Assembly (NCBI RefSeq): GCF_022410465.1 | Contig: NZ_JAJSON010000024.1 | Coordinates: forward strand, 1-64,000 | Reading direction: 5' to 3' | Origin: Christiangramia crocea | GTDB taxonomy: Bacteria; Bacteroidota; Bacteroidia; Flavobacteriales; Flavobacteriaceae | Length of the DNA: 64,000 bases | Shown here: piece by piece, positions 1 to 64,000 of the stretch | How the letters are laid out: each line of letters starts with the position of its first letter | How positions within the stretch are numbered: the first letter of the stretch is position 1 | Program-made: the position numbers and the translations under genes | The notes under the pieces: model-generated | Seen by the model: the letters and a program-made list of their open reading frames with translations, nothing else | Told to the model about the DNA's origin: nothing | The model's database searches: none

Positions 1-3000
1 AGTAATGGTACTTTGACTGCCGGAACCGTTACAGGGGGAAACTCAGGATTTGAATATAGTATCGACGGAATTTCATGGCAAACGTCAAAAACTTTTGGTG
101 GCCTTGCGCCAGGAAATTATACGATTACTGTTCGTGATAACAAAGGTTGTGAAGCATCAGAGTCTTTAAGTATTATTCAACCTGATGAATTAATAATTAA
201 CAATACCGATTATTCAAAACCTACCTGTAAAGGAAGTAAAGACGGATCTATTATTTCTATAGATGTTACTGGCGGAACTTCTGGATACCAGTACAAACTG
301 AATAATGGATTATACCAGAATGGAAAAAACTTCACCGGACTCGGTGCAGGAGAACACACTATTTATGTAAAGGACTCCAATGGCTGTATTGCAACCAAAA
401 CTATAAATATTATTGAACCTGAGGCCTTAAACCTTACTGGCTCCTCTATCGTAGAGCCGAGCTGTAACGGAGTTTCAGACGGAGAAATAATAGCGGGAAC
501 CGCTACAGGTGGAACACCTCCATACATATATAAAGTAAATGGTAGAAGTTACCAGTCAGGAACTAATTTTTCAGGATTTTCCAACGGATCTTATACGGTA
601 ACTGTTCAGGATGCTGGGGGGTGTACCGCGACAGAAAATGTGACTGTTACAGAACCTGACCAATTACAGATTACAAATCTAACTTTTTTGGAACCAAATT
701 GCTTTGGTTCCAATACAGGCCAATTAACTGTAGAAGAGGTTGTGGGTGGCACATCACCATACCAGTATAAAATAACAGGAAGAATTTATCAGAATACCAA
801 TATCTTTGATGATATCTCTGCTGGAGATTATATCGTCACCGTTAAAGATGCTAATTCCTGTGAAATTACTACTAACATAACGGTAACAGAACCTTTAATT
901 CTAACTCTATCAGGATCTACTACATCTCCTGTTTCATGTAATGGTGAAGCAGATGGAACTGCAACCGCCGGAACCGTATCAGGAGGTAATTCCGGATATC
1001 AATACAATATTGATGGAGGTGCTTTCTCAACCATAAATTCATTTACAGGTTTATCTGCTGGAGAGCATATTATTACAGTAAAAGACAGCAAAGGATGTGA
1101 AGCTACCGAAACTATCACAGTAACTGAACCTGAGGTTCTAACTCTATCCGGCTCAACTACAACGCCAGTCTCATGTAATGGAGGCACAGATGGTACTGCA
1201 ACTGCCGGCACCGTTTCAGGAGGTAATTCCGGATTTCAGTACAGTATTGACGGAGGAACATTTTCGTCGGTCAACACATTTACCGGACTCGCCGCGGGCG
1301 ATCATACCATCACAGTAAAAGACAGCAAAGGTTGTGAAGCTACCGAAACTATTACAGTTACTGAACCGGATACGTTAAATCTTTCAGGTTCAACCACAAC
1401 TCCGGTCTCATGTAATGGCGGTTCTGACGGAACAATAACGGCTGGTACAGTTTCTGGAGGTAATTCCGGATTTCAATACAGTATTGATGAAGGGGTATTT
1501 TCCACTTCTAAAATATTCACCGGTTTATCCGCTGGTAACCACACCATTACCGTAAAGGATAATAAAGGATGTGAAGCTACCGAAACTATTAATGTTATAG
1601 AACCGGATCCCCTAACCTCTACTTCTGCTACATTTACAACGGTTAGCTGTAATGGAGGCAATGACGGAACGATAACAGCAGGAACTCCTTCCGGAGGAAA
1701 TGGTAATTATTCATATGCTTTAGATAACGGAACTTTTAGCTCTTCAAAAACCTTTAGCAACCTTAGCGCGGGAACTTATAATCTCAAAATAAGGGATGCC
1801 AAGAACTGTGAATTAATACAGGTCATAGAGGTCACAGAACCAGAACCACTGAGCATGACCGAACCAAGCAGTACGGAAGCCACATGCTATGGAGGGGCTG
1901 ACGGAACTATCACCGTAGGTACAATGTCCGGAGGAAATGGTAATTATCAGTATTCACTGGATAATACAAACTTTACAACATCCACTACCTTTACAGGTCT
2001 TACCGCTGGAAATTATACGATTTTCGTTAAGGATGATAAAAACTGTTCTTTACAAAAAACTATTTCAGTTAGCCAACCCGGGGAATTAAGTGCATCTATA
2101 GCCAAAACAAATGTTAGCTGTTTTGATGGATCAGATGGAGCTATAACTCTATCTCAAATTACCGGAGGTCACGGGAACTACGAATTTAGTGTGGACGGAA
2201 CCTCATGGCAATCAGGAAGTACACTTCAAAACTTAAGCAGTGGTACTTATACAGTTTATATAAGAGATGCTGACTATACCGATTGTGAAGTTGTATTGAA
2301 CAGTGCTGTGGAAATCACCCAGCCAGCCGCTCCACTAACAGCTACGGTAAGCAAAACCCGGACCACCAGCTATGGTTCTTCAACGGGAACTGCTACTGCG
2401 AATGCAACAGGAGGAACTCCCGGATATACTTACGAATGGAGAAACGCTGAAAGCAGTACTGTACTTCAAGTTACAAAAACTGCAACCAATTTACCTGCTG
2501 GAGCTTATGAGTTAACTGTTACAGATAGTAAAGGATGTAAATTTATTACTGAATTTATTATAAATGAAATTATAAATGCAACGATTATCCCTACTTCCAT
2601 ATGTACAAGTGACGAAGAAGATGCTATTAGGACATCATATTTTGAAGTAGAAAATTTAACTGCCATAGGAGGAGTAGGACCCTATACCTATTCCTGGGAT
2701 TTTGGAGACACTTCTTTGCCCACTAGTGCAACAGGCCCCGGATCTCACGAAGTGAATTATTCAGAAGTCGGCAATAAGGTCATTACTCTAACAGTGACCG
2801 ATTCTGAAAACTTTAGTCAAACATTTTCTTATACTCAATTTGTAGGACAATGCTATCGTCCAAATTGTGTATCCAATGATTTTATTGCAACCAATTATTA
2901 CGTAGGAGATGCTAATGGCAATAGAATCACCTCCTCTAATTGTGATGCTTCAGACCAAAAATATATTTATATTTTGCTGGGTAACCAGTCTACAAGATAC

Positions 3001-6000
3001 TCTCTATACGCTGAGTTAACCTACACCATAACTAATTTAGAGACTGGAGAGATAACCACTTATATTGAAAATGGTTGTTTTTATGAAAGGCAGGCTATTC
3101 CAGAACCGGCAAGGACAATTCCAATTGAATATAATTGTGGTGATATTGTCACTTTACAAAATGTTTATCTAACCTTTTCAAATAATGCCCAACAATTTAA
3201 TTGCGGCCAGGGCCAACCAAAGCCAAAATGTTATTCTTCCAGCAATCAGGAATATGTGGAATCCCCTCTTTTTGCAAAAGCTGTCCCTAATGAACTACTA
3301 TGCCACGGTGATAATGTTGGAACAATTAATGTAACGGCATCCGGTGGGATGAGTCCTTATCAGTATAGTATTACTAGTCAAAACACAGGTTATCAATCCA
3401 GCAATGTTTTTAATAATTTAAATGCCGGAGATTATACCGTTTGGGTGAAAGATTATAATGGTGAGATTTATGAAGTTCCGTCAGTAACAATTACTCAGCC
3501 ATCCAGTCCTCTTACTTTAGAAACATCTGTAATTAACCCTGTTTGTTATGGAGACCTAGGCGAAGCTTCAGTTAGTGCATCAGGTGGAACTCCTTTCGAA
3601 ACTGGAGAACCATATAAGTATTTATGGAATGATGCTTCTGAACAAACAACTTCTACTGCTACCGGTCTGAGTGCCGGTGAATATACAGTAACAGTAATTG
3701 ACGCTAACGGTTGTCAGACTATTACCAGTGTTACCATTACTCAACCTGAAGAACTTACAATAGCTGAAACCGGGGAGAATCAAACTTTTGGTTGTGGCTT
3801 CAATTCCACAAATCTAGAAGCTAATACACCGGTTACCGGAGTTGGGGAATGGACCATTGTATCCGGTCCAGGAGGGACTATTACTGACATCTCTGATCCT
3901 AATTCCGAATTTACCGGAACCAGCGGCATACATACATTAAGATGGACTATTTCCCATCCGGACGGAACCTGTGCAACAACAAGTGACATGACAGTTACTT
4001 TTTCTTCAGACTGTAGTACATTGGATTTTGATGGTGTGGATGATCATGTCATAATCGGAGATAATTATCCTTTATCTTCAGGTTCTTTTTCCATTGAGGT
4101 TTGGGTTAAGCCCAAGTCTGTTTCAGGAATAAAAACCGTTCTTTCGAAAAGGGATTACTCCAATATCAGCAATGGCGGTTTTGACCTTATTATCAATAAC
4201 GGCGCACCTACTTTTAGATGGGGCAGCAATTCTGTTTCTACCGCCAGTAAGGTATCAACCGACAGATGGTACCATTTAGCAGTGATCTATAAGAATTCAA
4301 ATATAGAGCTTTATGTAGACGGAATAAAGGTTGGAAATACTTCAGCATCAAACCCGGCCTCAACTGTAGCTCCATTTTTACTGGGAGGAATTTATGATTC
4401 CGCCACTCCCGATGTACCTAAAGACTACTTCCACGGCTGGATGGAAGAATTGAGAATATGGAATACCGCTCTTACAGTAAACCAGTTGAGATTTATGATG
4501 AATCAGAGAGTGGTGAATAATGGCGGAAATACCAAAGGCGAAGTGCTTCCAATGGACGTCCCTAATTTCCTTACCTGGTCTAACTTGCAGGGATATTATA
4601 GATTAATGGCAAATGAGATTGCTAATGGAGAAACACCTGATATTGCCACCAATAAGGTAAATGGGGTTTTGAAGAATATTGAAACCGCACAGGAGAATAC
4701 AGCGCCATTACCATATATCTCCAAACAGGATGGTTCCTGGAGAAACTCGTCTACCTGGCTCAGACCTACAGTATGGGATGTCCCGAACGGAGTTGGAATA
4801 AATGGTGAGTATATCAACTGGAATATTGCCAGAATCTCCCATAACATTAATTCTACTCCACAGGACATTTATATGCTCGGACTTCTTTCAGAAACTGGAG
4901 AATTATTAATGGATGGCAATGTTTCAAATGAAACCGGGCAGGGTTTAACTATAACTCATTACCTCAGATTAGATGGAACAATCAACCTGGAGGGGGAGTC
5001 CCAACTGGTCCAAACCGAAGGAAGTATTCTTGATGAGAACAGTAGCGGATACCTGGATCGAGATCAGCAGGGAACAGCCAATAGTTTTAATTATAATTAC
5101 TGGACTTCTCCGGTAAGTCTTCAAGGATCTTCTAATAATTCTGGTTACAGTATTGCTTCTATTCTTAAAGACGGAACTAACCCAGACAATCCTGGAAACC
5201 TATCATATAATTACTGGTATGAATTCGCCGATTACAATTATACTGGAGCTAAACGTATTAGTACTTACTGGTTATGGTCCTTTAGAGGAATGGCAGATGA
5301 GTATAAAGAGTGGCACCAAATAAGTGAAAATGATCCGCTCCAGGCAGGAGAAGGTTATACCATGAAAGGAACCTCTGGCAGCGCTTCAATAGACAGTCCA
5401 CAAAACTATGTTTTTCGTGGAAAGCCTAATAATGGAGATATATTATTATCTATCGCTTCGGGAGAAAACAGGTTGGTAGGTAACCCCTACCCTTCTGCTA
5501 TAGATGCTGAGGAATTTATCAGGGATAACCTTAAAGATGTTAATGGAGGCAGGAATTCCAGCAACATTTTTAACGGAGCTGTTTACTTTTGGGATCATTT
5601 TGGACCACAAAATTCTCATTATCTTGAGGAGTATGTTGGCGGTTACGGTGTTTTCAATCTAGCCGGAGGTATCCCGGCCGTTTCTACAGATGAAAGAATT
5701 GATGCTACAGGAGAAACCAGTTCTACTTCTCCCGGACGCTATATACCGGTTGCTCAAGGATTTTTTGTAAATGCGGTATTAGACGAAAGTGTTGGAAATC
5801 ATTCGGTTACCGGAGGTGATGTAATTTTCAAAAACAGTCAACGGGTATTTGTGAAGGAGAGCACCAACGAATCCCAGTTCTTAATGCAAATCAATCCAAC
5901 TAAAGGACAGCAAAAACAGGCCAAATATACTGAAGATAACAGGTATAAGATAAGGCTACATTTTGCCTCTCCAAAAGGTTATCACAGAGAGATTTTGGTA

Positions 6001-6639
6001 ACTGCCGATGCCAATACCACCAACGGTTTTGATCTTGGGTATGATGCACCTCTTATTGAAAATAATGCTGAAGATATGTACTGGATGATCAACGAATCTG
6101 AATTCGTAATCCAGGCAGTACCTAATTTCAATTATAATCAGGTTTTACCAATAGGAATGAAAATTAGTGAAGAAGGCGAATTTTCTATTGATATTAAAGA
6201 ACTTGAAAACTTTTCCAACATAGATATTTTTGTTCACGACAAGGAGGAAGACACCTATCATAACCTTTCAAAAGACATCTTCAGAGCTAATGCTACTACA
6301 GGATATATCAATGAAAAATATGAAATAGTCTTCCAGAAGCCATCATTTGAAGAGAAAGAGGATAAGTCTGATACTACTTCAGACACCTCACCGATCCAGA
6401 TTTTTGTCGATTACCTTCGGGATACAAAAGAAATTGTTCTTACCAATCCAGACCTTTTACAAATTGATAATGTGGAGCTTTTCAGTATGAGCGGCCAGGT
6501 TATTAAAAGTTTTGAAGATATTCAGACTCAAAAAAGCATCCGCTTACAGGTAGAAAGGCCTTTAAGCTCTGCGATCTATATTGTAAAAGTATTTACCAGA
6601 AAAGGCCAGCAATCAAGAAAAGTTCTTATTAAGGAATAA
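1..6639 (+). CDS. SprB-repeat / LamG / T9SS-sorted giant surface protein (5' end outside window)
   Basis: The reading frame is open from base 1 (S-N-G-T-L-T-A-G), so the gene starts upstream; about 2,212 residues are visible. Roughly eleven SprB-type repeats of about 79 residues come first, each with a CNGG.DGT motif, GNSGFQYSIDGG, TITVKDSKGCEAT and a closing TEP. A PKD-like domain (near residues 880-950), two more SprB repeats (about 1,095-1,260) and a LamG/concanavalin-like domain (about 1,336-1,495, starting LDFDGVDDHVIIGD) follow. The C-terminus is a typical type IX secretion sorting domain ending SRKVLIKE. Family knowledge: SprB repeats occur in flavobacterial gliding and adhesion proteins exported by T9SS. 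Role inferred: surface adhesin or gliding-related protein. It converges on rsmG with one base between stops. Confidence 0.9.
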   Translation, partial: SNGTLTAGTVTGGNSGFEYSIDGISWQTSKTFGGLAPGNYTITVRDNKGCEASESLSIIQPDELIINNTDYSKPTCKGSKDGSIISIDVTGGTSGYQYKLNNGLYQNGKNFTGLGAGEHTIYVKDSNGCIATKTINIIEPEALNLTGSSIVEPSCNGVSDGEIIAGTATGGTPPYIYKVNGRSYQSGTNFSGFSNGSYTVTVQDAGGCTATENVTVTEPDQLQITNLTFLEPNCFGSNTGQLTVEEVVGGTSPYQYKITGRIYQNTNIFDDISAGDYIVTVKDANSCEITTNITVTEPLILTLSGSTTSPVSCNGEADGTATAGTVSGGNSGYQYNIDGGAFSTINSFTGLSAGEHIITVKDSKGCEATETITVTEPEVLTLSGSTTTPVSCNGGTDGTATAGTVSGGNSGFQYSIDGGTFSSVNTFTGLAAGDHTITVKDSKGCEATETITVTEPDTLNLSGSTTTPVSCNGGSDGTITAGTVSGGNSGFQYSIDEGVFSTSKIFTGLSAGNHTITVKDNKGCEATETINVIEPDPLTSTSATFTTVSCNGGNDGTITAGTPSGGNGNYSYALDNGTFSSSKTFSNLSAGTYNLKIRDAKNCELIQVIEVTEPEPLSMTEPSSTEATCYGGADGTITVGTMSGGNGNYQYSLDNTNFTTSTTFTGLTAGNYTIFVKDDKNCSLQKTISVSQPGELSASIAKTNVSCFDGSDGAITLSQITGGHGNYEFSVDGTSWQSGSTLQNLSSGTYTVYIRDADYTDCEVVLNSAVEITQPAAPLTATVSKTRTTSYGSSTGTATANATGGTPGYTYEWRNAESSTVLQVTKTATNLPAGAYELTVTDSKGCKFITEFIINEIINATIIPTSICTSDEEDAIRTSYFEVENLTAIGGVGPYTYSWDFGDTSLPTSATGPGSHEVNYSEVGNKVITLTVTDSENFSQTFSYTQFVGQCYRPNCVSNDFIATNYYVGDANGNRITSSNCDASDQKYIYILLGNQSTRYSLYAELTYTITNLETGEITTYIENGCFYERQAIPEPARTIPIEYNCGDIVTLQNVYLTFSNNAQQFNCGQGQPKPKCYSSSNQEYVESPLFAKAVPNELLCHGDNVGTINVTASGGMSPYQYSITSQNTGYQSSNVFNNLNAGDYTVWVKDYNGEIYEVPSVTITQPSSPLTLETSVINPVCYGDLGEASVSASGGTPFETGEPYKYLWNDASEQTTSTATGLSAGEYTVTVIDANGCQTITSVTITQPEELTIAETGENQTFGCGFNSTNLEANTPVTGVGEWTIVSGPGGTITDISDPNSEFTGTSGIHTLRWTISHPDGTCATTSDMTVTFSSDCSTLDFDGVDDHVIIGDNYPLSSGSFSIEVWVKPKSVSGIKTVLSKRDYSNISNGGFDLIINNGAPTFRWGSNSVSTASKVSTDRWYHLAVIYKNSNIELYVDGIKVGNTSASNPASTVAPFLLGGIYDSATPDVPKDYFHGWMEELRIWNTALTVNQLRFMMNQRVVNNGGNTKGEVLPMDVPNFLTWSNLQGYYRLMANEIANGETPDIATNKVNGVLKNIETAQENTAPLPYISKQDGSWRNSSTWLRPTVWDVPNGVGINGEYINWNIARISHNINSTPQDIYMLGLLSETGELLMDGNVSNETGQGLTITHYLRLDGTINLEGESQLVQTEGSILDENSSGYLDRDQQGTANSFNYNYWTSPVSLQGSSNNSGYSIASILKDGTNPDNPGNLSYNYWYEFADYNYTGAKRISTYWLWSFRGMADEYKEWHQISENDPLQAGEGYTMKGTSGSASIDSPQNYVFRGKPNNGDILLSIASGENRLVGNPYPSAIDAEEFIRDNLKDVNGGRNSSNIFNGAVYFWDHFGPQNSHYLEEYVGGYGVFNLAGGIPAVSTDERIDATGETSSTSPGRYIPVAQGFFVNAVLDESVGNHSVTGGDVIFKNSQRVFVKESTNESQFLMQINPTKGQQKQAKYTEDNRYKIRLHFASPKGYHREILVTADANTTNGFDLGYDAPLIENNAEDMYWMINESEFVIQAVPNFNYNQVLPIGMKISEEGEFSIDIKELENFSNIDIFVHDKEEDTYHNLSKDIFRANATTGYINEKYEIVFQKPSFEEKEDKSDTTSDTSPIQIFVDYLRDTKEIVLTNPDLLQIDNVELFSMSGQVIKSFEDIQTQKSIRLQVERPLSSAIYIVKVFTRKGQQSRKVLIKE
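901..1611 (+). repeat. Three tandem 237-bp SprB repeat units
   Basis: Units 901-1137, 1138-1374 and 1375-1611 each code for 79 residues and share almost the same protein sequence. The flanking repeats in the same gene are more diverged. Unit phase was set on the codons for the L-T-L-S-G / L-N-L-S-G stretch. Such close repeats suggest recent duplication or homogenisation and could change copy number by recombination. Confidence 0.85.
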
Positions 6640-6640
6640 A

Positions 6641-7279
6641 TTAAGGCTTATATTTTAAAGGAAAATATACTACTTTTTTAGTATCGAAGAAATCTTCCTC
6701 AAAATAATCGGATAGCTCAAAGATTTCAGCATTGCGGTAATCTTTGAGTTCTTCGGTTAGATCTCCTCCTTTCAGATATAGAATGCCATTCTTTCTTTCA
6801 TGTTTACTAGACTTTGCTATTTTTCCCTTTACCCATCTTACAAATGTTGGCATCACAGCCACCGCCCTGCTTACGATAAAATCATACTGCCCATCAAGGT
6901 CTTCAACCCTTTTATTAAAAGACCTTACATTTTCCAGACCAAGGCCATCAGCCACCTCATTAACAACCTTTATTTTCTTTCCGATGGAATCCACTAAATG
7001 AAATTCACATTCAGGGAACATTATTGCCAGTGGTATTCCAGGAAAGCCACCACCGGTGCCAACATCCAAAATTTTTGATCCTGGTTTGAATTGCTGCACT
7101 TTTGCAATTCCCAATGAATGAAGCACATGTCTTAAATAAAGTTCCTCAATATCCTTTCGGGATACAACATTAATTTTAAGGTTCCAGTCCTTATACAATT
7201 CTTCCAGCTTTTTAAACCTGAAAAGCTGCTGTTCTGTTAATTCCGGAAAATATTTCTTTATTAGTTCCAAATTGCTCAA
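6641..7279 (-). CDS. rsmG: RsmG, 16S rRNA (guanine-527-N7)-methyltransferase
   Basis: A 212-residue protein of the usual RsmG (GidB) length, which methylates G527 of 16S rRNA with S-adenosylmethionine. Visible marks are the LYLRHVLHSLG segment (residues 47-57), the SAM-binding glycine motif ILDVGTGGGFPGIPLA and a downstream FIVSRAVA segment. The start codon is TTG at 7279; no in-frame ATG lies near the conserved N-terminus, so TTG is likely. A -7 box at 7290-7297 would place the transcript start only a few bases upstream, giving a very short leader. The gene runs towards the SprB gene with no room for a terminator. Confidence 0.93.
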   Translation of the reverse strand: MSNLELIKKYFPELTEQQLFRFKKLEELYKDWNLKINVVSRKDIEELYLRHVLHSLGIAKVQQFKPGSKILDVGTGGGFPGIPLAIMFPECEFHLVDSIGKKIKVVNEVADGLGLENVRSFNKRVEDLDGQYDFIVSRAVAVMPTFVRWVKGKIAKSSKHERKNGILYLKGGDLTEELKDYRNAEIFELSDYFEEDFFDTKKVVYFPLKYKP

Positions 7280-7289
7280 AATTTTTGTC

Positions 7290-7297
7290 CAAAAGTA
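7290..7297 (-). promoter_or_regulatory. Bacteroidota -7 box for rsmG
   Basis: On the minus strand the sequence is TACTTTTG, matching TAnnTTTG, 11 bases before the TTG start of rsmG. No clear -33 TTG was placed. Confidence 0.45.
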
Positions 7298-7352
7298 GGT
7301 ATTTTTTATCGTTATTTTTTTTCAAAAAAGAGCATTGAAATTTATAAAATTT

Positions 7353-7360
7353 TAACTTTG
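7353..7360 (+). promoter_or_regulatory. Bacteroidota -7 box for aminotransferase gene
   Basis: TAACTTTG matches TAnnTTTG. A TTG lies at 7335-7337, 15 bases upstream, slightly closer than the usual -33 spacing. The box supports the ATG at 7433 rather than the upstream in-frame codon at 7358, which overlaps the box. Confidence 0.55.
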
Positions 7361-7432
7361 AAGCTGATTTTACATTTGGTAGATCACGCGCAAAAAACAG
7401 TTGCAAAAGGAATATTTAAATTATTAAAAATT

Positions 7433-8623
7433 ATGCAGGAACAATTATCGAATCGCATTAAATCAATGGCAACTTCCCAAACGCTGGCTATGGCGGCGAA
7501 GGCGCGCGAACTTAAAGAAGAAGGCAAGGACATTATAGGCCTGAGCCTTGGAGAACCTGACTTCAATACTCCCGACTTTATAAAAGAAGCAGCCATTCAG
7601 GCCATCAATGATAATTATAACTCCTATACACCGGTAGACGGTTATGTGGAATTAAAAGATGCCATCATTAATAAATTTAAAAGAGACAATAATCTTACCT
7701 ATGACAGGTCTCAGATTGTAGTTTCTACAGGAGCCAAGCAGTCACTAGCGAACGTCGCTATGGTAATTCTCAATCCCGGTGATGAAGTATTGCTGCCCTG
7801 CCCCTACTGGGTAAGTTATGCTGAAATTGTAAAACTGGCTGAGGGTGTTCCTGTGGAGATACCAACAACGGTTGAAACCAACTTCAAAATAACTCCGGAG
7901 CAATTAGAGGCATCAATCACTCCCAAAACAAGAATGATCTGGTACAGCTCTCCATGTAATCCCAGCGGAATGGTTTATAGCAGAGAAGAGTTAAGAGCGC
8001 TGGCCGATGTTCTGAAGAAATATCCGGATATCATCGTGGTAAGTGATGAAATATACGAGCATATAAATTTTGTTGGCGGGCATGCTTCTATGGCTGAATT
8101 CGAAGATATGTATGACCGTACGGTAACTGTTAATGGAGTCTCAAAAGCATTTGCTATGACCGGCTGGAGAATAGGATATATTGGTGCTCCAACTTATATC
8201 GCCAGAGCATGTAATAAAATGCAGGGACAGATCACCAGCGGTGCCAATTGTATTGCCCAGCGTGCTGTGATAACTGCACTGGAAGCACCGGTAAGCAAGA
8301 TCAGTCATATGATTGACACCTTTAAGAATCGAAGAAAACTGATCGTTGATCTTTTAAATAAAATAGACGGATTTGTAACCCCGGAACCAGAAGGGGCCTT
8401 TTATGTTTTTCCGAATATATCTTCCTATTTTGGAAAGACTATAAAAGGGCATGAAATTTTAAATGCTACTGATTTCAGCCTGTTCCTTTTAGAAGAAGCC
8501 AATGTAGCGACTGTAACAGGAGATGCTTTCGGTAATCCGGAATGTATCAGAATTTCTTACGCTGCCAGTGAACAGCAAATTGAAGAAGCATTGAACAGGA
8601 TCAAAAATGCTGTTAAGGAATAA
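7433..8623 (+). CDS. PLP-dependent aspartate aminotransferase family (class I, subgroup Ib)
   Basis: A 396-residue aminotransferase, probably moving amino groups between aspartate/glutamate and 2-oxo acids in the cytoplasm. Fold-type I marks: SLGEPDFNTPDF near the N-terminus, YTPVDGYVELKDAI, the NPSG motif in SSPCNPSGMVYS, the SDEIYEH segment that contacts the cofactor, and the PLP lysine in VSKAFAMTGWRIGY. The ATG at 7433 was chosen because similarity begins at MQEQLSNRIKSM and because a promoter box covers the earlier in-frame codon. A strong hairpin terminator follows. The exact substrate (aspartate, aromatic or other) cannot be told from sequence. Confidence 0.9.
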   Translation: MQEQLSNRIKSMATSQTLAMAAKARELKEEGKDIIGLSLGEPDFNTPDFIKEAAIQAINDNYNSYTPVDGYVELKDAIINKFKRDNNLTYDRSQIVVSTGAKQSLANVAMVILNPGDEVLLPCPYWVSYAEIVKLAEGVPVEIPTTVETNFKITPEQLEASITPKTRMIWYSSPCNPSGMVYSREELRALADVLKKYPDIIVVSDEIYEHINFVGGHASMAEFEDMYDRTVTVNGVSKAFAMTGWRIGYIGAPTYIARACNKMQGQITSGANCIAQRAVITALEAPVSKISHMIDTFKNRRKLIVDLLNKIDGFVTPEPEGAFYVFPNISSYFGKTIKGHEILNATDFSLFLLEEANVATVTGDAFGNPECIRISYAASEQQIEEALNRIKNAVKE

Positions 8624-8646
8624 TTTATAAAGAATATATACCTATT

Positions 8647-8674
8647 AAAAAACCGGCGTTAGCGCCGGTTTTTT
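8647..8674. terminator. Bidirectional terminator between aminotransferase and trkH genes
   Basis: The inverted repeat AACCGGCG / CGCCGGTT with a TTAG loop is flanked by A-runs on the left and T-runs on the right, so it can serve both convergent genes. Confidence 0.9.
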
Positions 8675-8677
8675 ATT

Positions 8678-10174
8678 TTATCTGTTTCTCCAGAAAAACG
8701 GAGTAAGTATAATCAATACTGTAAACAGTTCCAGCCTTCCTATTAGCATAAGAAAACTACACCACCATTTTCCAAAGTCTGGCAACATGTCAAAATTGTT
8801 AACAGGGCTCAGACCACCAAAAGCAGGACCAATGTTTCCTAAAGAGGAAGCCGCACCACCAATGGCCGTTTCAAAATCCAATCCTAAAGCTGCAAGAACC
8901 ACCGCTCCAATAATGAAAGCCAACATATACAGTATAAAGAATCCCAGGATATTAAAAACAATCTCTTTACTTATTGACTTCCCGTTAAAACGAACTGGAA
9001 GAATAGCATTTGGGTGTAAAGTCCGTTTAAATTCGATCAAACCATTCTTGATCATGATAAGATGACGCATCACTTTTACACCACCTGCCGTGGAACCAGC
9101 CGAGCCTCCCAGAAAGAACAAACCAAAAAATAGTATAGTAAGGAATGGGGTCCACATGGTATAATCGGCAGTTACAAAACCTGTGGTTGTAATCACTGCA
9201 AGGACCTGAAACAATGAATGTCTGAAAGCGCTTTCGCCTTCACCTAATATCATTGGGTGATCTATAGAGGAAATACTTACATCTGCCTCAAAATAAACAA
9301 TTAGCGATGCTATCAGGGTAAAACCAACAATAAAAAAGAAATACCATTTGAATTCATCATCATGAAGTACTTTACTAATCTTTCCTTTAAAAGCAAAATA
9401 GCTTAATACAAAGTTACTTCCGGCAAGCAGCATAAAAACAATAATAATATACTGAATTGTAGGATTATCATTCCAGTAGGCTATACTGGCATTCTTAGTA
9501 GAAAAACCACCTGTTGAGAGTGTACTGAATGCGTGATTTATTGCATCAAAAAACGTCATTCCCGAAACCCAAAGCAAAATAGTTTCAGCAAGTGTATAAG
9601 AAACATAGATGAGCCATAATCTCTTAGCGGTATCCCTGATTCTTGGTTTCAGCTTATCGGCACTCGGGCCTGGCGATTCTGCACTAAACAGCTGCATACC
9701 TCCAATTCCTAAAAGAGGTAAAATAGCTATGGCAAGAACGATGATTCCCATTCCTCCAATCCAGTGCGTAAGGCTTCTCCAAAATAAAATACCCTTAGGG
9801 ATCGCTTCAATATCATTTAAAATAGAAGCACCTGTGGTGGTATACCCAGACATTGTTTCGAAGAAAGCATTTGTAAAGCGGGGAATAGATTCACTTATTA
9901 CGTAAGGTAATGCCCCGCTGAGTGCCATGAATATCCAGCCAAAAGTCACGATGATATAGCCTTCCCTGACCTTAACCTCCTTACTGTGCCCTTTGGTGGT
10001 AAACATGAGGAGCGTTCCTACAAATAAGGTAATCAAGGCAGCCGTGGAAATTTCAAGGGTAACTCCATCCTGGTAAAACCAGCTTACAAGAGTGGCAAGT
10101 AGCATAAAGCCGCCATTACAAAGCAGCAATAAGCCCATTACATGAAGAATTATTTGATAATTCAGCCTGGGCAT
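8678..10174 (-). CDS. trkH: TrkH-family potassium uptake channel subunit
   Basis: A 498-residue polytopic membrane protein forming the K+-conducting subunit of a Trk/Ktr system. The selectivity-filter P-loops are visible: MSGYTTTGASIL, FSTLSTGGFSTKN, ITTTGFVTADY and GGSAGSTAGGVKV. Hydrophobic helices surround them as expected for this family. Start and the trkA stop overlap by one base (TAATG), so the two genes are cotranscribed and probably translationally coupled. Partner: the cytoplasmic TrkA gating ring encoded directly upstream. Confidence 0.95.
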   Translation of the reverse strand: MPRLNYQIILHVMGLLLLCNGGFMLLATLVSWFYQDGVTLEISTAALITLFVGTLLMFTTKGHSKEVKVREGYIIVTFGWIFMALSGALPYVISESIPRFTNAFFETMSGYTTTGASILNDIEAIPKGILFWRSLTHWIGGMGIIVLAIAILPLLGIGGMQLFSAESPGPSADKLKPRIRDTAKRLWLIYVSYTLAETILLWVSGMTFFDAINHAFSTLSTGGFSTKNASIAYWNDNPTIQYIIIVFMLLAGSNFVLSYFAFKGKISKVLHDDEFKWYFFFIVGFTLIASLIVYFEADVSISSIDHPMILGEGESAFRHSLFQVLAVITTTGFVTADYTMWTPFLTILFFGLFFLGGSAGSTAGGVKVMRHLIMIKNGLIEFKRTLHPNAILPVRFNGKSISKEIVFNILGFFILYMLAFIIGAVVLAALGLDFETAIGGAASSLGNIGPAFGGLSPVNNFDMLPDFGKWWCSFLMLIGRLELFTVLIILTPFFWRNR

Positions 10175-11523
10175 TATAAGAAAAGTTTTTCTACTTTATT
10201 GATAGATCGTGGCAGGCAACAAACTACAATTCTATCACCGGGTTTAATAAGGAAGTCCCCCAAAGCGATCATCCCCTTGCCATTTCTGATTATCCCTCCG
10301 ATTATAGCGGATCTTGGAAAGTCAAGATCCTTAATTCTTTTATCGCTTACCTGTGATTCAGGCTTAACAATAAATTCAAGAAGCTCGGCATTCATATTGT
10401 TCAGTTTCGTCATGGCAACAACCTCTCCTTTCCTGACGTATCTGAAAATATTGTTTGCTGCAAGTAATTTCTTATTTATAAGAGTATCAATTCCTATAGA
10501 GTGGCTTAACTGAAAATAATCCATGTTCTCCACGAGGGAAATAGTCTTTTTAACGCTCTTTGATTTGGCTACAAGACAGGACATAATATTGGTTTCAGAA
10601 TTACCCGTCACCGCGATAAAAGCATCCATATCATGGATGTTTTCTTCTTCCAGTAACTCCACATTTCGTCCATCTCCATTAATAATCAGAGTATCCGGCA
10701 ACTCATCAGCAAGCTCATAAGCCTTTTCCCTGTCCTTCTCAACCAGCTTAACATTAAAATTATTTCTACAAAGGTCCTGGGCAGTTTTTCTTCCGATTTT
10801 ACTTCCGCCAAGAACCATAACATTCTTAATATCCTGTCTTATCTTTCCTGTTAGCTTATAAAGTTCCTCTACCCCATTCTTCAGGGTAATAAAATACACC
10901 TGGTCTCCATCCTTGAATTGAGTATCCCCTCTGGGTATCAAGGTATACTGGGTTCCAAATCTTTGAATAGCAATAGGGACAAAATTTAATTCAGGGAATA
11001 TTTTAGCTGCCTCTTTAACAGTTTTACCTACAAAAGTGGCTGTTCTGGAAAGACTTACCCCAATCATCGTTAGTGCTCCATCTTCAAACTCATAACTATC
11101 ATTAAAAGCCGATTGATTCAATAGCAACTCAATCTCCCGTGAAGCCAAAGCCTCCGGAGAAATAAGTTCATCTATCCCAAAACGTGTAAATCCTAATTCG
11201 CCCTGGTTTTCCAGGAATTCGGTATTTGAGATCCTTGCAATCGTTCTTTTTGCACCTAACTGCTTGGCCAGTACACATACCGTAATATTAGTAGCTTCGC
11301 TGGAAGTGACGCTTATTACCATATCGGTATACTTTACCTGGGCTTCCTTAAGAATTTTAATGGAACTTGCATCACCCTTCACCGTTTTAATGTCCAAATG
11401 AGTATCAGCATATGCCAGATTATCCCGATTTGGATCAATTAAGGTGATATCCTGTGATTCAAAGGAAAGTAATTTAGCTAAATGAAATCCTACTTCACCT
11501 GCACCGGCGATAATTATTTTCAT
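10174..11523 (-). CDS. trkA: TrkA, NAD(H)-binding gating protein of Trk potassium transporter
   Basis: A 449-residue cytoplasmic protein with two RCK modules. Each has a Rossmann nucleotide-binding start: MKIIIAGAGEVGFHLAKLL at residue 1 and NVMVLGGSKIGRKTAQDL near residue 235. RCK-C type segments follow each. TrkA assembles on TrkH and gates K+ uptake in response to nucleotide binding. It is the first gene of the trkA-trkH operon, with a perfect -7 box 24 bases before the start. Confidence 0.95.
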   Translation of the reverse strand: MKIIIAGAGEVGFHLAKLLSFESQDITLIDPNRDNLAYADTHLDIKTVKGDASSIKILKEAQVKYTDMVISVTSSEATNITVCVLAKQLGAKRTIARISNTEFLENQGELGFTRFGIDELISPEALASREIELLLNQSAFNDSYEFEDGALTMIGVSLSRTATFVGKTVKEAAKIFPELNFVPIAIQRFGTQYTLIPRGDTQFKDGDQVYFITLKNGVEELYKLTGKIRQDIKNVMVLGGSKIGRKTAQDLCRNNFNVKLVEKDREKAYELADELPDTLIINGDGRNVELLEEENIHDMDAFIAVTGNSETNIMSCLVAKSKSVKKTISLVENMDYFQLSHSIGIDTLINKKLLAANNIFRYVRKGEVVAMTKLNNMNAELLEFIVKPESQVSDKRIKDLDFPRSAIIGGIIRNGKGMIALGDFLIKPGDRIVVCCLPRSINKVEKLFL

Positions 11524-11546
11524 ATATCAGCTTCAAATTGAAAGAG

Positions 11547-11554
11547 CAAAGTTA
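11547..11554 (-). promoter_or_regulatory. Bacteroidota -7 box for trkA-trkH
   Basis: The minus strand reads TAACTTTG, an exact TAnnTTTG match, 24 bases upstream of the trkA start codon. Confidence 0.6.
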
Positions 11555-11632
11555 AGGTATTTTAAAGAAACGAGAAATTAGATTGTTCGGATAAAATTTT
11601 AATGATCAGCAAGGTAATTTAAGCATATAAGT

Positions 11633-11640
11633 TATCTTTG
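11633..11640 (+). promoter_or_regulatory. Bacteroidota -7 box for ubiE-porT
   Basis: TATCTTTG matches TAnnTTTG. It overlaps the TTG at 11638, which argues against that codon as start and for the ATG at 11656. The leader would be very short. Confidence 0.6.
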
Positions 11641-11655
11641 GCCCAAAGTATTTTT

Positions 11656-12384
11656 ATGGGTAAAAAGGTTACGCCTTATAAGGATTCCAAACTTTCCAAA
11701 AAAAAGCAGGTAGAGCAGATGTTTGATAACATTTCGGACAATTACGACGGTCTGAACCGGGTTATCTCTCTTGGAACCGATGTAAAATGGAGAAAAAAGG
11801 TTGTTACAACAGTTTCAGCAACCAAGCCACAGAGCATTTTAGATATTGCTACTGGCACAGGGGATCTTGCCATTCAAATGGCGCAAACAAACGCGACCCG
11901 GATTGTTGGTTTGGACCTTTCTGAAGGCATGTTAAAGGTTGGCCGAAGGAAGATCTCAGACAAGAATCTGGATTCCAGAATCGAAATGATCCAGGGAGAT
12001 TCTGAAAATTTACCCTTTGAAGATAATTCCTTCGACGCCATTACAGTTGCTTTCGGCGTTAGAAATTTTGAAAATCTTGATAAAGGACTTGAAGAAATAT
12101 ATAGGGTTTTGAAACCTGGAGGTATTTTCGTAGTATTGGAAACCTCGGTACCCACCAAATTTCCCTACAAACAGGGTTACCGTTTATATTCAAATTTCAT
12201 ATTACCCGTTATTGGCAAAATATTTTCGAAAGATAAAGTTGCCTATTCCTATTTAAGTGAAAGCGCTGCAAATTTTCCATATGGCAATGCATTCAACAAT
12301 ATTTTGGAAAAAATCGGGTTTATAGATGTTAAAGATATGCCGCAAACATTTGGCGTTTCAACCATTTATATTGCTTCAAAGTAA
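11656..12384 (+). CDS. ubiE: Demethylmenaquinone C-methyltransferase (UbiE/MenG)
   Basis: A 242-residue class I SAM methyltransferase that performs the last step of menaquinone synthesis (and, in other bacteria, a ubiquinone step). Marks are [19 protein letters not shown] near the N-terminus, the SAM motif [16 protein letters not shown], and [16 protein letters not shown]-like residues (here [20 protein letters not shown]). The start was set at 11656 because the promoter -7 box covers the TTG at 11638. It is followed four bases later by porT, a linkage known in flavobacteria. Confidence 0.94.
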
Positions 12385-12388
12385 TACT

Positions 12389-13096
12389 ATGAAGAAGATA
12401 TTAACGATTGCTCTTCTGGCATTAAGCTTTAATGCCGCCCACGCCCAGATTTTTTCGGGTGAAAGGGTTTTGAATCAGCAAAACTTCGATCAGCAGCGAT
12501 GGTCCTGGGGTTATTTCCTGGGCTTTAATAGTTACGATTTCAATTTTGATTATATAGATTATAATCCCAGTACAGTTACTGGACAGGATTTCAGAGTGGA
12601 AACAAGAATAGGTTTTAACGTTGGATTACTCGGAAATCTAAAACTCAGTCATAATTTAGACCTTCGTCTTGAGCCCGGAGTAAATTTTAACACCAGAGGA
12701 TTTCAGGCGATAAAAGCAGATGCCGGCACATACAGAGAGATAAGTTCTACATATGTCCACATTCCTCTTCTTCTAAAATTCAGTGCTAACCGTTTGAACA
12801 ACTTTAAACCCTTTGTTGTAGGGGGAGTTTCCACTTCAATAAACTTAAGTAGTAACGAAAATAATCCAGATGATAACAGTGCCGGCCAGTTTAGAATGAC
12901 AACTAACTCCTATTATTATGAAGTTGGATTCGGTATAGACCTTTATCTATATTATTTCAAATTATCCCCTTCTATCAGAGGTGTTTTCGCCATTAATGAC
13001 GAATTAATTAGAGATGCCGATCCCAACAGCCTTTATACAGGAAATGTAGACAAGATGTCTTCCCGGGCCATCTTTATAAACTTTACCTTCCAGTAG
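12389..13096 (+). CDS. porT: PorT-family outer membrane protein of type IX secretion/gliding
   Basis: A 235-residue protein with a cleavable signal peptide (MKKILTIALLALSFNAAHAQ) and a predicted eight-stranded beta-barrel rich in alternating aromatic strands. PorT/SprT is required for T9SS secretion in Porphyromonas and Flavobacterium, and in flavobacteria sits next to ubiE, as here. The ATG at 12389 gives a proper signal peptide; longer in-frame extensions into ubiE do not. It overlaps the convergent TrmH-family gene by 14 bases. The T9SS substrate at 1-6639 fits the presence of this pathway. Confidence 0.82.
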   Translation: MKKILTIALLALSFNAAHAQIFSGERVLNQQNFDQQRWSWGYFLGFNSYDFNFDYIDYNPSTVTGQDFRVETRIGFNVGLLGNLKLSHNLDLRLEPGVNFNTRGFQAIKADAGTYREISSTYVHIPLLLKFSANRLNNFKPFVVGGVSTSINLSSNENNPDDNSAGQFRMTTNSYYYEVGFGIDLYLYYFKLSPSIRGVFAINDELIRDADPNSLYTGNVDKMSSRAIFINFTFQ

Positions 13097-13823
13097 GAAG
13101 ACGCCTTCTGAATTCACTCAAAATTATAGCAGTTGCTGTTGCCACGTTCAGGCTTTCCGTATCCTTATTTTTTCCGAATTGAGGAATATTGATACGATGA
13201 GTAAGAAGTTTTTCTATCTCTTCAGAAACCCCCTTAGCCTCATTTCCCATAACAATGAAGGCCGAATCGGGAAGATTGCATTCATATATATTATCACCAT
13301 CCAGCATAGCTCCATATAGGGGAATTTCTCTGTTCTCTTTAAGAAAGTCTGGCAATTGCGTATAATTAACCTTAACTCGCGTAAGTGATCCCATACTGGC
13401 CTGAACAACCTTAGGGTTGTAACAATCTACCGTATCTTCAGAGCAAATCAGTGTTTCGCCCCCAAACCAGTCACAAAGTCGGATTATTGTACCCAGGTTG
13501 CCGGGATCTCTTACACCATCCAAAATCACCATAAGACCTTTTACTTCAATTTCATTTATTTTCGGAATTCGAAAAACAGCCAAAGCCTGCTGTGGAGTTT
13601 TAAGAAAGCTTAATTTTTTCAACTCTCTTTCATCAATTTTACTGACCAGCTTCTCTGAAACATCAAAATCAATTTCATTGGTAAACAATGAAACAAGATC
13701 AAAGTCTGAATTTAAAAATTCTTTGATGCCTTTTAATCCTTCCACCACAAATAGTTCATGCTTATTTCTGAACTTTTTTTGAGAAAGGCTTTTTATTAAC
13801 TTAATCTGGTTTTTGCTAACCAT
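13083..13823 (-). CDS. TrmH/SpoU-family RNA 2'-O-methyltransferase
   Basis: A 246-residue SPOUT-class methyltransferase. An N-terminal substrate-binding region (SLSQKKFRNKHELFVVEG, common to RlmB-like proteins) precedes the SPOUT knot motifs: LDGVRDPGNLGTIIRLCDWFG, FIVMGNEAKGVSEE and IPQFGKNKDTESLNVATATAI. It uses SAM to methylate a ribose in rRNA or tRNA; the target nucleotide cannot be fixed from sequence. The ATG at 13823 was preferred to the in-frame codon at 13847 because MVSKNQIKLIKS matches the family N-terminus. Confidence 0.88.
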   Translation of the reverse strand: MVSKNQIKLIKSLSQKKFRNKHELFVVEGLKGIKEFLNSDFDLVSLFTNEIDFDVSEKLVSKIDERELKKLSFLKTPQQALAVFRIPKINEIEVKGLMVILDGVRDPGNLGTIIRLCDWFGGETLICSEDTVDCYNPKVVQASMGSLTRVKVNYTQLPDFLKENREIPLYGAMLDGDNIYECNLPDSAFIVMGNEAKGVSEEIEKLLTHRINIPQFGKNKDTESLNVATATAIILSEFRRRLPTGR

Positions 13824-13833
13824 CCAAAAAATG

Positions 13834-13841
13834 TATTTTTG
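13834..13841 (+). promoter_or_regulatory. Bacteroidota -7 box for the TamA-like lipoprotein gene
   Basis: TATTTTTG matches TAnnTTTG and lies 20 bases before the TTG start at 13861. Confidence 0.5.
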
Positions 13842-13860
13842 AGCCACTAATCGCTACTGT

Positions 13861-16431
13861 TTGAAACGGCTTTTCGCAAAAATATTATTATTTTTTTTAA
13901 CACTCGTTTTAATATTAAGCTGCAACGCCGTAAAAAGACTGGAGCCGAACGAAAATCTGCTTGTAGAAAATGAGATCTATAGCAATGCTCAGGAAGTTAA
14001 AGATTCCAGAGTATATAGCCAGTTATACCAGGAACCCAACACTAGCTTTTTAGGAATTCCCTTCAGACTTCATTTTTATAATCTTGCTAGACCTAATATT
14101 GACAGTATTCTCACTGTGAAATATCTCGAAAACGACCGGAAAAAAAATCGCTTAATAAATATTTTATCAAAAAAACAATTTGAGCGCTTCTTAAATTCAA
14201 GAAAGGAATTCAATCAATGGATCAGGCGAACCGGTGAAGCCCCGGTGATTGTAAATGAAGAGGAAACAAAAAAATCTGAGAACCGCTTAAAATCCTGGTA
14301 CTGGAACAATGGTTGGTTTAATGTAGAAACAGATTATCAGATAATTCCGCTGGAAGAAAAAGAAAAAAGGGCTCGGGTAGAATACTATATCACCCCACAT
14401 GACCCATATATGGTTGATTCCATTAAAACTTCAATATCTTCCCAACCCCTGGATTCTCTTTATCAGTTACATAAAAACAACTCAGAGATAAAACCTGGCG
14501 TTCAATACAATACGCTGGACTTCAACGATGAAAGGGACCGGCTTTCTCAGCTTTTCAGAAATAATGGAGTCTATAATTTTGATCAGGAATATATAAGCTT
14601 TGATGCTGATACAGTAAATACCGATCATAAGGTAAATACTACCCTGATTATAAAAAATCGCAGGAATAATATTGGTGACAGTATTTCCAGGGTTCCCTTC
14701 AAGATACATGAGATCAGTAAAGTTAACATCTTTACCGATTACACTTATGCAAACAGGAATCGCCCACTAACGGATAGTGCCAGACATGAAGGTTACACTC
14801 TCTACGGGTTTGATAAAATGCGTTACCGGCCAGAAGCAATAACCGATGCAGTATTTATAAAACCTGGTGAGATCTACAGCGATTTAAATAGAACCCGCAC
14901 CTATAATAGACTTAACTCTCTTAGAATTTTCAAATACCCAAATATCCAGTTCACCCCGGATCCAGCTGACAGTACAGCAACAGATCTTGTAACCAATGTC
15001 TTTTTAACACCTCTGCCAAAGTATTCGCTCGGCTTTGATTTTGATATCTCCCAGAGTAATATTCAGGAATTCGGAATAGCTTTCGGGGGTTCATTACTTA
15101 TCAGAAACATTTTCAGAGGCGCAGAGAATTTCGAAATTTCAGGCCGTGGCAGTGTTGGTTCTTCTACCGATGCCGCGGGGAATAGTGATGACAACCGGTT
15201 CTTTGATATTTCTGAAATTGGGGCCGACATGAAGCTCACCTTTCCCCGGATATTCCTTCCCTTTAACACTGAAAGGCTTATCCCAAAATACATGTCCCCG
15301 TTCAGCACCCTTAGCCTTGGGGTGAGCACACAGAACAATATAGGACTGGATAAACAGAATTTCTCCGGAATAATCAACTACCGCTGGACACCCTCTAAAC
15401 AGCTCTCCAACAGGCTGGACCTCTTAAATATTCAATATGTCAAAAATTTGAATGTTGCCAATTATTTCAATGTTTACCGAAATTCATATGAAGAACTTAA
15501 TGAAATAATACAGACCGGGAATGTTAATACAGAACAGGATTTTCTGGATGAAGAAGGAGAACTTATTATTCCGGAAGGAGCGGATGGTTTTATTGACGGG
15601 GTAAATGATAATGATGGCACCACTTCAGGGCTTACTGAAGATCAGAGGCAGAATATCATTAACATTAGAGAAAGAAAGAACAGGCTTACTGAGAATAACC
15701 TGATTTTTGCAAGTAATTACACCTATCTCTGGAATACCAAACAGAATCTTTATGACCAGGAATTTTCCAGGTTTCGTTTTAAAATAGAGACTGCAGGTAA
15801 TTTTTTATCTGCCATTACCGGTGTAGCAGGAATGGATAAAAACGAAAATGGAAATTATGAGGTTCTGGGAGTAGCTTTTTCACAGTATGCCAAAACCGAA
15901 ATTGATTTTATTAAACACTGGGATCTTGGCAGTGATAATATTTTAGCAGCCAGAGCTTTTGGCGGCGTAGCCATTCCTTACGGAAACGCAAACAGTATCC
16001 CCTTTGCCAGAAGTTTCTTTGCCGGCGGACCTAACGATAACAGGGCCTGGCAGGCTTACGATCTTGGTCCGGGAAGTAGCGGCGGAAGAAATGAGTTCAA
16101 TGAAGCTAATATGAAACTGGCCTTTAATCTGGAGTACAGGTATAATCTGGTAGGTTCTCTTAACAGTGCATTTTTTATTGATGTTGGTAACATCTGGAAT
16201 GTTGCCGACATTGTAGAGGATGAAGCCTCTACCTTTGAATCATTTTCAGATCTTAAAGATATTGCTGTAGGCTCGGGATTTGGACTTAGATATGACTTTA
16301 ACTTTTTTGTTCTAAGGTTCGATATCGGCTTCAAAACTTACGACCCGGCAAAGCCTTTGGGCCACCGTTGGTTTAAGGACTACAACTTTAACCATGCGGT
16401 TTATAATGTAGGTATCAATTATCCTTTCTAA
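13861..16431 (+). CDS. BamA/TamA-family outer membrane lipoprotein (TamL-like)
   Basis: An 856-residue outer membrane protein. It starts with a lipoprotein signal (LVLILSC, lipidated Cys21), continues with POTRA-like segments (about residues 130-370) and ends in a C-terminal Omp85 beta-barrel (PLGHRWFKDYNFNHAVYNV, final Phe). Bacteroidota have Omp85 proteins made as lipoproteins, called TamL, that partner with TamB in envelope assembly; this match is by architecture only. The start codon is TTG at 13861: no ATG gives the lipobox. A -7 box lies just upstream. Confidence 0.85.
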   Translation: MKRLFAKILLFFLTLVLILSCNAVKRLEPNENLLVENEIYSNAQEVKDSRVYSQLYQEPNTSFLGIPFRLHFYNLARPNIDSILTVKYLENDRKKNRLINILSKKQFERFLNSRKEFNQWIRRTGEAPVIVNEEETKKSENRLKSWYWNNGWFNVETDYQIIPLEEKEKRARVEYYITPHDPYMVDSIKTSISSQPLDSLYQLHKNNSEIKPGVQYNTLDFNDERDRLSQLFRNNGVYNFDQEYISFDADTVNTDHKVNTTLIIKNRRNNIGDSISRVPFKIHEISKVNIFTDYTYANRNRPLTDSARHEGYTLYGFDKMRYRPEAITDAVFIKPGEIYSDLNRTRTYNRLNSLRIFKYPNIQFTPDPADSTATDLVTNVFLTPLPKYSLGFDFDISQSNIQEFGIAFGGSLLIRNIFRGAENFEISGRGSVGSSTDAAGNSDDNRFFDISEIGADMKLTFPRIFLPFNTERLIPKYMSPFSTLSLGVSTQNNIGLDKQNFSGIINYRWTPSKQLSNRLDLLNIQYVKNLNVANYFNVYRNSYEELNEIIQTGNVNTEQDFLDEEGELIIPEGADGFIDGVNDNDGTTSGLTEDQRQNIINIRERKNRLTENNLIFASNYTYLWNTKQNLYDQEFSRFRFKIETAGNFLSAITGVAGMDKNENGNYEVLGVAFSQYAKTEIDFIKHWDLGSDNILAARAFGGVAIPYGNANSIPFARSFFAGGPNDNRAWQAYDLGPGSSGGRNEFNEANMKLAFNLEYRYNLVGSLNSAFFIDVGNIWNVADIVEDEASTFESFSDLKDIAVGSGFGLRYDFNFFVLRFDIGFKTYDPAKPLGHRWFKDYNFNHAVYNVGINYPF

Positions 16432-16446
16432 GCCAGTTTATTTTAT

Positions 16447-16454
16447 TATTTTTG
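16447..16454 (+). promoter_or_regulatory. Bacteroidota -7 box for fbaA
   Basis: TATTTTTG matches TAnnTTTG, 21 bases before the fbaA ATG. Confidence 0.6.
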
Positions 16455-16475
16455 TAAGCCTAATCAAAAAAAATT

Positions 16476-17543
16476 ATGAGTCATAACATTAAACCAGGCG
16501 TTGCCACAGGAAAAGAAGTTCAGGAAATATTCAATTATGCAAAAAAGAAGGGGTTTGCGCTCCCAGCCATAAATGTAATTGGTTCAAGCAGCATCAATGC
16601 CGTTCTGGAGACTGCGGCAGAACTCAATGCCCCTGTGATAATTCAGTTTTCTAACGGAGGTGCACAGTTTAATGCTGGAAAAGGACTTTCAAATGATGGA
16701 GAAAAGGCTGCAATTGCCGGAGGTGTTGCAGGCGCCAAACATGTTCATGAAATGGCAAAAGCTTACGGGGTGCCCGTAATTATGCATACCGACCATTGCG
16801 CGAAAAAATTACTTCCATGGATCGACGGATTACTGGATGCAAGCGAAAAACATTTCGAGCAATACGGAAAACCTCTTTACAGCTCGCACATGATTGACCT
16901 TTCTGAAGAATCCATTGAAGAGAACATGGATATCTGTAAAAAATATCTTCAGAGAATGTCAAAAATGGGAATGACGCTGGAAATTGAACTAGGAATTACC
17001 GGTGGTGAAGAAGACGGTGTAGACAATACAGATGTCGACTCATCAAAATTATACACTCAGCCAGAAGAAGTAGCTTACGCTTATGAAGAACTCAGCAAAG
17101 TAAGCGACCAGTTTACCATAGCTGCAGCTTTCGGAAATGTACATGGCGTATATAAACCTGGAAATGTAAAACTTACTCCTACTATCCTCAGGGATTCACA
17201 GAAATACATCACTAAAAAATATAATGTGGAGGAAAATCATATCGATTTTGTTTTCCACGGTGGAAGTGGCTCTACAGTTGAAGAGATTCGCGAGGGGATT
17301 AGCTACGGGGTTATCAAAATGAATATCGACACCGATCTTCAGTATGCATATCTTGAAGGTATTCGCGATTATATTATAGGTAAAAAAGATTATCTCGCTG
17401 CTCAAATAGGAAACCCTGAAGGTGAGGATGTGCCAAATAAAAAATATTATGATCCACGTAAATGGCTACGTGAAGGAGAATTAACTTTTAAAGCCCGTCT
17501 GAAAAAGGCTTTTGAAGATCTGAATAATGTAAACACACTTTAA
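16476..17543 (+). CDS. fbaA: Class II fructose-bisphosphate aldolase
   Basis: A 355-residue zinc-dependent aldolase that interconverts fructose 1,6-bisphosphate with glyceraldehyde 3-phosphate and dihydroxyacetone phosphate. Class IIA marks: LPAINVIGSSSINAVLETA near the N-terminus, the metal-binding VIMHTDHCAKKLLPW, ELGITGGEEDGVDN, FGNVHGVYKPGNVKL, DFVFHGGSGSTVEEI and MNIDTDLQYAYLEGI. Length and motif order match the E. coli FbaA type. It has its own promoter and a strong terminator, so it is a single-gene unit. Confidence 0.97.
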   Translation: MSHNIKPGVATGKEVQEIFNYAKKKGFALPAINVIGSSSINAVLETAAELNAPVIIQFSNGGAQFNAGKGLSNDGEKAAIAGGVAGAKHVHEMAKAYGVPVIMHTDHCAKKLLPWIDGLLDASEKHFEQYGKPLYSSHMIDLSEESIEENMDICKKYLQRMSKMGMTLEIELGITGGEEDGVDNTDVDSSKLYTQPEEVAYAYEELSKVSDQFTIAAAFGNVHGVYKPGNVKLTPTILRDSQKYITKKYNVEENHIDFVFHGGSGSTVEEIREGISYGVIKMNIDTDLQYAYLEGIRDYIIGKKDYLAAQIGNPEGEDVPNKKYYDPRKWLREGELTFKARLKKAFEDLNNVNTL

Positions 17544-17552
17544 TAATAATAT

Positions 17553-17590
17553 AAAACAGTCTTTCTCTTAAGAGAAAGACTGTTTTTTTT
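17553..17590 (+). terminator. Rho-independent terminator after fbaA
   Basis: A long near-perfect inverted repeat (ACAGTCTTTCTCT / AGAGAAAGACTGT) is followed by eight Ts. Confidence 0.92.
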
Positions 17591-17626
17591 ATTAGATGAC
17601 GATTGGGAGATAAAAATTGAAAGCAA

Positions 17627-18484
17627 ATGGCCTGGTTTAAAAGAACACAAAAAGGAATTCAAACCCCTACAGAACAGAAAAAAGACGTCCCTAAAGGTTT
17701 ATGGTATAAATCTCCAACAGGTAAAATTGTTGATGCCGAGCAATTGGAAAGCAATTTCTATGTAAGTCCGGAGGATGGGTATCATGTTAGAATAGGGAGC
17801 AATGAATATTTCAAAATCCTTTTTGACGACAATAAATTCCAGGAGTTAGATAAAGGAATGACTGCCAAGGACCCTTTGGATTTTGAAGACACTAAAAAAT
17901 ATATCGATCGTCTTAAGGCCGCACAGGAAAAAACCGGATTGAAAGATGCGGTAAGAACGGCAGTTGGAAAATCAAAAGGAAAAGAACTGGTTATTGCCTG
18001 TATGGATTTTAAATTCATTGGAGGAAGTATGGGTTCTGTTGTTGGAGAAAAAATAGCCCGGGCTGCAGATTATGCGCTAAAAAATGATCTTCCCTTAATG
18101 ATTATCTCCAAATCAGGTGGAGCGAGAATGCAGGAAGCGGCATTATCACTTATGCAACTTGCCAAAACCTCGGTCAAACTGGCCCAACTTGCAGACGCCA
18201 GGATCCCTTATATTTCTTTATGTACCGATCCCACCACAGGAGGAACTACGGCCTCTTTTGCGATGCTGGGAGATATAAATATCTCTGAACCGGGTGCTCT
18301 TATTGGTTTTGCAGGACCTCGAGTAGTAAAAGACACCACAGGAAAAGATCTTCCAAAAGATTTCCAAACCGCTGAATTCTTAAAAGAAAAGGGCTTCCTT
18401 GACTTTATCGTTAAACGCTCTGAACTTAAGAATAAGGTAAACCTGTATCTAGATCTTATTCAAAATCAACCGGTAAGAAAATAA
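17627..18484 (+). CDS. accD: Acetyl-CoA carboxylase carboxyltransferase beta subunit, zinc-ribbon cysteines absent
   Basis: A 285-residue AccD that, with AccA, transfers carboxyl from biotin to acetyl-CoA in fatty acid synthesis. The crotonase-like carboxyltransferase core is clear: [56 protein letters not shown] and [13 protein letters not shown]. The N-terminal region that normally forms a four-cysteine zinc ribbon aligns as [12 protein letters not shown] and [13 protein letters not shown], so the four ligand positions are S29, G32, S47 and D50 and no cysteine remains. Core motifs are intact, so the enzyme is probably active. No clear promoter was seen. Confidence 0.95.
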
Positions 18485-18520
18485 ATTTACGGTGAGAGTA
18501 GGTATTATTCAAATTAGTAG

Positions 18521-18528
18521 TATCTTTG
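18521..18528 (+). promoter_or_regulatory. Bacteroidota -7 box for rpsO
   Basis: TATCTTTG matches TAnnTTTG, 53 bases before the rpsO start. The leader includes a six-base stem at 18534-18550 (TGACAG / CTGTCA with an A5 loop). Whether S15 binds it is unknown. Confidence 0.6.
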
Positions 18529-18580
18529 CCGCCTGACAGAAAAACTGTCAATACATAAAAATCATTTAAATAATATTGGA

Positions 18581-18850
18581 ATGTATTTAGCAAAAGAAAA
18601 GAAAGAAGAGATCTTCGCAAAGCACGGCAAAGGTAAGAACGATACCGGGTCAGCTGAAGGGCAGATCGCATTGTTCACTTACAGAATTGCGCACTTATCT
18701 GAGCATCTTAAAAAGAATCGTAAAGACTTTAACTCTGAGCGTTCACTTGTTAGACTGGTTGGAAAAAGAAGAAGTCTTTTAGACTATCTGATGAAAAAGG
18801 ATATCATGAGGTACCGTGCCATTGTAAAAGAACTTGGATTAAGAAAATAA
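18581..18850 (+). CDS. rpsO: Ribosomal protein S15
   Basis: An 89-residue S15 of normal length, binding the central domain of 16S rRNA. Marks: NDTGSAEGQIALFTYRI and HLKKNRKDFNSERSLVRLVGKRRSLLDYL, ending YRAIVKELGLRK. It is followed by a strong terminator and then pnp, the classical rpsO-pnp order, although here the two genes are separated by the terminator. Confidence 0.98.
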   Translation: MYLAKEKKEEIFAKHGKGKNDTGSAEGQIALFTYRIAHLSEHLKKNRKDFNSERSLVRLVGKRRSLLDYLMKKDIMRYRAIVKELGLRK

Positions 18851-18856
18851 TTTTCA

Positions 18857-18880
18857 GGGGGCTATATGCCCCCTTTTTTT
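18857..18880 (+). terminator. Rho-independent terminator after rpsO
   Basis: GGGGGC / GCCCCC stem with a TATAT loop followed by seven Ts. Confidence 0.93.
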
Positions 18881-18920
18881 ATATATTTAGTTTACCTTTT
18901 AAGGTGATTTTTCCATTATT

Positions 18921-19028
18921 TTCTGCATTGCAGAATAAAATTGTCATCCGTCAAGACGGATAGTTTTTCATTGGTCCTACAAACAACTACACACAACACA
19001 CAACCCGGCCGTCCGGATGGCGGAGACC
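18921..19028 (+). promoter_or_regulatory. Candidate structured leader upstream of pnp
   Basis: Three short hairpins can be drawn: 18921-18935 (TTCTGC / GCAGAA), 18946-18961 (ATCCGTC / GACGGAT, followed by AGTTTTT) and 19008-19021 (GCCGT / ATGGC, loop CCGG). TGGTC at 18972-18976 can also pair with GACCA at 19025-19029, closing the last hairpin. In E. coli the pnp leader is a target of PNPase autoregulation. That role here is only an analogy, and no TAnnTTTG box was found for pnp. Confidence 0.35.
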
Positions 19029-19086
19029 ATTGTTTAACTAAATAAGATCTGGTTGAAGTTATTCAGATCAAGAATTCAAAATTATT

Positions 19087-21303
19087 ATGATTCCAAAAAC
19101 TTTTAAAGAGGTTATCGATCTAGGTGATGGCAGAACCATCTCCCTCGAAACCGGAAAATTAGCAAAACAGGCTCACGGGTCGGTTGTTGTTCAAATGGGT
19201 AACGCTATGTTACTTTGTACAGTTGTATCTTCTTACACTCCCACCACAATGGATTTCTTTCCATTGACGTTGGATTACCGTGAAAAATTTGCTGCTGCAG
19301 GTCTTTTCCCTGGAGGTTACTTCAAAAGAGAAGCAAGACCAAGTAGTGAAGAAATTTTAGTAATGCGTTTAGTAGACCGTGTTCTTCGTCCACTATTTCC
19401 AAAAGACTACAAATTTGAAACACAGGTTATGATTCAGTTAATGTCTCATGACGATAATGTTATGCCAGACGCATTAGCAGGACTTGCAGCATCTGCTGCT
19501 ATCCAATTATCTGACATCCCTTTTGAAACACCAATTTCTGAAGCAAGAGTCGCCAGAATCAATGGTGAATTTGTTCTGAACCCAAGCCGTGAAGCTTTGA
19601 AAGAGGCCGATATGGATATAATGGTTGGTGCTTCTGCCGATTCGGTAATGATGGTTGAAGGACAAATGGACGAATGTTCAGAAGAAGAAATGGCTGAAGC
19701 GATCAAATTTGCACATGAAGCTATTAAGGTTCAGTGTGAAGCACAGGTAAGACTGGCTGAAGCCTTTGGCAAAAAAGAAACACGTGAGTATGAAGTAGCA
19801 GAAACCGATGAGGATATTGAAAAGAAAATCCTTGATGCTACTTACCAGAAAGCTTACGATATCGCGAAAAGCGGAACAAGTAAAAAAGAAAGAACCGAAG
19901 CTTTTTCTGAACTAAAAGAAGAAGTTAAAGCTATGTTCTCTGAAGAGGAATTGGAAGAGAAAGGAAAAATGATCTCAGGATATTTCGCCGATGCTCAGAA
20001 AAAAGCAGTTCGTGATCTAACCCTTAAAGAAGGCATCAGACTTGACGGTAGAAAGACTGACGAAATCCGTCCAATCTGGTGTGAAGTAGATTATCTTCCA
20101 TCAACACATGGTTCAGCTATTTTCACCAGAGGTGAAACTCAGGCTTTGGCTACGGTTACTTTAGGTACTTCCAGAGAAGCAAACCAGGTAGACCTTCCAA
20201 CCCAACAAGGAGAAGAAACATTTTACTTACATTATAACTTCCCTCCTTTCTCAACCGGTGAAGCTTACCCAATTAGAGGTACTTCAAGACGTGAGATAGG
20301 GCACGGAAACCTTGCACAGCGTGCTTTAAAAGGTATGATCCCAGCTGATTGTCCATATACTGTTCGTGTAGTATCTGAAGTTTTAGAATCTAACGGTTCT
20401 TCTTCTATGGCTACCGTGTGTGCAGGAACAATGTCATTAATGGATGCTGGTGTTCAACTTAAGAAGCCGGTTTCTGGTATTGCCATGGGATTAATTTCTG
20501 ATGGTGAAAACTATGCGGTACTTTCCGATATTCTTGGTGATGAAGATCACCTTGGTGATATGGACTTTAAAGTTACAGGAACTGAAGATGGTATCACAGC
20601 TTGCCAGATGGACATTAAGATCAAAGGTCTTTCTTATGAGATTCTTGTTAATGCATTAAAACAAGCAAGAGCCGGAAGACTTCACATTCTTGAGAAATTA
20701 ACTGAAACTATTCCTGCTCCAAACGAAAATGTTAAAGCACATTCTCCTAAGATTATCACCCGGAGAATACCAAACGAATTCATTGGTGCATTGATTGGAC
20801 CTGGTGGTAAAGTAATCCAGGAACTTCAAAAGGAGACCAAAACAGAGATCGTGATCAATGAAGATCCGGTAACTGAAGAAGGAATCGTTGAAATTCTTGG
20901 AACTCAGCAGGAAGGAATTGATAAAGTTCTTGCGAAGATAGAATCTATTACTTTCAAGCCTGTAAAAGGAAGTATTTATGAGGTTAAGGTAATCAAGATA
21001 CTTGATTTTGGTGCTGTAGTAGAATATGTTGATGCACCAGGCAACGAAGTACTTCTTCATATTTCAGAACTTGCATGGGAACGCACCAATAATGTAACTG
21101 ATGTAGTTAATCTTGGGGACGTTATCGATGTAAAGTATTTTGGTATAGATCCTAAAACCCGTAAGGAAAAGGTTTCCAGGAAAGCTTTATTACCAAGACC
21201 GGAAAGAAATGAGAATCGCGACCGCGATAATCGAAGTTCCGACAGAAATAAAGATAACCGAAACCGTGATGACAGAAACCGCGGGGATAAACACAGAGAT
21301 TAA
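19087..21303 (+). CDS. pnp: Polyribonucleotide nucleotidyltransferase (PNPase)
   Basis: A 738-residue phosphorolytic 3'-5' exoribonuclease of mRNA turnover. Two RNase PH domains (about residues 1-225 and 310-545; the second has [15 protein letters not shown] and [19 protein letters not shown]) flank a helical linker. A KH domain follows ([20 protein letters not shown], GxxG motif GPGG), then an S1 domain ([21 protein letters not shown]). The last 35 or so residues are a low-complexity Arg/Asp/Asn tail ([19 protein letters not shown]), which may add RNA or protein contacts. Confidence 0.97.
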
Positions 21304-21324
21304 ATTCAATTTCTATAGATTTAT

Positions 21325-21355
21325 AAAAAGGGTCGCAATATTGCGACCCTTTTTT
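21325..21355 (+). terminator. Rho-independent terminator after pnp
   Basis: AAGGGTCGCAA / TTGCGACCCTT inverted repeat running into a T-tract. Confidence 0.92.
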
Positions 21356-21564
21356 AATGAAAATTACCTAAAATTTGCTGTAGGGAATAAATTTTTGTTC
21401 GACTAATAGTGCGCGGAAGAAAATTAAAAGCTTTGAAGACCTATAAAACACTGGAGTTTTCAATTATCTTAAAAAAGATTAATGATTTTGTAACATTTTC
21501 ACCGCTTCTTACGTATAAACAAATACAAGGAGCTATGCACCATTAAAATCCAAGTAGAAGATAG

Positions 21565-22428
21565 ATGAGACAACTGAAAATTACGAAGCAGGTAACCAAT
21601 CGTGAGACCGCTTCGTTAGACAAGTATTTGCAAGAAATTGGAAAAGTAGACCTGATCACCGCTGATGAAGAGGTAGAACTGGCACAAAGGATCAAGGCCG
21701 GTGATAACCGTGCATTAGAGAAACTTACAAAAGCAAACCTTCGTTTTGTGGTTTCGGTAGCAAAACAATACCAGAATCAGGGATTAACCCTTCCTGATCT
21801 TATTAATGAAGGTAATTTAGGTTTGATCAAAGCGGCAAAACGTTTTGATGAAACCCGTGGTTTTAAATTTATATCATATGCCGTGTGGTGGATTCGTCAG
21901 TCTATCCTACAGGCATTGGCAGAACAATCCAGGATTGTTCGTTTACCATTGAACAAGATTGGTTCAATAAATAAGATAAATAAGACTTTCGCTTTTTTAG
22001 AGCAGTCACATGAGCGTCCGCCAAGTGCTGAAGAAATTGCGAAAGAGCTTGATATGACTATCAATGACGTTAAGGAATCCATGAAAAATTCCGGGCGTCA
22101 CGTATCTATGGATGCTCCACTTGTAGAAGGAGAAGATTCTAACCTTTACGATGTTTTACGTTCAGGGGAATCTCCAAATCCGGATAAGGAACTATTACAC
22201 GAATCTCTGAGAACAGAAATAGAGCGCGCACTGGAAACTTTAACACCTCGTGAAGCTGATGTTATTAGGCTGTATTTTGGTCTTGGAGATCAACATCCTA
22301 TGACTTTAGAAGAGATTGGCGAGACTTTTGATCTAACTAGAGAAAGAGTAAGACAAATTAAAGAAAAAGCCATTAGAAGGTTAAAACATACGTCTAGAAG
22401 TAAAATTTTAAAAACGTATCTTGGCTAA
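21565..22428 (+). CDS. rpoD: Primary sigma factor RpoD (short Bacteroidota type)
   Basis: A 287-residue sigma-70 factor. Region 1.2 ([20 protein letters not shown]), region 2 ([16 protein letters not shown] through [15 protein letters not shown]), region 3 ([14 protein letters not shown]) and region 4.2 helix-turn-helix ([23 protein letters not shown]) are all present. Region 1.1 is missing, as is usual for primary sigma factors in this phylum, which read the -33 TTG / -7 TAnnTTTG promoters seen in this window. The 261-base upstream spacer holds no exact TAnnTTTG box, only near matches. Confidence 0.96.
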
Positions 22429-22454
22429 AAATATTTAAAGCAACAACAGTTTAG

Positions 22455-22475
22455 TGACGGCGTGATGAACCGTCA
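22455..22475 (+). other. Hairpin 1 downstream of rpoD
   Basis: TGACGG / CCGTCA stem with the loop CGTGATGAA. There is no T-tract, so it is not a normal terminator. Its loop shares GTGATGA with the terminator hairpin 36 bases further on. Confidence 0.5.
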
Positions 22476-22510
22476 TGAAAATAACTGTTCGTTTTTTGAT
22501 TGATGAATGA

Positions 22511-22536
22511 CCCCGGAGTGATGACCGGGGTTTTTT
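22511..22536 (+). terminator. Rho-independent terminator after rpoD
   Basis: CCCCGG / CCGGGG stem with loop AGTGATGA followed by six Ts. Confidence 0.92.
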
Positions 22537-22631
22537 CTTTTCAAAATCTTAACATTTTTCAACCTATTTTTACGTAATTTCATGGAAATGATAACTGCTT
22601 TGGCCCCAAACTAAGCCTTAATTCCACAATC

Positions 22632-23033
22632 ATGCGCTATGCAATTAGTTATGTAAGCTCTGCCAAAAATAATATTTCAGAAAAAGAAGTTGAGGAGATT
22701 TTAGACAGTGCTGAGGAATATAACAACACTGGAGATATTACCGGCCTCCTGTTATTTTCCGAAGGAAATTTTTTTCAGGTCATAGAAGGTGAAGAAAAAA
22801 AAGTAAGAGAACTTTTTGAAGACATTAAAAATGATGAAAGGCACACCAACATTATAAAGCTGTTTGAAAAACCTATTCATAAACCGGCTTTTGATGGCTA
22901 CCGAAGTGATTATGTTACTGAGAACACCAAATTCAATTCTGCTAAACTCAGGGATTACCATCGTCATGTGGAAGTCCTTGATACAAAAACTCAACAGGCC
23001 GTAGAAAATGTTCTGAGGGCTTTTATATATTAA
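22632..23033 (+). CDS. Stand-alone BLUF blue-light sensor
   Basis: A 133-residue protein that is a BLUF domain (FAD-binding blue-light receptor) with a short C-terminal helical extension and no effector domain. The three photocycle residues are present at the spacing of the well-studied AppA BLUF: Tyr7 (in ISYVSS), Asn31 (in YNNTGDITGLLLF) and Gln49 (in FFQVIEGEE). The usual D-RH segment appears as NDERHTNIIKLF. Output would have to go through a protein partner that is not obvious here; neighbours are rpoD and rpe. It appears to be monocistronic. Confidence 0.9.
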   Translation: MRYAISYVSSAKNNISEKEVEEILDSAEEYNNTGDITGLLLFSEGNFFQVIEGEEKKVRELFEDIKNDERHTNIIKLFEKPIHKPAFDGYRSDYVTENTKFNSAKLRDYHRHVEVLDTKTQQAVENVLRAFIY

Positions 23034-23058
23034 AGCTTAGATAACTCTATTTTCTTTC

Positions 23059-23066
23059 TATTTTTG
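23059..23066 (+). promoter_or_regulatory. Bacteroidota -7 box for rpe-ypdA
   Basis: TATTTTTG matches TAnnTTTG, 22 bases before the rpe ATG. Confidence 0.6.
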
Positions 23067-23088
23067 CAGAAATCATAGCAACACAATA

Positions 23089-23751
23089 ATGAAAGATACA
23101 TTGATCGCTCCTTCCATGCTGGCTTCCGATTTTGGTAATCTTCAGCGAGATACAGAAATGGTTAATAATAGTGAAGCCGACTGGTTTCATATAGATATCA
23201 TGGACGGAGTTTTTGTGCCGAATATTTCCTATGGAATGCCTGTTTTAAAAGCTATTACCAAACATGCAAAAAAGAAGATCGATGTTCACCTCATGATAAT
23301 TGATCCTGACAGATACATTAAAGATTTTGCTCAATTAGGCGCAGATATTCTTACCGTTCACTATGAGGCATGTACACATTTGCACCGAACTCTACAAGCC
23401 ATAAAAGCTGAAGGGATGAAGGCAGGTGTGGCTATAAACCCACATACCAGTGTAGACTTATTGAAAGATATCATCAATGATATCGACGTAGTACTTATAA
23501 TGAGTGTAAATCCCGGATTTGGAGGCCAAAGCTTTATTGACAAAACTTATAACAAGATCCAGCGATTAAAAGAGATCATTACAATGCATAATGCTGATAC
23601 ACTTATCGAGATTGACGGGGGTGTTACCGATAAAAATGCGGCAGAACTTTCAAAGGCTGGAGCCGATGTACTGGTAGCAGGAAGTTTTGTGTTTAAAGCT
23701 GAAGACCAGCCCCAAACCATTAAAAATTTAAAACAGCTTGCAAATTCCTGA
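23089..23751 (+). CDS. rpe: Ribulose-phosphate 3-epimerase
   Basis: A 220-residue TIM-barrel enzyme of the pentose phosphate pathway converting ribulose 5-phosphate and xylulose 5-phosphate. Marks: IAPSMLASDFGNL, FHIDIMDGVFVPNISYG (metal site), IDVHLMI, VLIMSVNPGFGGQSF and EIDGGVTDKNAAELSKAGADVLVAGSFVF (written here only as landmarks EIDGGV and VAGSFVF). It overlaps the next gene by 14 bases, forming a two-gene operon. Confidence 0.97.
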   Translation: MKDTLIAPSMLASDFGNLQRDTEMVNNSEADWFHIDIMDGVFVPNISYGMPVLKAITKHAKKKIDVHLMIIDPDRYIKDFAQLGADILTVHYEACTHLHRTLQAIKAEGMKAGVAINPHTSVDLLKDIINDIDVVLIMSVNPGFGGQSFIDKTYNKIQRLKEIITMHNADTLIEIDGGVTDKNAAELSKAGADVLVAGSFVFKAEDQPQTIKNLKQLANS

Positions 23752-24733
23752 AAACAAATATGAAGTTGTAATAATTGGCGGCGGACCCATTGGTATTGCC
23801 TGCGCTCTGGAAGCTGAAAAGAAGAAGCTTTCGTATATAATTCTTGAAAAGGGTTGTCTGGTGAATTCACTCTACCACTACCCTACCAATATGACCTTTT
23901 TTTCAACTTCTGAAAAACTGGAACTCGACAATATCCCTTTTATTAGCAACAACCCTAAACCTGGCAAAAGAGAGGCCCTGGAATATTACAGAAGGATTGC
24001 GACGTCGAATAACATTAACATCAAGTTATTTGAAAAAGTTACTTCCGTAAAGACACATGCTGATAAAACTCACACCGTCACCACAACCAAGGGTGATTAT
24101 TCAGCTGAAAATGTGATCGTTGCCACAGGCTTTTATGACATTCCAAATTATCTAGGCGTACCCGGGGAGGATCTACCAAAAGTTTCACATTATTACAACG
24201 ATCCGCATTACTATGCCACACAAAAAACACTGGTAGTTGGTGCCAGCAATTCTGCCGTAGATGCTGCTTTGGAGATTTATCGCAAAGGAGGGGATGTGAC
24301 TATGATCGTTAGAAAACCCGAAATTGGCAAAAGGGTAAAATACTGGGTAAGACCGGATATTATCAACAGAATTGAAGAAGGTAGCATAAAGGCATATTTT
24401 AATTCGAACCTCAAGGAGATCAAAGAAAATGAGGTAGTTATAGACACCCCTGAAGGAGAAGATATCCTGGAGAATGATTTTGTACTTCTTCTTACCGGTT
24501 ACCGCCCCAATTTTGGATTCCTACAGGATATAGGTATAAAATTATCTACAGACGGCCGTAAGATTCCACAGTATAATGAGGAAACTATGGAAACCAACAT
24601 CCCCGGTATCTTTTTAGCCGGTGTGATCTGTGGAGGTGTGGAAACGCATAAGTGGTTTATCGAAAACTCCCGGATACATGCCAAAATGATCATGGAACAC
24701 CTTAGTAAGAAAGAAAAAGAGGCCTTTAATTAA
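23738..24733 (+). CDS. ypdA: YpdA-type FAD/NAD(P)-dependent thiol-disulfide reductase
   Basis: A 331-residue flavoprotein of the two-dinucleotide-binding fold. FAD site VVIIGGGPIGIACALEAEKK near residue 11, NAD(P) site LVVGASNSAVDAALEIYRKGG near residue 166, and a C-terminal GIFLAGVICGGVETHKWFIEN. YpdA proteins reduce bacillithiol disulfide in Firmicutes and are common in Bacteroidota with bacillithiol; the substrate here is inferred. The start is TTG at 23738, because no ATG precedes the FAD motif. It overlaps rpe by 14 bases. Confidence 0.85.
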   Translation: MQIPENKYEVVIIGGGPIGIACALEAEKKKLSYIILEKGCLVNSLYHYPTNMTFFSTSEKLELDNIPFISNNPKPGKREALEYYRRIATSNNINIKLFEKVTSVKTHADKTHTVTTTKGDYSAENVIVATGFYDIPNYLGVPGEDLPKVSHYYNDPHYYATQKTLVVGASNSAVDAALEIYRKGGDVTMIVRKPEIGKRVKYWVRPDIINRIEEGSIKAYFNSNLKEIKENEVVIDTPEGEDILENDFVLLLTGYRPNFGFLQDIGIKLSTDGRKIPQYNEETMETNIPGIFLAGVICGGVETHKWFIENSRIHAKMIMEHLSKKEKEAFN

Positions 24734-24740
24734 TATAAAT

Positions 24741-24778
24741 AAAAAAGCAATTTTAAAAGATTTTAAAATTGCTTTTTT
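24741..24778. terminator. Terminator after rpe-ypdA, possibly bidirectional
   Basis: AAAGCAATTTTAAAA / TTTTAAAATTGCTTT inverted repeat with A-run and T-run flanks, between convergent genes. Confidence 0.85.
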
Positions 24779-24798
24779 GATTAAAATAATATGTCTAT

Positions 24799-25161
24799 TT
24801 ATTCAAAAACGACTACAGAAGTAAAACCTATACCCTTTCGTCTTCCTACCAGTTTTCCATAGAATTCCAGATCTTCAGTATTGTTCCGAAAAGAATGATC
24901 TACTTTTTTTCCAATATCCTCTAAAGGAAAAGTGTAAATCTTAATTTCAGGGTAACCATCAAATTTTTCAGTTTCATTGATACCTACTTCAATGGTGTTG
25001 TCCTTTTTATTGTATACTACAAACTCCGCAAGAAAATTATGTCTTATGAGATCGATACAATCCTGTGATAATTCCCTGCATTCCTCACATTCAGAAATGT
25101 AAACTTTCACTAGTTCCTGTAAAGAACTCCTTAGTTGATTTGTATTATAATATGCTGCCAT
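24799..25161 (-). CDS. Hypothetical protein, 120 residues
   Basis: No family recognised. It is a soluble, acidic protein without signal peptide or membrane segment. The N-terminal third looks helical and contains four cysteines including a CEEC pair (VYISECEECRELSQDC); the rest looks beta-rich and ends GIGFTSVVVFE. It lies alone on the minus strand between the ypdA terminator and the sugar transporter. Codon use resembles the neighbours, so it is probably a real gene. Confidence 0.65.
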   Translation of the reverse strand: MAAYYNTNQLRSSLQELVKVYISECEECRELSQDCIDLIRHNFLAEFVVYNKKDNTIEVGINETEKFDGYPEIKIYTFPLEDIGKKVDHSFRNNTEDLEFYGKLVGRRKGIGFTSVVVFE

Positions 25162-25413
25162 AGGTGTTAGGTTTTTTCTATACAGGCTAAATTAGATTTT
25201 AAGTCATTTTGAGAAAATTATTTAGGTAAGATTTAACGCCAAGGTTTAAAAAAAACCAAAAAAATAATCTAATTATCATCATTTTATTTCTAATAGTTTA
25301 AAGAAACTATCACATTATTAGAGATTGACAATAAAAATAGCATTATTTATCAATAATTTATATATTCATAGCTCTAATACCTTTTTCGTCAACCAACTCA
25401 CATTCAATTATTC
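25162..25413. other. AT-rich intergenic spacer between divergent genes
   Basis: This 252-base spacer is very AT-rich with A- and T-runs. No gene, RNA or clear hairpin was seen. The best promoter candidate for the transporter is TACCTTTT at 25378-25385, one mismatch from TAnnTTTG, 29 bases before the start. Confidence 0.4.
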
Positions 25414-26742
25414 ATGAACAAAATTCTACTATGGTCCATATGTGCCGCCCTGGCCGGCTTTCTCTTCGGTTTTGATACAGTGGTGATTTCCGGTGCCGAT
25501 CAGCAATTACAAACCGCCTGGCAAACCAGTGATGGTATTCACGGGTCTGTAGTAATGGCCATGGCCTTATGGGGAACCGTGGTGGGTGCCATGTTTGGAG
25601 GAATCCCGACTAACGCTCTGGGCCGAAAAAATACCTTACTCATAATTGGAATCTTATATTTTGTTTCAGCTATGGGATCTGCATTAGTTGACGGCCCTTA
25701 TATTTTTGCTGCTTTCAGATTTATTGGTGGCCTGGGGGTTGGAGCCTCTACTATTGCAGCGCCCGCATATGTTTCGGAAATAGCTCCTTCTAAAGACCGC
25801 GGAAGATTAGTAGGACTTTACCAGTTTAATATAGTTTTAGGAATATTGATTGCATTTCTGTCAAATTATTTTCTCAGAAATACCGGTACAGAGCCCTGGC
25901 GATGGATGCTGGGTGTTGAAGCCATTCCTGCTCTCATATATATACTTTTTGTTTTTACCATTCCTGAAAGTCCGCGCTGGCTTATTTCAAAAGGGAAAAT
26001 CGAGAAAGCTAAAAAAACGCTAGCGTACATAAATCCCAATATAGATGTAGCGGATAAAATAGCGGAAATTCAGCATCAATCTGAAAATGAAGTGAAAGGT
26101 GAAAATATATTCATGAAAAAATACAGATTCCCTCTCATTCTGGCCTTCCTGATTGCATTCTTCAACCAACTATCGGGCATAAATGCTTTTCTTTACTATG
26201 CACCAAGAATATTTGAGGAAGCCGGTCTTGGAGCAAGTACGGCCTTATTAAGCAGTATTGGAATTGGTTTGGTAAATTTAATCTTCACACTACTCGGCGT
26301 ATTTCTTATAGACAGGCTCGGACGAAAAAAATTAATGTATATGGGATCGATAGGCTATATTATATCCCTTTCATTAGTAGCCGCAGCTTTTTTTCTGAAC
26401 TGGGGCGGTTATTATGTTCCCATATTCCTGTTCATTTTTATAGCCTCCCATGCGATCGGACAGGGCGCGGTAATCTGGGTCTTTATTGCTGAAATTTTCC
26501 CTAATCATATTAGAGCTTCAGGTCAGGCATTCGGGACTTCAACCCACTGGCTTCTGGCAGCTATTATTCCATCCCTCATACCCTTTTTATTTTCAACGAT
26601 CGGGGCAGGAACAGTGTTCGCCTTTTTCGCTTTCATGATGGTACTGCAATTGCTTTTTGTAATCTTCCTGATGCCAGAAACTAAAGGAAAATCATTAGAG
26701 GAACTATCAGAAGAACTGGCCTTAAATAAATTTAACCAATGA
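25414..26742 (+). CDS. MFS sugar porter (SP family)
   Basis: A 442-residue twelve-helix transporter of the inner membrane, probably a sugar:proton symporter. Family signatures: FGFDTVVISGADQQL in helix 1, GRKNTLLIIG after helix 2, PESPRWLISKGK before the central loop, DRLGRKKLMYMG after helix 8 and PETKGKSLEEL at the end. It overlaps the GH32 reading frame by four bases (ATGA), so the two are cotranscribed. The GH32 partner suggests that fructose or a short fructoside is the cargo, but sequence alone does not fix the substrate. Confidence 0.92.
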   Translation: MNKILLWSICAALAGFLFGFDTVVISGADQQLQTAWQTSDGIHGSVVMAMALWGTVVGAMFGGIPTNALGRKNTLLIIGILYFVSAMGSALVDGPYIFAAFRFIGGLGVGASTIAAPAYVSEIAPSKDRGRLVGLYQFNIVLGILIAFLSNYFLRNTGTEPWRWMLGVEAIPALIYILFVFTIPESPRWLISKGKIEKAKKTLAYINPNIDVADKIAEIQHQSENEVKGENIFMKKYRFPLILAFLIAFFNQLSGINAFLYYAPRIFEEAGLGASTALLSSIGIGLVNLIFTLLGVFLIDRLGRKKLMYMGSIGYIISLSLVAAAFFLNWGGYYVPIFLFIFIASHAIGQGAVIWVFIAEIFPNHIRASGQAFGTSTHWLLAAIIPSLIPFLFSTIGAGTVFAFFAFMMVLQLLFVIFLMPETKGKSLEELSEELALNKFNQ

Positions 26743-28330
26743 AAAAATTAGCAAAGTTCACCTTTATTCCGCTTGCGGTTATAATGCTTCTTTACTCCTG
26801 TAAAAATGATAAAAAGGAAGAAAAGAAGTCAGATGAAATTGAAACATCAAAAACTAAAGACGAAAAATTTCGTCCGGTTTTTCATTTCACCCCTAAAAAT
26901 AACTGGATGAACGATCCCAACGGGATGTTCTATCTAAATGGCACTTATCATCTTTACTTTCAGTATTATCCCGAAGATATTGTCTGGGGCCCCATGCACT
27001 GGGGGCATGCTACAAGTAAGGATATGATCGACTGGGAAGAGCAGGAAATTGCATTAGAACCAGATGAAAAAGGATATATCTTTTCCGGTAGCGCCGTGGT
27101 TGATTCTGAAAACACTTCCGGATTTGAAAAAGATGATAAAACCCCGGTAATAGCAATGTATACCTATCATGACCCCAAGGGAGAAAAGCAGGGTCGTAAG
27201 GATTACCAGTCTCAGGCTATAGCCTATAGCCTGGATGAAGGTTATAACTGGACAAAATTCAAAGACAATCCGGTGATATCAAACCCCGGAATCCAGGATT
27301 TCAGGGACCCTAAAATTACAAGGGATACTATCAACCACCAATGGCTAATGGTGCTGGCTACAAGGGATAGAAGTTATTTTTATTCCTCCCAGGATTTGAA
27401 AGAATGGAAAAAAATATCAGAATTTGGCGAGGCCACAGGAGCTCATAATGGTGTTTGGGAATGCCCTGATTTTTTCCCAATGAAAGTTGAGGAAACCGGT
27501 GAAGTGAAATGGGTCCTGATTCAAAGTCTTAATCCCGGCATAACGGTGGCTCTGGAACTCAGTATTTTATTGGGGATTTTGACGGCACCACTTTCATTCC
27601 TGAAGATTATATGACAGACCTGGATGAAAAACATAGTTTCTGGCTGGACTTCGGAAGGGATAATTATGCTGGTGTTACCTGGTCAAATATTCCGCAAAAG
27701 GATGGCCGTACTCTTTTTATAGGCTGGATGTCTAACTGGCTGTATGCTCAGGAAGTTCCTACGGAAAAATGGAGAAGCACCATGACCCTGGCAAGAGAAC
27801 TAATATTGAAAAAAAGAGATGAAACTTATCGGATATTCTCTAAGCCCGTACGGGAATTAAATAAGTATAGAACCGTGATCTTTGCTGAAGACAAAATAGA
27901 TTCAGAAAAAAAATACAGATACGAGGCAGAGAATGGAGACCTCATGAATAATGAATTTTCATTTAATCTGCCTGTGAAGAATATAAATAAGGTAGAATTT
28001 GTTCTTAGCAATAAGCAGAATGATTCTCTGAAATTTGGATTTAACAAGACAGACCACCAATTCTATGTTAACCGCAAGAAATCAGGAATTACAGATTTCA
28101 GTGAAAAGTTTACACAGAAGATTGCCACCGCTCCCAGAATTGTAAAATCTGATACACTCAAAGTTCATTTTATCCTTGATAAAACTTCCATTGAAATATT
28201 TTACGACGATGGAGCAACCGTAATGAGTGAGATATTTTTTCCGAATAAACCTTACGATACCTTTACAATAACTACAAATTCCAATTTTACGATACAGGAT
28301 ATGGAAATAAATAAGATTGATCTGGAGTAA
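26739..28330 (+). pseudogene. GH32 beta-fructosidase lipoprotein, interrupted by a -1 frameshift
   Basis: Two adjacent frames (26739-27614 and 27611-28330) together make one GH32 enzyme of about 530 residues. The first has a lipobox (LLYSC, Cys21), the nucleophile motif WMNDPNG (Asp59), the DFRDPK motif and the acid/base motif WECPDFF. It then reads out of frame from about 27540. The second frame continues NGGSGTQYFIGDFDGTTF from 27542 and holds the beta-sandwich domain. One missing base near 27537-27539 (after AATCCCGG) explains the break. The family hydrolyses sucrose, inulin or levan. It may be a true pseudogene, a phase-variable gene or a sequencing error. Confidence 0.9.
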
Positions 28331-28371
28331 AACAGAATAAGAGTATGCTTCAGAATAAAGAAGTAATACAC

Positions 28372-28398
28372 CTGAATCTTTAAGCTTTCAGTTTTTTT
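28372..28398 (+). terminator. Weak terminator after GH32 gene
   Basis: A five-base stem CTGAA / TTCAG is followed by seven Ts. Nothing else was seen in the 191-base spacer to the next gene. Confidence 0.35.
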
Positions 28399-28521
28399 AT
28401 TTAATGCCTGCTTGAATTAATTTATAAGTGTTTCCAAATTTATATTTATGATTGCTTTTTTAAGCATTTATCATATTATATTGAGAGATTATTAAAAATT
28501 TAAAGACCATTAAAACAAGTA

Positions 28522-29385
28522 ATGAAAGAAATTCAAGTTGGTTTTTTAATGTCCTATGACTATGAATTACTTAAAAGTTCAATTCCATTAGTATATAATG
28601 AAGCCGACGCCATTACCATTGCACTCGACGAGAATTTAAGAACATGGTCTGGAGAAAAATTTGAAGTTGACGAAAGTTTCTTTCTCTGGCTTGCATCTTT
28701 CGACATCGAAAAAAAGATCAAATTATATAGAGATGATTTTTTTGATTCCAACTTAAGTGCCATGGAAAATGAGGTGAAAGAAAGGAAAATGCTAGCCTCA
28801 AAAATGGGAACTGGGAATTGGATAGTTCAAATAGACAGTGATGAATATTTTGTAGACTTTAAAAAATTCACGGATGAACTTAAGCTCCGAAATAAATATT
28901 TGAACAATCCAGAGGAAAATCCGATTCAGATAGCTGGATATTATTTAAACTTATATAAATATACAGAAGAAGGAATTTTATTTGTATCCAAACCAAGAAA
29001 TCAGAAATTTGCAACTAATTATCCGGCTTATGTAACCGGAAGAAACACCAAACAACAAGTAATCTATATTCCAAATATTGTGATACATGAATGTTTGTCC
29101 CGAAGTGAAGAAGAAATTCGTATTAAGTTTACTAACTGGGGACATGCACATCAGGTAAATATCGATCAGTTTTTAGATAAATGGCGAAAAATAGATCAAT
29201 CCAATTATGATAAGTTTGAAAACTTTTTCTACCTGGAACCTGAAAAATGGAAAAAATTAAGCTATGTGAAGGGGAAAACTCTCTCTGAGATTTCCAAAAA
29301 CCTGAATTACCATAAATTGACACCTTCCAAATTGTACATATTAAGTAAAAATTTTGGACAATGGTTTAAGTTTCTTTTCAAATAG
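28522..29385 (+). CDS. Putative GT2-like glycosyltransferase
   Basis: A 287-residue soluble protein. It has features of a GT-A fold: an N-terminal beta-strand start (EIQVGFLMSYDYELL), YNEADAITIALDEN as a possible nucleotide-sugar contact, and a DxD metal motif in IVQIDSDEYFVDF (Asp105, Asp107). A later NWGHAHQVNIDQFLDKW segment resembles acceptor-site residues in related proteins. No membrane segment is present. Acceptor and sugar are unknown, and no other glycan assembly genes are nearby, so it is an isolated transferase. Confidence 0.6.
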   Translation: MKEIQVGFLMSYDYELLKSSIPLVYNEADAITIALDENLRTWSGEKFEVDESFFLWLASFDIEKKIKLYRDDFFDSNLSAMENEVKERKMLASKMGTGNWIVQIDSDEYFVDFKKFTDELKLRNKYLNNPEENPIQIAGYYLNLYKYTEEGILFVSKPRNQKFATNYPAYVTGRNTKQQVIYIPNIVIHECLSRSEEEIRIKFTNWGHAHQVNIDQFLDKWRKIDQSNYDKFENFFYLEPEKWKKLSYVKGKTLSEISKNLNYHKLTPSKLYILSKNFGQWFKFLFK

Positions 29386-29550
29386 GGAATATGAATTTAA
29401 AAATGTATAAGAGATATTAGAAAACTAAAATAAACTATATATAATAAGTGGCAGAATCAGGACTCTAAGAATATAGCTCAAATATAAAACTACATACGTC
29501 TCCTTTAAATCTGATAAATTGAACCACAGATATGGTTCTTTTTCAATAAA

Positions 29551-29590
29551 AAAACCGCAAAACGACTATTAATAAGCATTTTGCGGTTTT
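29551..29590. terminator. Bidirectional terminator downstream of tRNA-Arg
   Basis: AAAACCGCAAAA at 29551-29562 pairs with TTTTGCGGTTTT at 29579-29590. Flanking A- and T-runs allow function on both strands; the preceding gene on + and the tRNA on - both end here. Confidence 0.88.
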
Positions 29591-29596
29591 TAAAAG

Positions 29597-29670
29597 TGAC
29601 CCAGGGAGGATTCGAACCCCCAACCCTCAGAGCCGAAATCTGATATTCTATCCAGTTGAACTACTGGGCC
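29597..29670 (-). tRNA. tRNA-Arg (anticodon TCG)
   Basis: A 74-base cloverleaf was folded by hand. The acceptor stem pairs GGCCCAG with CTGGGTC, the D stem GTTC with GAAT, the anticodon stem TCAGA with TCTGA around the loop TTTCGGC, and the T stem GGGGG with CCTCC around TTCGAAT. Position 34-36 is TCG, reading CGA arginine codons. The discriminator is A and CCA is not encoded. It lies 13 bases downstream of yqeY on the same strand and is probably cotranscribed. Confidence 0.95.
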
Positions 29671-29683
29671 TCACTATAAACTC

Positions 29684-30133
29684 TTAACTTAATTTCTTTC
29701 TTACAATGGTAGAGATTGTCTTTCCATCGGCTTTCCCGGCAAGTTCTGCCGTTGCTATTCCCATAACCTTCCCCATATCCTGCATTCCTGAAGCACCGGT
29801 TTTAGCGATTACCTCATCTACCTTCGCTTCTATTTCAGCTTCGCTAAGCTGTTCAGGGAGAAATTGTTCAATTACCTCGGCCTGTTTTATTTCCGGTTCA
29901 GCAAGGTCTTCCCTGCCCTGTTCTTTATAGATTTGAGCACTCTCTTTACGTTGCTTAACCAGCTTCTGCAAAAGTTTCAATTCCTCTTCTTCGGAAAGTC
30001 CATCCTTGGAAGAAGATTCAGTATTTGCCAAAAGAATGGCACTTTTTACCGCTCTTAAAGCTTCCAGCTTGGCGCTGTCTTTCGCCTTCATCGCCGCCTT
30101 CATTTCGGCCATTACTTTATCCTGTAAACTCAT
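29684..30133 (-). CDS. yqeY: GatB/YqeY domain protein
   Basis: A 149-residue all-helical YqeY protein, related to the tail domain of the amidotransferase subunit GatB. It starts SLQDKVMAEMKAAMKAKDS, has LRAVKSAILLAN and LVKQRKESAQIYKEQGR in the middle, and ends with MGKVMGIATAELAGKADG. The role of the stand-alone protein is not settled; a link with tRNA charging or amidation is usually suggested. The tRNA-Arg gene follows directly. Confidence 0.93.
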   Translation of the reverse strand: MSLQDKVMAEMKAAMKAKDSAKLEALRAVKSAILLANTESSSKDGLSEEEELKLLQKLVKQRKESAQIYKEQGREDLAEPEIKQAEVIEQFLPEQLSEAEIEAKVDEVIAKTGASGMQDMGKVMGIATAELAGKADGKTISTIVRKKLS

Positions 30134-30237
30134 AATTCAAAAATTATGTTGCGAAGATAAAATTTTCTGGTTGAAATTACCACTTATTTATCCCTTCAAA
30201 AATAAGTATATTCAAAGCCTAAACTTTATTTTAAGGC

Positions 30238-31146
30238 ATGAAAAAGATCCTATTCTATTGCATCGCTTTTCTGACTTTGCAAAGTATTGCAGCTCAGGAG
30301 AAATACATTGATAGTTTATACAAGGTCGGTCCTGTTCAAACGGAGATCTACAGCACGAAAAATGGTGAAGATTTAATTATTGACCTTTATCAACCACAAA
30401 AAGCGAACTCTGAAAAAACTCCACTTATCATTTTTATGCATGGAGGAGGTTTTTCGGGCGGAAGCCCTAAGAATCCACAGGAAATAAAATTTGCCAATAT
30501 AGCTGCTGCAAAAGGATATAGTGTTGGCCTTATTTCATACCGCCTGATAAGGAAAGGGAAGGAAACAGGTTTTGGCTGTGATTTTGATGCGGCTGGAAAG
30601 ATAAAGACATTTCAACTAGCTGCTGAAGACTTTATGGATGCGGCGAAATTCATGAAAAACAACTCAGATAAATTCAATATAGATGCAGAAAAAATAATTG
30701 TTGGAGGAAGCAGTGCAGGAGCGGAAGCAGTTCTTAACGCAGTATATAACCCTGACCTTATATTTGAGGATTCAGAAAAATATTCTGATATCAAATTTTC
30801 AGCGGTTATATCTCTTGCCGGAGCCATAGTGGATGTAAGATATTTAAATGAGGGAAATGCCATTCCGGGACTTTTCTTCCACGGCACTGCTGATAATCTT
30901 GTCCCTTATGCCACTGCCCCACATCACTATTGCGAGAATTCTAAACCAGGCTATATTATTCTGGATGGCTCAAAAACCATAGTGGAAAAGCTTGATAAGC
31001 TGAAAACCTCTTATCTATTCTATAGTTTTCAGGATGCCAGGCATGAAATTTCGGGAATGCCTTTTAAGCATTTACCCCAGGTTTTTGACTTTCTCAACGA
31101 AGTAGTCTTTAATAATAACAAAATCCAGACAACGATTTACAAATGA
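30238..31146 (+). CDS. Secreted alpha/beta-hydrolase, esterase type
   Basis: A 302-residue protein with a signal peptide (MKKILFYCIAFLTLQSIAAQ). The oxyanion HGGG motif (residues 68-71, MHGGGFSGG), the nucleophile elbow GGSSAGAE (Ser159), the aspartate region FHGTADNLVP and the His in QDARHEISG give a complete hydrolase triad of the BD-FAE/carboxylesterase group. It probably removes ester groups from a glycan or other substrate in the periplasm. Its stop overlaps the next start by four bases (ATGA), so it heads a three-gene operon with the PHP and GH2 genes. Confidence 0.82.
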   Translation: MKKILFYCIAFLTLQSIAAQEKYIDSLYKVGPVQTEIYSTKNGEDLIIDLYQPQKANSEKTPLIIFMHGGGFSGGSPKNPQEIKFANIAAAKGYSVGLISYRLIRKGKETGFGCDFDAAGKIKTFQLAAEDFMDAAKFMKNNSDKFNIDAEKIIVGGSSAGAEAVLNAVYNPDLIFEDSEKYSDIKFSAVISLAGAIVDVRYLNEGNAIPGLFFHGTADNLVPYATAPHHYCENSKPGYIILDGSKTIVEKLDKLKTSYLFYSFQDARHEISGMPFKHLPQVFDFLNEVVFNNNKIQTTIYK

Positions 31147-32324
31147 AAAGGTACCTGCTAAAAATTCTATTTTCATTGACATTAACTTTTACGGTCAATG
31201 CTCAGGACAGCCAATGGTATAAAGGAAATCTTCACACTCATTCCTACTGGAGCGATGGTGATGAGTTCCCTGAAATGATCATGGATTGGTATAAGAAGAA
31301 TGGTTACCAGTTCGTAGCACTGTCAGATCATAATATTATAGCTGAAGGAGAAAAATGGAGGACGATTTCCAATGATTCTCTTTATCAAAATGCTTTTAAG
31401 GAGTATCTGAATAAATATGGAGAAGACTGGGTAAATCATAAAAAGGATGAGAAAGGCCTGCATGTTCAGCTAAAAACCCTGGAGGAATTCCGACCTTTAT
31501 TCGAAGACCCTGAGGAATTCATGATCTTCAGAGCTGAAGAGGTCACCTCGTACCTTGAAGATAAGGCAGTCCATATGGGTGCCATCAATATTCTGGAAGT
31601 AATTGAACCTAAAAAAGGAAATACTATTGTTGAGCTTATCCAGAACAACCTGGATGCTATCCTCGCTCAGGAAGAAAAAACAGGTGAACCGGTCTTACAA
31701 CACCTTAACCACCCTAACTTTACTTATGCCATAAAAGCTGAAGATATAATTCAGATTGACGGAGAACGATTCTTTGAGGTTTTCAACGGCCACCCTCATG
31801 TAAATAATTACGGAGATAGTCTCCATGACGGAACAGAGAAAATGTGGGATCAGGTGAATATTGCGTATCATTCGATGAACAAGCCTCTGCTGCTGGGAAT
31901 CGCTACAGATGATAGTCATCATTATCACAAATTTGGAGAAAAATACAGCAATGCCGGTAGAGGCTGGGTTATGGTAAGATCAGGTGAACTTAGCCCGGGA
32001 TCGATTATTGAAGCCATGGAAGCCGGAGATTTCTATGCAAGTACAGGAGTGGAGCTTTCAGATCTTAAATTTAAAAACAATGAACTTTCCATAGGTGTTA
32101 ACCCAGAAGCCGGGGTGAATTATGAGATCCAGTTTATTGGAGTAAGGAAAGGATCTACTAAAAGCGAAATTTTGAAAAAGGTAAAAGACACCAAAGCCAA
32201 TTTCCAAATTCCAGAGGACATTTTATTCGTTAGGGCTAAGATCGTTTCTGATAAATTGAAGAAGAATCCCTATCGCGAAGGTGATACTGAAGTTGCCTGG
32301 ACACAACCCGTCTCAAAAAGATAA
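31143..32324 (+). CDS. Secreted PHP-domain metallo-hydrolase
   Basis: A 393-residue protein with a signal peptide (about 20 residues, FTVNAQ cut) followed by a PHP domain. Metal-binding marks: HTH at residues 31-33 with Asp38 (GNLHTHSYWSDGD), DHN at 61-63 (ALSDHNII), EEVTSYLEDKAVHMGAIN, HLNHPNF and the final DDSHHYH. PHP proteins cleave phosphoesters or related bonds with a two- or three-metal centre. The secreted form within a glycan block suggests action on a phosphorylated or otherwise modified sugar, but this is inference. It lies between an esterase and a GH2 in one operon. Confidence 0.8.
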   Translation: MKRYLLKILFSLTLTFTVNAQDSQWYKGNLHTHSYWSDGDEFPEMIMDWYKKNGYQFVALSDHNIIAEGEKWRTISNDSLYQNAFKEYLNKYGEDWVNHKKDEKGLHVQLKTLEEFRPLFEDPEEFMIFRAEEVTSYLEDKAVHMGAINILEVIEPKKGNTIVELIQNNLDAILAQEEKTGEPVLQHLNHPNFTYAIKAEDIIQIDGERFFEVFNGHPHVNNYGDSLHDGTEKMWDQVNIAYHSMNKPLLLGIATDDSHHYHKFGEKYSNAGRGWVMVRSGELSPGSIIEAMEAGDFYASTGVELSDLKFKNNELSIGVNPEAGVNYEIQFIGVRKGSTKSEILKKVKDTKANFQIPEDILFVRAKIVSDKLKKNPYREGDTEVAWTQPVSKR

Positions 32325-32332
32325 GAAGCCAC

Positions 32333-34912
32333 ATGAAGACCTTCAAAATCCTATTATTAGCCGTGTTATTCGTCGGTTTTAATTTACAGGCTCAGCGCCT
32401 GGTAAAAACAATCAATTCAGGCTGGCAATTCCAGCTGGAAAATAAGGACAGGATTGAAACCGCGAATATCCCACATACCTGGAACTCCAAGGATGCTTTC
32501 AAGGAAGGGCCATATTACAGAGGAAAGGGAACTTATCAAAAACAGCTTTTCATTCCGCAGAACTGGAATGAACGTTCTGTATTCCTGAAATTTGAAGGAG
32601 CTAATCAGCACACCAAAGTTTATATTAATGACGCTTTCATTGGAGAGCACACCGGCGGTTATACAGCTTTTATTTTTGAGATATCTCAAAATTTAAAATT
32701 TGGCGAAACGAACCAGGTAAGGATCGAGGTAGATAATTCACATAACCAGGATATCCCTCCACTCGAAGCCGACTTTAATTTTTATGGCGGAATTTATCGC
32801 GATCTGGAATTAATAGTTACTGGAAAGGATCATTTTAAACTTGAAGGTGAAGCCGCCGGAACCATGCAGGTACATACCCCTGCAGTTTCAGAAGAATTGG
32901 CGGAAGTGAATTTTTCCGGAGAGATTTCCAGATCAAATAATAAAGATCTGATTCTGGAAATTGAAATTACCGATCCGGACGGAAAAGTTGTTAAAACTTT
33001 AGCGCCTGAACTTGAACCCAACCAGTCCGAATTCTCTGTGGATTTCGAAATTGAAAATCCCCTTCTCTGGTCGCCGGATCAGCCACACCTCTATAAGATA
33101 GAATCAAACCTTAAAGACCATAACTCCGGAGAAATCCTGGACAGTTATTTTACCGGTTTTGGTTGTCGATGGTTTAAGGCCGATCCTGATGAAGGATTTA
33201 TTCTTAATGGAAAGCCAATTAAACTTATTGGCGCGAACAGGCACCAGGATTTTGAAAATATGGGAAATGCTGTTCCAAATGAAATACACCGCAAGGATTA
33301 TCAGATGATTAAGGATATGGGTAGTAATTTTATCAGAACAGCCCATTATCCTCAGGATTCAGATGTTTACCGGATCTGTGATGAGATTGGTTTACTGGTT
33401 TGGACAGAAGTCCCGGTGATCAATGATGTGACAGATAGCGAGGCTTATCATGAGAATGCTGTAAATATGCAAAAGGAACAGATACTTCAGCTATACAACC
33501 ATCCCTCGATCGTGTTTTGGGGGATTATGAACGAAATTTTTATACGCCTTGTTTTCACTGGTGATATGAGCGAAGCCGATAAGAATGCAAAGATCAAAAC
33601 CAGTGTTGAGCTGGCGAAAAAACTGGAAGCAGCCACTAAGAAACTTGATACCTCAAGGCTGAGTGTGATGGCATTACATGAAAATGAACTCTACAACACC
33701 TCTAAGATTGCCGATATCCCAGATGTGATAGGCTGGAACCTTTATTTTGGCTGGTACACTCCAGGCCTGGAAAATCTTGGGAAATTCCTTGACGAACAGC
33801 ACAGAAGATATCCGGAAAGACCCCTGCTTATCTCTGAATATGGGCCGGGAAGTGATTCCAGGATACAAACCAACGATCCTAAACCATGGGATTTCAGTGA
33901 AGCCTATCAGTTAAAAAGTCATGTGAGTTATTTGAATCAGGTAATGGAACGGGATTATATGCTAGGAATGGCAGCCTGGAATTTTGCCGACTTTGGTTCT
34001 TCCGGCAGGCAGGATAGCCGGCCATATATTAATCAGAAGGGCCTGGTAAATTTTAATCGGGAACCAAAGGATATTTATTACTACTACAAAGCGAGACTTA
34101 TAAATGAGGATTTTGTTTATATCGCCGGAAAGAATTTCACTACCCGGTCTATAGATCAAAATGAAAATGTAAAACTGAAGGTTTTTTCAAATTCCGAAAA
34201 TGTAAGGCTAATTGTCAATGATAGTATCGAAAAAGAGTCTCCGGTAAGAGATAATATTGCTGAATTTGAGCTTGATCTGGAAGAAGGCAAACATTCAATA
34301 AAGGCAATTTCGGGAAAGGTGAATCATCATAGAAACATTGAAGTTAAATTCAGGAATAACCTAATCGAAAATATAGATACTGAGCCAATAAGAATAAATG
34401 TGGGCAGCCACAGTGATTTTATAGATGAAGAAACAGGCAGTATCTGGATAAGCGATCAGGCTTATTCAGAAAATTCCTTTGGCTATTTAGACGGAGAAGT
34501 CTATCAACAGTCAAAGAGTAAATTCCAGGGAACTGCATCTAATATAAAGGTCACTACCAAAGAGCCTCTTTTTCAAACCATGAGGGAAGGACTTGAAACT
34601 TATAGATTTGATGTTCTGGAAGGAAACTACAGAATCACTCTGTTAATGGCTGAACCTAACAGAAAAGCTTCCACTGAGAATATTTATAATCTTGGATCGG
34701 ATAAGAAAGATACTTCTGACGGAATTCGAAGTTTTGATATCCTGATAAATGGTAATCTGATGGAGAAGGATCTGAACCTGGCGGGAGACTATGGCATTCT
34801 GCAGGCAGTTGAACTAAGTTATGAGATTAATACTGAAGGTAGCATAAATATTCAATTTGAACCTCAACAAGGAAAATCCATACTTTCAGGGATCAGCCTT
34901 GAAAAACTATAA
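32333..34912 (+). CDS. GH2 glycoside hydrolase (beta-galactosidase/glucuronidase-like)
   Basis: An 859-residue secreted enzyme (signal peptide, LQAQ cut). The sugar-binding jelly roll (about residues 20-185), Ig-like domain (190-290) and TIM barrel follow the GH2 plan. Catalytic residues are Glu401 (acid/base, WGIMNE) and Glu502 (nucleophile, LLISEYGPG). The C-terminal part has a DUF4982-like Ig segment and a malectin-like end (TYRFDVLEGNYRITLLMAEP). Retaining exo-cleavage of a beta-linked sugar is expected. The exact sugar is not predicted by motif. It is the last gene of the esterase-PHP-GH2 operon and converges on the GH3 gene. Confidence 0.9.
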   Translation: MKTFKILLLAVLFVGFNLQAQRLVKTINSGWQFQLENKDRIETANIPHTWNSKDAFKEGPYYRGKGTYQKQLFIPQNWNERSVFLKFEGANQHTKVYINDAFIGEHTGGYTAFIFEISQNLKFGETNQVRIEVDNSHNQDIPPLEADFNFYGGIYRDLELIVTGKDHFKLEGEAAGTMQVHTPAVSEELAEVNFSGEISRSNNKDLILEIEITDPDGKVVKTLAPELEPNQSEFSVDFEIENPLLWSPDQPHLYKIESNLKDHNSGEILDSYFTGFGCRWFKADPDEGFILNGKPIKLIGANRHQDFENMGNAVPNEIHRKDYQMIKDMGSNFIRTAHYPQDSDVYRICDEIGLLVWTEVPVINDVTDSEAYHENAVNMQKEQILQLYNHPSIVFWGIMNEIFIRLVFTGDMSEADKNAKIKTSVELAKKLEAATKKLDTSRLSVMALHENELYNTSKIADIPDVIGWNLYFGWYTPGLENLGKFLDEQHRRYPERPLLISEYGPGSDSRIQTNDPKPWDFSEAYQLKSHVSYLNQVMERDYMLGMAAWNFADFGSSGRQDSRPYINQKGLVNFNREPKDIYYYYKARLINEDFVYIAGKNFTTRSIDQNENVKLKVFSNSENVRLIVNDSIEKESPVRDNIAEFELDLEEGKHSIKAISGKVNHHRNIEVKFRNNLIENIDTEPIRINVGSHSDFIDEETGSIWISDQAYSENSFGYLDGEVYQQSKSKFQGTASNIKVTTKEPLFQTMREGLETYRFDVLEGNYRITLLMAEPNRKASTENIYNLGSDKKDTSDGIRSFDILINGNLMEKDLNLAGDYGILQAVELSYEINTEGSINIQFEPQQGKSILSGISLEKL

Positions 34913-34944
34913 AAAAACCCTGGCGTTCCGAAAAACTACCAGGG
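34911..34944 (-). terminator. Terminator downstream of the bglX-type gene
   Basis: CCCTGG at 34918-34923 pairs with CCAGGG at 34939-34944. On the minus strand the hairpin is followed by a run of Ts, so it mainly ends the PUL transcript. Confidence 0.75.
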
Positions 34945-34968
34945 CTCAACAAACTAAAACTAAAAGGA

Positions 34969-37251
34969 TTACTTTTTCAAAGTGAATGTACCAGCGAATT
35001 CAGAATCTGAACTTCCCGCGATGAAAAATTCAAATTCACCGGGTTCATACACATATTCAATATCATAATTATAGAACTTAAGGTCTTCGGGAGAGATTGT
35101 AAAAGTCACCGTTTTAGACTCACCCTTTTTTAGGGCAATCTTCTGGAAACCTTTAAGTTCTTTCCCGGGAGGAGTTACGCTTCTCACGACATCCCTTATA
35201 TAAAGCTGAACTATCTCCTCTCCATCATAATTCCCGGTATTAGTAACAGTAGCACTTAACTCTATTGAACCATCGGCACTCAGCTCTTTAGAACTGGCTT
35301 TAACATCACTGTATTCGAAAGTGGTATAACTAAGCCCATAACCAAATGGAAGTAGCGGAGTATTAGGAGAGTCCAGGTAATTGGACTTGAATTTCTGGAA
35401 TTCACCTGATTCAGGCCCAGGTCTTCCAGTAGTCTTCATTCTGTAGTGTATTGGTATCTGTCCAACACTTCTAGGCCAGCTATTGGTAAGTTTTCCTGAG
35501 GGATTATAATCTCCGAATAAAACATCACCTACTGCATTTCCTGCTTCAACTCCCGGATGCCAGATCTGAAGAATGCTAACAGGAAGCGCCATTTCTTCTG
35601 AAATATCCAGCGGTCTACCACTCATTAAAACCAATACCAGAGGCTTACCTGTTTTTGCAAGTTCACTGATCAGTTTTTTCTGATTGTCAGGAATAGTGAT
35701 ATCGGTTCTGCTGGCCGCCTCTCCGCTCATTTCAGTAGCTTCACCCACCACTGCCACAACTACATCTGAAGCATTAGCCAGATCAAGAGCCTCCTTAAGT
35801 AGGGTTTCCGGAGACTCATCAGCGATCTGGATTTTTTCACCGAATACATTTACTTTTTTAGCAAAAGTGCTATCATCAGAGATATTAGCTCCCTTGGCAT
35901 AAGTGATATTTGCGTTTGGTGCAACGTTTTTAAGTCCCTCAAGAATCGGAACTGACAATTGAGGATTTCCCGTAGGTGCCCAGGTTCCCAGCATATTGTT
36001 CTTATTATTCGCAAGGGGGCCAATCATGGCAATATTGGCGTCCTTAGCCAACGGGAGTGTATTATTATGCTTTTTAAGAAGCACAAAAGATCTGGTTGCA
36101 GCTTTCCTGGCCAGGCTTCTGTTCTCTTCTGTAAGTATATCTTTTTCAGGTCGGCTTTCATCAGAATACAGGTAAGGATCATCCAGAAGGCCTATCTTAT
36201 GCTTTGCCTCCAGAATTCTTCTCGCCGCTTTCGTGATCTGATCTTCGGAAACCAACCCGTCTTCCACAGATTTTTTCAAGGTGGTTAAAAAGCCTTCTCC
36301 AACCATATCCATATCCAGTCCGGCGTTGATAGCTAAAGCTGAAACAGCCTGCAGGTCACCCAATCCGTGAGCGATCATTTCATTTACCGAAGTATAGTCT
36401 GAAACCACAAAGCCTTCAAAGCCCCATCTTTCACGAAGCAAGTCAGTTAAAAGCCATTTGTTCCCTGAAGCAGGGATTCCATCTATATCGTTAAAAGAGG
36501 TCATTACGCTTCCCACTCCCGCATCAACCGCAGCTTTATATGGAGGCAGGTATTCGTTGAACATTTTAAGACGGCTCATATCAACGGTATTATAATCTCT
36601 ACCGGCTTCAGGTGCTCCATATAAAGCCATATGCTTCACTGTTGCCATCATAGTGTGTGGCTGTGTAAGATCCTCTCCCTGGTATCCATGTACCATTGCT
36701 TTGGCTATTTGCGATCCCAGGTATGGATCTTCCCCTGCTCCCTCTGCAATACGACCCCAGCGCGGATCTCTAGCGATATCTACCATTGGAGAAAAGTTCC
36801 AGTTAATCCCGTCAGCCGTAGCCTCTTTTGCAGCCATTTGGGCTCCCTCTTTGATCAGGTCCATATCCCAGCTGGCAGAAAGTCCTAGTGGAATTGGATA
36901 AGTGGTTTTATATCCATGAATAACATCAGACCCGATAAGTAGCGGAATTCCCAAACGGGAGTTTTTAACGGCTAATTCCTGGGCCTGTCTCACTTTTGCA
37001 GGACTCGAAACTCCGAAAACTCCTCCAACTTTACCAGCCTTTATTTTAGCTTCCACACCTTCACTTACAACAGAACCTGTGGCCACACCTCCACCTGGAG
37101 TTAAAAGATTAAGCTGCCCAATCTTTTCTTCAAGGGTCATTTTTGCAAGTAATTCTTCTACTTGCGGGATCTTTTCCTGTGCGGATAGGAATGAAATTCC
37201 CAAAAAAGCTATACAGAATATCGATAAATAAATTTTCTTCATTGTCTTCAC
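34969..37251 (-). CDS. bglX: GH3 beta-glucosidase, BglX type
   Basis: A 760-residue periplasmic enzyme with a signal peptide (FLGISFLSAQ). The GH3 N-domain contains IGSDVIHGYKTTYPIPLGLS, the KH motif in MATVKHMALYG and the nucleophile Asp285 in FVVSDYTSVNEM. The C-domain carries MSGRPLDI and the glutamate-rich GEATEMSGEAASR, and a fibronectin-like domain ends the protein. BglX enzymes release glucose from beta-linked gluco-oligosaccharides; related Bacteroides enzymes include ones active on sophorose. It is the last gene of the PUL enzyme operon, 27 bases after the GH43 gene. Confidence 0.95.
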   Translation of the reverse strand: MKTMKKIYLSIFCIAFLGISFLSAQEKIPQVEELLAKMTLEEKIGQLNLLTPGGGVATGSVVSEGVEAKIKAGKVGGVFGVSSPAKVRQAQELAVKNSRLGIPLLIGSDVIHGYKTTYPIPLGLSASWDMDLIKEGAQMAAKEATADGINWNFSPMVDIARDPRWGRIAEGAGEDPYLGSQIAKAMVHGYQGEDLTQPHTMMATVKHMALYGAPEAGRDYNTVDMSRLKMFNEYLPPYKAAVDAGVGSVMTSFNDIDGIPASGNKWLLTDLLRERWGFEGFVVSDYTSVNEMIAHGLGDLQAVSALAINAGLDMDMVGEGFLTTLKKSVEDGLVSEDQITKAARRILEAKHKIGLLDDPYLYSDESRPEKDILTEENRSLARKAATRSFVLLKKHNNTLPLAKDANIAMIGPLANNKNNMLGTWAPTGNPQLSVPILEGLKNVAPNANITYAKGANISDDSTFAKKVNVFGEKIQIADESPETLLKEALDLANASDVVVAVVGEATEMSGEAASRTDITIPDNQKKLISELAKTGKPLVLVLMSGRPLDISEEMALPVSILQIWHPGVEAGNAVGDVLFGDYNPSGKLTNSWPRSVGQIPIHYRMKTTGRPGPESGEFQKFKSNYLDSPNTPLLPFGYGLSYTTFEYSDVKASSKELSADGSIELSATVTNTGNYDGEEIVQLYIRDVVRSVTPPGKELKGFQKIALKKGESKTVTFTISPEDLKFYNYDIEYVYEPGEFEFFIAGSSDSEFAGTFTLKK

Positions 37252-37278
37252 TTTTGATTATATATTTGGTTCTTCTTT

Positions 37279-39084
37279 CTATTTAACAAATATGGTCTCA
37301 GTGCTTTCTGAAATTCCATTTTCATTGAATGCCTCAATACTGAAATAATATTCAGTATCACGATCCAGGTTTCGCATAAAATGTTCATTCTTATCGTAGA
37401 TCAACCAGGACTGGTACAATTTATCAGGTGCAATACCCCACCTAATGTTATATCCCTGGGCTCCTTTCACTGGCTCCCACTTAAAAGAAGCGTCTCTTCT
37501 GTCTTCCTGACGGGTTACCGTAAAGCCCTTCACCTTTGCAGGCTTTTTACCCAATCCTTTACCGAACACCCTTATTTCAGATAAGGCCAGGTTTTTCCCA
37601 GGAACCTTCACATTGTTATAGCGCACATATTTCCCCTTTACAGGTTGATTAAGTGTGATATAGGCATTAGGTGCATCTTCATAACTATCACTTCTGTCCA
37701 CGACTGTCTCCCAATTTTTACCATCTTCTGAGATCTCCAGGGTAAATCTGTGTCTTAAGCTATCGATGCGTGTATAGATTTCAGAGTCCTGATCATGAAA
37801 ATTCAACTGAAACGCATATATTTTTCCCGGTGCCAGGAATTCGATCTCCACCCAATGTTTATCATTATTGGCTTCAGCTACCCAAAAAGATTTCGGGCTT
37901 TCATCGGTTAACACCTTAGAAATAATTTCACCTGCGCTGTTCTTTTCCAATGGCATTTCAGTGATATCATAATCACCATCTGTGGAAGTACTTTTACTAA
38001 TCTGCATTTGTGAAGAGGAAACCCGTGTATTTCCTTTATAGGAAAGCAACATCCAACCGGTATGCTTACCTGCTTTTGTTGGATGATCTGGTCCAAAGAG
38101 AGGATAATCACCGTAGCTGGTGTCTGTATACATTAATCCTTCGTCATCAAAATAGGTTGGAAACATACACAAACGGCGTTCCCAATGAGAATTGGATGCC
38201 AGGGCCATGGTGGCAAAATGCCAGTATTGTCCGTTGGTCTGTTTGACGGTAATTCCGTGGCCGGCTCCATTTGTAAAACCGCCCGGCTTAAAACTCATGG
38301 GATTATTTTTCATGTATTTAAAGGGACCTAGTGGGGTTTCTCCAATGTAGGCCGCATCTGCATACACATTAAACTGAGTACCGGGTGCCGCATATTGCAA
38401 ATAGTATTTACCATCATGCTTGGTCATCGAGGCACCTTCCATGTAGCCCTCCTTTAAAGTGGGATGATAATTATTTTCACCAAACCGTTCCCAGCCATGT
38501 TCTTCTTCCACCAGATTAATAAGATCTTTTTTAACTCCGGTCTCCAGAAAACGGTCATCTTTATCCAGCATCTTCACACGAATGGGATGAACGTTCGATG
38601 AACCCCAATACAAATAGGTTTTCCCGTCATCATCGATAAATAACTCCGAATCCTGGATATTGTTAGAAATTGAAGCGGTTGGTGTCCATTTACCACTTTT
38701 CGGGTCATCTGTGTAAAGAATACTACCGTAACCTGCAGGGTCACCCGCAAAATACACCAGCGAATCTTTGTAATTGAAAGCGGTTGGTGCATTGGAACCT
38801 TCAAAAAACCATTGCTCCGGTTTTATAAATTCCCAATTGATAAGATCCTTTGAATGCCAGTAGCCAAAAGAACGGGTAACAAACATGAAATATTCCCCCC
38901 GGTATTCTATTACTGCAGGATCGGCTCCGGAACGATAGGAAATATTATTAGCTGAATTATAAACCATATAGGTATAATCAATATCCAACGGGTTGATATA
39001 GGTTTCGGGTACTGTTTCCTGGGAATTAGCCATCAGGCCAAAGAGAATAGTTGCCGAGGTAAGTATATTTTTAAAAACTTTCAT
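37279..39084 (-). CDS. GH43-family enzyme with F5/8C and FN3 domains
   Basis: A 601-residue secreted protein. The five-bladed propeller (about residues 30-345) has the GH43 triad: base Asp55 (YRSGADPAVIEY), Asp145 (NNIQDSELFIDDDGKTYLYWG in the family sense) and acid Glu216 (EGYMEGASMTKHDG). A discoidin (F5/8 type C) domain of about 390-515 contains LRHRFTLEISEDGKNWETV, and a fibronectin type III domain ends the protein. GH43 covers alpha-arabinofuranosidases, beta-xylosidases and beta-galactosidases; the subfamily was not assigned. It lies 22 bases after the esterase gene. Confidence 0.86.
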   Translation of the reverse strand: MKVFKNILTSATILFGLMANSQETVPETYINPLDIDYTYMVYNSANNISYRSGADPAVIEYRGEYFMFVTRSFGYWHSKDLINWEFIKPEQWFFEGSNAPTAFNYKDSLVYFAGDPAGYGSILYTDDPKSGKWTPTASISNNIQDSELFIDDDGKTYLYWGSSNVHPIRVKMLDKDDRFLETGVKKDLINLVEEEHGWERFGENNYHPTLKEGYMEGASMTKHDGKYYLQYAAPGTQFNVYADAAYIGETPLGPFKYMKNNPMSFKPGGFTNGAGHGITVKQTNGQYWHFATMALASNSHWERRLCMFPTYFDDEGLMYTDTSYGDYPLFGPDHPTKAGKHTGWMLLSYKGNTRVSSSQMQISKSTSTDGDYDITEMPLEKNSAGEIISKVLTDESPKSFWVAEANNDKHWVEIEFLAPGKIYAFQLNFHDQDSEIYTRIDSLRHRFTLEISEDGKNWETVVDRSDSYEDAPNAYITLNQPVKGKYVRYNNVKVPGKNLALSEIRVFGKGLGKKPAKVKGFTVTRQEDRRDASFKWEPVKGAQGYNIRWGIAPDKLYQSWLIYDKNEHFMRNLDRDTEYYFSIEAFNENGISESTETIFVK

Positions 39085-39106
39085 TTAAATTATTCTATCT
39101 GAAATT

Positions 39107-39922
39107 TTAGTCTAATGTTTTTTTATTTCGCTCATGAGAAAACAACCATGGCAACAGATAGGGTTCAGAAAGAGCCGAATCCCAGCTGTTATGATTATCT
39201 TCAGGATAAAGAGATAACTTTGCGTTCCCTCCATAGTGATTGATAGTTCTGGCCATTGTTTTAGAAAATCTTGGCGGCACTATATCATCCTTTTCTCCAT
39301 GAAAGATCCAGATATTGAATCCTTTGGGATATTCTTCGGCAATTTCCTCATTAGCACCACCACAGATTGCAAAGGCTGCCGCGAACATTTCCGGTTTCTT
39401 GTAAATGATCTCGTAGGTGCCCATACCTCCCATGGAAAGACCACCAACATATACGCGATCACTATCCACAAAATCTTTAGAAACTATAGAATCCATAAGT
39501 TCCATTACCATCTCAAGTGATTTAGTTGGCTTTGCTTTGTTCATAAAATCAAACTGAAAGGGCATAGTATCCCTTTTTACCTCAACCTTGGCCCAGTAAT
39601 CTTCTTTCGGGGCCTGGGGAAAGATCACGATAGCGGGAAATTTTTCCCTGTTCTTTTCATTCAGGAAAAGATCTCCGCCATGTACCAGTTGAGATTCATT
39701 ATCATCTCCACGCTCTCCTGCACCGTGAAGAAAGAGAACTACGGGATACTCTTCATCTTCAGAAAAGGATTCCGGATAAAGGATCCTGTAATTCAGGGTA
39801 TCATCTTCCACAATAAAGTGTTCCTTTTTAAACTCTTCTTTAGATTGTGCATTTAATGTAATGGGAAACGTTAGCAGAACAGATCCCAACATTATCATAA
39901 AGTATCTTAATCTATTTTTCAT
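39107..39922 (-). CDS. Secreted alpha/beta-hydrolase, PHB depolymerase/CE1-like esterase
   Basis: A 271-residue protein with a signal peptide (LLTFPITLNAQ). It has an HGAGERGDDNESQLVHG oxyanion region, nucleophile Ser163 in YVGGLSMGGMGTYE, an Asp in HGEKDDIVPP and the catalytic His in PEDNHNSWDSAL. Such proteins in PULs act as acyl or feruloyl esterases; the ester here is unknown. The ATG at 39922 gives a better signal peptide than the in-frame codon at 39943 and overlaps the GH144 stop by 11 bases, indicating coupled translation. Confidence 0.82.
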   Translation of the reverse strand: MKNRLRYFMIMLGSVLLTFPITLNAQSKEEFKKEHFIVEDDTLNYRILYPESFSEDEEYPVVLFLHGAGERGDDNESQLVHGGDLFLNEKNREKFPAIVIFPQAPKEDYWAKVEVKRDTMPFQFDFMNKAKPTKSLEMVMELMDSIVSKDFVDSDRVYVGGLSMGGMGTYEIIYKKPEMFAAAFAICGGANEEIAEEYPKGFNIWIFHGEKDDIVPPRFSKTMARTINHYGGNAKLSLYPEDNHNSWDSALSEPYLLPWLFSHERNKKTLD

Positions 39923-41291
39923 AGCTAAAACCAAGCTTTTCAAGTCCGTTTTGTACTTCAGGTGCCTGCATAAAAAGATCCCAGATAAGCCCTGATCGAT
40001 AATTTTCGATCATAACAACCATTGGCCCCTGATCTATGGCAAGATATTTTTCGGCAGCCCATGGTTCTCCTTCAAGGCTATAGGCATCATAGAATCCTGC
40101 CGGTCCCCATAAAAGGTCATTCAGGTCTGTAAAGAAATATCTCATTGCCCTAAGGGATTTGTCCGGGGTATAAGGAATAGAACTAATCGCTGCGGTAGGT
40201 GAAACTACGCCCCTATCACTATCTGGTGAATGTGCGGCATAACCGATACTCCCGTCCTCCTTTCTGGTGTAACTGGCAGTGAGGCCCCAGGAGCTTGGCC
40301 CATAGGTCTCAAAATTCTCAGGGTTCTCCTGGCAATATTCATAATTGATATTGGTATGATTCACATTCAGGTTCCAGTAATTAGCGTACTTATCTGTAAG
40401 CCCTTTTGGGTTAAGGCCGAGATAGGAATAGTGAGCCCAGAATAATGGCCCTCCTTTATCTCCTCTGGTGTTATGCTTCAGAATCAGCGGAATTCCATAG
40501 GCTTCCACATCAGTGGTGATATTACCACTTCTTGCCCAGCCTTCGTGGTAAGCTGCAGCGTCTATCGCATGTTCTGGTGACGAAGCCGCCATAACATACG
40601 TGATAAGGCATTCATTATAACCTTCTATCATAAAATCCATTTCCCATTCGTAAACAGGAGACCAATGCCAGTATATTCCATTCTTATTATTGGTGTACCA
40701 GTTCCATTCAATTCCTTTCCATAGTTCATCATATTTTTTTGCCACGGCCTTTTCTTTTTCCGAACCATTCTTAAGGTATTCCCTGACAACGATGAAACCT
40801 TGTGCGAGAAACGAAGTTTCCACAATATCACCTCCATTATCTTTTTCACCAAAAGCCTGAACCTCGCCGGTCTCTCCATTAAGCCAATGTGACCAGGCAC
40901 CATGGAATCTAGGGGCTTCTGCAAGAAAATCTGCGATCTTCTCAAGTCGGGCTACTGCGGAATCACGAGGGATAAAACCTCTGTCAATTCCGGCTACAAT
41001 TCCCATTAAACCGAAACCGGAACCACCTGTAGTAACCACATGGGCATCATTTTTTGGATATTTCCCATCCGGATGATAACGTTCCCTAGCCATACCGCTG
41101 TTAGGTTCGGCATAATCCCAAAAATATTTTAATGTCTGTTTTTGAACAGTATCAAGTAAGGCCTCTTCAGAAATTTCTATTTCAGAAGCTGACTTTTCCT
41201 TCCCGCCTTCTGATGTCTCCTTATTTTTGTCCTTACAGCCAATAAATATGAATACTCCCAGTAGTATTATTAAAAAAGATTTGTTCAACAT
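39912..41291 (-). CDS. GH144-family endo-beta-1,2-glucanase-like lipoprotein (copy A)
   Basis: A 459-residue lipoprotein (FIFIGC, Cys19). The glycoamylase-type (alpha/alpha)6 fold is indicated by LKYFWDYAEPNSGMARERY, VTTGGSGFGLMGIVAGIDRGF, HGAWSHWLNGETGE, NGGDIVETSFLAQG, YWHWSPVYEWEMDF and GPMVVMIENYRSGLIWDLFM. GH144 members are endo-beta-1,2-glucanases in the best-studied Bacteroidota. Lipidation suggests display at the outer membrane, where it would cut polymer for SusCD. It lies 31 bases after the second copy and was probably made by tandem duplication. Confidence 0.88.
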   Translation of the reverse strand: MLNKSFLIILLGVFIFIGCKDKNKETSEGGKEKSASEIEISEEALLDTVQKQTLKYFWDYAEPNSGMARERYHPDGKYPKNDAHVVTTGGSGFGLMGIVAGIDRGFIPRDSAVARLEKIADFLAEAPRFHGAWSHWLNGETGEVQAFGEKDNGGDIVETSFLAQGFIVVREYLKNGSEKEKAVAKKYDELWKGIEWNWYTNNKNGIYWHWSPVYEWEMDFMIEGYNECLITYVMAASSPEHAIDAAAYHEGWARSGNITTDVEAYGIPLILKHNTRGDKGGPLFWAHYSYLGLNPKGLTDKYANYWNLNVNHTNINYEYCQENPENFETYGPSSWGLTASYTRKEDGSIGYAAHSPDSDRGVVSPTAAISSIPYTPDKSLRAMRYFFTDLNDLLWGPAGFYDAYSLEGEPWAAEKYLAIDQGPMVVMIENYRSGLIWDLFMQAPEVQNGLEKLGFSYEK

Positions 41292-41322
41292 TTGAATTTT
41301 ATTGAAGTAAAAAGTTTAATTA

Positions 41323-42675
41323 TTAATACAGAAATCCCAGTTTTTCAAGGCCATCCTTAATTTCCTGATTTCTCATAAACAAATCCCAGAGCAATTGAGA
41401 ACGATAATTTTCTATCATAGCTACAATGGGACCCTGGTCTATCGCGAGCCAGCCATTAGAAACCCAGTCGTGCTCCTCTGAAAACGCATCATAAAACCCA
41501 TATTCTCCCCATAGTTCAGAATTCATATCTTCATAAAAATGTCTCAATGCGGCCATAGATTTCTCAGGGGTATACGGAAAAGAGGACAATGCAGCGGTTG
41601 GAGTAATCACTCCAAGATCATTGGTAGGGCTATGAGCCGCATAGCCTTCATGACTATCTGAAGCCGTAAGGCCCCAGGTTTCTTCTCCATATCCTTCATA
41701 ATTTTTAGGGTTATCTACACAATATTCATAATTGATCATTGTATGGGCTAAATTCTGTTGCCAGTAATTGGCATAATCGTCCTGGAGATTCCTTGGATCC
41801 AAACCAATAAATGAATAATGACTAAAGAATAATGGTCCACCATAAGACTGCCCCAATGGTAAATCAATACCATAATGAGTTCTGTTGGTCACAATATTTC
41901 CATTTGAAGCCCATCCGCTTTTATAGACCTCTTTCTCTATGGAATAAGTGGGTGACGAAGCTGCCAAAACATATACTATTAGCGCTTCGTTCCATCCTTT
42001 GATGGGAAGATTGATCTGAAAATTATACTCTGGAGACCAGTGCCAGTAAAGAACATCGTTCCCATTGGTATACCAGGTCCATTCTACATTTTCCCAAATC
42101 TCGGTAATTCGGGATTGAATATCATTTTCATCAAAATATTCACGGCATATAAGCAAACCCTGCATTAGAAAAGCTGTTTCAACAAGATCTCCTCCATTAT
42201 CCAACTGACTGAATGGTCTTGCTTGAGCAGTACTGCCCAGATACCAGTGAGAATAAGCTCCATGATAGGTAGGTGCTTTTTCAAGAAAATCCAGAATTTT
42301 TTCAAGTCTTGTTACCGCTTCATCTCGTGTAACCCATCCACGTTCCACTGCGGCAGGAAAAGAAGCAAGGCCAAAGCCAGTTCCACCTGTTGTTACAAGA
42401 TTAGGAGACTGACCTCCATAAGCGTTATCCTGAGATCTTTCTCGTGCCATTCCGGTTGTAGGTTCGGCAAAATCCCAGAAATAATTAAATGTGGTTTCCT
42501 GTACAAGATCTAAAAGCTCTTCATCGGTAAGTGAAGGCACCTCACTCTGGCCATCATCTGTAGGATCGGGAATATAGGGTTCCTGATAACCCGGTCCTGA
42601 ATCATTGGAACATGAAAAAAATAGTATTAATCCGAATAAATAAAGATATCCACGCATTTCTGGTAATTTGTTCAT
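41323..42675 (-). CDS. GH144-family endo-beta-1,2-glucanase-like lipoprotein (copy B)
   Basis: A 450-residue lipoprotein (lipobox FFSC; Cys22 from the first ATG, Cys16 if the ATG at 42657 is used). Shares the full motif set of copy A: FNYFWDFAEPTTGMARERS, VTTGGTGFGLASFPAAVERG, HGAYSHWYLGST, NGGDLVETAFLMQG, YWHWSPEYNFQINL and GPIVAMIENYRSQLLWDLFM. It has the same fold with changes at several substrate-side positions, so the two copies may differ in chain length or linkage preference. It is the first gene after the terminator at 42890-42920 and so probably starts its own transcript. Confidence 0.88.
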   Translation of the reverse strand: MNKLPEMRGYLYLFGLILFFSCSNDSGPGYQEPYIPDPTDDGQSEVPSLTDEELLDLVQETTFNYFWDFAEPTTGMARERSQDNAYGGQSPNLVTTGGTGFGLASFPAAVERGWVTRDEAVTRLEKILDFLEKAPTYHGAYSHWYLGSTAQARPFSQLDNGGDLVETAFLMQGLLICREYFDENDIQSRITEIWENVEWTWYTNGNDVLYWHWSPEYNFQINLPIKGWNEALIVYVLAASSPTYSIEKEVYKSGWASNGNIVTNRTHYGIDLPLGQSYGGPLFFSHYSFIGLDPRNLQDDYANYWQQNLAHTMINYEYCVDNPKNYEGYGEETWGLTASDSHEGYAAHSPTNDLGVITPTAALSSFPYTPEKSMAALRHFYEDMNSELWGEYGFYDAFSEEHDWVSNGWLAIDQGPIVAMIENYRSQLLWDLFMRNQEIKDGLEKLGFLY

Positions 42676-42889
42676 TTTTCATCTGCCTTTTCTTCGCGGC
42701 CAGTATTCATTTTTTCAGAATCGTTCTTTCTATCTCAATACACCGACAAAACCTCAGTAAAGAGAATACCTTTCCTGTTCAAAGCTGAATGAAAGAGATA
42801 GTTAGAATGTGACTTAAAAAGAGATTATATCTATTCCGAAATTCGTCGGTATTAAAGTTCGATTAGTTTACGTTTAAAATGAAAAGAAA
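42676..42889 (-). promoter_or_regulatory. Promoter region for the GH144-GH144-esterase-GH43-GH3 operon
   Basis: About 214 bases without a gene lie between the susCD terminator and copy B of GH144. No exact TAnnTTTG box was seen on the minus strand, so the promoter cannot be placed. Its existence is inferred from the terminator just upstream. Read-through from susCD is the alternative. Confidence 0.35.
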
Positions 42890-42920
42890 CTCCGGAACTA
42901 AAGGTTCCGGAGCTTTTTTT
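42890..42920 (-). terminator. Terminator between the susCD unit and the GH144 unit
   Basis: CTCCGGAAC / GTTCCGGAG with a five-base loop (TAAAG). On the minus strand it is followed by TTTCTTTTC. Confidence 0.85.
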
Positions 42921-42923
42921 TAA

Positions 42924-44666
42924 CTAGTCTAGCATTGCCTGAATTTCATCCTGGGTAAGTTCTTTATTATATAAACGTAACTCATCCATAAAACTTCTGT
43001 CTGAAAGATGGTCCCAACCTGTGAACCTTGGAGCTCCAGACATAATTGAAAGAAGGTTAGCATTCTCCCAGCTAATTCCGTCTCCACTGATACTAGCGGT
43101 ACTTACTAATTCTCCATCCAAATATATCTTAGATTCATTACCAGCAATAGTAAAAGCTACATGTACCCATTCATCAACCGCAGGATCAACTAACCCGCCA
43201 TTGTTCCAGTTATCTTCAATACTATTACCCACATGTAACTTTATTCTTTGTTTAGCCCCATCAGCCTCTCTGAACAAACGGAAACCGCTGGTTCTAAGGT
43301 TCTGGCTATCCGGATTCTCGGTATCTTCAGGTGCGATCACAAGTATTCCAGCTCTATTAGGCTCTGCATTTAATTTATACCAAAATGTCCCACTGATTTC
43401 CTGACTTGTCAAACCATCTGCGGGGAGGGTTAAATATGACTCTGCCGCACCGGCATAGGCATCCGATCCTACTACACTTTCACCAGCAAATCCAGGCTCG
43501 CCTACTACAGTCACATCCCTGTTCGATGCTAAATCTTTATATGCTCCATCAAAAGGCATGTACAGTGTTTCTGCCGAAGCATTGATTAGAGTTTGAATTT
43601 CTCCCTGGGTAAGAGCCTGGTCAAAAATTCGCAATTCATCCATAGCGCTCAGATCTGAACGGTGGTTCCAGCCTGTAAATCTTGGAGCCCCCGACATAAT
43701 AGACATAAATTTCGCACCAGTCCAGTCAATTGGTTTAACAAGATCATTCTTATTTACTAACTGCCCGTTAAAATAAATATTAGTTTCAGATGTAGTAATT
43801 GTAAATGCAACATGCATCCATTCTCCCTCATATGCCTCAATGCTTCCACCGTTATTCCATTCACCATCTGCATCTCCAGTCCCAATGCTAAGTTTAATCG
43901 TTGGAACACCTTGAACGAGCTCTCTAAATAATCTAAAACCAGATGAACGATCGTTCTGTGCATTTGGATTGGCCGTATCTTCCGGTCCTACAACTAATAT
44001 CCCTGCCCTGTCAGGCTCAGGATTAAACTTATACCAAAAAGATGCGGTGAATTCCTGACCAACAGATCCATCAAAAGGTAAGGTGAGGTAGGAGTCTGTT
44101 GCTCCTTTATAAGCTGCTGTTCCTAAGAATGAGTCGTTAGTAAACCCAGGATCGCCAACCACGTCGGCCTCCGTTAGCGTCATAAGGTCTATATAGGCCC
44201 CATCAAAAGGCATATAGGTATATTCTCCTAATGCATCATATTTAGGAGTGTAAGGAGGTTCTTTACTAAAGTTAACGGTCTTAGCGGTGGTATTACCATT
44301 AATGTCGGTGGCCGTCACGGTAACGGTATGATCTCCATTGGTTACATTATCAAAAACCACTTCATCCTTTACAATACGATAATCCAGGAATTCGTTCATA
44401 GTGGCCACTGTATTTCCGTCTACCGCAACCTCAATATTGGCAATTTCGATATCATCCTGAACTTCAAATTTTATGTTGACCGAAGAGACTTCTTCGAGCA
44501 CATTTATAGTCGTACCCTCAATGGGTGAGGAAATCGTCACTTCCGGATCTGCGGCATCTGCACCGGGATCAACCGGCGTTATAGGATCGATACCTTCATA
44601 TTCACAGGCAGCAAAGAGTAAAATGAAGGAAAACAATCCCAAAAGTTTTATATAAATATTTTTCAT
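42924..44666 (-). CDS. Double LamG-domain surface lipoprotein (likely SGBP)
   Basis: A 580-residue lipoprotein (LLFAAC, Cys21) following susD by seven bases, the position normally held by SusE/F or surface glycan-binding proteins. An Ig-like domain (about 42-135: VTISSPIEGTTINVL, NGDHTVTVTATDINGNTT) is followed by two similar LamG/concanavalin domains (about 153-363 and 366-580), each opening YMPFDGAY and closing SIMSGAPRFTGW then MDELR. No catalytic motif was seen. It probably binds the PUL polysaccharide at the cell surface. The two domains arose by internal duplication. Confidence 0.85.
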   Translation of the reverse strand: MKNIYIKLLGLFSFILLFAACEYEGIDPITPVDPGADAADPEVTISSPIEGTTINVLEEVSSVNIKFEVQDDIEIANIEVAVDGNTVATMNEFLDYRIVKDEVVFDNVTNGDHTVTVTATDINGNTTAKTVNFSKEPPYTPKYDALGEYTYMPFDGAYIDLMTLTEADVVGDPGFTNDSFLGTAAYKGATDSYLTLPFDGSVGQEFTASFWYKFNPEPDRAGILVVGPEDTANPNAQNDRSSGFRLFRELVQGVPTIKLSIGTGDADGEWNNGGSIEAYEGEWMHVAFTITTSETNIYFNGQLVNKNDLVKPIDWTGAKFMSIMSGAPRFTGWNHRSDLSAMDELRIFDQALTQGEIQTLINASAETLYMPFDGAYKDLASNRDVTVVGEPGFAGESVVGSDAYAGAAESYLTLPADGLTSQEISGTFWYKLNAEPNRAGILVIAPEDTENPDSQNLRTSGFRLFREADGAKQRIKLHVGNSIEDNWNNGGLVDPAVDEWVHVAFTIAGNESKIYLDGELVSTASISGDGISWENANLLSIMSGAPRFTGWDHLSDRSFMDELRLYNKELTQDEIQAMLD

Positions 44667-44673
44667 TGTTGTC

Positions 44674-46275
44674 TTAGTTTAAATCGTTCAATACATTATT
44701 CATCTCAGAGTTTGGATCTACCGATGAAGCATCAAGTGGCAAAGCATCCACCTGAGCCTGAGGATAAGGAAGGTATTCTTTATCTGCACTAAATGTTCTT
44801 CCATCATAGCTTAACTCATCATACATATCCAATCGGATCATGTCGTAATAACGAATTCCCCATTCCATGGCCAGCTCTGCAAATTTCTCGTCCATTACAT
44901 CCTGAAGGGTTACTCCGGAAATCGGATCCATATCGGCCCTTGCTCTCACAAGATTAACCGCTTCATCAGCAGACATTCCTACACCGCTTGCTCCCTGTAC
45001 GAGGGCCTCAGCATACATCAGTAATACTTCTGCGTATCTGATAACAATCATATTCTTACCAGCTCCATAGTTGTTTCGGCCATCTGTCAACTGAACAGAG
45101 GGTAAATAATGCTTACCACTAGCAAAATAAGCACGTGCATAGTCATTGATAACATCACCAGATCTGGTAGTATTCGAAACGAATGATGGAAGGTTTGTAT
45201 ATCCATCAGCTTCAATTTCGGCTATACCTCTATCGGTAAACAATACGCTGGTTTCCAGACGAACCGTCTCGTCGCGATCAAGCATAAACTCGATGAATTT
45301 AAAACTTGGCTCATAGAATCCCCATCCGCTGGATGCATTCTCCCTTTCCGGAGTCCATCCCTGCGGACCAAACGGTGCATATAAATGATAAAAGGCATCC
45401 CCGGTTTCAGAACCGTAATCTGAATATTGCATTTCAAGTAAACTCTCGTCACTCAATTCTCCAGGTTTTTTAAATAGTTGATAGAAATCAGGATAGAGTG
45501 AAAATTTACCTGAGCTGATTATTGCACCGGCAGCATCTGCCACAGCCTGATAATTCCCAGTTCCAAGGCTAGCAAGTTCAAGGTTAGCCAGTGCTTTCAT
45601 GGCATAGGCCGTATATTTGGTTACCCCACCAGGAATATCAGTACGCTCATTAGGTCTGGCATCCGGAAGATGTGGAATAGCCTCATCCATCTGATCTGAT
45701 ATGAACTGCATGATCTCGGCTTTAGATGACACACCTGCTTCTATCTCTTCTTCCGGCTGGTTGGATGTAATAATGAATACATCTTCCCAAACACGGGCCA
45801 GATTAAAATGGAACCAGGCTCTAAAAACCATGATCTCGGCAATATATTGATTCCCTCGGTCCCAGTCAGCACTACCTTCTTCAACAAATTCCAGATAATT
45901 CTCTATTTGAAGTATCGCAGTATTCATATCGATAATATCAGCATAATGGATGTTCCATAAAGAATTATACATCCAGTAATCTTTGGTATATTCATATTGG
46001 TCTGTGGCTGCAAAAGGTTGCTGATCTCCCAGACCTCCAGCATTCACATCGTCACCGCGAACACCAAGCAACAATGGTTCTTCCCATCCTCTACTTGCAA
46101 ATTCACTATATGCTCCAATTAGAGGTGAGATCATATCTTCCGTATCGGTATAATCTATATCAGCCGTATTTAATTGACCTTCTGTTGTTTCCAGTTTATC
46201 GTGACATGAACTAAGCATGCCCACAACAAACAGCGCAAATGCACTCAGGAATATTGTATTCTTAAATTTTTTCAT
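44674..46275 (-). CDS. susD: SusD/RagB-family glycan-binding lipoprotein
   Basis: A 533-residue outer-membrane lipoprotein (MLSSC, Cys24) that forms the lid on the SusC channel. Marks: N-terminal domain with TPR-like helices (FRAWFHFNLARVWEDVFI), TAYAMKALANLELASLGTGNY, and a C-terminal RagB/SusD end with VIRYAEVLLMYAEALVQ, RARADMDPISGVT and EWGIRYYDMIRL. The gene lies 12 bases after susC, so they are cotranscribed and form a pair. Confidence 0.96.
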   Translation of the reverse strand: MKKFKNTIFLSAFALFVVGMLSSCHDKLETTEGQLNTADIDYTDTEDMISPLIGAYSEFASRGWEEPLLLGVRGDDVNAGGLGDQQPFAATDQYEYTKDYWMYNSLWNIHYADIIDMNTAILQIENYLEFVEEGSADWDRGNQYIAEIMVFRAWFHFNLARVWEDVFIITSNQPEEEIEAGVSSKAEIMQFISDQMDEAIPHLPDARPNERTDIPGGVTKYTAYAMKALANLELASLGTGNYQAVADAAGAIISSGKFSLYPDFYQLFKKPGELSDESLLEMQYSDYGSETGDAFYHLYAPFGPQGWTPERENASSGWGFYEPSFKFIEFMLDRDETVRLETSVLFTDRGIAEIEADGYTNLPSFVSNTTRSGDVINDYARAYFASGKHYLPSVQLTDGRNNYGAGKNMIVIRYAEVLLMYAEALVQGASGVGMSADEAVNLVRARADMDPISGVTLQDVMDEKFAELAMEWGIRYYDMIRLDMYDELSYDGRTFSADKEYLPYPQAQVDALPLDASSVDPNSEMNNVLNDLN

Positions 46276-46287
46276 TTTGCAAATTTT

Positions 46288-49200
46288 TTAAATTTTTATG
46301 TTAAGCCCTACAGTATATGTAGCAGGCACTGGGTAGGTTTGCCTATCCACGCCATTTGGCACCTCGGGGTTAAACCCATTATACTCGAAGAAAGTAAATG
46401 GCTTCTCTGCTGTAAAATAAAGTCTGGTAGTGGGTAACTTTTCAGAATTAATGGTATAAGCCAATTGAATGTTCTGAATTCTGAAAAAATCTCCATCTTC
46501 TATCCAAAAATTACTTAACCTCTGGTTCCAGGCCTTACGCAATCCTGCAGAGGACGGATAAGTGTTGCTGGTTCCTTCTCCATGCCATCTGTTTATAGCA
46601 AGGTCGGCATCCATATTCGTATCCTGCGTGAATATTATCTCACCTCGTTTTCGGTTCAAAATCTTATTTCCTACCTGACCATAGAAGTTCATTGAGAAAT
46701 CCCATGATTTATAAGAAACTCCAATATTACCACCATAAGTGAAATCTGGCAGGAAAGAACCCAGTATCACCCTGTCTGCATCGTCAATTACCCCATCCCC
46801 GTTCTGATCTCGATAGATAAGGTCTCCGGGTACAAGGTTATTTTCTACTGCAACTGGATCGGCATCGATCTGGGCCTGGTTTTGATAAACACCCACCCTT
46901 TCATAACCGTAAAAGGCGAAAAGTGGACCTCCTATTTCAGTTCTTTGACGGAATTCAGCCGTTCCTGCGTCAATATAACCTCTTTCATCTTCAATCTCTA
47001 TGGCCTCATTATCCACAGTAGTGAAGTTACCACCGATAGTATAGGTAAAGTCTTCGGAAATCGTTCCGTTCCAATTACCACTTATTTCGAGCCCGGAATT
47101 CCTGATAACCCCGGAATTCCTATTAATACTCGTGTTGATTATAGGAATAAACACCGGTAAAATAGCATCTTCTGTATCTCTTATATAATAATCGGCTGTT
47201 AAAGAGAGTCTTCTATCAAATGTCTCAATATCAATACCGAAGTTCTTTTCTTCAATAACTTCCCAGGTGTTATTTGAGAAAACACTCGTAGAGGTAATTC
47301 CGGTACGTGGAACGTCACCTAAAGCGGCGGTAACAACATTAATCGTATTTGCTCCAGAACTGGCTGCGACATTATCGTTACCTAACTTACCCCAGCTGGC
47401 TCTTAATTTCAAAAATTGAAATATCTCGTTACCTAGCATAAATTCTTCTTCAGAAACAACCCATCCTAAACCTACAGACGGGAAGTATCCCCATGGATTC
47501 TGGGTAAACTTGGAAGAACCATCTGCTCTGAAGGTTCCATATAACAGATATTTGTCCTTGAAGTTATATGCAAGTCTTCCGAAATAGGAGACCCCATAAT
47601 ATCTTCTTCCAATTTCACTTACATTATTGTTAAATGAATCAGGATCGGCAAAATCTAAAAATCTACTCGATTCTAAACGAATTCCCGCTATATCCTGACC
47701 TAAAACATTGAATTCATTTGAAGCTTCATCTCTGTAGGAAGCACCGGCCATAAGAGTTATGTCATGATCTCCAAATTCATCATCATAGGTGAGAATGTTA
47801 TCCCAGTACTGATTAGAAAAAGTATTATTTATCCTTCTAATACTGGAGATTCTTTCAAAGTTATTTCCTAAAGTATACGGGAGGTTTACATAACGTTCTT
47901 CCAGAGCTGAGAAATTATGACTGTAAGTGGTTTTAAAATCCAGCTTGTCTGGAATGATATCGAACTGAAAATATAAACTTGTAAGCAGCTTTCTTATCTT
48001 CAACCGATTTTCATTATAAGTCAGGTCCTGAAATGGGTTTTGCGTCCCCCTATATCCAAGCAACTGAGCGTTTGAATAACGAATTGGTGCGGCAGCAGTA
48101 TTCGTAGAATCGATAACCGGCATCAGCGGTACCGCAAAATACGCTCTAAACCAGGCACCATTTTCAGGAGCAAATTTAGTTGCATTACTAAAAACCGAAT
48201 TAACCCCCGCTTTAAACCTGTCAGATATATCTACATCTAATTTTGACCTTATATTAAAGCGTTCATATTCATTCTTCATGTCCAGAATACCTTCCTGAGC
48301 CAAATAGTTTGTCCCTACAGAGTAAGCTACCCTTTCTCCTCCTCCGGTAACACCGATACTATGACTCTGAATAATACCATCACGCAGAATCTCATCATAC
48401 CAGTCTGTATTTACAGCAGGAACATTTGGATTAACACGACTTCTTCCATATCGCTGCATGGCATTCATCACAAATTGCACATCGGCTTCAGAACCTGATT
48501 CCTGGGCCATTGTCACAAATTGCTCGGTATTAGCCAACTTTACGACGTTCTGAGCACGTTGAATTCCTGTATAACCGTCATATTCAAATTCAGGTTTCTG
48601 ATTCAATTTACCCGATTTAGTCTCAATAATAACCACACCATTTGCGGCTCTTACCCCATAGATTGCAGATGAAGAGGCATCTTTTAATATGTTAATAGAC
48701 TTAATATCCTTTGTATTAAGGAAATCAATATTATCATATAAGGTACCATCCACTACATAAAGGACGTTCGTTGCGTCCTGGTAGGTTCCTAGTCCACGAA
48801 TTCTTACAGTTGGCGAATCCCCTGGTGAACCAGAACTAACGATTTGTACACCTGAAACCTTACCTTGTAAAGACTGCATAGCGTTTGCCGTTGGAGTTTT
48901 TTCGATCTCTTCAGCATCCACTGTTGCTATAGATCCGGTTAAATCCCTTTTCTTTTGAGTACCATAACCCACAACCACGACTTCTTCCAATTGCCCTGCG
49001 TCTTCCTGCAGAGAAACCGGATACTCTGAACTTGTAGTTACCTCAATCTCCTGTGCTGCGAAACCAAGGAAGGTTACTCTGAACACATCTCCCACTTCAA
49101 CGTTCTCCAAAGTAAAGTTTCCGTCAAAATCGGTTACATCAAAAATCTCCTTACCAATTACCTTAATTTCAGCTCCTGGTAAGGGTACATCATTGGCATC

Positions 49201-49317
49201 CGTCACGACACCATTAATAGTTTTAGTTTGCTGCGCGTAACTAAAGCTCATAAAAGCCAGAAAAAACGTGCAAGCCAAGAATAGTTTCACTTTCATACTC
49301 GTAGGGTGTTTTTGCAT
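46288..49317 (-). CDS. susC: SusC/RagA-family TonB-dependent outer membrane transporter
   Basis: About 1,009 residues. A signal peptide (FLAFMSFSYAQQ) is followed by a carboxypeptidase-regulatory-like domain (INGVVTDANDVPLPGAEIKV), a TonB-dependent plug (VVVGYGTQKKRDLTGSIATV, RIRGLGTYQDATNVLYVVDG) and a 22-strand barrel. It imports oligosaccharide using TonB energy. The ATG at 49317 (alternative 49296) was chosen because the region up to 49398 codes for no signal peptide and starts with GTG. A candidate promoter is at 49358-49388 and the regulator gene lies just upstream. Confidence 0.96.
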   Translation of the reverse strand: MQKHPTSMKVKLFLACTFFLAFMSFSYAQQTKTINGVVTDANDVPLPGAEIKVIGKEIFDVTDFDGNFTLENVEVGDVFRVTFLGFAAQEIEVTTSSEYPVSLQEDAGQLEEVVVVGYGTQKKRDLTGSIATVDAEEIEKTPTANAMQSLQGKVSGVQIVSSGSPGDSPTVRIRGLGTYQDATNVLYVVDGTLYDNIDFLNTKDIKSINILKDASSSAIYGVRAANGVVIIETKSGKLNQKPEFEYDGYTGIQRAQNVVKLANTEQFVTMAQESGSEADVQFVMNAMQRYGRSRVNPNVPAVNTDWYDEILRDGIIQSHSIGVTGGGERVAYSVGTNYLAQEGILDMKNEYERFNIRSKLDVDISDRFKAGVNSVFSNATKFAPENGAWFRAYFAVPLMPVIDSTNTAAAPIRYSNAQLLGYRGTQNPFQDLTYNENRLKIRKLLTSLYFQFDIIPDKLDFKTTYSHNFSALEERYVNLPYTLGNNFERISSIRRINNTFSNQYWDNILTYDDEFGDHDITLMAGASYRDEASNEFNVLGQDIAGIRLESSRFLDFADPDSFNNNVSEIGRRYYGVSYFGRLAYNFKDKYLLYGTFRADGSSKFTQNPWGYFPSVGLGWVVSEEEFMLGNEIFQFLKLRASWGKLGNDNVAASSGANTINVVTAALGDVPRTGITSTSVFSNNTWEVIEEKNFGIDIETFDRRLSLTADYYIRDTEDAILPVFIPIINTSINRNSGVIRNSGLEISGNWNGTISEDFTYTIGGNFTTVDNEAIEIEDERGYIDAGTAEFRQRTEIGGPLFAFYGYERVGVYQNQAQIDADPVAVENNLVPGDLIYRDQNGDGVIDDADRVILGSFLPDFTYGGNIGVSYKSWDFSMNFYGQVGNKILNRKRGEIIFTQDTNMDADLAINRWHGEGTSNTYPSSAGLRKAWNQRLSNFWIEDGDFFRIQNIQLAYTINSEKLPTTRLYFTAEKPFTFFEYNGFNPEVPNGVDRQTYPVPATYTVGLNIKI

Positions 49318-49357
49318 TAATTGTAAAAGAAAGATACACCCAAAGGCCAATTTTACG

Positions 49358-49388
49358 CAAACGTTGTAGTACACAACTACTACTTCAA
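49358..49388 (-). promoter_or_regulatory. Candidate susC promoter with inverted repeat
   Basis: On the minus strand a TTG (49388-49386) is 20 bases from AACGTTTG (49365-49358), a two-part promoter with one mismatch in TAnnTTTG. Between them lies GTTGTAGTACACAAC (49364-49378), with arms GTTGT and ACAAC. The placement between -33 and -7 is where an operator would act. Confidence 0.45.
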
Positions 49389-49492
49389 GTAAAAACACAT
49401 TCTATTTTCCTGATTTTCAACTACTTAACAGTATTTTGAAGTATATTTTTATAATAATATTTTGAATATGATGTAGTAATGTAGTAGTATGT
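49361..49492. promoter_or_regulatory. Cluster of GTAGT/ACTAC motifs in the regulator-susC spacer
   Basis: The motif recurs as GTTGTAGTACACAACTACTA from 49364, as CAACTACTTAAC from 49418 and as GATGTAGTAATGTAGTAGTA from 49470. Both orientations occur. Inferred to be binding sites of the LuxR-type regulator encoded next door. Confidence 0.4.
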
Positions 49493-49513
49493 TTTTGGTA
49501 TTATTTTGATGAA

Positions 49514-49541
49514 TTATTAAGAATTTAGAAATTCTTAATAA
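49514..49541 (-). terminator. AT-rich hairpin at the 3' end of the regulator gene
   Basis: A 13-base perfect stem (TTATTAAGAATTT / AAATTCTTAATAA, two-base centre) covers the stop codon. No clear T-tract follows on the minus strand, so termination is uncertain. Confidence 0.45.
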
Positions 49542-52266
49542 GGAATTTTGTCAGGTTCACATCACTTTCGAGCTTCATCTTCTTTCTTAAACGATATCTA
49601 TGCACTTCAACGCCCCGTACCGAAATTCCCATAAGGGGAGCAATTTCCTTTGAGCTTAAGTTCATCTTAAGGTAGGAGCATAGTTTCAAATCCTTGCTAG
49701 TAAGCTTCGGGTATTGTTCCAGTAAATCTTTAAAGAAATCTTCATGGACTTCATTAAAATTAGTTTCAAAAACCTTCCATTCATCCTTATTCTTAACAGC
49801 ATTATTAATTTTATTCATTATATGTTTAATGCGGAACTGATTGGAAAATTTGTTCTTATCCTTGTTAAGTTCTCCCTGGATTTCCATTAACACCTCATTT
49901 TTTTTCGCGGCCATCATGGTGGTGTTAGCTAATTCCTTTCTTTTCAGGTCAATTTCGTTCATCAGTCGCTGTTTTTCAAGCCGGTTCAATCTTTCTGAGT
50001 GTTCTTTTTCAAATTTTTCTTCAAGTTGAAGCTGATGCTTTTTAAGCTTTTGCTGGTTAAGCCAGAAAACAAGGAAAAAAATTGCAACCAATATAAAGGC
50101 ATAGACGGTTTTCATCCAGATTGAAAAATACCAGGGCGGTGCGATGGTGAAATTAAAGTTTTCGCTGGACACCTGATTAAGAGAACCTCCTATTGCGCTT
50201 AATTGCAAATTGTAATCACCGTGCTTCAAGTTTCTGAAATTTACCTGACCCCCATTCACTGTTCCACTCAGCTTTTCTTCCCCATTTAATGTATATTTCA
50301 ATTCCATGGCTTCGGAAACCGGCATTCCGGCTTTCAAGCTTATATTTTTTGCATTTCGGTAAGGGATTACAGGAGATCCCTCCAGGGAATATCGTTTAAC
50401 TTCATCTGAAAACTCTTTTAGAATCGGAGTACTTATCCACTGGTCTTCCATTTCTTTCTGAACCTTTTTAAGGTTTATGCGTGCAAAACCATCATTAAGA
50501 GTTACAAAGGAAATAGAATCATTTAAGCTAATAAAATTCTCATTTCCTTTAACCAACCTGTTATTAAGCTTTTGTGCAGGAATGGAAAGTTTATCTCCTT
50601 TTAGATTGGTAATGATTAAGGACCCATCATTTGAGTCTACAAAAACATACTTATTATAATCGTCTTTAATTATGAGCCTGCAACTATCATAGGCATGGAG
50701 TTCTTTGAAATTCTCAAATTTATCAGTGAACGGATTATACTTATACCATTGCTCGTTTACATAGGAAATTATCTGATCGTTGATCTTATATATCTCGGGA
50801 CTGAAATTCTCGCTATTACCCAAGGCAGGAATTTTCTCGACCTGAATATCCTCCCAGCTACCGGTAGTGATTTTGTAAATACCTTCGTATGGATGTGCTG
50901 CCCAAATCTTGTTCTCTCCCTCAAAAACAACTTCTTTTACAGGAAAATTAACCGCTTCCAATTCCCTTATTTCCTCAAGCGCCGGGTTATAAAGACTAAG
51001 CCCGGTATAGTGACATACCAGCAACTGTTCCTCTTTATCCCTTTTTATGATGGAAAAGCTCCCGGTTCGGGTTTCAACTGGTATAAATTGGTTATTTATG
51101 ATCTTATAGGTACCCGTGTTGTGGTTAGCATATAATACATTATCTATAAGCTCGAGATTCCAGGCATGATCAGCTCCGTTATCTATTAACTCAAGTTTTT
51201 CATTAGAAAACCTGTAGACCCCCGTATTACTGGCCAAATAATAATTATCCCTATAGATTTGAAGATCATAAACCGCCCCCAGTTCGCCGGTATTATCCGT
51301 ATAAAATTTAATAGGTGAATTTAGTTCTATTAGATCAACCCCATTATCCAGGGCCAGCCATAATTTATCCCTGGCATAGGCCATTCCCAGTATGGTATTA
51401 TTCTGAAGTCCTGAATTTCGATTGAAAACATGAAAACTATCCTCTTTAATATTATAATGGATTATTCCATTTTTAATAGTCCCCAACACAAGTTCATTAC
51501 CGGAAACAGAAATAATGTGATTTAATTCAGTTTTGGCCAGAAGCGAATTAAGTTTATCGTTCCAGAACCTTTTAAAACGATTGTTAGAATAGAAATATAA
51601 TCCTTCCCTAGCACCTATATATAACGTATCCCCCGAGGACTCGAGATCAATAATATTCAGATCTTCAATAACACCTGGATTTCCTTCTAAAGGTTTTATA
51701 GCACCAGAGTCATTCACATAGACAATTCCATTCTTCCTTGGTGCCAATAATAATTTATCCTGAAACCTGCCGAGCGCGGTAGAAACTAAATCTTCAATTT
51801 TGGTGATTTTATTATCCTGATATTTATAAACTGCTCCAAAAGACCTAAAATAAATGGCATCATTATGTGAAGTTATCTCCCAGAATTCATCACTTTGCAT
51901 ATTGATCTCGTCCATAAGAGGTGTTAGCGAATTATATGTCATACAACCTTCATCGGTTGTCTCCCAGTAACCAAATTCCTGATAAGACCCAGTATATATT
52001 CTTCCATTATGCGGATAAACCGAACGAATAATTGATTGACTCTCGAGGGGAAATAGCTCCCAGTTTAAACCATCAAAAACCAATAAGCCCTGATTATTTG
52101 CCGTATATACTACGCCACGTTCATCCACAGCAATATCCCAATTCTGACTTGCAGCTACATACTCACTTGGTGAAAAGTTTTGTATAGGTGGCACTAATTC
52201 CTGTGAATAAGAATAAAATCCACTTAAACAAAACAAAACCAGAATTTTAAAGCAGAATAATTTCAT
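49525..52266 (-). CDS. Membrane-bound Y_Y_Y / LuxR-HTH regulator without kinase domain
   Basis: About 913 residues from the ATG at 52266 (signal peptide LFCLSGFYSYSQ). A long periplasmic beta-propeller region is followed by a Y_Y_Y domain (about 645-720, with NFRNLKHGDYNLQLSAIGG), one membrane segment (TVYAFILVAIFFLVFWL), a coiled coil and a C-terminal LuxR-type HTH (LTSKDLKLCSYLKMNLSSKE, then VEVHRYRLRKKM). No histidine kinase or receiver domain is present, unlike hybrid two-component PUL regulators. It probably senses sugar in the periplasm and binds DNA directly. It lies 207 bases upstream of susC on the same strand. Confidence 0.87.
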   Translation of the reverse strand: MKLFCFKILVLFCLSGFYSYSQELVPPIQNFSPSEYVAASQNWDIAVDERGVVYTANNQGLLVFDGLNWELFPLESQSIIRSVYPHNGRIYTGSYQEFGYWETTDEGCMTYNSLTPLMDEINMQSDEFWEITSHNDAIYFRSFGAVYKYQDNKITKIEDLVSTALGRFQDKLLLAPRKNGIVYVNDSGAIKPLEGNPGVIEDLNIIDLESSGDTLYIGAREGLYFYSNNRFKRFWNDKLNSLLAKTELNHIISVSGNELVLGTIKNGIIHYNIKEDSFHVFNRNSGLQNNTILGMAYARDKLWLALDNGVDLIELNSPIKFYTDNTGELGAVYDLQIYRDNYYLASNTGVYRFSNEKLELIDNGADHAWNLELIDNVLYANHNTGTYKIINNQFIPVETRTGSFSIIKRDKEEQLLVCHYTGLSLYNPALEEIRELEAVNFPVKEVVFEGENKIWAAHPYEGIYKITTGSWEDIQVEKIPALGNSENFSPEIYKINDQIISYVNEQWYKYNPFTDKFENFKELHAYDSCRLIIKDDYNKYVFVDSNDGSLIITNLKGDKLSIPAQKLNNRLVKGNENFISLNDSISFVTLNDGFARINLKKVQKEMEDQWISTPILKEFSDEVKRYSLEGSPVIPYRNAKNISLKAGMPVSEAMELKYTLNGEEKLSGTVNGGQVNFRNLKHGDYNLQLSAIGGSLNQVSSENFNFTIAPPWYFSIWMKTVYAFILVAIFFLVFWLNQQKLKKHQLQLEEKFEKEHSERLNRLEKQRLMNEIDLKRKELANTTMMAAKKNEVLMEIQGELNKDKNKFSNQFRIKHIMNKINNAVKNKDEWKVFETNFNEVHEDFFKDLLEQYPKLTSKDLKLCSYLKMNLSSKEIAPLMGISVRGVEVHRYRLRKKMKLESDVNLTKFLIKNF

Positions 52267-52359
52267 ATTGTATACTAATTTGTGCAATTATTGAGCAGGT
52301 GAAAAGTTACAATTTTACAGGAAAACTTTTGTATTTTCACTCTTTAAAAAAACCATTTT

Positions 52360-54060
52360 ATGCATATTTCACCTGTTTCATTTCGGCCATATTTAAGTTT
52401 TATCCTGATCATCCCATTTATTATCCTAAGTTGTAAAAATAACAAGGATGAAGAGTCCGAAGAAAAACCCTTCACATCGCAAAGGCCAAATATTGTTTTT
52501 ATAATGTCAGACGATCATGCCGAGCAGGCAATTAGTGCCTATGGGCATCCGGTAAGTCAGCTTGCGCCAACCCCTAATATTGATAGAATTGCCAATAATG
52601 GAGCTAAATTCCTGAACAACTTCTGTACAAATTCAATATGCGGCCCCAGTCGTGCAGTGATACTGACCGGAAAGTTCAGCCATATTAACGGCTTTCGAAT
52701 GAACGGAGAAGTTTTTGATGGTTCCCAGCCTACCCTTCCAAAATATTTAAAAGAAGTTGGTTATGAGACGGCTATCGTCGGGAAGTGGCACCTTCATGGT
52801 AAACCTCAGGGTTTCGACTACTGGAATATTCTTAACGACCAGGGAAATTATTATAATCCTGAATTCATTCGTGAAAATGATACCACCATAGTCAATGGTT
52901 ATGCGACAGACATTATTACTGAGATGGGCATAGAATGGCTGAAAAACAAAAGAAGTTCAGATAAGCCATTCTTTTTAATGGTACATCATAAAGCACCTCA
53001 CCGTAACTGGATGCCGCCCCTGAGACACATAAATACATATGATTCAGTCACATTCCCCCTGCCTGAAACCTATTTTTCAAAACATGAAAATCAGGTGGCT
53101 GCAAAGGAACAGCTTCAGACAATTTATGAGGACATGTATGAAGGCCACGATCTTAAGATGACAGTTGCAAAAGGAAGCGATTCCTTAAGACACAACCCGT
53201 GGACATCCGATTTTGAAAGAATGACGAACGAACAACGAGATGCCTGGAATGCTGCCTACCGTCCTAAAAATGATACTTTTCATGATTCAAATCTCAGTGG
53301 AAGGGAGCTGGCAGAATGGAAAGGCCAACGCTATCTGCGTGATTATATGGGAACTGTTACCGCTGTTGATGAAGGTGTGGGAGAAATCCTTGATTATCTT
53401 GAAGAACAAGGTCTTACCGAAAACACGATTATCGTGTATACTACCGATCAGGGCTTCTATCTTGGAGAAAAAGGGTTCTTTGATAAGCGTTTTATGTATG
53501 AAGAATCTCTAGCCATGCCATTATTAATGCAATATCCGCCTGTAATAAAACCAGGGACCACTATAGACGCGCTTACTCAAAATCTGGATTTCGCACCTAC
53601 ATTCCTTGATTTTGCTAATGCCCAAATTCCGGAAGAAATGCAGGGAAAATCTTTAAAACCTCTATTGACCGGAAAAGCTGATGAAGACGAATTCAGAGAT
53701 GCTATTTATTACCATTATTATGATTTTCCAGCCTTCCATATGGTAAAACGCCAGTATGGTGTAAGGACAGAGAGGTATAAATTAATTCACTTCTATGATG
53801 ATATTGATACCTGGGAGTTATATGATCTAGAAGAAGACCCCCAGGAAGAGAACAACCTGTATGGAGATCCGGAATATGCCGAAGTACAGAAGAAACTGCA
53901 TACCAAACTAAAGTCCCTTCAGGAAAAGTATAAGGTAACAGAAGATGAATTTAAAACCACCCCTGATGAGAGAGTCGAAAGGGCCTACAGGAATTTCGCC
54001 AGACTTGCAGGCGAAGATCCTGAAACCTATCCGGAAAAGAAAAAGACTAAAGTAGATTAG
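52360..54060 (+). CDS. S1-family sulfatase lipoprotein
   Basis: A 566-residue lipoprotein (FIILSC, Cys25) of the formylglycine-dependent sulfatase family. Metal ligands Asp51-Asp52 (IVFIMSDDHAEQ), the C-x-P-S-R activation motif CGPSRAVILTG (Cys94), GKWHLHGKPQGFD, HHKAPHRNW and a later YTTDQGFYLGEKGFFDK match the family. It would remove sulfate esters from a glycan after conversion of Cys94 by a maturase, which is not in this window. It is divergent from the PUL regulator. Its substrate is unknown; the placement suggests a sulfated part of the PUL substrate. Confidence 0.92.
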   Translation: MHISPVSFRPYLSFILIIPFIILSCKNNKDEESEEKPFTSQRPNIVFIMSDDHAEQAISAYGHPVSQLAPTPNIDRIANNGAKFLNNFCTNSICGPSRAVILTGKFSHINGFRMNGEVFDGSQPTLPKYLKEVGYETAIVGKWHLHGKPQGFDYWNILNDQGNYYNPEFIRENDTTIVNGYATDIITEMGIEWLKNKRSSDKPFFLMVHHKAPHRNWMPPLRHINTYDSVTFPLPETYFSKHENQVAAKEQLQTIYEDMYEGHDLKMTVAKGSDSLRHNPWTSDFERMTNEQRDAWNAAYRPKNDTFHDSNLSGRELAEWKGQRYLRDYMGTVTAVDEGVGEILDYLEEQGLTENTIIVYTTDQGFYLGEKGFFDKRFMYEESLAMPLLMQYPPVIKPGTTIDALTQNLDFAPTFLDFANAQIPEEMQGKSLKPLLTGKADEDEFRDAIYYHYYDFPAFHMVKRQYGVRTERYKLIHFYDDIDTWELYDLEEDPQEENNLYGDPEYAEVQKKLHTKLKSLQEKYKVTEDEFKTTPDERVERAYRNFARLAGEDPETYPEKKKTKVD

Positions 54061-54334
54061 TTCCTCTAAATAAAAACCTTACTTCAGTATAATTGCCTGA
54101 ATATTCAGGCAATTCGCATACAAATTACGAGTAGGCTGAAAAAGTCCAAAAATCTTTTTTCAAAGGTGGCGGAGAGAGCATACTAATAATCCAAATATTA
54201 AAAGTCCTGTAAACATTGGTGCTCCCATTCAACATATCCATAAAAACTGCAGAAAAACATTTAAATAAAAGAGTTCATATGCATAATCAAAAAATGTTTA
54301 ACTTTGTTTCTTCAACTAATTAAACATTTTAACA
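54061..54334 (+). other. Intergenic spacer with 24-bp palindrome
   Basis: This 274-base spacer holds no gene. A perfect 24-bp palindrome lies at 54091-54114 (half-site AATTGCCTGAAT), 30 bases past the sulfatase stop; it has no T-tract after it. A promoter box is at 54299-54306. Confidence 0.7.
54299..54306 (+). promoter_or_regulatory. Bacteroidota -7 box for the small lipoprotein gene
   Basis: TAACTTTG matches TAnnTTTG, 28 bases before the ATG at 54335. Confidence 0.6.
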
Positions 54335-54565
54335 ATGAAAAAATTATTCTTACTGTTTGCTGTTGCAACAATGTCATTATCAATCTACTCTTGTAGAGAA
54401 ACAACTGAAGAAAAATCCGAGGAAGCTGTAGAAGCTATGGGTGAAGATATCGAAAGTGGTGCCGAAGAAGCTGGCCAAGAAATTGAAGAGGCTGCTGAGA
54501 ACGCAGAAAATGAAATGGAGCAAGAAGTAGAAGAAGAAGTACATGAAACTGATGATAACATGTAA
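54335..54565 (+). CDS. Small acidic hendecad-repeat lipoprotein A
   Basis: A 76-residue lipoprotein with lipobox SIYSC (Cys20). The mature part is almost all Glu, Ala and small residues in an 11-residue pattern: VEAMGEDIESG, AEEAGQEIEEA, AENAENEMEQE. That pattern fits a long amphipathic or right-handed coiled helix, as in LEA-like or apolipoprotein-like proteins. No named family recognised. It is a tandem paralogue of the next gene. The role is unknown; envelope stress or surface-layer support are possibilities only. Confidence 0.85.
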   Translation: MKKLFLLFAVATMSLSIYSCRETTEEKSEEAVEAMGEDIESGAEEAGQEIEEAAENAENEMEQEVEEEVHETDDNM

Positions 54566-54588
54566 TCATCTTTTTTCTTGAATAAATC

Positions 54589-54616
54589 AAAGCCATTCTC
54601 TGAATGGCTTTTTTTA
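54589..54616 (+). terminator. Rho-independent terminator after lipoprotein A
   Basis: AAAGCCATT / AATGGCTTT stem followed by a T-tract. Confidence 0.88.
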
Positions 54617-54638
54617 ATTAACCCTAAAATCCAATAAA

Positions 54639-54896
54639 ATGAAAAAATCAGTAATCTTAATTCTGGCTATGATTTTTAGCCTGTCTATCTATTCCTGCCG
54701 TGAAACCACTCAGGAAAAAACTGAAGAAGCGGCAGAAGCCATTGGCGAAGATATCGAAGCAGGTGCTGAAGAAGCCGGAGAAAAAATTAAGAAAGGTGCC
54801 GAAAAGGTAGAAAAGAAAGTAAAAGAGGAAATCGATGAAGAAATTCACGAAACCGATGACGTAAATAATGAAGAGGCGACCGATGATGCAGCTTAA
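54639..54896 (+). CDS. Small charged hendecad-repeat lipoprotein B
   Basis: An 85-residue paralogue of lipoprotein A with the same lipobox and SCRETT start (Cys20). The 11-residue pattern is AEAIGEDIEAG, AEEAGEKIKKG, AEKVEKKVKEE, followed by the shared HETDD. It has gained lysines, so its helix is mixed-charge where copy A is acidic. It ends EEATDDAA. The terminator between the two genes allows separate control, though no second TAnnTTTG box was seen. Confidence 0.85.
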   Translation: MKKSVILILAMIFSLSIYSCRETTQEKTEEAAEAIGEDIEAGAEEAGEKIKKGAEKVEKKVKEEIDEEIHETDDVNNEEATDDAA

Positions 54897-54913
54897 AATT
54901 TGGAATATTCAAG

Positions 54914-54950
54914 GAAAGCGGAGTTTATAACTTCGCTTTCTTTATTTTTT
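54914..54950. terminator. Terminator between lipoprotein B and polyprenyl synthase genes
   Basis: GAAAGCG at 54914-54920 pairs with CGCTTTC at 54934-54940, extended by three inner pairs, then TTTATTTTTT. It overlaps the end of the convergent gene. Confidence 0.8.
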
Positions 54951-55919
54951 CCTTTCTATAACATAATTCACCATAAGTTCCAGACTCTCCCTGTAAGGCG
55001 AAGCAGGATAATCTTCCAGGATCAGCATGGCTTCCCTCTGAAATTCCTTCATTCTTTTTACTGCATAATCCAGTCCACCATTATTCCTTACAAATTCTAT
55101 AACCTCCTTTACCCTGGACCTGTCCTTATTATGGTTTTTCACGGAATTTATTAACCACTCCCTTTCTTTTTTTGAAACCTTATTCAAGGTATATATTAAA
55201 GGAAGTGTCATTTTCTGCTCTTTAATATCTATCCCTGTTGGTTTTCCAATCTTTTCGGTTCCATAATCAAATAGGTCATCTTTTATCTGAAAAGCCATTC
55301 CTATAAGTTCTCCAAACCTTCTCATTTTGGCAATCTCATTACTTTCAGGTTTTACAGATGCTGCTCCAAGACTGCAACAGGCGGCTATCAAAGTTGCCGT
55401 TTTCTGCCGGATAATATCATAATAAACCGTTTCGGTAATATCAAGTCTCCTGGCTTTTTCGATCTGGAGCAATTCTCCCTCACTCATTTCCTTTACGGCA
55501 ACCGAAATGATCTTAAGCAGATCAAAGTCATTATTATCTATAGACAACAATAAGCCTTTGGATAGCAGGTAATCGCCAACAAGAACAGCAATCTTATTCT
55601 TCCATAAGGCATTTATACTGAAAAAACCTCTTCTTCTATTGGAATCGTCAACCACATCGTCATGTACAAGAGTTGCAGTATGGATAAGTTCTATAACCGA
55701 AGCACCTCTATAGGTTCTTTCATTCACGCTTCCATCAGAAACCATTTTGGCCACCAGAAAAACAAACATGGGCCTCATCTGCTTTCCTTTCCTGTTTACA
55801 ATATAGTGAGTGATTCTATTAAGGAGAGCTACTTTGGAAGACATCGATTCGAAGAACTTTTTCTCGAAAAGTTCCATCTCCTTCTCAACGGGAAGCTTTA
55901 TTTGGGATATTACCTTCAT
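54942..55919 (-). CDS. Trans-polyprenyl diphosphate synthase (long-chain, IspB-type)
   Basis: A 325-residue prenyl synthase that extends allylic diphosphates with isopentenyl diphosphate, probably making the menaquinone side chain. Both aspartate-rich motifs are present: LVHDDVVDDSNRRRG (first) and FQIKDDLFDYG (second), with GKQMRPMFVFLVAKM before them. Chain length was not derived. It lies 57 bases after rlmN on the same strand. Confidence 0.93.
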   Translation of the reverse strand: MKVISQIKLPVEKEMELFEKKFFESMSSKVALLNRITHYIVNRKGKQMRPMFVFLVAKMVSDGSVNERTYRGASVIELIHTATLVHDDVVDDSNRRRGFFSINALWKNKIAVLVGDYLLSKGLLLSIDNNDFDLLKIISVAVKEMSEGELLQIEKARRLDITETVYYDIIRQKTATLIAACCSLGAASVKPESNEIAKMRRFGELIGMAFQIKDDLFDYGTEKIGKPTGIDIKEQKMTLPLIYTLNKVSKKEREWLINSVKNHNKDRSRVKEVIEFVRNNGGLDYAVKRMKEFQREAMLILEDYPASPYRESLELMVNYVIERKK

Positions 55920-55976
55920 AAAGGGCGTAAATATACATATTTCTATCGAAGGAAAAGCCCCTAAAAAAGTAATGAA

Positions 55977-57020
55977 TTAAGCCGATTTATTTGCAAGCTG
56001 TCCACAGGCCGCATCGATATCTTTTCCTCTGGAACGGCGGACGGTAACCGTGATACCGTTTTGTTCCAGCAGATTCTGATACATATTTGTTGCTTCTGAT
56101 GTCGCCTGTTGAAAATCCCCATCATCTATCGGGTTGTATTCTATCAGGTTCACCTTGCAGGGAACATATTTACAGAACCTTAATAATGCCCTGGCATCTT
56201 CAGGAGTATCATTAATATCTTGCCAGACAATATATTCATAGGTTATCCTGCTTTTAGTTTTTGAATACCAGTATTCCAAAGCTTCACGAAGATCCTCAAG
56301 CGGAAAGGTTTCATTAAAAGGCATTATTTTGGACCGCACCTCATTGCGCGCTGAGTGTAAAGAAACAGCGAGCTTTATCTTAGCCTCATCATCAGCCAGT
56401 TTTTTGATCATTTTTGGTACACCCGAAGTTGACACTGTAATTCTTTTAGGGGACATGCCGAGACCTTCCGGCGAAGTAATCTTTTCAATCGCCTTCATTA
56501 CGTTATTGTAATTCATCAGAGGCTCCCCCATTCCCATGAAGACTATATTGGAAAGCGGACGGTCAAAATAAAGTCGGCTCTCATTATCTATTGCTACAAC
56601 CTGATCGTAGATCTCATCGGGGTTAAGGTTGCGCATTCTTTTTAATTTGGCTGTAGCACAGAACTGGCAATCCAGACTGCAACCTACCTGAGAAGAAACA
56701 CAGGCCGTGGTACGTGATTTCGTTGGAATGAGTACAGACTCTACGGTAAGAGAATCATGTAGTTTTACGGCATTTTTAATTGTTCCGTCACTACTACGCT
56801 GCATTCTATCTACCCGAATATGATTAATAACAAAATTATCCTTCAGCATCTGGCGTGTTTCCTTTGAGATATTGGTCATATCATCAAAAGAATGGGCTGC
56901 CTTATTCCATAACCATTCGTATACCTGGGTTCCTCTAAAGGTCTTATCTCCACGCGAAACAAAAAATTCCTGCAGTTGCTCTTTGGTAAGTGCTCGTATG
57001 TCTTTTTTCTTCTGCTTCAC
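55977..57020 (-). CDS. rlmN: RlmN, dual-specificity 23S rRNA/tRNA adenine-C2 methyltransferase
   Basis: A 347-residue radical-SAM enzyme methylating A2503 of 23S rRNA and A37 of some tRNAs. The iron-sulfur motif is CSLDCQFC (Cys114, Cys118, Cys121). FMGMGEPLMNYNNVMKAI, VSTSGVPKMIKKL and VSLHSARNEVRSKIMP follow, and the C-terminal VRRSRGKDIDAACGQL carries the second catalytic Cys. Length is normal. Confidence 0.96.
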   Translation of the reverse strand: MKQKKKDIRALTKEQLQEFFVSRGDKTFRGTQVYEWLWNKAAHSFDDMTNISKETRQMLKDNFVINHIRVDRMQRSSDGTIKNAVKLHDSLTVESVLIPTKSRTTACVSSQVGCSLDCQFCATAKLKRMRNLNPDEIYDQVVAIDNESRLYFDRPLSNIVFMGMGEPLMNYNNVMKAIEKITSPEGLGMSPKRITVSTSGVPKMIKKLADDEAKIKLAVSLHSARNEVRSKIMPFNETFPLEDLREALEYWYSKTKSRITYEYIVWQDINDTPEDARALLRFCKYVPCKVNLIEYNPIDDGDFQQATSEATNMYQNLLEQNGITVTVRRSRGKDIDAACGQLANKSA

Positions 57021-57083
57021 GCCTATAAATTACTAAATTAATGTTGAAACCTTCAGTCTGATTATTTTCAGATACTTACAAAA

Positions 57084-57118
57084 AAGGCCATAAACCGGAG
57101 ATATCCGCTTATGGCCTT
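57084..57118 (-). terminator. Terminator after queA
   Basis: AAGGCCATAA / TTATGGCCTT with an inner CGGA / TCCG stem. On the minus strand it is followed by TTTTTGTAAG. Confidence 0.8.
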
Positions 57119-57137
57119 CGCTATATTGAAATACTGA

Positions 57138-58187
57138 TTACAAGATCAGCATGGCATCCCCATAAGTATAGAATCTGTATTTTTCCTTTACAGCTTCCTC
57201 ATAAGCCTTCTTCATAAAATCATGGCCGGCAAATGCAGAGACCATCATAAGCAATGTAGACTTAGGAGTATGGAAATTAGTGATCATACAATTAGCGATA
57301 TTGAAATCATAAGGAGGGAAGATAAATTTATTCGTCCAACCACCAAATTCATTAAGTGTCTGGTTTGAAGAAACTGCACTTTCCAGAACTCTCATTACAG
57401 TAGTCCCCACGGCACAAACCTTACGTTTCTCTAACTTGGCTTTATTGATAACCTCGGTAGCATCCTTGGTGATGAATGCTTCTTCGCTATCCATTTTATG
57501 TTTGCTAAGATCTTCTACTTCAACCGGGCTGAATGTTCCAAGCCCTACATGAAGGGTAACCTCTGCAAAATCAACACCCTTAATCTCGAGTCTCTTTAAA
57601 AGATGCTTTGAAAAGTGAAGTCCTGCCGTTGGCGCAGCCACAGCTCCTTCATTTTTCGCATAGATTGTTTGGTAGCGCTCTTCATCTTCCGGCTCCACAT
57701 CTCTCTTTATATATTTAGGAAGGGGAGTCTGCCCCAATTCCTTCAGTTTCTTCCTGAAATCACTGTATGACCCATCATAAAGGAATCTGAGTGTTCGCCC
57801 TCTAGAAGTTGTATTATCAATCACCTCGGCAACAAGACTCTCATCTTCTCCAAAATACAGTTTATTTCCTATTCTGATCTTCCTTGCAGGATCTACAAGA
57901 ACATCCCACAGTTTGGTTTCAGGATTCAGTTCCCTTAAAAGAAAAACCTCGATCCTGGCTCCTGTCTTTTCTTTATTACCGTATAACCTGGCAGGAAACA
58001 CTTTAGTATTATTTAGAACCATCACATCTTCCGGTTCAAAATAATCGATTAGATCTTTAAATTTTTTATGCTCAATCGTCTGCTCTTTTCTATTGAGAAC
58101 CATAAGCCTGGCTTCATCCCTGTTCTCAGAAGGATATTCAGCCAGAAGTTCTTTAGGCAGCTCAAAATTGAAGTGTGATAGTTTCAT
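57138..58187 (-). CDS. queA: QueA, SAM:tRNA ribosyltransferase-isomerase
   Basis: A 349-residue enzyme that transfers the ribosyl part of SAM to preQ1-modified tRNA to give epoxyqueuosine. Marks: [19 protein letters not shown] start, [42 protein letters not shown] and [18 protein letters not shown]. The ATG at 58187 is favoured over the one at 58193, as the family begins MKLS; both suit the nearby promoter. Confidence 0.95.
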
Positions 58188-58213
58188 TCCCATAGTTCCA
58201 GTTTTAAAAGCTG

Positions 58214-58245
58214 CAAATATACAATCTCAAAACAGGGGTTGTCAA
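58214..58245 (-). promoter_or_regulatory. Two-part Bacteroidota promoter for queA
   Basis: On the minus strand, TTG (58245-58243), 21 bases, then TATATTTG (58221-58214). Both parts and the spacing fit the phylum consensus. It is the best promoter in this window. Confidence 0.75.
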
Positions 58246-58268
58246 GTAAATGACTATTTATTTGGGAA

Positions 58269-59495
58269 TTATACTGATTCTTTGGTCTTAAAGCCTAATT
58301 TCCGTAGGTCTTCCCAAAAATCGGGATAAGATTTTGAGACCACATCGGCATCTTCCACAAACAACGGCACTTTTAATGCAAGCGGAGCAAAAGCCATCGC
58401 CATTCGGTGGTCGTTATAGGTTTCAACATGAACCCCTTCATTTAACCTATTTGTCGGAAAAAGCTGGAGGCAATCATCAGTTATATTAACTTTCGCACCA
58501 AATTTCTCCATTTCATTCTTCAGGGCCTGAAGTCGGTCTGTCTCCTTGATCTTTAGCGTGTGTAAACCTTCCAGTTCACATTCCATGCCAAGAGCCAGAC
58601 AGGTAACCGCTATAGTCTGAGCAATATCCGGAGAATTCCGAAGATCCTCATGTATTCTTCTGGATCTTTTGATATTGTTCTTTTTCAGAATTATACTATC
58701 TCCAACATAACTGGTATCCACTCCAAAATGCCTGTAGATCTCAGCCAGACATGAATCTCCCTGCCTACTGGTCTCTCTGTAATTCGAAAGTCTTATTTCT
58801 GCTGAATTTGAAATTGCCGCAATACTGTAAAAGTAAGAAGCCGAACTCCAGTCAGATTCCACTGCGATAGTGGATGGAGGCAGTTGGTCCACGGGCTCAA
58901 TGGAGACCCGGTCCTCATCAAATTTCCCCTGTATCCCTGCGTGCTGAAGTATCTCAAGGGTCATTAAAATATAAGGGGTAGAAGTTATTTGTCCGTCAAG
59001 AATTATTTCCAGTCCGTTTGGCAAAGATGCCGCGATGAGCATAAGTGCCGAAACGTACTGACTGCTTACATTTGCCTGAAGCTTTATGGAGTCTACATTA
59101 AGTTTCTTCCCTCGTATCTTCAAAGGAGGATAACCTGCTTCGTTGGAATACCTGATATCTGCACCCATTCTTTGCAGAGCATCCACAAGTAACCGAATAG
59201 GTCGCTCTTTCATCCTTTTACTACCTGTAATTTCTACTTCACAGCCTTCTTTTGAAGCAAAATAGGCAGTAAGAAAACGCATCGCTGTTCCAGCATGATG
59301 TATATCGATAGTGCCATCGCCCTTCTCCAGGGCTTCTTTAAGGACTACCGTATCATCACTATTTGAAAGGTTTTCAATGTGAATATCAGGATATAAAGCC
59401 TGAAGGATCAATAATCTGTTAGATTCACTCTTTGAGCCGGTAATCTTTAACTCAGCTTTCAAGTCTAGTTCGGTGTGCGAAACTGATAGGGTCAT
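58269..59495 (-). CDS. aroA: AroA, 3-phosphoshikimate 1-carboxyvinyltransferase (EPSP synthase)
   Basis: A 408-residue shikimate-pathway enzyme joining shikimate 3-phosphate and PEP. Marks: ITGSKSESNRLLILQAL, HHAGTAMRFLTAYFA (cf. NAGTAMR), ITGSKRMKERPIRLLVDAL, SSQYVSALMLIA, ESDWSSASYFYSIAA, LKIKETDRLQALKNEMEKFG and YNDHRMAMAFAPLAL. Length matches short Bacteroidota forms. It follows the small membrane protein gene by 29 bases, so it is probably part of the rsgA operon. Confidence 0.95.
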   Translation of the reverse strand: MTLSVSHTELDLKAELKITGSKSESNRLLILQALYPDIHIENLSNSDDTVVLKEALEKGDGTIDIHHAGTAMRFLTAYFASKEGCEVEITGSKRMKERPIRLLVDALQRMGADIRYSNEAGYPPLKIRGKKLNVDSIKLQANVSSQYVSALMLIAASLPNGLEIILDGQITSTPYILMTLEILQHAGIQGKFDEDRVSIEPVDQLPPSTIAVESDWSSASYFYSIAAISNSAEIRLSNYRETSRQGDSCLAEIYRHFGVDTSYVGDSIILKKNNIKRSRRIHEDLRNSPDIAQTIAVTCLALGMECELEGLHTLKIKETDRLQALKNEMEKFGAKVNITDDCLQLFPTNRLNEGVHVETYNDHRMAMAFAPLALKVPLFVEDADVVSKSYPDFWEDLRKLGFKTKESV

Positions 59496-59524
59496 TAGAA
59501 AAAATACAAAAGTTAAGCGCTAAT

Positions 59525-59779
59525 TTACTTTTTCTTTTCCTTACTTCGAAACTGCGCGTATGCTAAAATGAATCCATAAAGGAATGAAGCTAAAATCTGG
59601 CCTATGATAAACCTAAACAGCTTTCCATCGGCAGTCCTTTCCCTAAAGAATGTTGAAAATGCTAATTCACCATATTCAAAAAGAATGGTAATTACATTAT
59701 AAAGAACCAGAAAAGAAAGCCCCAGCCACAAAACAGATTTCCAGAAAGACCTTTGAGAAATTATTGTTTTAAATCCCAT
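59525..59779 (-). CDS. Small two-helix membrane protein
   Basis: An 84-residue protein of unknown function. Two hydrophobic segments (about 14-31 and 58-75) flank a polar loop with FFRERTADGKLFR, and the tail is basic (RSKEKKK). The start overlaps the mazG-like gene by one base, so it is cotranscribed with it. The rsgA-dtd-mazG context gives no firm clue to its role. Confidence 0.75.
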   Translation of the reverse strand: MGFKTIISQRSFWKSVLWLGLSFLVLYNVITILFEYGELAFSTFFRERTADGKLFRFIIGQILASFLYGFILAYAQFRSKEKKK

Positions 59780-60105
59780 TATTTAAGCTTTTCGTTATTC
59801 TTATGCCTATCCTTATCCCTTTTGGTCTTTATATCCATCTTCCTGTCAAAAGCCTCCTGAAGGTTTACTCCTGTTTGATTAGCCAGACATAGAACCACAA
59901 AAACAACATCAGCAAGTTCCTCTCCCAGATCTTTATTCTTATCGCTCTCCTTCTCGCTTTGCTCACCATACCTGCGCGCAATTATCCGGGCCACTTCCCC
60001 TACCTCTTCAGTAAGCTGAGCCATGTTGGTAAGCTCATTAAAGTAACGAACACCGTGTTCTTTAATCCATTTATCTACCGCTTTCTGTGCGTCTTCAATA
60101 TCCAT
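59779..60105 (-). CDS. MazG-like nucleotide pyrophosphohydrolase
   Basis: A 108-residue all-alpha protein. The metal-binding pattern is EEVGEVARIIARRYGE followed by DLGEELADVVFVVLCLANQTG (E-E-x-x-E then E-x-x-D). Members hydrolyse NTPs or dNTPs to the monophosphate and pyrophosphate, cleaning up odd nucleotides. It abuts dtd with no gap. Its length suggests the short single-domain form, not full MazG. Confidence 0.85.
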   Translation of the reverse strand: MDIEDAQKAVDKWIKEHGVRYFNELTNMAQLTEEVGEVARIIARRYGEQSEKESDKNKDLGEELADVVFVVLCLANQTGVNLQEAFDRKMDIKTKRDKDRHKNNEKLK

Positions 60106-60558
60106 TTATTCTTTTTGTTTAGTATCCAATAAAATCGTTACCGGTCCGTCATTTAATAAAGATACTTTCATATCTGCCCCGAATTTTCCAACTCCAATAT
60201 CCTTTCCAAGTGCCTGCTGAAATTTCGCTATAAACTTAAGATATAAAGGTTCGGCTACTTCAGGTTTTGCAGCTTTGATATAACTGGGTCGGTTACCTTT
60301 TTTAGTACTGGCATGAAGTGTAAACTGGCTTACCACAATCGCATCACCATCTACAGCCTTCAGCGATTCATTCATAACACCCTCCTTATCATTAAAAATC
60401 CTCATATTAATGATCTTTCTGCACAGCCAATCGATATCTTCCACAGTATCATCATCCTCTATTCCCAGCAATATTAGAAGACCTCTATGCATCACAGCAC
60501 ATACTTTATGATCTACTCTAACCGATGCTTCTGAAACTCTTTGTAATACTGCTCTCAT
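60106..60558 (-). CDS. dtd: D-aminoacyl-tRNA deacylase (DTD)
   Basis: A 150-residue enzyme that removes D-amino acids from tRNA. Marks: MRAVLQRVSEASVRVD, LILLGIEDDDTVEDIDWL, the SQFTLHA motif (VVSQFTLHASTKKGNRPSY) and the NDGPVTILLDT motif at the end. Stop and start codons overlap with rsgA by one base. It is part of the rsgA-dtd-mazG operon. Confidence 0.96.
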   Translation of the reverse strand: MRAVLQRVSEASVRVDHKVCAVMHRGLLILLGIEDDDTVEDIDWLCRKIINMRIFNDKEGVMNESLKAVDGDAIVVSQFTLHASTKKGNRPSYIKAAKPEVAEPLYLKFIAKFQQALGKDIGVGKFGADMKVSLLNDGPVTILLDTKQKE

Positions 60559-61505
60559 TATTTTTGATATTGATCTATTCTATAATTTTCATCTTCCCCT
60601 TCCATGATCTGAAGGTAGCTTTTATATCTTGACCAGGCTATCTCACCTTTCTCTAAAGCTCCTTTTATAGCACATTTAGGCTCTTCAAGATGCAGACAGT
60701 TATGAAATTTACAATCCTGCTTTCTCTCCAGGAATTCCGGGAAATAATCTCCTATCTCTTCCCTTTCCATATCAACTACTCCAAAGCCCTTGATACCGGG
60801 AGTATCAATGATGCGAGCATCGAAGCATAGGTCGAACATTTCTGCGAAGGTGGTGGTATGTTGTCCCTGGCTATGCTGTCTTGAGATTTCAGCCGTCTTC
60901 AAATCCAGGGAAGGCTCAATGGCGTTGATAAGTGTGGATTTTCCGGTTCCGCTATGCCCCGAGATCATGCTGGTCTTTCCTTTCATTTTTTCCTTCACCT
61001 TATCTACATTCTTTCCCTTCTTTGCTGAAATCCCGATGCATTCATAGCCGGCTTTCCGGTACATTTCAGCCAGATACTTCACTTCGGCAAGCTCCTCGAT
61101 GGAATAGGTATCCACTTTATTAAAAAGAAGAACTGCGGTTATATCATAAGCTTCTGCCGTGACCAAAAAGCGATCAATGAAAGTTGTTAAGGTTGGAGGG
61201 TTATTTAAAGTGACAAGCAAAAAAACCTGATCTATATTGGAAGCGATAATATGAGTTTGCTTTGAAAGGTTCACCGATTTCCGGATGATATAATTATCCC
61301 TTTCAAGGATTTTCTTTATCACTCCGGTCTTGCCTTCAGTCTCAGCTTCCGGATCAAAGATGACCTTATCCCCCACTGCCACAGGATTTGTACTTTTAAT
61401 TCCCTGAATACGGAACTTCCCCTTGATGCGGCATTCATAAAAATCACCGTCTTCCGCCTTTACCTGATACCAGCTACCTGTAGATTTATAAACGGTTCCC
61501 TGCAT
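60558..61505 (-). CDS. rsgA: RsgA, 30S ribosome maturation GTPase
   Basis: A 315-residue circularly permuted GTPase. It begins with an OB domain (MQGTVYKSTGSWYQV), then G4 (LLFNKVD), G1 (SGHSGTGKSTLINAI) and G3 (IDTPGIKGFGV), and ends with the zinc-binding C-x-x-x-x-x-H-x-C segment in DCKFHNCLHLEEPKCAI. It releases late 30S assembly factors. First gene of its operon; no perfect -7 box was found. Confidence 0.96.
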   Translation of the reverse strand: MQGTVYKSTGSWYQVKAEDGDFYECRIKGKFRIQGIKSTNPVAVGDKVIFDPEAETEGKTGVIKKILERDNYIIRKSVNLSKQTHIIASNIDQVFLLVTLNNPPTLTTFIDRFLVTAEAYDITAVLLFNKVDTYSIEELAEVKYLAEMYRKAGYECIGISAKKGKNVDKVKEKMKGKTSMISGHSGTGKSTLINAIEPSLDLKTAEISRQHSQGQHTTTFAEMFDLCFDARIIDTPGIKGFGVVDMEREEIGDYFPEFLERKQDCKFHNCLHLEEPKCAIKGALEKGEIAWSRYKSYLQIMEGEDENYRIDQYQK

Positions 61506-61556
61506 TAATGTTAAATAAAACTAAAATATTAGTCAATTATGTTAATGTTTTTAAGA

Positions 61557-61564
61557 TATATTTG
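61557..61564 (+). promoter_or_regulatory. Bacteroidota -7 box for the secreted protein gene
   Basis: TATATTTG matches TAnnTTTG, 26 bases before the ATG at 61591. Confidence 0.6.
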
Positions 61565-61590
61565 TATTACAGTTAATCAATTTAATACCT

Positions 61591-62235
61591 ATGTACAAAT
61601 TTACTTTTAAATTATTTATGGCCATCCTATTCTTGCTTAATTTCAATCAAGCGACGGCCCAAACCAATCTTTATCAACATCCGGATTTTGAACAAAAGAC
61701 AGCAGATCATAAAGTGGTCGCGATCCTTCCGTTTGATGCAAATGTAAGCCTTCGGCCTAAACAAATGAAAGAGATCACCCCCAAACAGCTGGCTGATATT
61801 GAAAAAAATGAAGGTTTATCGGTTCAGTCTGCCATGTACTCCTGGTTTTTAAAAAGAAAAAAAAGAGGAGATCTTTTAGTGGAAATACAAGACCCTAAAA
61901 GAACTAATGCTTTGCTTTCTCAAAACGATGTAAACCTTAAAGCCATCACTTCTGAAGAACTTGCGGGTATCCTTGGAGTGGACGCTGTTATTACCGGAAT
62001 CTTCGAAACCGACAAACCAATGTCTGACGGTGCTTCAATTGCTCTGGGCCTTCTGGTAGGTTTCTGGGGAAGCACTAATGCTGCTACTCTTAACATGAGT
62101 GTTAATGATGGTACCGATGGCGAATTACTATGGAATTATAATAAAAGAGTCGCCGGCAGTCTTGGAAGCAACACCGATCAATTAATCAACAAATTGATGA
62201 GAAAAGCTTCAAGAAGACTAGGTTATACCAAATAA
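61591..62235 (+). CDS. Secreted protein, CsgG/GNA1162-like core
   Basis: A 214-residue protein with signal peptide (LLNFNQATAQ). The segments VVAILPFDANVSL, ELAGILGVDAVITGIFETD and DGTDGELLWNYNKRVAGS resemble the CsgG/DUF799-like fold that often makes periplasmic or outer-membrane complexes. It has no lipobox, unlike many of that group. No secretion partner lies nearby. Family placement is tentative. It has its own promoter and terminator. Confidence 0.6.
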   Translation: MYKFTFKLFMAILFLLNFNQATAQTNLYQHPDFEQKTADHKVVAILPFDANVSLRPKQMKEITPKQLADIEKNEGLSVQSAMYSWFLKRKKRGDLLVEIQDPKRTNALLSQNDVNLKAITSEELAGILGVDAVITGIFETDKPMSDGASIALGLLVGFWGSTNAATLNMSVNDGTDGELLWNYNKRVAGSLGSNTDQLINKLMRKASRRLGYTK

Positions 62236-62247
62236 CCCCTTGAAAAT

Positions 62248-62278
62248 AAAAAAAGCTGTCTTTGGACAGCTTTTTTTA
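62248..62278. terminator. Bidirectional terminator between convergent genes
   Basis: AAAAAGCTGTC / GACAGCTTTTT stem with a short loop and A/T flanks. Confidence 0.9.
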
Positions 62279-62281
62279 TTT

Positions 62282-63370
62282 CTAATTGATCCCGTCCAGT
62301 ATCTTTTGCTGATGGTTGATAGACTCCTGGTGAATAGCCTTGAACATTCTTAGCACAAACTCTTCACTAAGCCCTTTTTCTTCTCCTTCCAGCACCATTT
62401 TTCCAAGGATCTCATTCCATCTCTTGGTTTGAAGAATGGCCACGTTCTGATCTTTCTTAACCTGCCCGATCTCTTCTGAAATTTTCATCCTTTTTGACAG
62501 GATATCAAGAATCTGGCTGTCTGCAATATCGATCTTGGATCTTAAAGTATTCAGCTTATTTTGAAATTCTTCACTTACGGAAACTTCTTTTCTCACCTGT
62601 AGATCCTCCATAATTTGAATAAGTGTTTTCGGAGTTATTTGTTGAGCCGCATCACTCCAGGCTTTATCAGGAGTATGATGAGTTTCTACCATGATCCCGT
62701 CATAATTAAGGTCTAAGCCAGTCTGGCAAAGATCGAAAATGATATCTCTTCTACCAGCAATATGAGACGGGTCAAGGATAAGCGGGAGATCAGGAAATTT
62801 ATTCTGAAGTTCAATGGGAATCTGCCATTCAGGATTATTCCTGTATTTTGTCTTTTCATAGGCCGAAAAACCACGGTGTATCACTCCAAGATTTTTAATG
62901 TCGGCCGTATGTAATCTTTCAACCGCTCCAAGCCATAAAGAAAGATCCGGGTTCACCGGGTTTTTTACCAGTACTACCTTATCTGTTCCTTTAAGTGCAT
63001 CTGCAATCTCCTGAACTATGAAAGGAGAAACTGTTGTTCGGGCACCAATCCAAAGTATATCCACATCATGCTTCAAAGCCAGCTCTACATGATTAGGGTT
63101 CGCTACTTCGGTAGTTGTTAGCATTCCTGTTTCTTCCTTGGCCTTTTGCAACCATTTCAATCCAAGAGCTCCTACACCTTCAAAATTTCCAGGTCTTGTT
63201 CTTGGTTTCCATATCCCGGCTCTAAGTACCGTTGCATCACTATCTTTTAGCTGATGAGCGATCGTTAAAACCTGTTCTTCTGTTTCGGCGCTACATGGGC
63301 CGGCAATTACGAGTGGATGGGATAAATTAAAATCATCCAGCCATTTTCTGAGTTCACTGCTATTTTCCAT
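62282..63370 (-). CDS. Bifunctional DAHP synthase (type Ibeta) / chorismate mutase (AroQ)
   Basis: A 362-residue fusion. Residues about 1-262 are a DAHP synthase barrel (VIAGPCSAETEEQVL, LRAGIWKPRTRPGNFEGVG, GARTTVSPFIVQEIA, VIHRGFSAYEK, DPSHIAGRRDI) that makes the first shikimate intermediate. Residues about 270-362 are an AroQ-class chorismate mutase (LRSKIDIADSQILDILSKRM, ISEEIGQVKKD). This fusion is common in Bacteroidota and lets the mutase control the synthase. It overlaps the tyrA stop by 11 bases, so the two are cotranscribed. Confidence 0.95.
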   Translation of the reverse strand: MENSSELRKWLDDFNLSHPLVIAGPCSAETEEQVLTIAHQLKDSDATVLRAGIWKPRTRPGNFEGVGALGLKWLQKAKEETGMLTTTEVANPNHVELALKHDVDILWIGARTTVSPFIVQEIADALKGTDKVVLVKNPVNPDLSLWLGAVERLHTADIKNLGVIHRGFSAYEKTKYRNNPEWQIPIELQNKFPDLPLILDPSHIAGRRDIIFDLCQTGLDLNYDGIMVETHHTPDKAWSDAAQQITPKTLIQIMEDLQVRKEVSVSEEFQNKLNTLRSKIDIADSQILDILSKRMKISEEIGQVKKDQNVAILQTKRWNEILGKMVLEGEEKGLSEEFVLRMFKAIHQESINHQQKILDGIN

Positions 63371-64000
63371 TTTCCAGTATTTTTAAATTTTCATTCTGAG
63401 TTATTCCGTTTAATACATCTTTTATATGATTCGTCTTTTCCATTTCCTGAAAGACCTCTTCAAAATTATCGGCTTCCATAAGCTGCCTGAAGTGCTTCAG
63501 ATTTGAAATATATTCATCCAAAGTTTCCATCACATTTTTCTTATTCTGCCTGAATATGGGCGTCCACATTTCCGGCGAACTTTTTGCCAGTCTTACCGTA
63601 GAAGCAAAACCACTACCCGCCAGGTCAAAAATATCTCTCTCGTTCTTCTCTTTTTCCAGCACAGTCTTCCCAAGCATAAAAGAACTTATATGCGATAAAT
63701 GCGAAACATAAGCGATATGACGATCATGGGAAACAGGATCCATATACCTTATCCTCATTCCAATAGCATTAAATATTTCCAGGGCCTTTTCCTGAAGTTT
63801 AAAAGCTGTCTTTTCTATTTCACAAATTATATTGGTCTTGTATTTAAAAAGGCCGTGAAGTGCGGCTGACGGTCCCGAAAACTCTGTCCCCGCAATGGGA
63901 TGTCCCGCCAGGTAGTTTCGTCGCCTGGGGTGATCGGCCACCTTTAAACAAAGCTGTTCCTTGGTCGAACCGGCATCGGTCACTACACAGTCGTCATTAA
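63360..64000 (-). CDS. tyrA: Prephenate dehydrogenase TyrA (partial, start outside window)
   Basis: The frame runs to the window edge; the visible end encodes N-D-D-C-V-V-T-D-A-G-S-T-K, the strand after the nucleotide-binding fold. The catalytic His lies in GHPIAGTEFSGPSAA, and RHIAYVSHLSHISSFMLG and DLAGSGFASTVRLAKSSPEM match the helical domain. TyrA converts prephenate to 4-hydroxyphenylpyruvate. The first 70 or so residues are missing only because of the window limit. Confidence 0.93.
   Translation of the reverse strand, partial: NDDCVVTDAGSTKEQLCLKVADHPRRRNYLAGHPIAGTEFSGPSAALHGLFKYKTNIICEIEKTAFKLQEKALEIFNAIGMRIRYMDPVSHDRHIAYVSHLSHISSFMLGKTVLEKEKNERDIFDLAGSGFASTVRLAKSSPEMWTPIFRQNKKNVMETLDEYISNLKHFRQLMEADNFEEVFQEMEKTNHIKDVLNGITQNENLKILENGK

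Follow-up and report, generated by a model that had tools for sequence, protein, structure and literature searches.

The DNA at positions 34969-54060 of the window (the whole stretch analysed, 64,000 nucleotides) holds a complete PUL of a Christiangramia-like flavobacterium, and we take this locus, with a probability of roughly two in three, to serve the utilisation of beta-1,2-glucan, as a marine, sulfatase-bearing type working along the steps proposed below. What is new here is the tie of one narrow S1_11-like sulfatase clade to GH144 PULs. Gene content, conserved key residues and the linkage of both the sulfatase and GH43 to GH144 across genomes were observed directly.

Layout of the locus

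The ten genes, each an open reading frame at the coordinates given, include the SusC/SusD pair, the CAZymes and the regulator by which a Bacteroidota PUL is recognised. The SusC-like TonB-dependent transporter (46288..49398, minus strand) scores 789 bits against the SusC/RagA model TIGR04056, whose cut-off is 368, and is followed on the same strand by a SusD-like protein (44674..46275; Pfam) and by a LamG protein with Big_7 and Laminin_G_3 domains (42924..44666; Pfam), a predicted surface glycan binder with a lipoprotein-like N terminus. Next come GH144b, GH144a, an alpha/beta-hydrolase esterase (39107..39943, minus strand; Pfam), which is a predicted remover of O-acyl groups, and then GH43 and GH3. 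Because the gaps from SusC to GH3 are mostly 7-31 nt, and because the esterase reading frame overlaps the stop of GH144a (by 32 nt from its TTG, by 11 nt from an ATG at codon 8), these genes look like one operon; the gap between LamG and GH144b is 248 nt. A regulator with a C-terminal LuxR-type (GerE) helix-turn-helix (49525..52287, minus strand; Pfam; ATG at codon 8 of the listed reading frame) is the predicted controller of the locus, and the S1 sulfatase gene diverges from it.

Every family call of the sequence-only reading, from SusCD, the LamG lipoprotein and the two GH144 proteins to GH3, GH43, the esterase, the LuxR-type regulator and the divergent S1 sulfatase, was upheld by Pfam and NCBIfam. 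Of 503 confirmed relatives the best 80 were kept, and among them the nearest loci elsewhere are those of Christiangramia, with 78-85% identity in GH144a. Christiangramia is a marine genus, and the host bacterium is probably marine.

The sulfatase and its class

The sulfatase (52360..54060, plus strand; Sulfatase and SGSH_C domains, lipoprotein-like N terminus) carries the sequence CGPSR, an instance of the formylglycine motif C-x-P-x-R of S1 sulfatases. Cys94, Pro96 and Arg98 are invariant in an alignment of 16 sequences, from which L038, one of the 16 sulfatase reading frames found, was omitted. In the same alignment D375, R377 and H460 are invariant and coincide, by alignment, with the same residues of the solved structures 5g2v and 7p24. 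We take 5g2v to be BT4656 and 7p24 to be BT3177. The likeness to these S1_11 6-O-sulfatases extends over most of the protein (557.6 and 544.8 bits, respectively), whereas the PUL partner here is GH144 in place of heparin or mucin enzymes. Among solved structures 9s03, a "putative sulfatase" (863 bits), is much closer; a literature search by the code 9S03 found no paper. The S1_11-like assignment is drawn from these nearest solved relatives.

A review describes an S1_11 triad of His (O3) with Asp and Arg (O4), exo-action on 6S-GlcNAc, and the use of the same triad for L-galactose in aquatic members. The Asp, Arg and His of our sulfatase are consistent with this triad as far as the alignment goes. 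Since GlcNAc-6-sulfate and L-galactose-6-sulfate are also substrates of S1_11 enzymes, the sugar that bears the sulfate may be one other than the backbone glucose.

GH43 and the question of a side sugar

The GH43 protein (37279..39084, minus strand; F5/8C and fn3 domains, Pfam) is a predicted side-chain exo-glycosidase. D55, D145 and E216 are invariant in 18 aligned sequences and are presumably catalytic, going by GH43 in general. We name no sugar for this enzyme, because its matches were remote and of GH43 type only: phmmer and a profile search found no close characterised relative among solved structures (best profile match 61.1 bits), and the AlphaFold model (18 sequences, mean pLDDT 74.6) drew Foldseek matches with GH43 folds, none of the chains among the 50 fold matches listed exceeding 22% identity.

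All 31 genomes with this GH43 also carry GH144, while 22 of them have a sulfatase of the same clade as ours and 9 do not. We therefore count GH43 as a companion of GH144 more than of the sulfatase. Among the GH43 matches of at least 77% identity, 19 of 20 lie within 20 kb of GH144, one GH144 copy being used per genome.

These numbers bear on a possible variant, less likely than not, in which the backbone is beta-1,2-glucan but a side-chain sugar (6S-L-galactose, 6S-GlcNAc or another) bears the sulfate; the sulfatase would act there, perhaps together with GH43. It is a sub-case of the reading that we prefer, such that the odds of the two overlap. The S1_11 substrates described in the review suit it, as does the distance between GH43 and the sulfatase, which is at most 5 kb in 8 of the 20 close matches and in 5 of the 13 distant ones. 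However, GH43 and the sulfatase are no fixed pair, as seen from the GH43 genomes without the sulfatase and from the 38 of 60 sulfatase genomes in which a GH43 match is absent at the cut-off used, and the operon has no galactosidase or hexosaminidase that is obvious from Pfam and NCBIfam, though an adjoining GH2 could be one.

The predicted backbone

Our preferred reading of a beta-1,2-glucan backbone rests on GH144a (39912..41291) and GH144b (41323..42675), both on the minus strand and both with an N terminus that looks lipoprotein-like by eye. They score 268.4 and 266.4 bits with PF10091 (cut-off 27), are 53% identical to each other, and are the only two PF10091 matches in the whole genome. 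Over nearly their full length they match the solved structure 5gzk (587.7 bits for GH144a, 513.8 bits for GH144b); we take 5gzh/5gzk to be CpSGL, a GH144 endo-beta-1,2-glucanase. The equivalents of all seven key residues of CpSGL (D135, D139, E142, E211, F268, Y330 and D400) are present in both proteins, the roles of these residues being given in a passage of PMC12102758. Both are thus predicted, by sequence, to be endo-beta-1,2-glucanases. They differ from the CpSGL case in that here two GH144 genes lie in a PUL with a sulfatase. GH144 proteins with an altered active site were considered and set aside, as the seven residues are present in both.

The GH3 protein (34969..37251, minus strand; GH3 N- and C-terminal and Fn3-like domains in Pfam) is a beta-glucosidase of BglX type, with 873.9 bits for the BglX equivalog NF011678 against a cut-off of 666. 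Its best solved match is 3u48 (984.5 bits), and 5xxl, presumably the sophorose-active BT3567, scores 915.9 bits. Its predicted role would be the final exo-hydrolysis of beta-1,2-gluco-oligosaccharides.

The sequence-only reading had kept, as its alternative, GH144 proteins of a new specificity, which would mean a backbone other than beta-1,2-glucan. A precedent of a kind exists, in that a GH35 enzyme of Bacteroides xylanisolvens encoded beside a GH144 homologue is described as a beta-1,2-galactosidase that is inactive on beta-1,2-gluco-oligosaccharides. The complete set of CpSGL residues, the matches of 514-588 bits and the BglX type of the GH3 protein speak against this alternative, which gains no support from the sequences and which we consider improbable.

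Linkage of the sulfatase to GH144

Of the 397 Flavobacteriaceae genomes sampled, 60 have an orthologue of the sulfatase (46 of 237 sampled genera), with at most three candidates scored per genome, such that second copies may be missed. All 60 genomes also carry GH144, vs 105 of the 397 overall, a co-occurrence for which the Fisher test is uncorrected for phylogeny. The sulfatase copy could be placed relative to GH144 in 57 of the 60 genomes, the other three having no listed GH144 row on the sulfatase contig (in G095 GH144 is on another contig, and G222 and G450 have GH144 by tally with no row among the matches listed). All 57 copies lie at most 20.2 kb from GH144, 44 of them at most 10 kb; 48 follow GH144 downstream on its own strand, and the other 9 lie upstream of it on the opposite one.

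The orthologue is absent in 9 of the 37 genomes of our first set of GH144 loci, and the clade is represented in none of the 43 GH144 loci of Flavobacterium and near relatives. Outside the 397-genome sample, the copies of F. rakeshii and F. beibuense are isolated and not in a GH144 locus, and those of L086 and L087 belong to PULs in which SusCD is accompanied by DUF2961 proteins and a further S1 sulfatase. We conclude that the clade is narrow, S1_11-like and largely, though not exclusively, given over to GH144 PULs. Its S1_11-like nature and its tie to these loci lead us to expect a 6-O-sulfate carried by a terminal residue that is gluco-configured (or L-galactose).

The 20 sulfatase genes of the host genome, the orthologues outside GH144 loci and the divergent orientation here might suggest that the sulfatase has nothing to do with its neighbours or that it scavenges sulfate in general. 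We regard this as very improbable, and a chance neighbour was set aside, given the co-occurrence, linkage and strand counts in the sampled family.

Homologues of both GH3 and GH43 are found in all 43 of the sulfatase-free loci of Flavobacterium and near relatives; an esterase homologue (E <= 1e-15) occurs in 37 of 37 loci of the first set and in 36 of these 43, where it is remote (about 23-28% identity). The mix, called unusual in the sequence-only reading, is thus not so. Homologues of the LamG protein (E <= 1e-15) are present in 22 of 37 vs 0 of 43 loci.

Proposed mechanism

We infer the backbone linkage, the sulfate position, the cell location and the order of steps as follows. The LuxR-type regulator would switch the locus on, the LamG protein and SusD would keep the glycan at the cell surface, its beta-1,2-glucan backbone would be cut by both GH144 proteins, and SusC would import the oligosaccharides. 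Once in the periplasm, these would lose O-acyl groups to the esterase, the 6-O-sulfate at the non-reducing end to the S1 sulfatase and the side sugar to GH43, and GH3 would release glucose. In nature such a glycan would stem from a sulfated relative of the osmoregulated periplasmic glucans that bacteria make; the substituents known from these glucans likewise sit on glucose O6.

Relation to published loci

The sulfated-glycan inference for marine GH144 PULs is sound but not new, because passages of Lapebie et al. 2019 already report an added sulfatase in marine GH144 PULs and propose an unknown sulfated marine polysaccharide; GH144 beta-1,2-glucan PULs are there named among the abundant PUL types (PMC6499787). 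The idea of a beta-1,2-glucan with sulfate, acyl groups or side sugars, raised from the sequence alone, thus stands as the best reading, with the sulfatase and GH43 tied to GH144 by co-occurrence and linkage, but the belief that it was undescribed does not. Both studies deal with GH144 and a sulfatase in marine Bacteroidetes and deduce a sulfated glycan; the sulfatase subfamily, GH43, the esterase and the linkage numbers are given here and do not figure in those passages.

In Maribacter dokdonensis 62-1, a cluster upstream of AlgPUL1 shares GH3, two GH144, susCD and sulfatase genes with our locus, whereas GH43, the esterase and LamG go unmentioned in the passages concerned, which interpret the cluster as glucosidase or endoglucanase activity and state GH144s for all Maribacter and Zobellia (PMC8072126). 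The relevant parts of papers on NS5 and on the Mariana Trench mention GH144 with no bearing on sulfate. A literature search combining sulfated beta-1,2-glucan, sulfatase and Bacteroidetes found none, though a printed comma may defeat the phrase.

We advance only tentatively, at odds clearly short of even, that a widespread, chemically undescribed marine 6-O-sulfated and O-acylated beta-1,2-glucan exists, as the sulfated equivalent of the osmoregulated periplasmic glucans, and that the S1 clade is its dedicated 6-O-sulfatase. The search for the glycan of marine sulfatase-bearing GH144 PULs has two handles, 6-O-sulfate and a GH43-labile side sugar, and with 9s03 the structure of a close relative of the sulfatase is already solved.

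A known kind of locus and its GH144 enzymes

All reported genes of the PUL at 34969-54060 are open reading frames at the coordinates claimed for them, and their family names were upheld by Pfam and NCBIfam tests. On the minus strand the operon runs in the order SusC, SusD, LamG/Big_7 protein, GH144b, GH144a, esterase, GH43 and GH3. SusC is preceded on its own strand by the regulator gene; past this comes the divergent S1 sulfatase gene (52360-54060, plus strand), separated by 72 nt from the regulator's listed start. The genome comprises 3.9 Mb in 32 contigs, and a whole-genome profile search found two PF10091 (GH144) matches in it, both within the PUL. Christiangramia species supply the nearest loci elsewhere (GH144a 78-85% identical), as judged from the 80 best-ranked of 503 confirmed relatives.

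The sequence-only reading proposed a marine beta-1,2-linked glucan with sulfate, acyl or side-chain sugars, and knew of no description of it, but this inference is already in print: Lapebie et al. 2019 (PMC6499787) cover marine GH144 PULs with an added sulfatase, for which a sulfated marine polysaccharide is proposed. Likewise, a paper on Maribacter dokdonensis (PMC8072126) describes a gene set of GH3, susCD, sulfatase and two GH144. The PUL in the window is a new member of the kind described in these two sources. A report naming the glycan was not found in the portions of the open-licence PubMed Central literature that were consulted. What the present analysis adds is a sulfatase clade, with its counts and exceptions, and a parallel linkage of GH43.

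For both GH144 proteins, the match to the solved endo-beta-1,2-glucanase 5gzh/5gzk covers most of the protein's length. We take this enzyme to be CpSGL, with which the residue numbering agrees once 5gzk is offset by 20. CpSGL residues D135, D139, E142, E211, F268, Y330 and D400 are identical in GH144a and GH144b (7/7 each), and because they are kept, the sequence offers no reason to suppose a GH144 of new specificity, which had been raised as the alternative. According to the relevant section of PMC12102758, mutants of D135, D139 or E142 have drastically lower activity, with E142 as the most plausible general base, and activity stays sufficient when D400 is mutated. The authors superposed a family member by means of E211, F268 and Y330, and E239, F286 and Y367 in XcSGL, a relative, are said to define the SGL clan.

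A sulfatase clade linked to GH144

The sulfatase carries the motif CGPSR and is, by sequence, a probable member of subfamily S1_11. Its best solved match is 9s03, a 'putative sulfatase' (863 bits); it also matches 5g2v (N-acetylglucosamine-6-sulfatase, 557.6 bits) and 7p24 (mucin-desulfating sulfatase, 544.8 bits), presumably the S1_11 enzymes BT4656 and BT3177. All three chains have Ser at the position of the window sulfatase's Cys. Asp375, Arg377 and His460 are invariant in an alignment of 16 sequences and align with the same residues of 5g2v and 7p24. As a review has it in the part bearing on this subfamily (PMC10154612), S1_11 enzymes are exo-acting on 6-O-sulfated GlcNAc via a His and an Asp/Arg pair; about half of them, aquatic members especially, are without the N-acetyl-binding region, and in these the same triad serves L-galactose.

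Starting from the sulfatase, matches at E <= 1e-200 (at most three candidates scored per genome) were found in 60 of 397 Flavobacteriaceae genomes, one per genome, all at least 62% identical and spanning 46 of the 237 genera. PF10091 occurs in 105/397 genomes of a sample drawn likewise, a group that includes every one of the 60 sulfatase genomes (Fisher p ~1e-42, without phylogenetic correction); its other 45 genomes have no sulfatase of this clade. Among the GH144 matches listed, one lies on the sulfatase's contig in 57/60 genomes; all 57 of these placeable copies are within 20.2 kb of GH144, and 44 of them within 10 kb. The sulfatase is downstream of GH144 on the same strand in 48/57, and upstream on the opposite strand in nine, the window's copy included. 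When 395 Bacteroidota genomes were sampled, the eight matches at least 65% identical (the window's own counted) all came from the same family, Flavobacteriaceae, and three at 54-57% identity fell outside it. Stop codons occur inside the listed sulfatase matches of G091, G224, G252, G276, G381, G409 and G450 in the 397-genome sample, and of G019 (or its second match), G022, G028 and G036 among the genomes of the GH144 relatives described next; for G022, G028 and G036 they probably lie outside the gene, since the ORF runs without interruption in L024, L030 and L038, the loci fetched from them.

Starting from GH144, the loci of the best 80 of the 503 confirmed relatives were fetched and divided by rank into a first set (L003-L039, n = 37), mostly of marine or saline genera, and a second set (L040-L082, n = 43) from Flavobacterium and near relatives. 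A sulfatase at least 63% identical is present in 28/37 first-set genomes and absent from nine. It lies inside the fetched locus in 14 of the 28, and in 12 more its coordinates fall within ~7 kb past the locus end, so that the same contig is inferred; two of these 12 have sulfatase and GH144 on one contig in the 397-genome sample. In locus L015 the sulfatase stands at a contig end next to a partial regulator gene, which is consistent with the linkage, and for L035 it sits in another kind of locus. In the second set, no locus contains the sulfatase (0/43); among the 43 genomes, two hold a copy at 66-67% identity on a different contig, and a 53% identical homologue is present in one.

The copies in loci L083, L084, L086 and L087 count against a fixed partnership. 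The two from Flavobacterium, in F. rakeshii (L083:8977-10617) and F. beibuense (L084:8968-10608), with nearly identical surrounding ORF layouts, have no GH144 or SusCD match within ~10 kb; the neighbours of the L083 copy, tyrosyl-tRNA synthetase among them, do not resemble a PUL, with a TonB-dependent receptor ~3 kb off. A ~63% identical sibling of the PUL sulfatase in a Leeuwenhoekiella MAG (L086) and, as a second copy, in Zunongwangia pacifica (L087) is accompanied by SusC and SusD homologues, DUF2961 protein(s) (which we take to be CAZy family GH172) and another S1 sulfatase, the groups spanning L086:3733-9012 and L087:9059-15590. No GH144 is found in either stretch (the L086 contig is only 10 kb), and they are apparently a different type of sulfated-glycan PUL. 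Pfam was run on 9/14 listed ORFs in L083, 3/6 in L086, 6/11 in L087 and none in L084.

GH43, esterase and the proposed substrate

GH43 gave 33 matches (E <= 1e-150) in 31/397 genomes, all 31 with GH144 and 22 with the sulfatase; 38/60 sulfatase genomes are without GH43 at this threshold. GH144 lies within 20 kb of 19/20 GH43 matches at least 77% identical, and of 8/13 at most 50% identical. A GH43 homologue (~36-39% identical) is present in 43/43 second-set and 21/37 first-set loci, and an esterase homologue (E <= 1e-15) in 37/37 first-set and, remotely, 36/43 second-set loci (39/43 in a looser tblastn pass). As both occur in both sets, GH144 with esterase, GH3 and GH43 is a general flavobacterial theme. 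The first set is marked by the sulfatase, a second GH144 (two or more in 31/37 loci, against 0/43) and the LamG protein (22/37 against 0/43). GH43 keeps the three acidic residues expected for catalysis; no sugar is named for it, because its AlphaFold model and solved-structure searches gave remote GH43-type matches only.

Alongside the observed gene content, key residues and linkage, the best reading is that the PUL would import and degrade a beta-1,2-glucan bearing sulfate, an ester and a GH43-labile substituent; backbone, sulfate position, cell location and step order are what we infer. Its most specific prediction is a 6-O-sulfate on a terminal sugar that is gluco-configured (or L-galactose), since this is the site of action ascribed to S1_11.

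Neighbouring genes

A convergent cluster on the plus strand (30238-34912) adjoins the PUL and may be an extension of the pathway; its products are an esterase of BD-FAE type, a protein that matches only Imm65, and that weakly, and a malectin-domain GH2. Homologues lie inside fetched first-set loci (esterase 16/37, second protein 6/37, GH2 12/37), with none in the fetched second-set loci (0/43). A tRNA-Arg (tcg) gene at 29596-29670, minus strand, lies ~0.6 kb from the cluster's start. Of the genome's 20 sulfatase matches, 15 fall within ~50 kb on one contig (G000:C17:275571-325370), perhaps a large sulfated-polysaccharide PUL.
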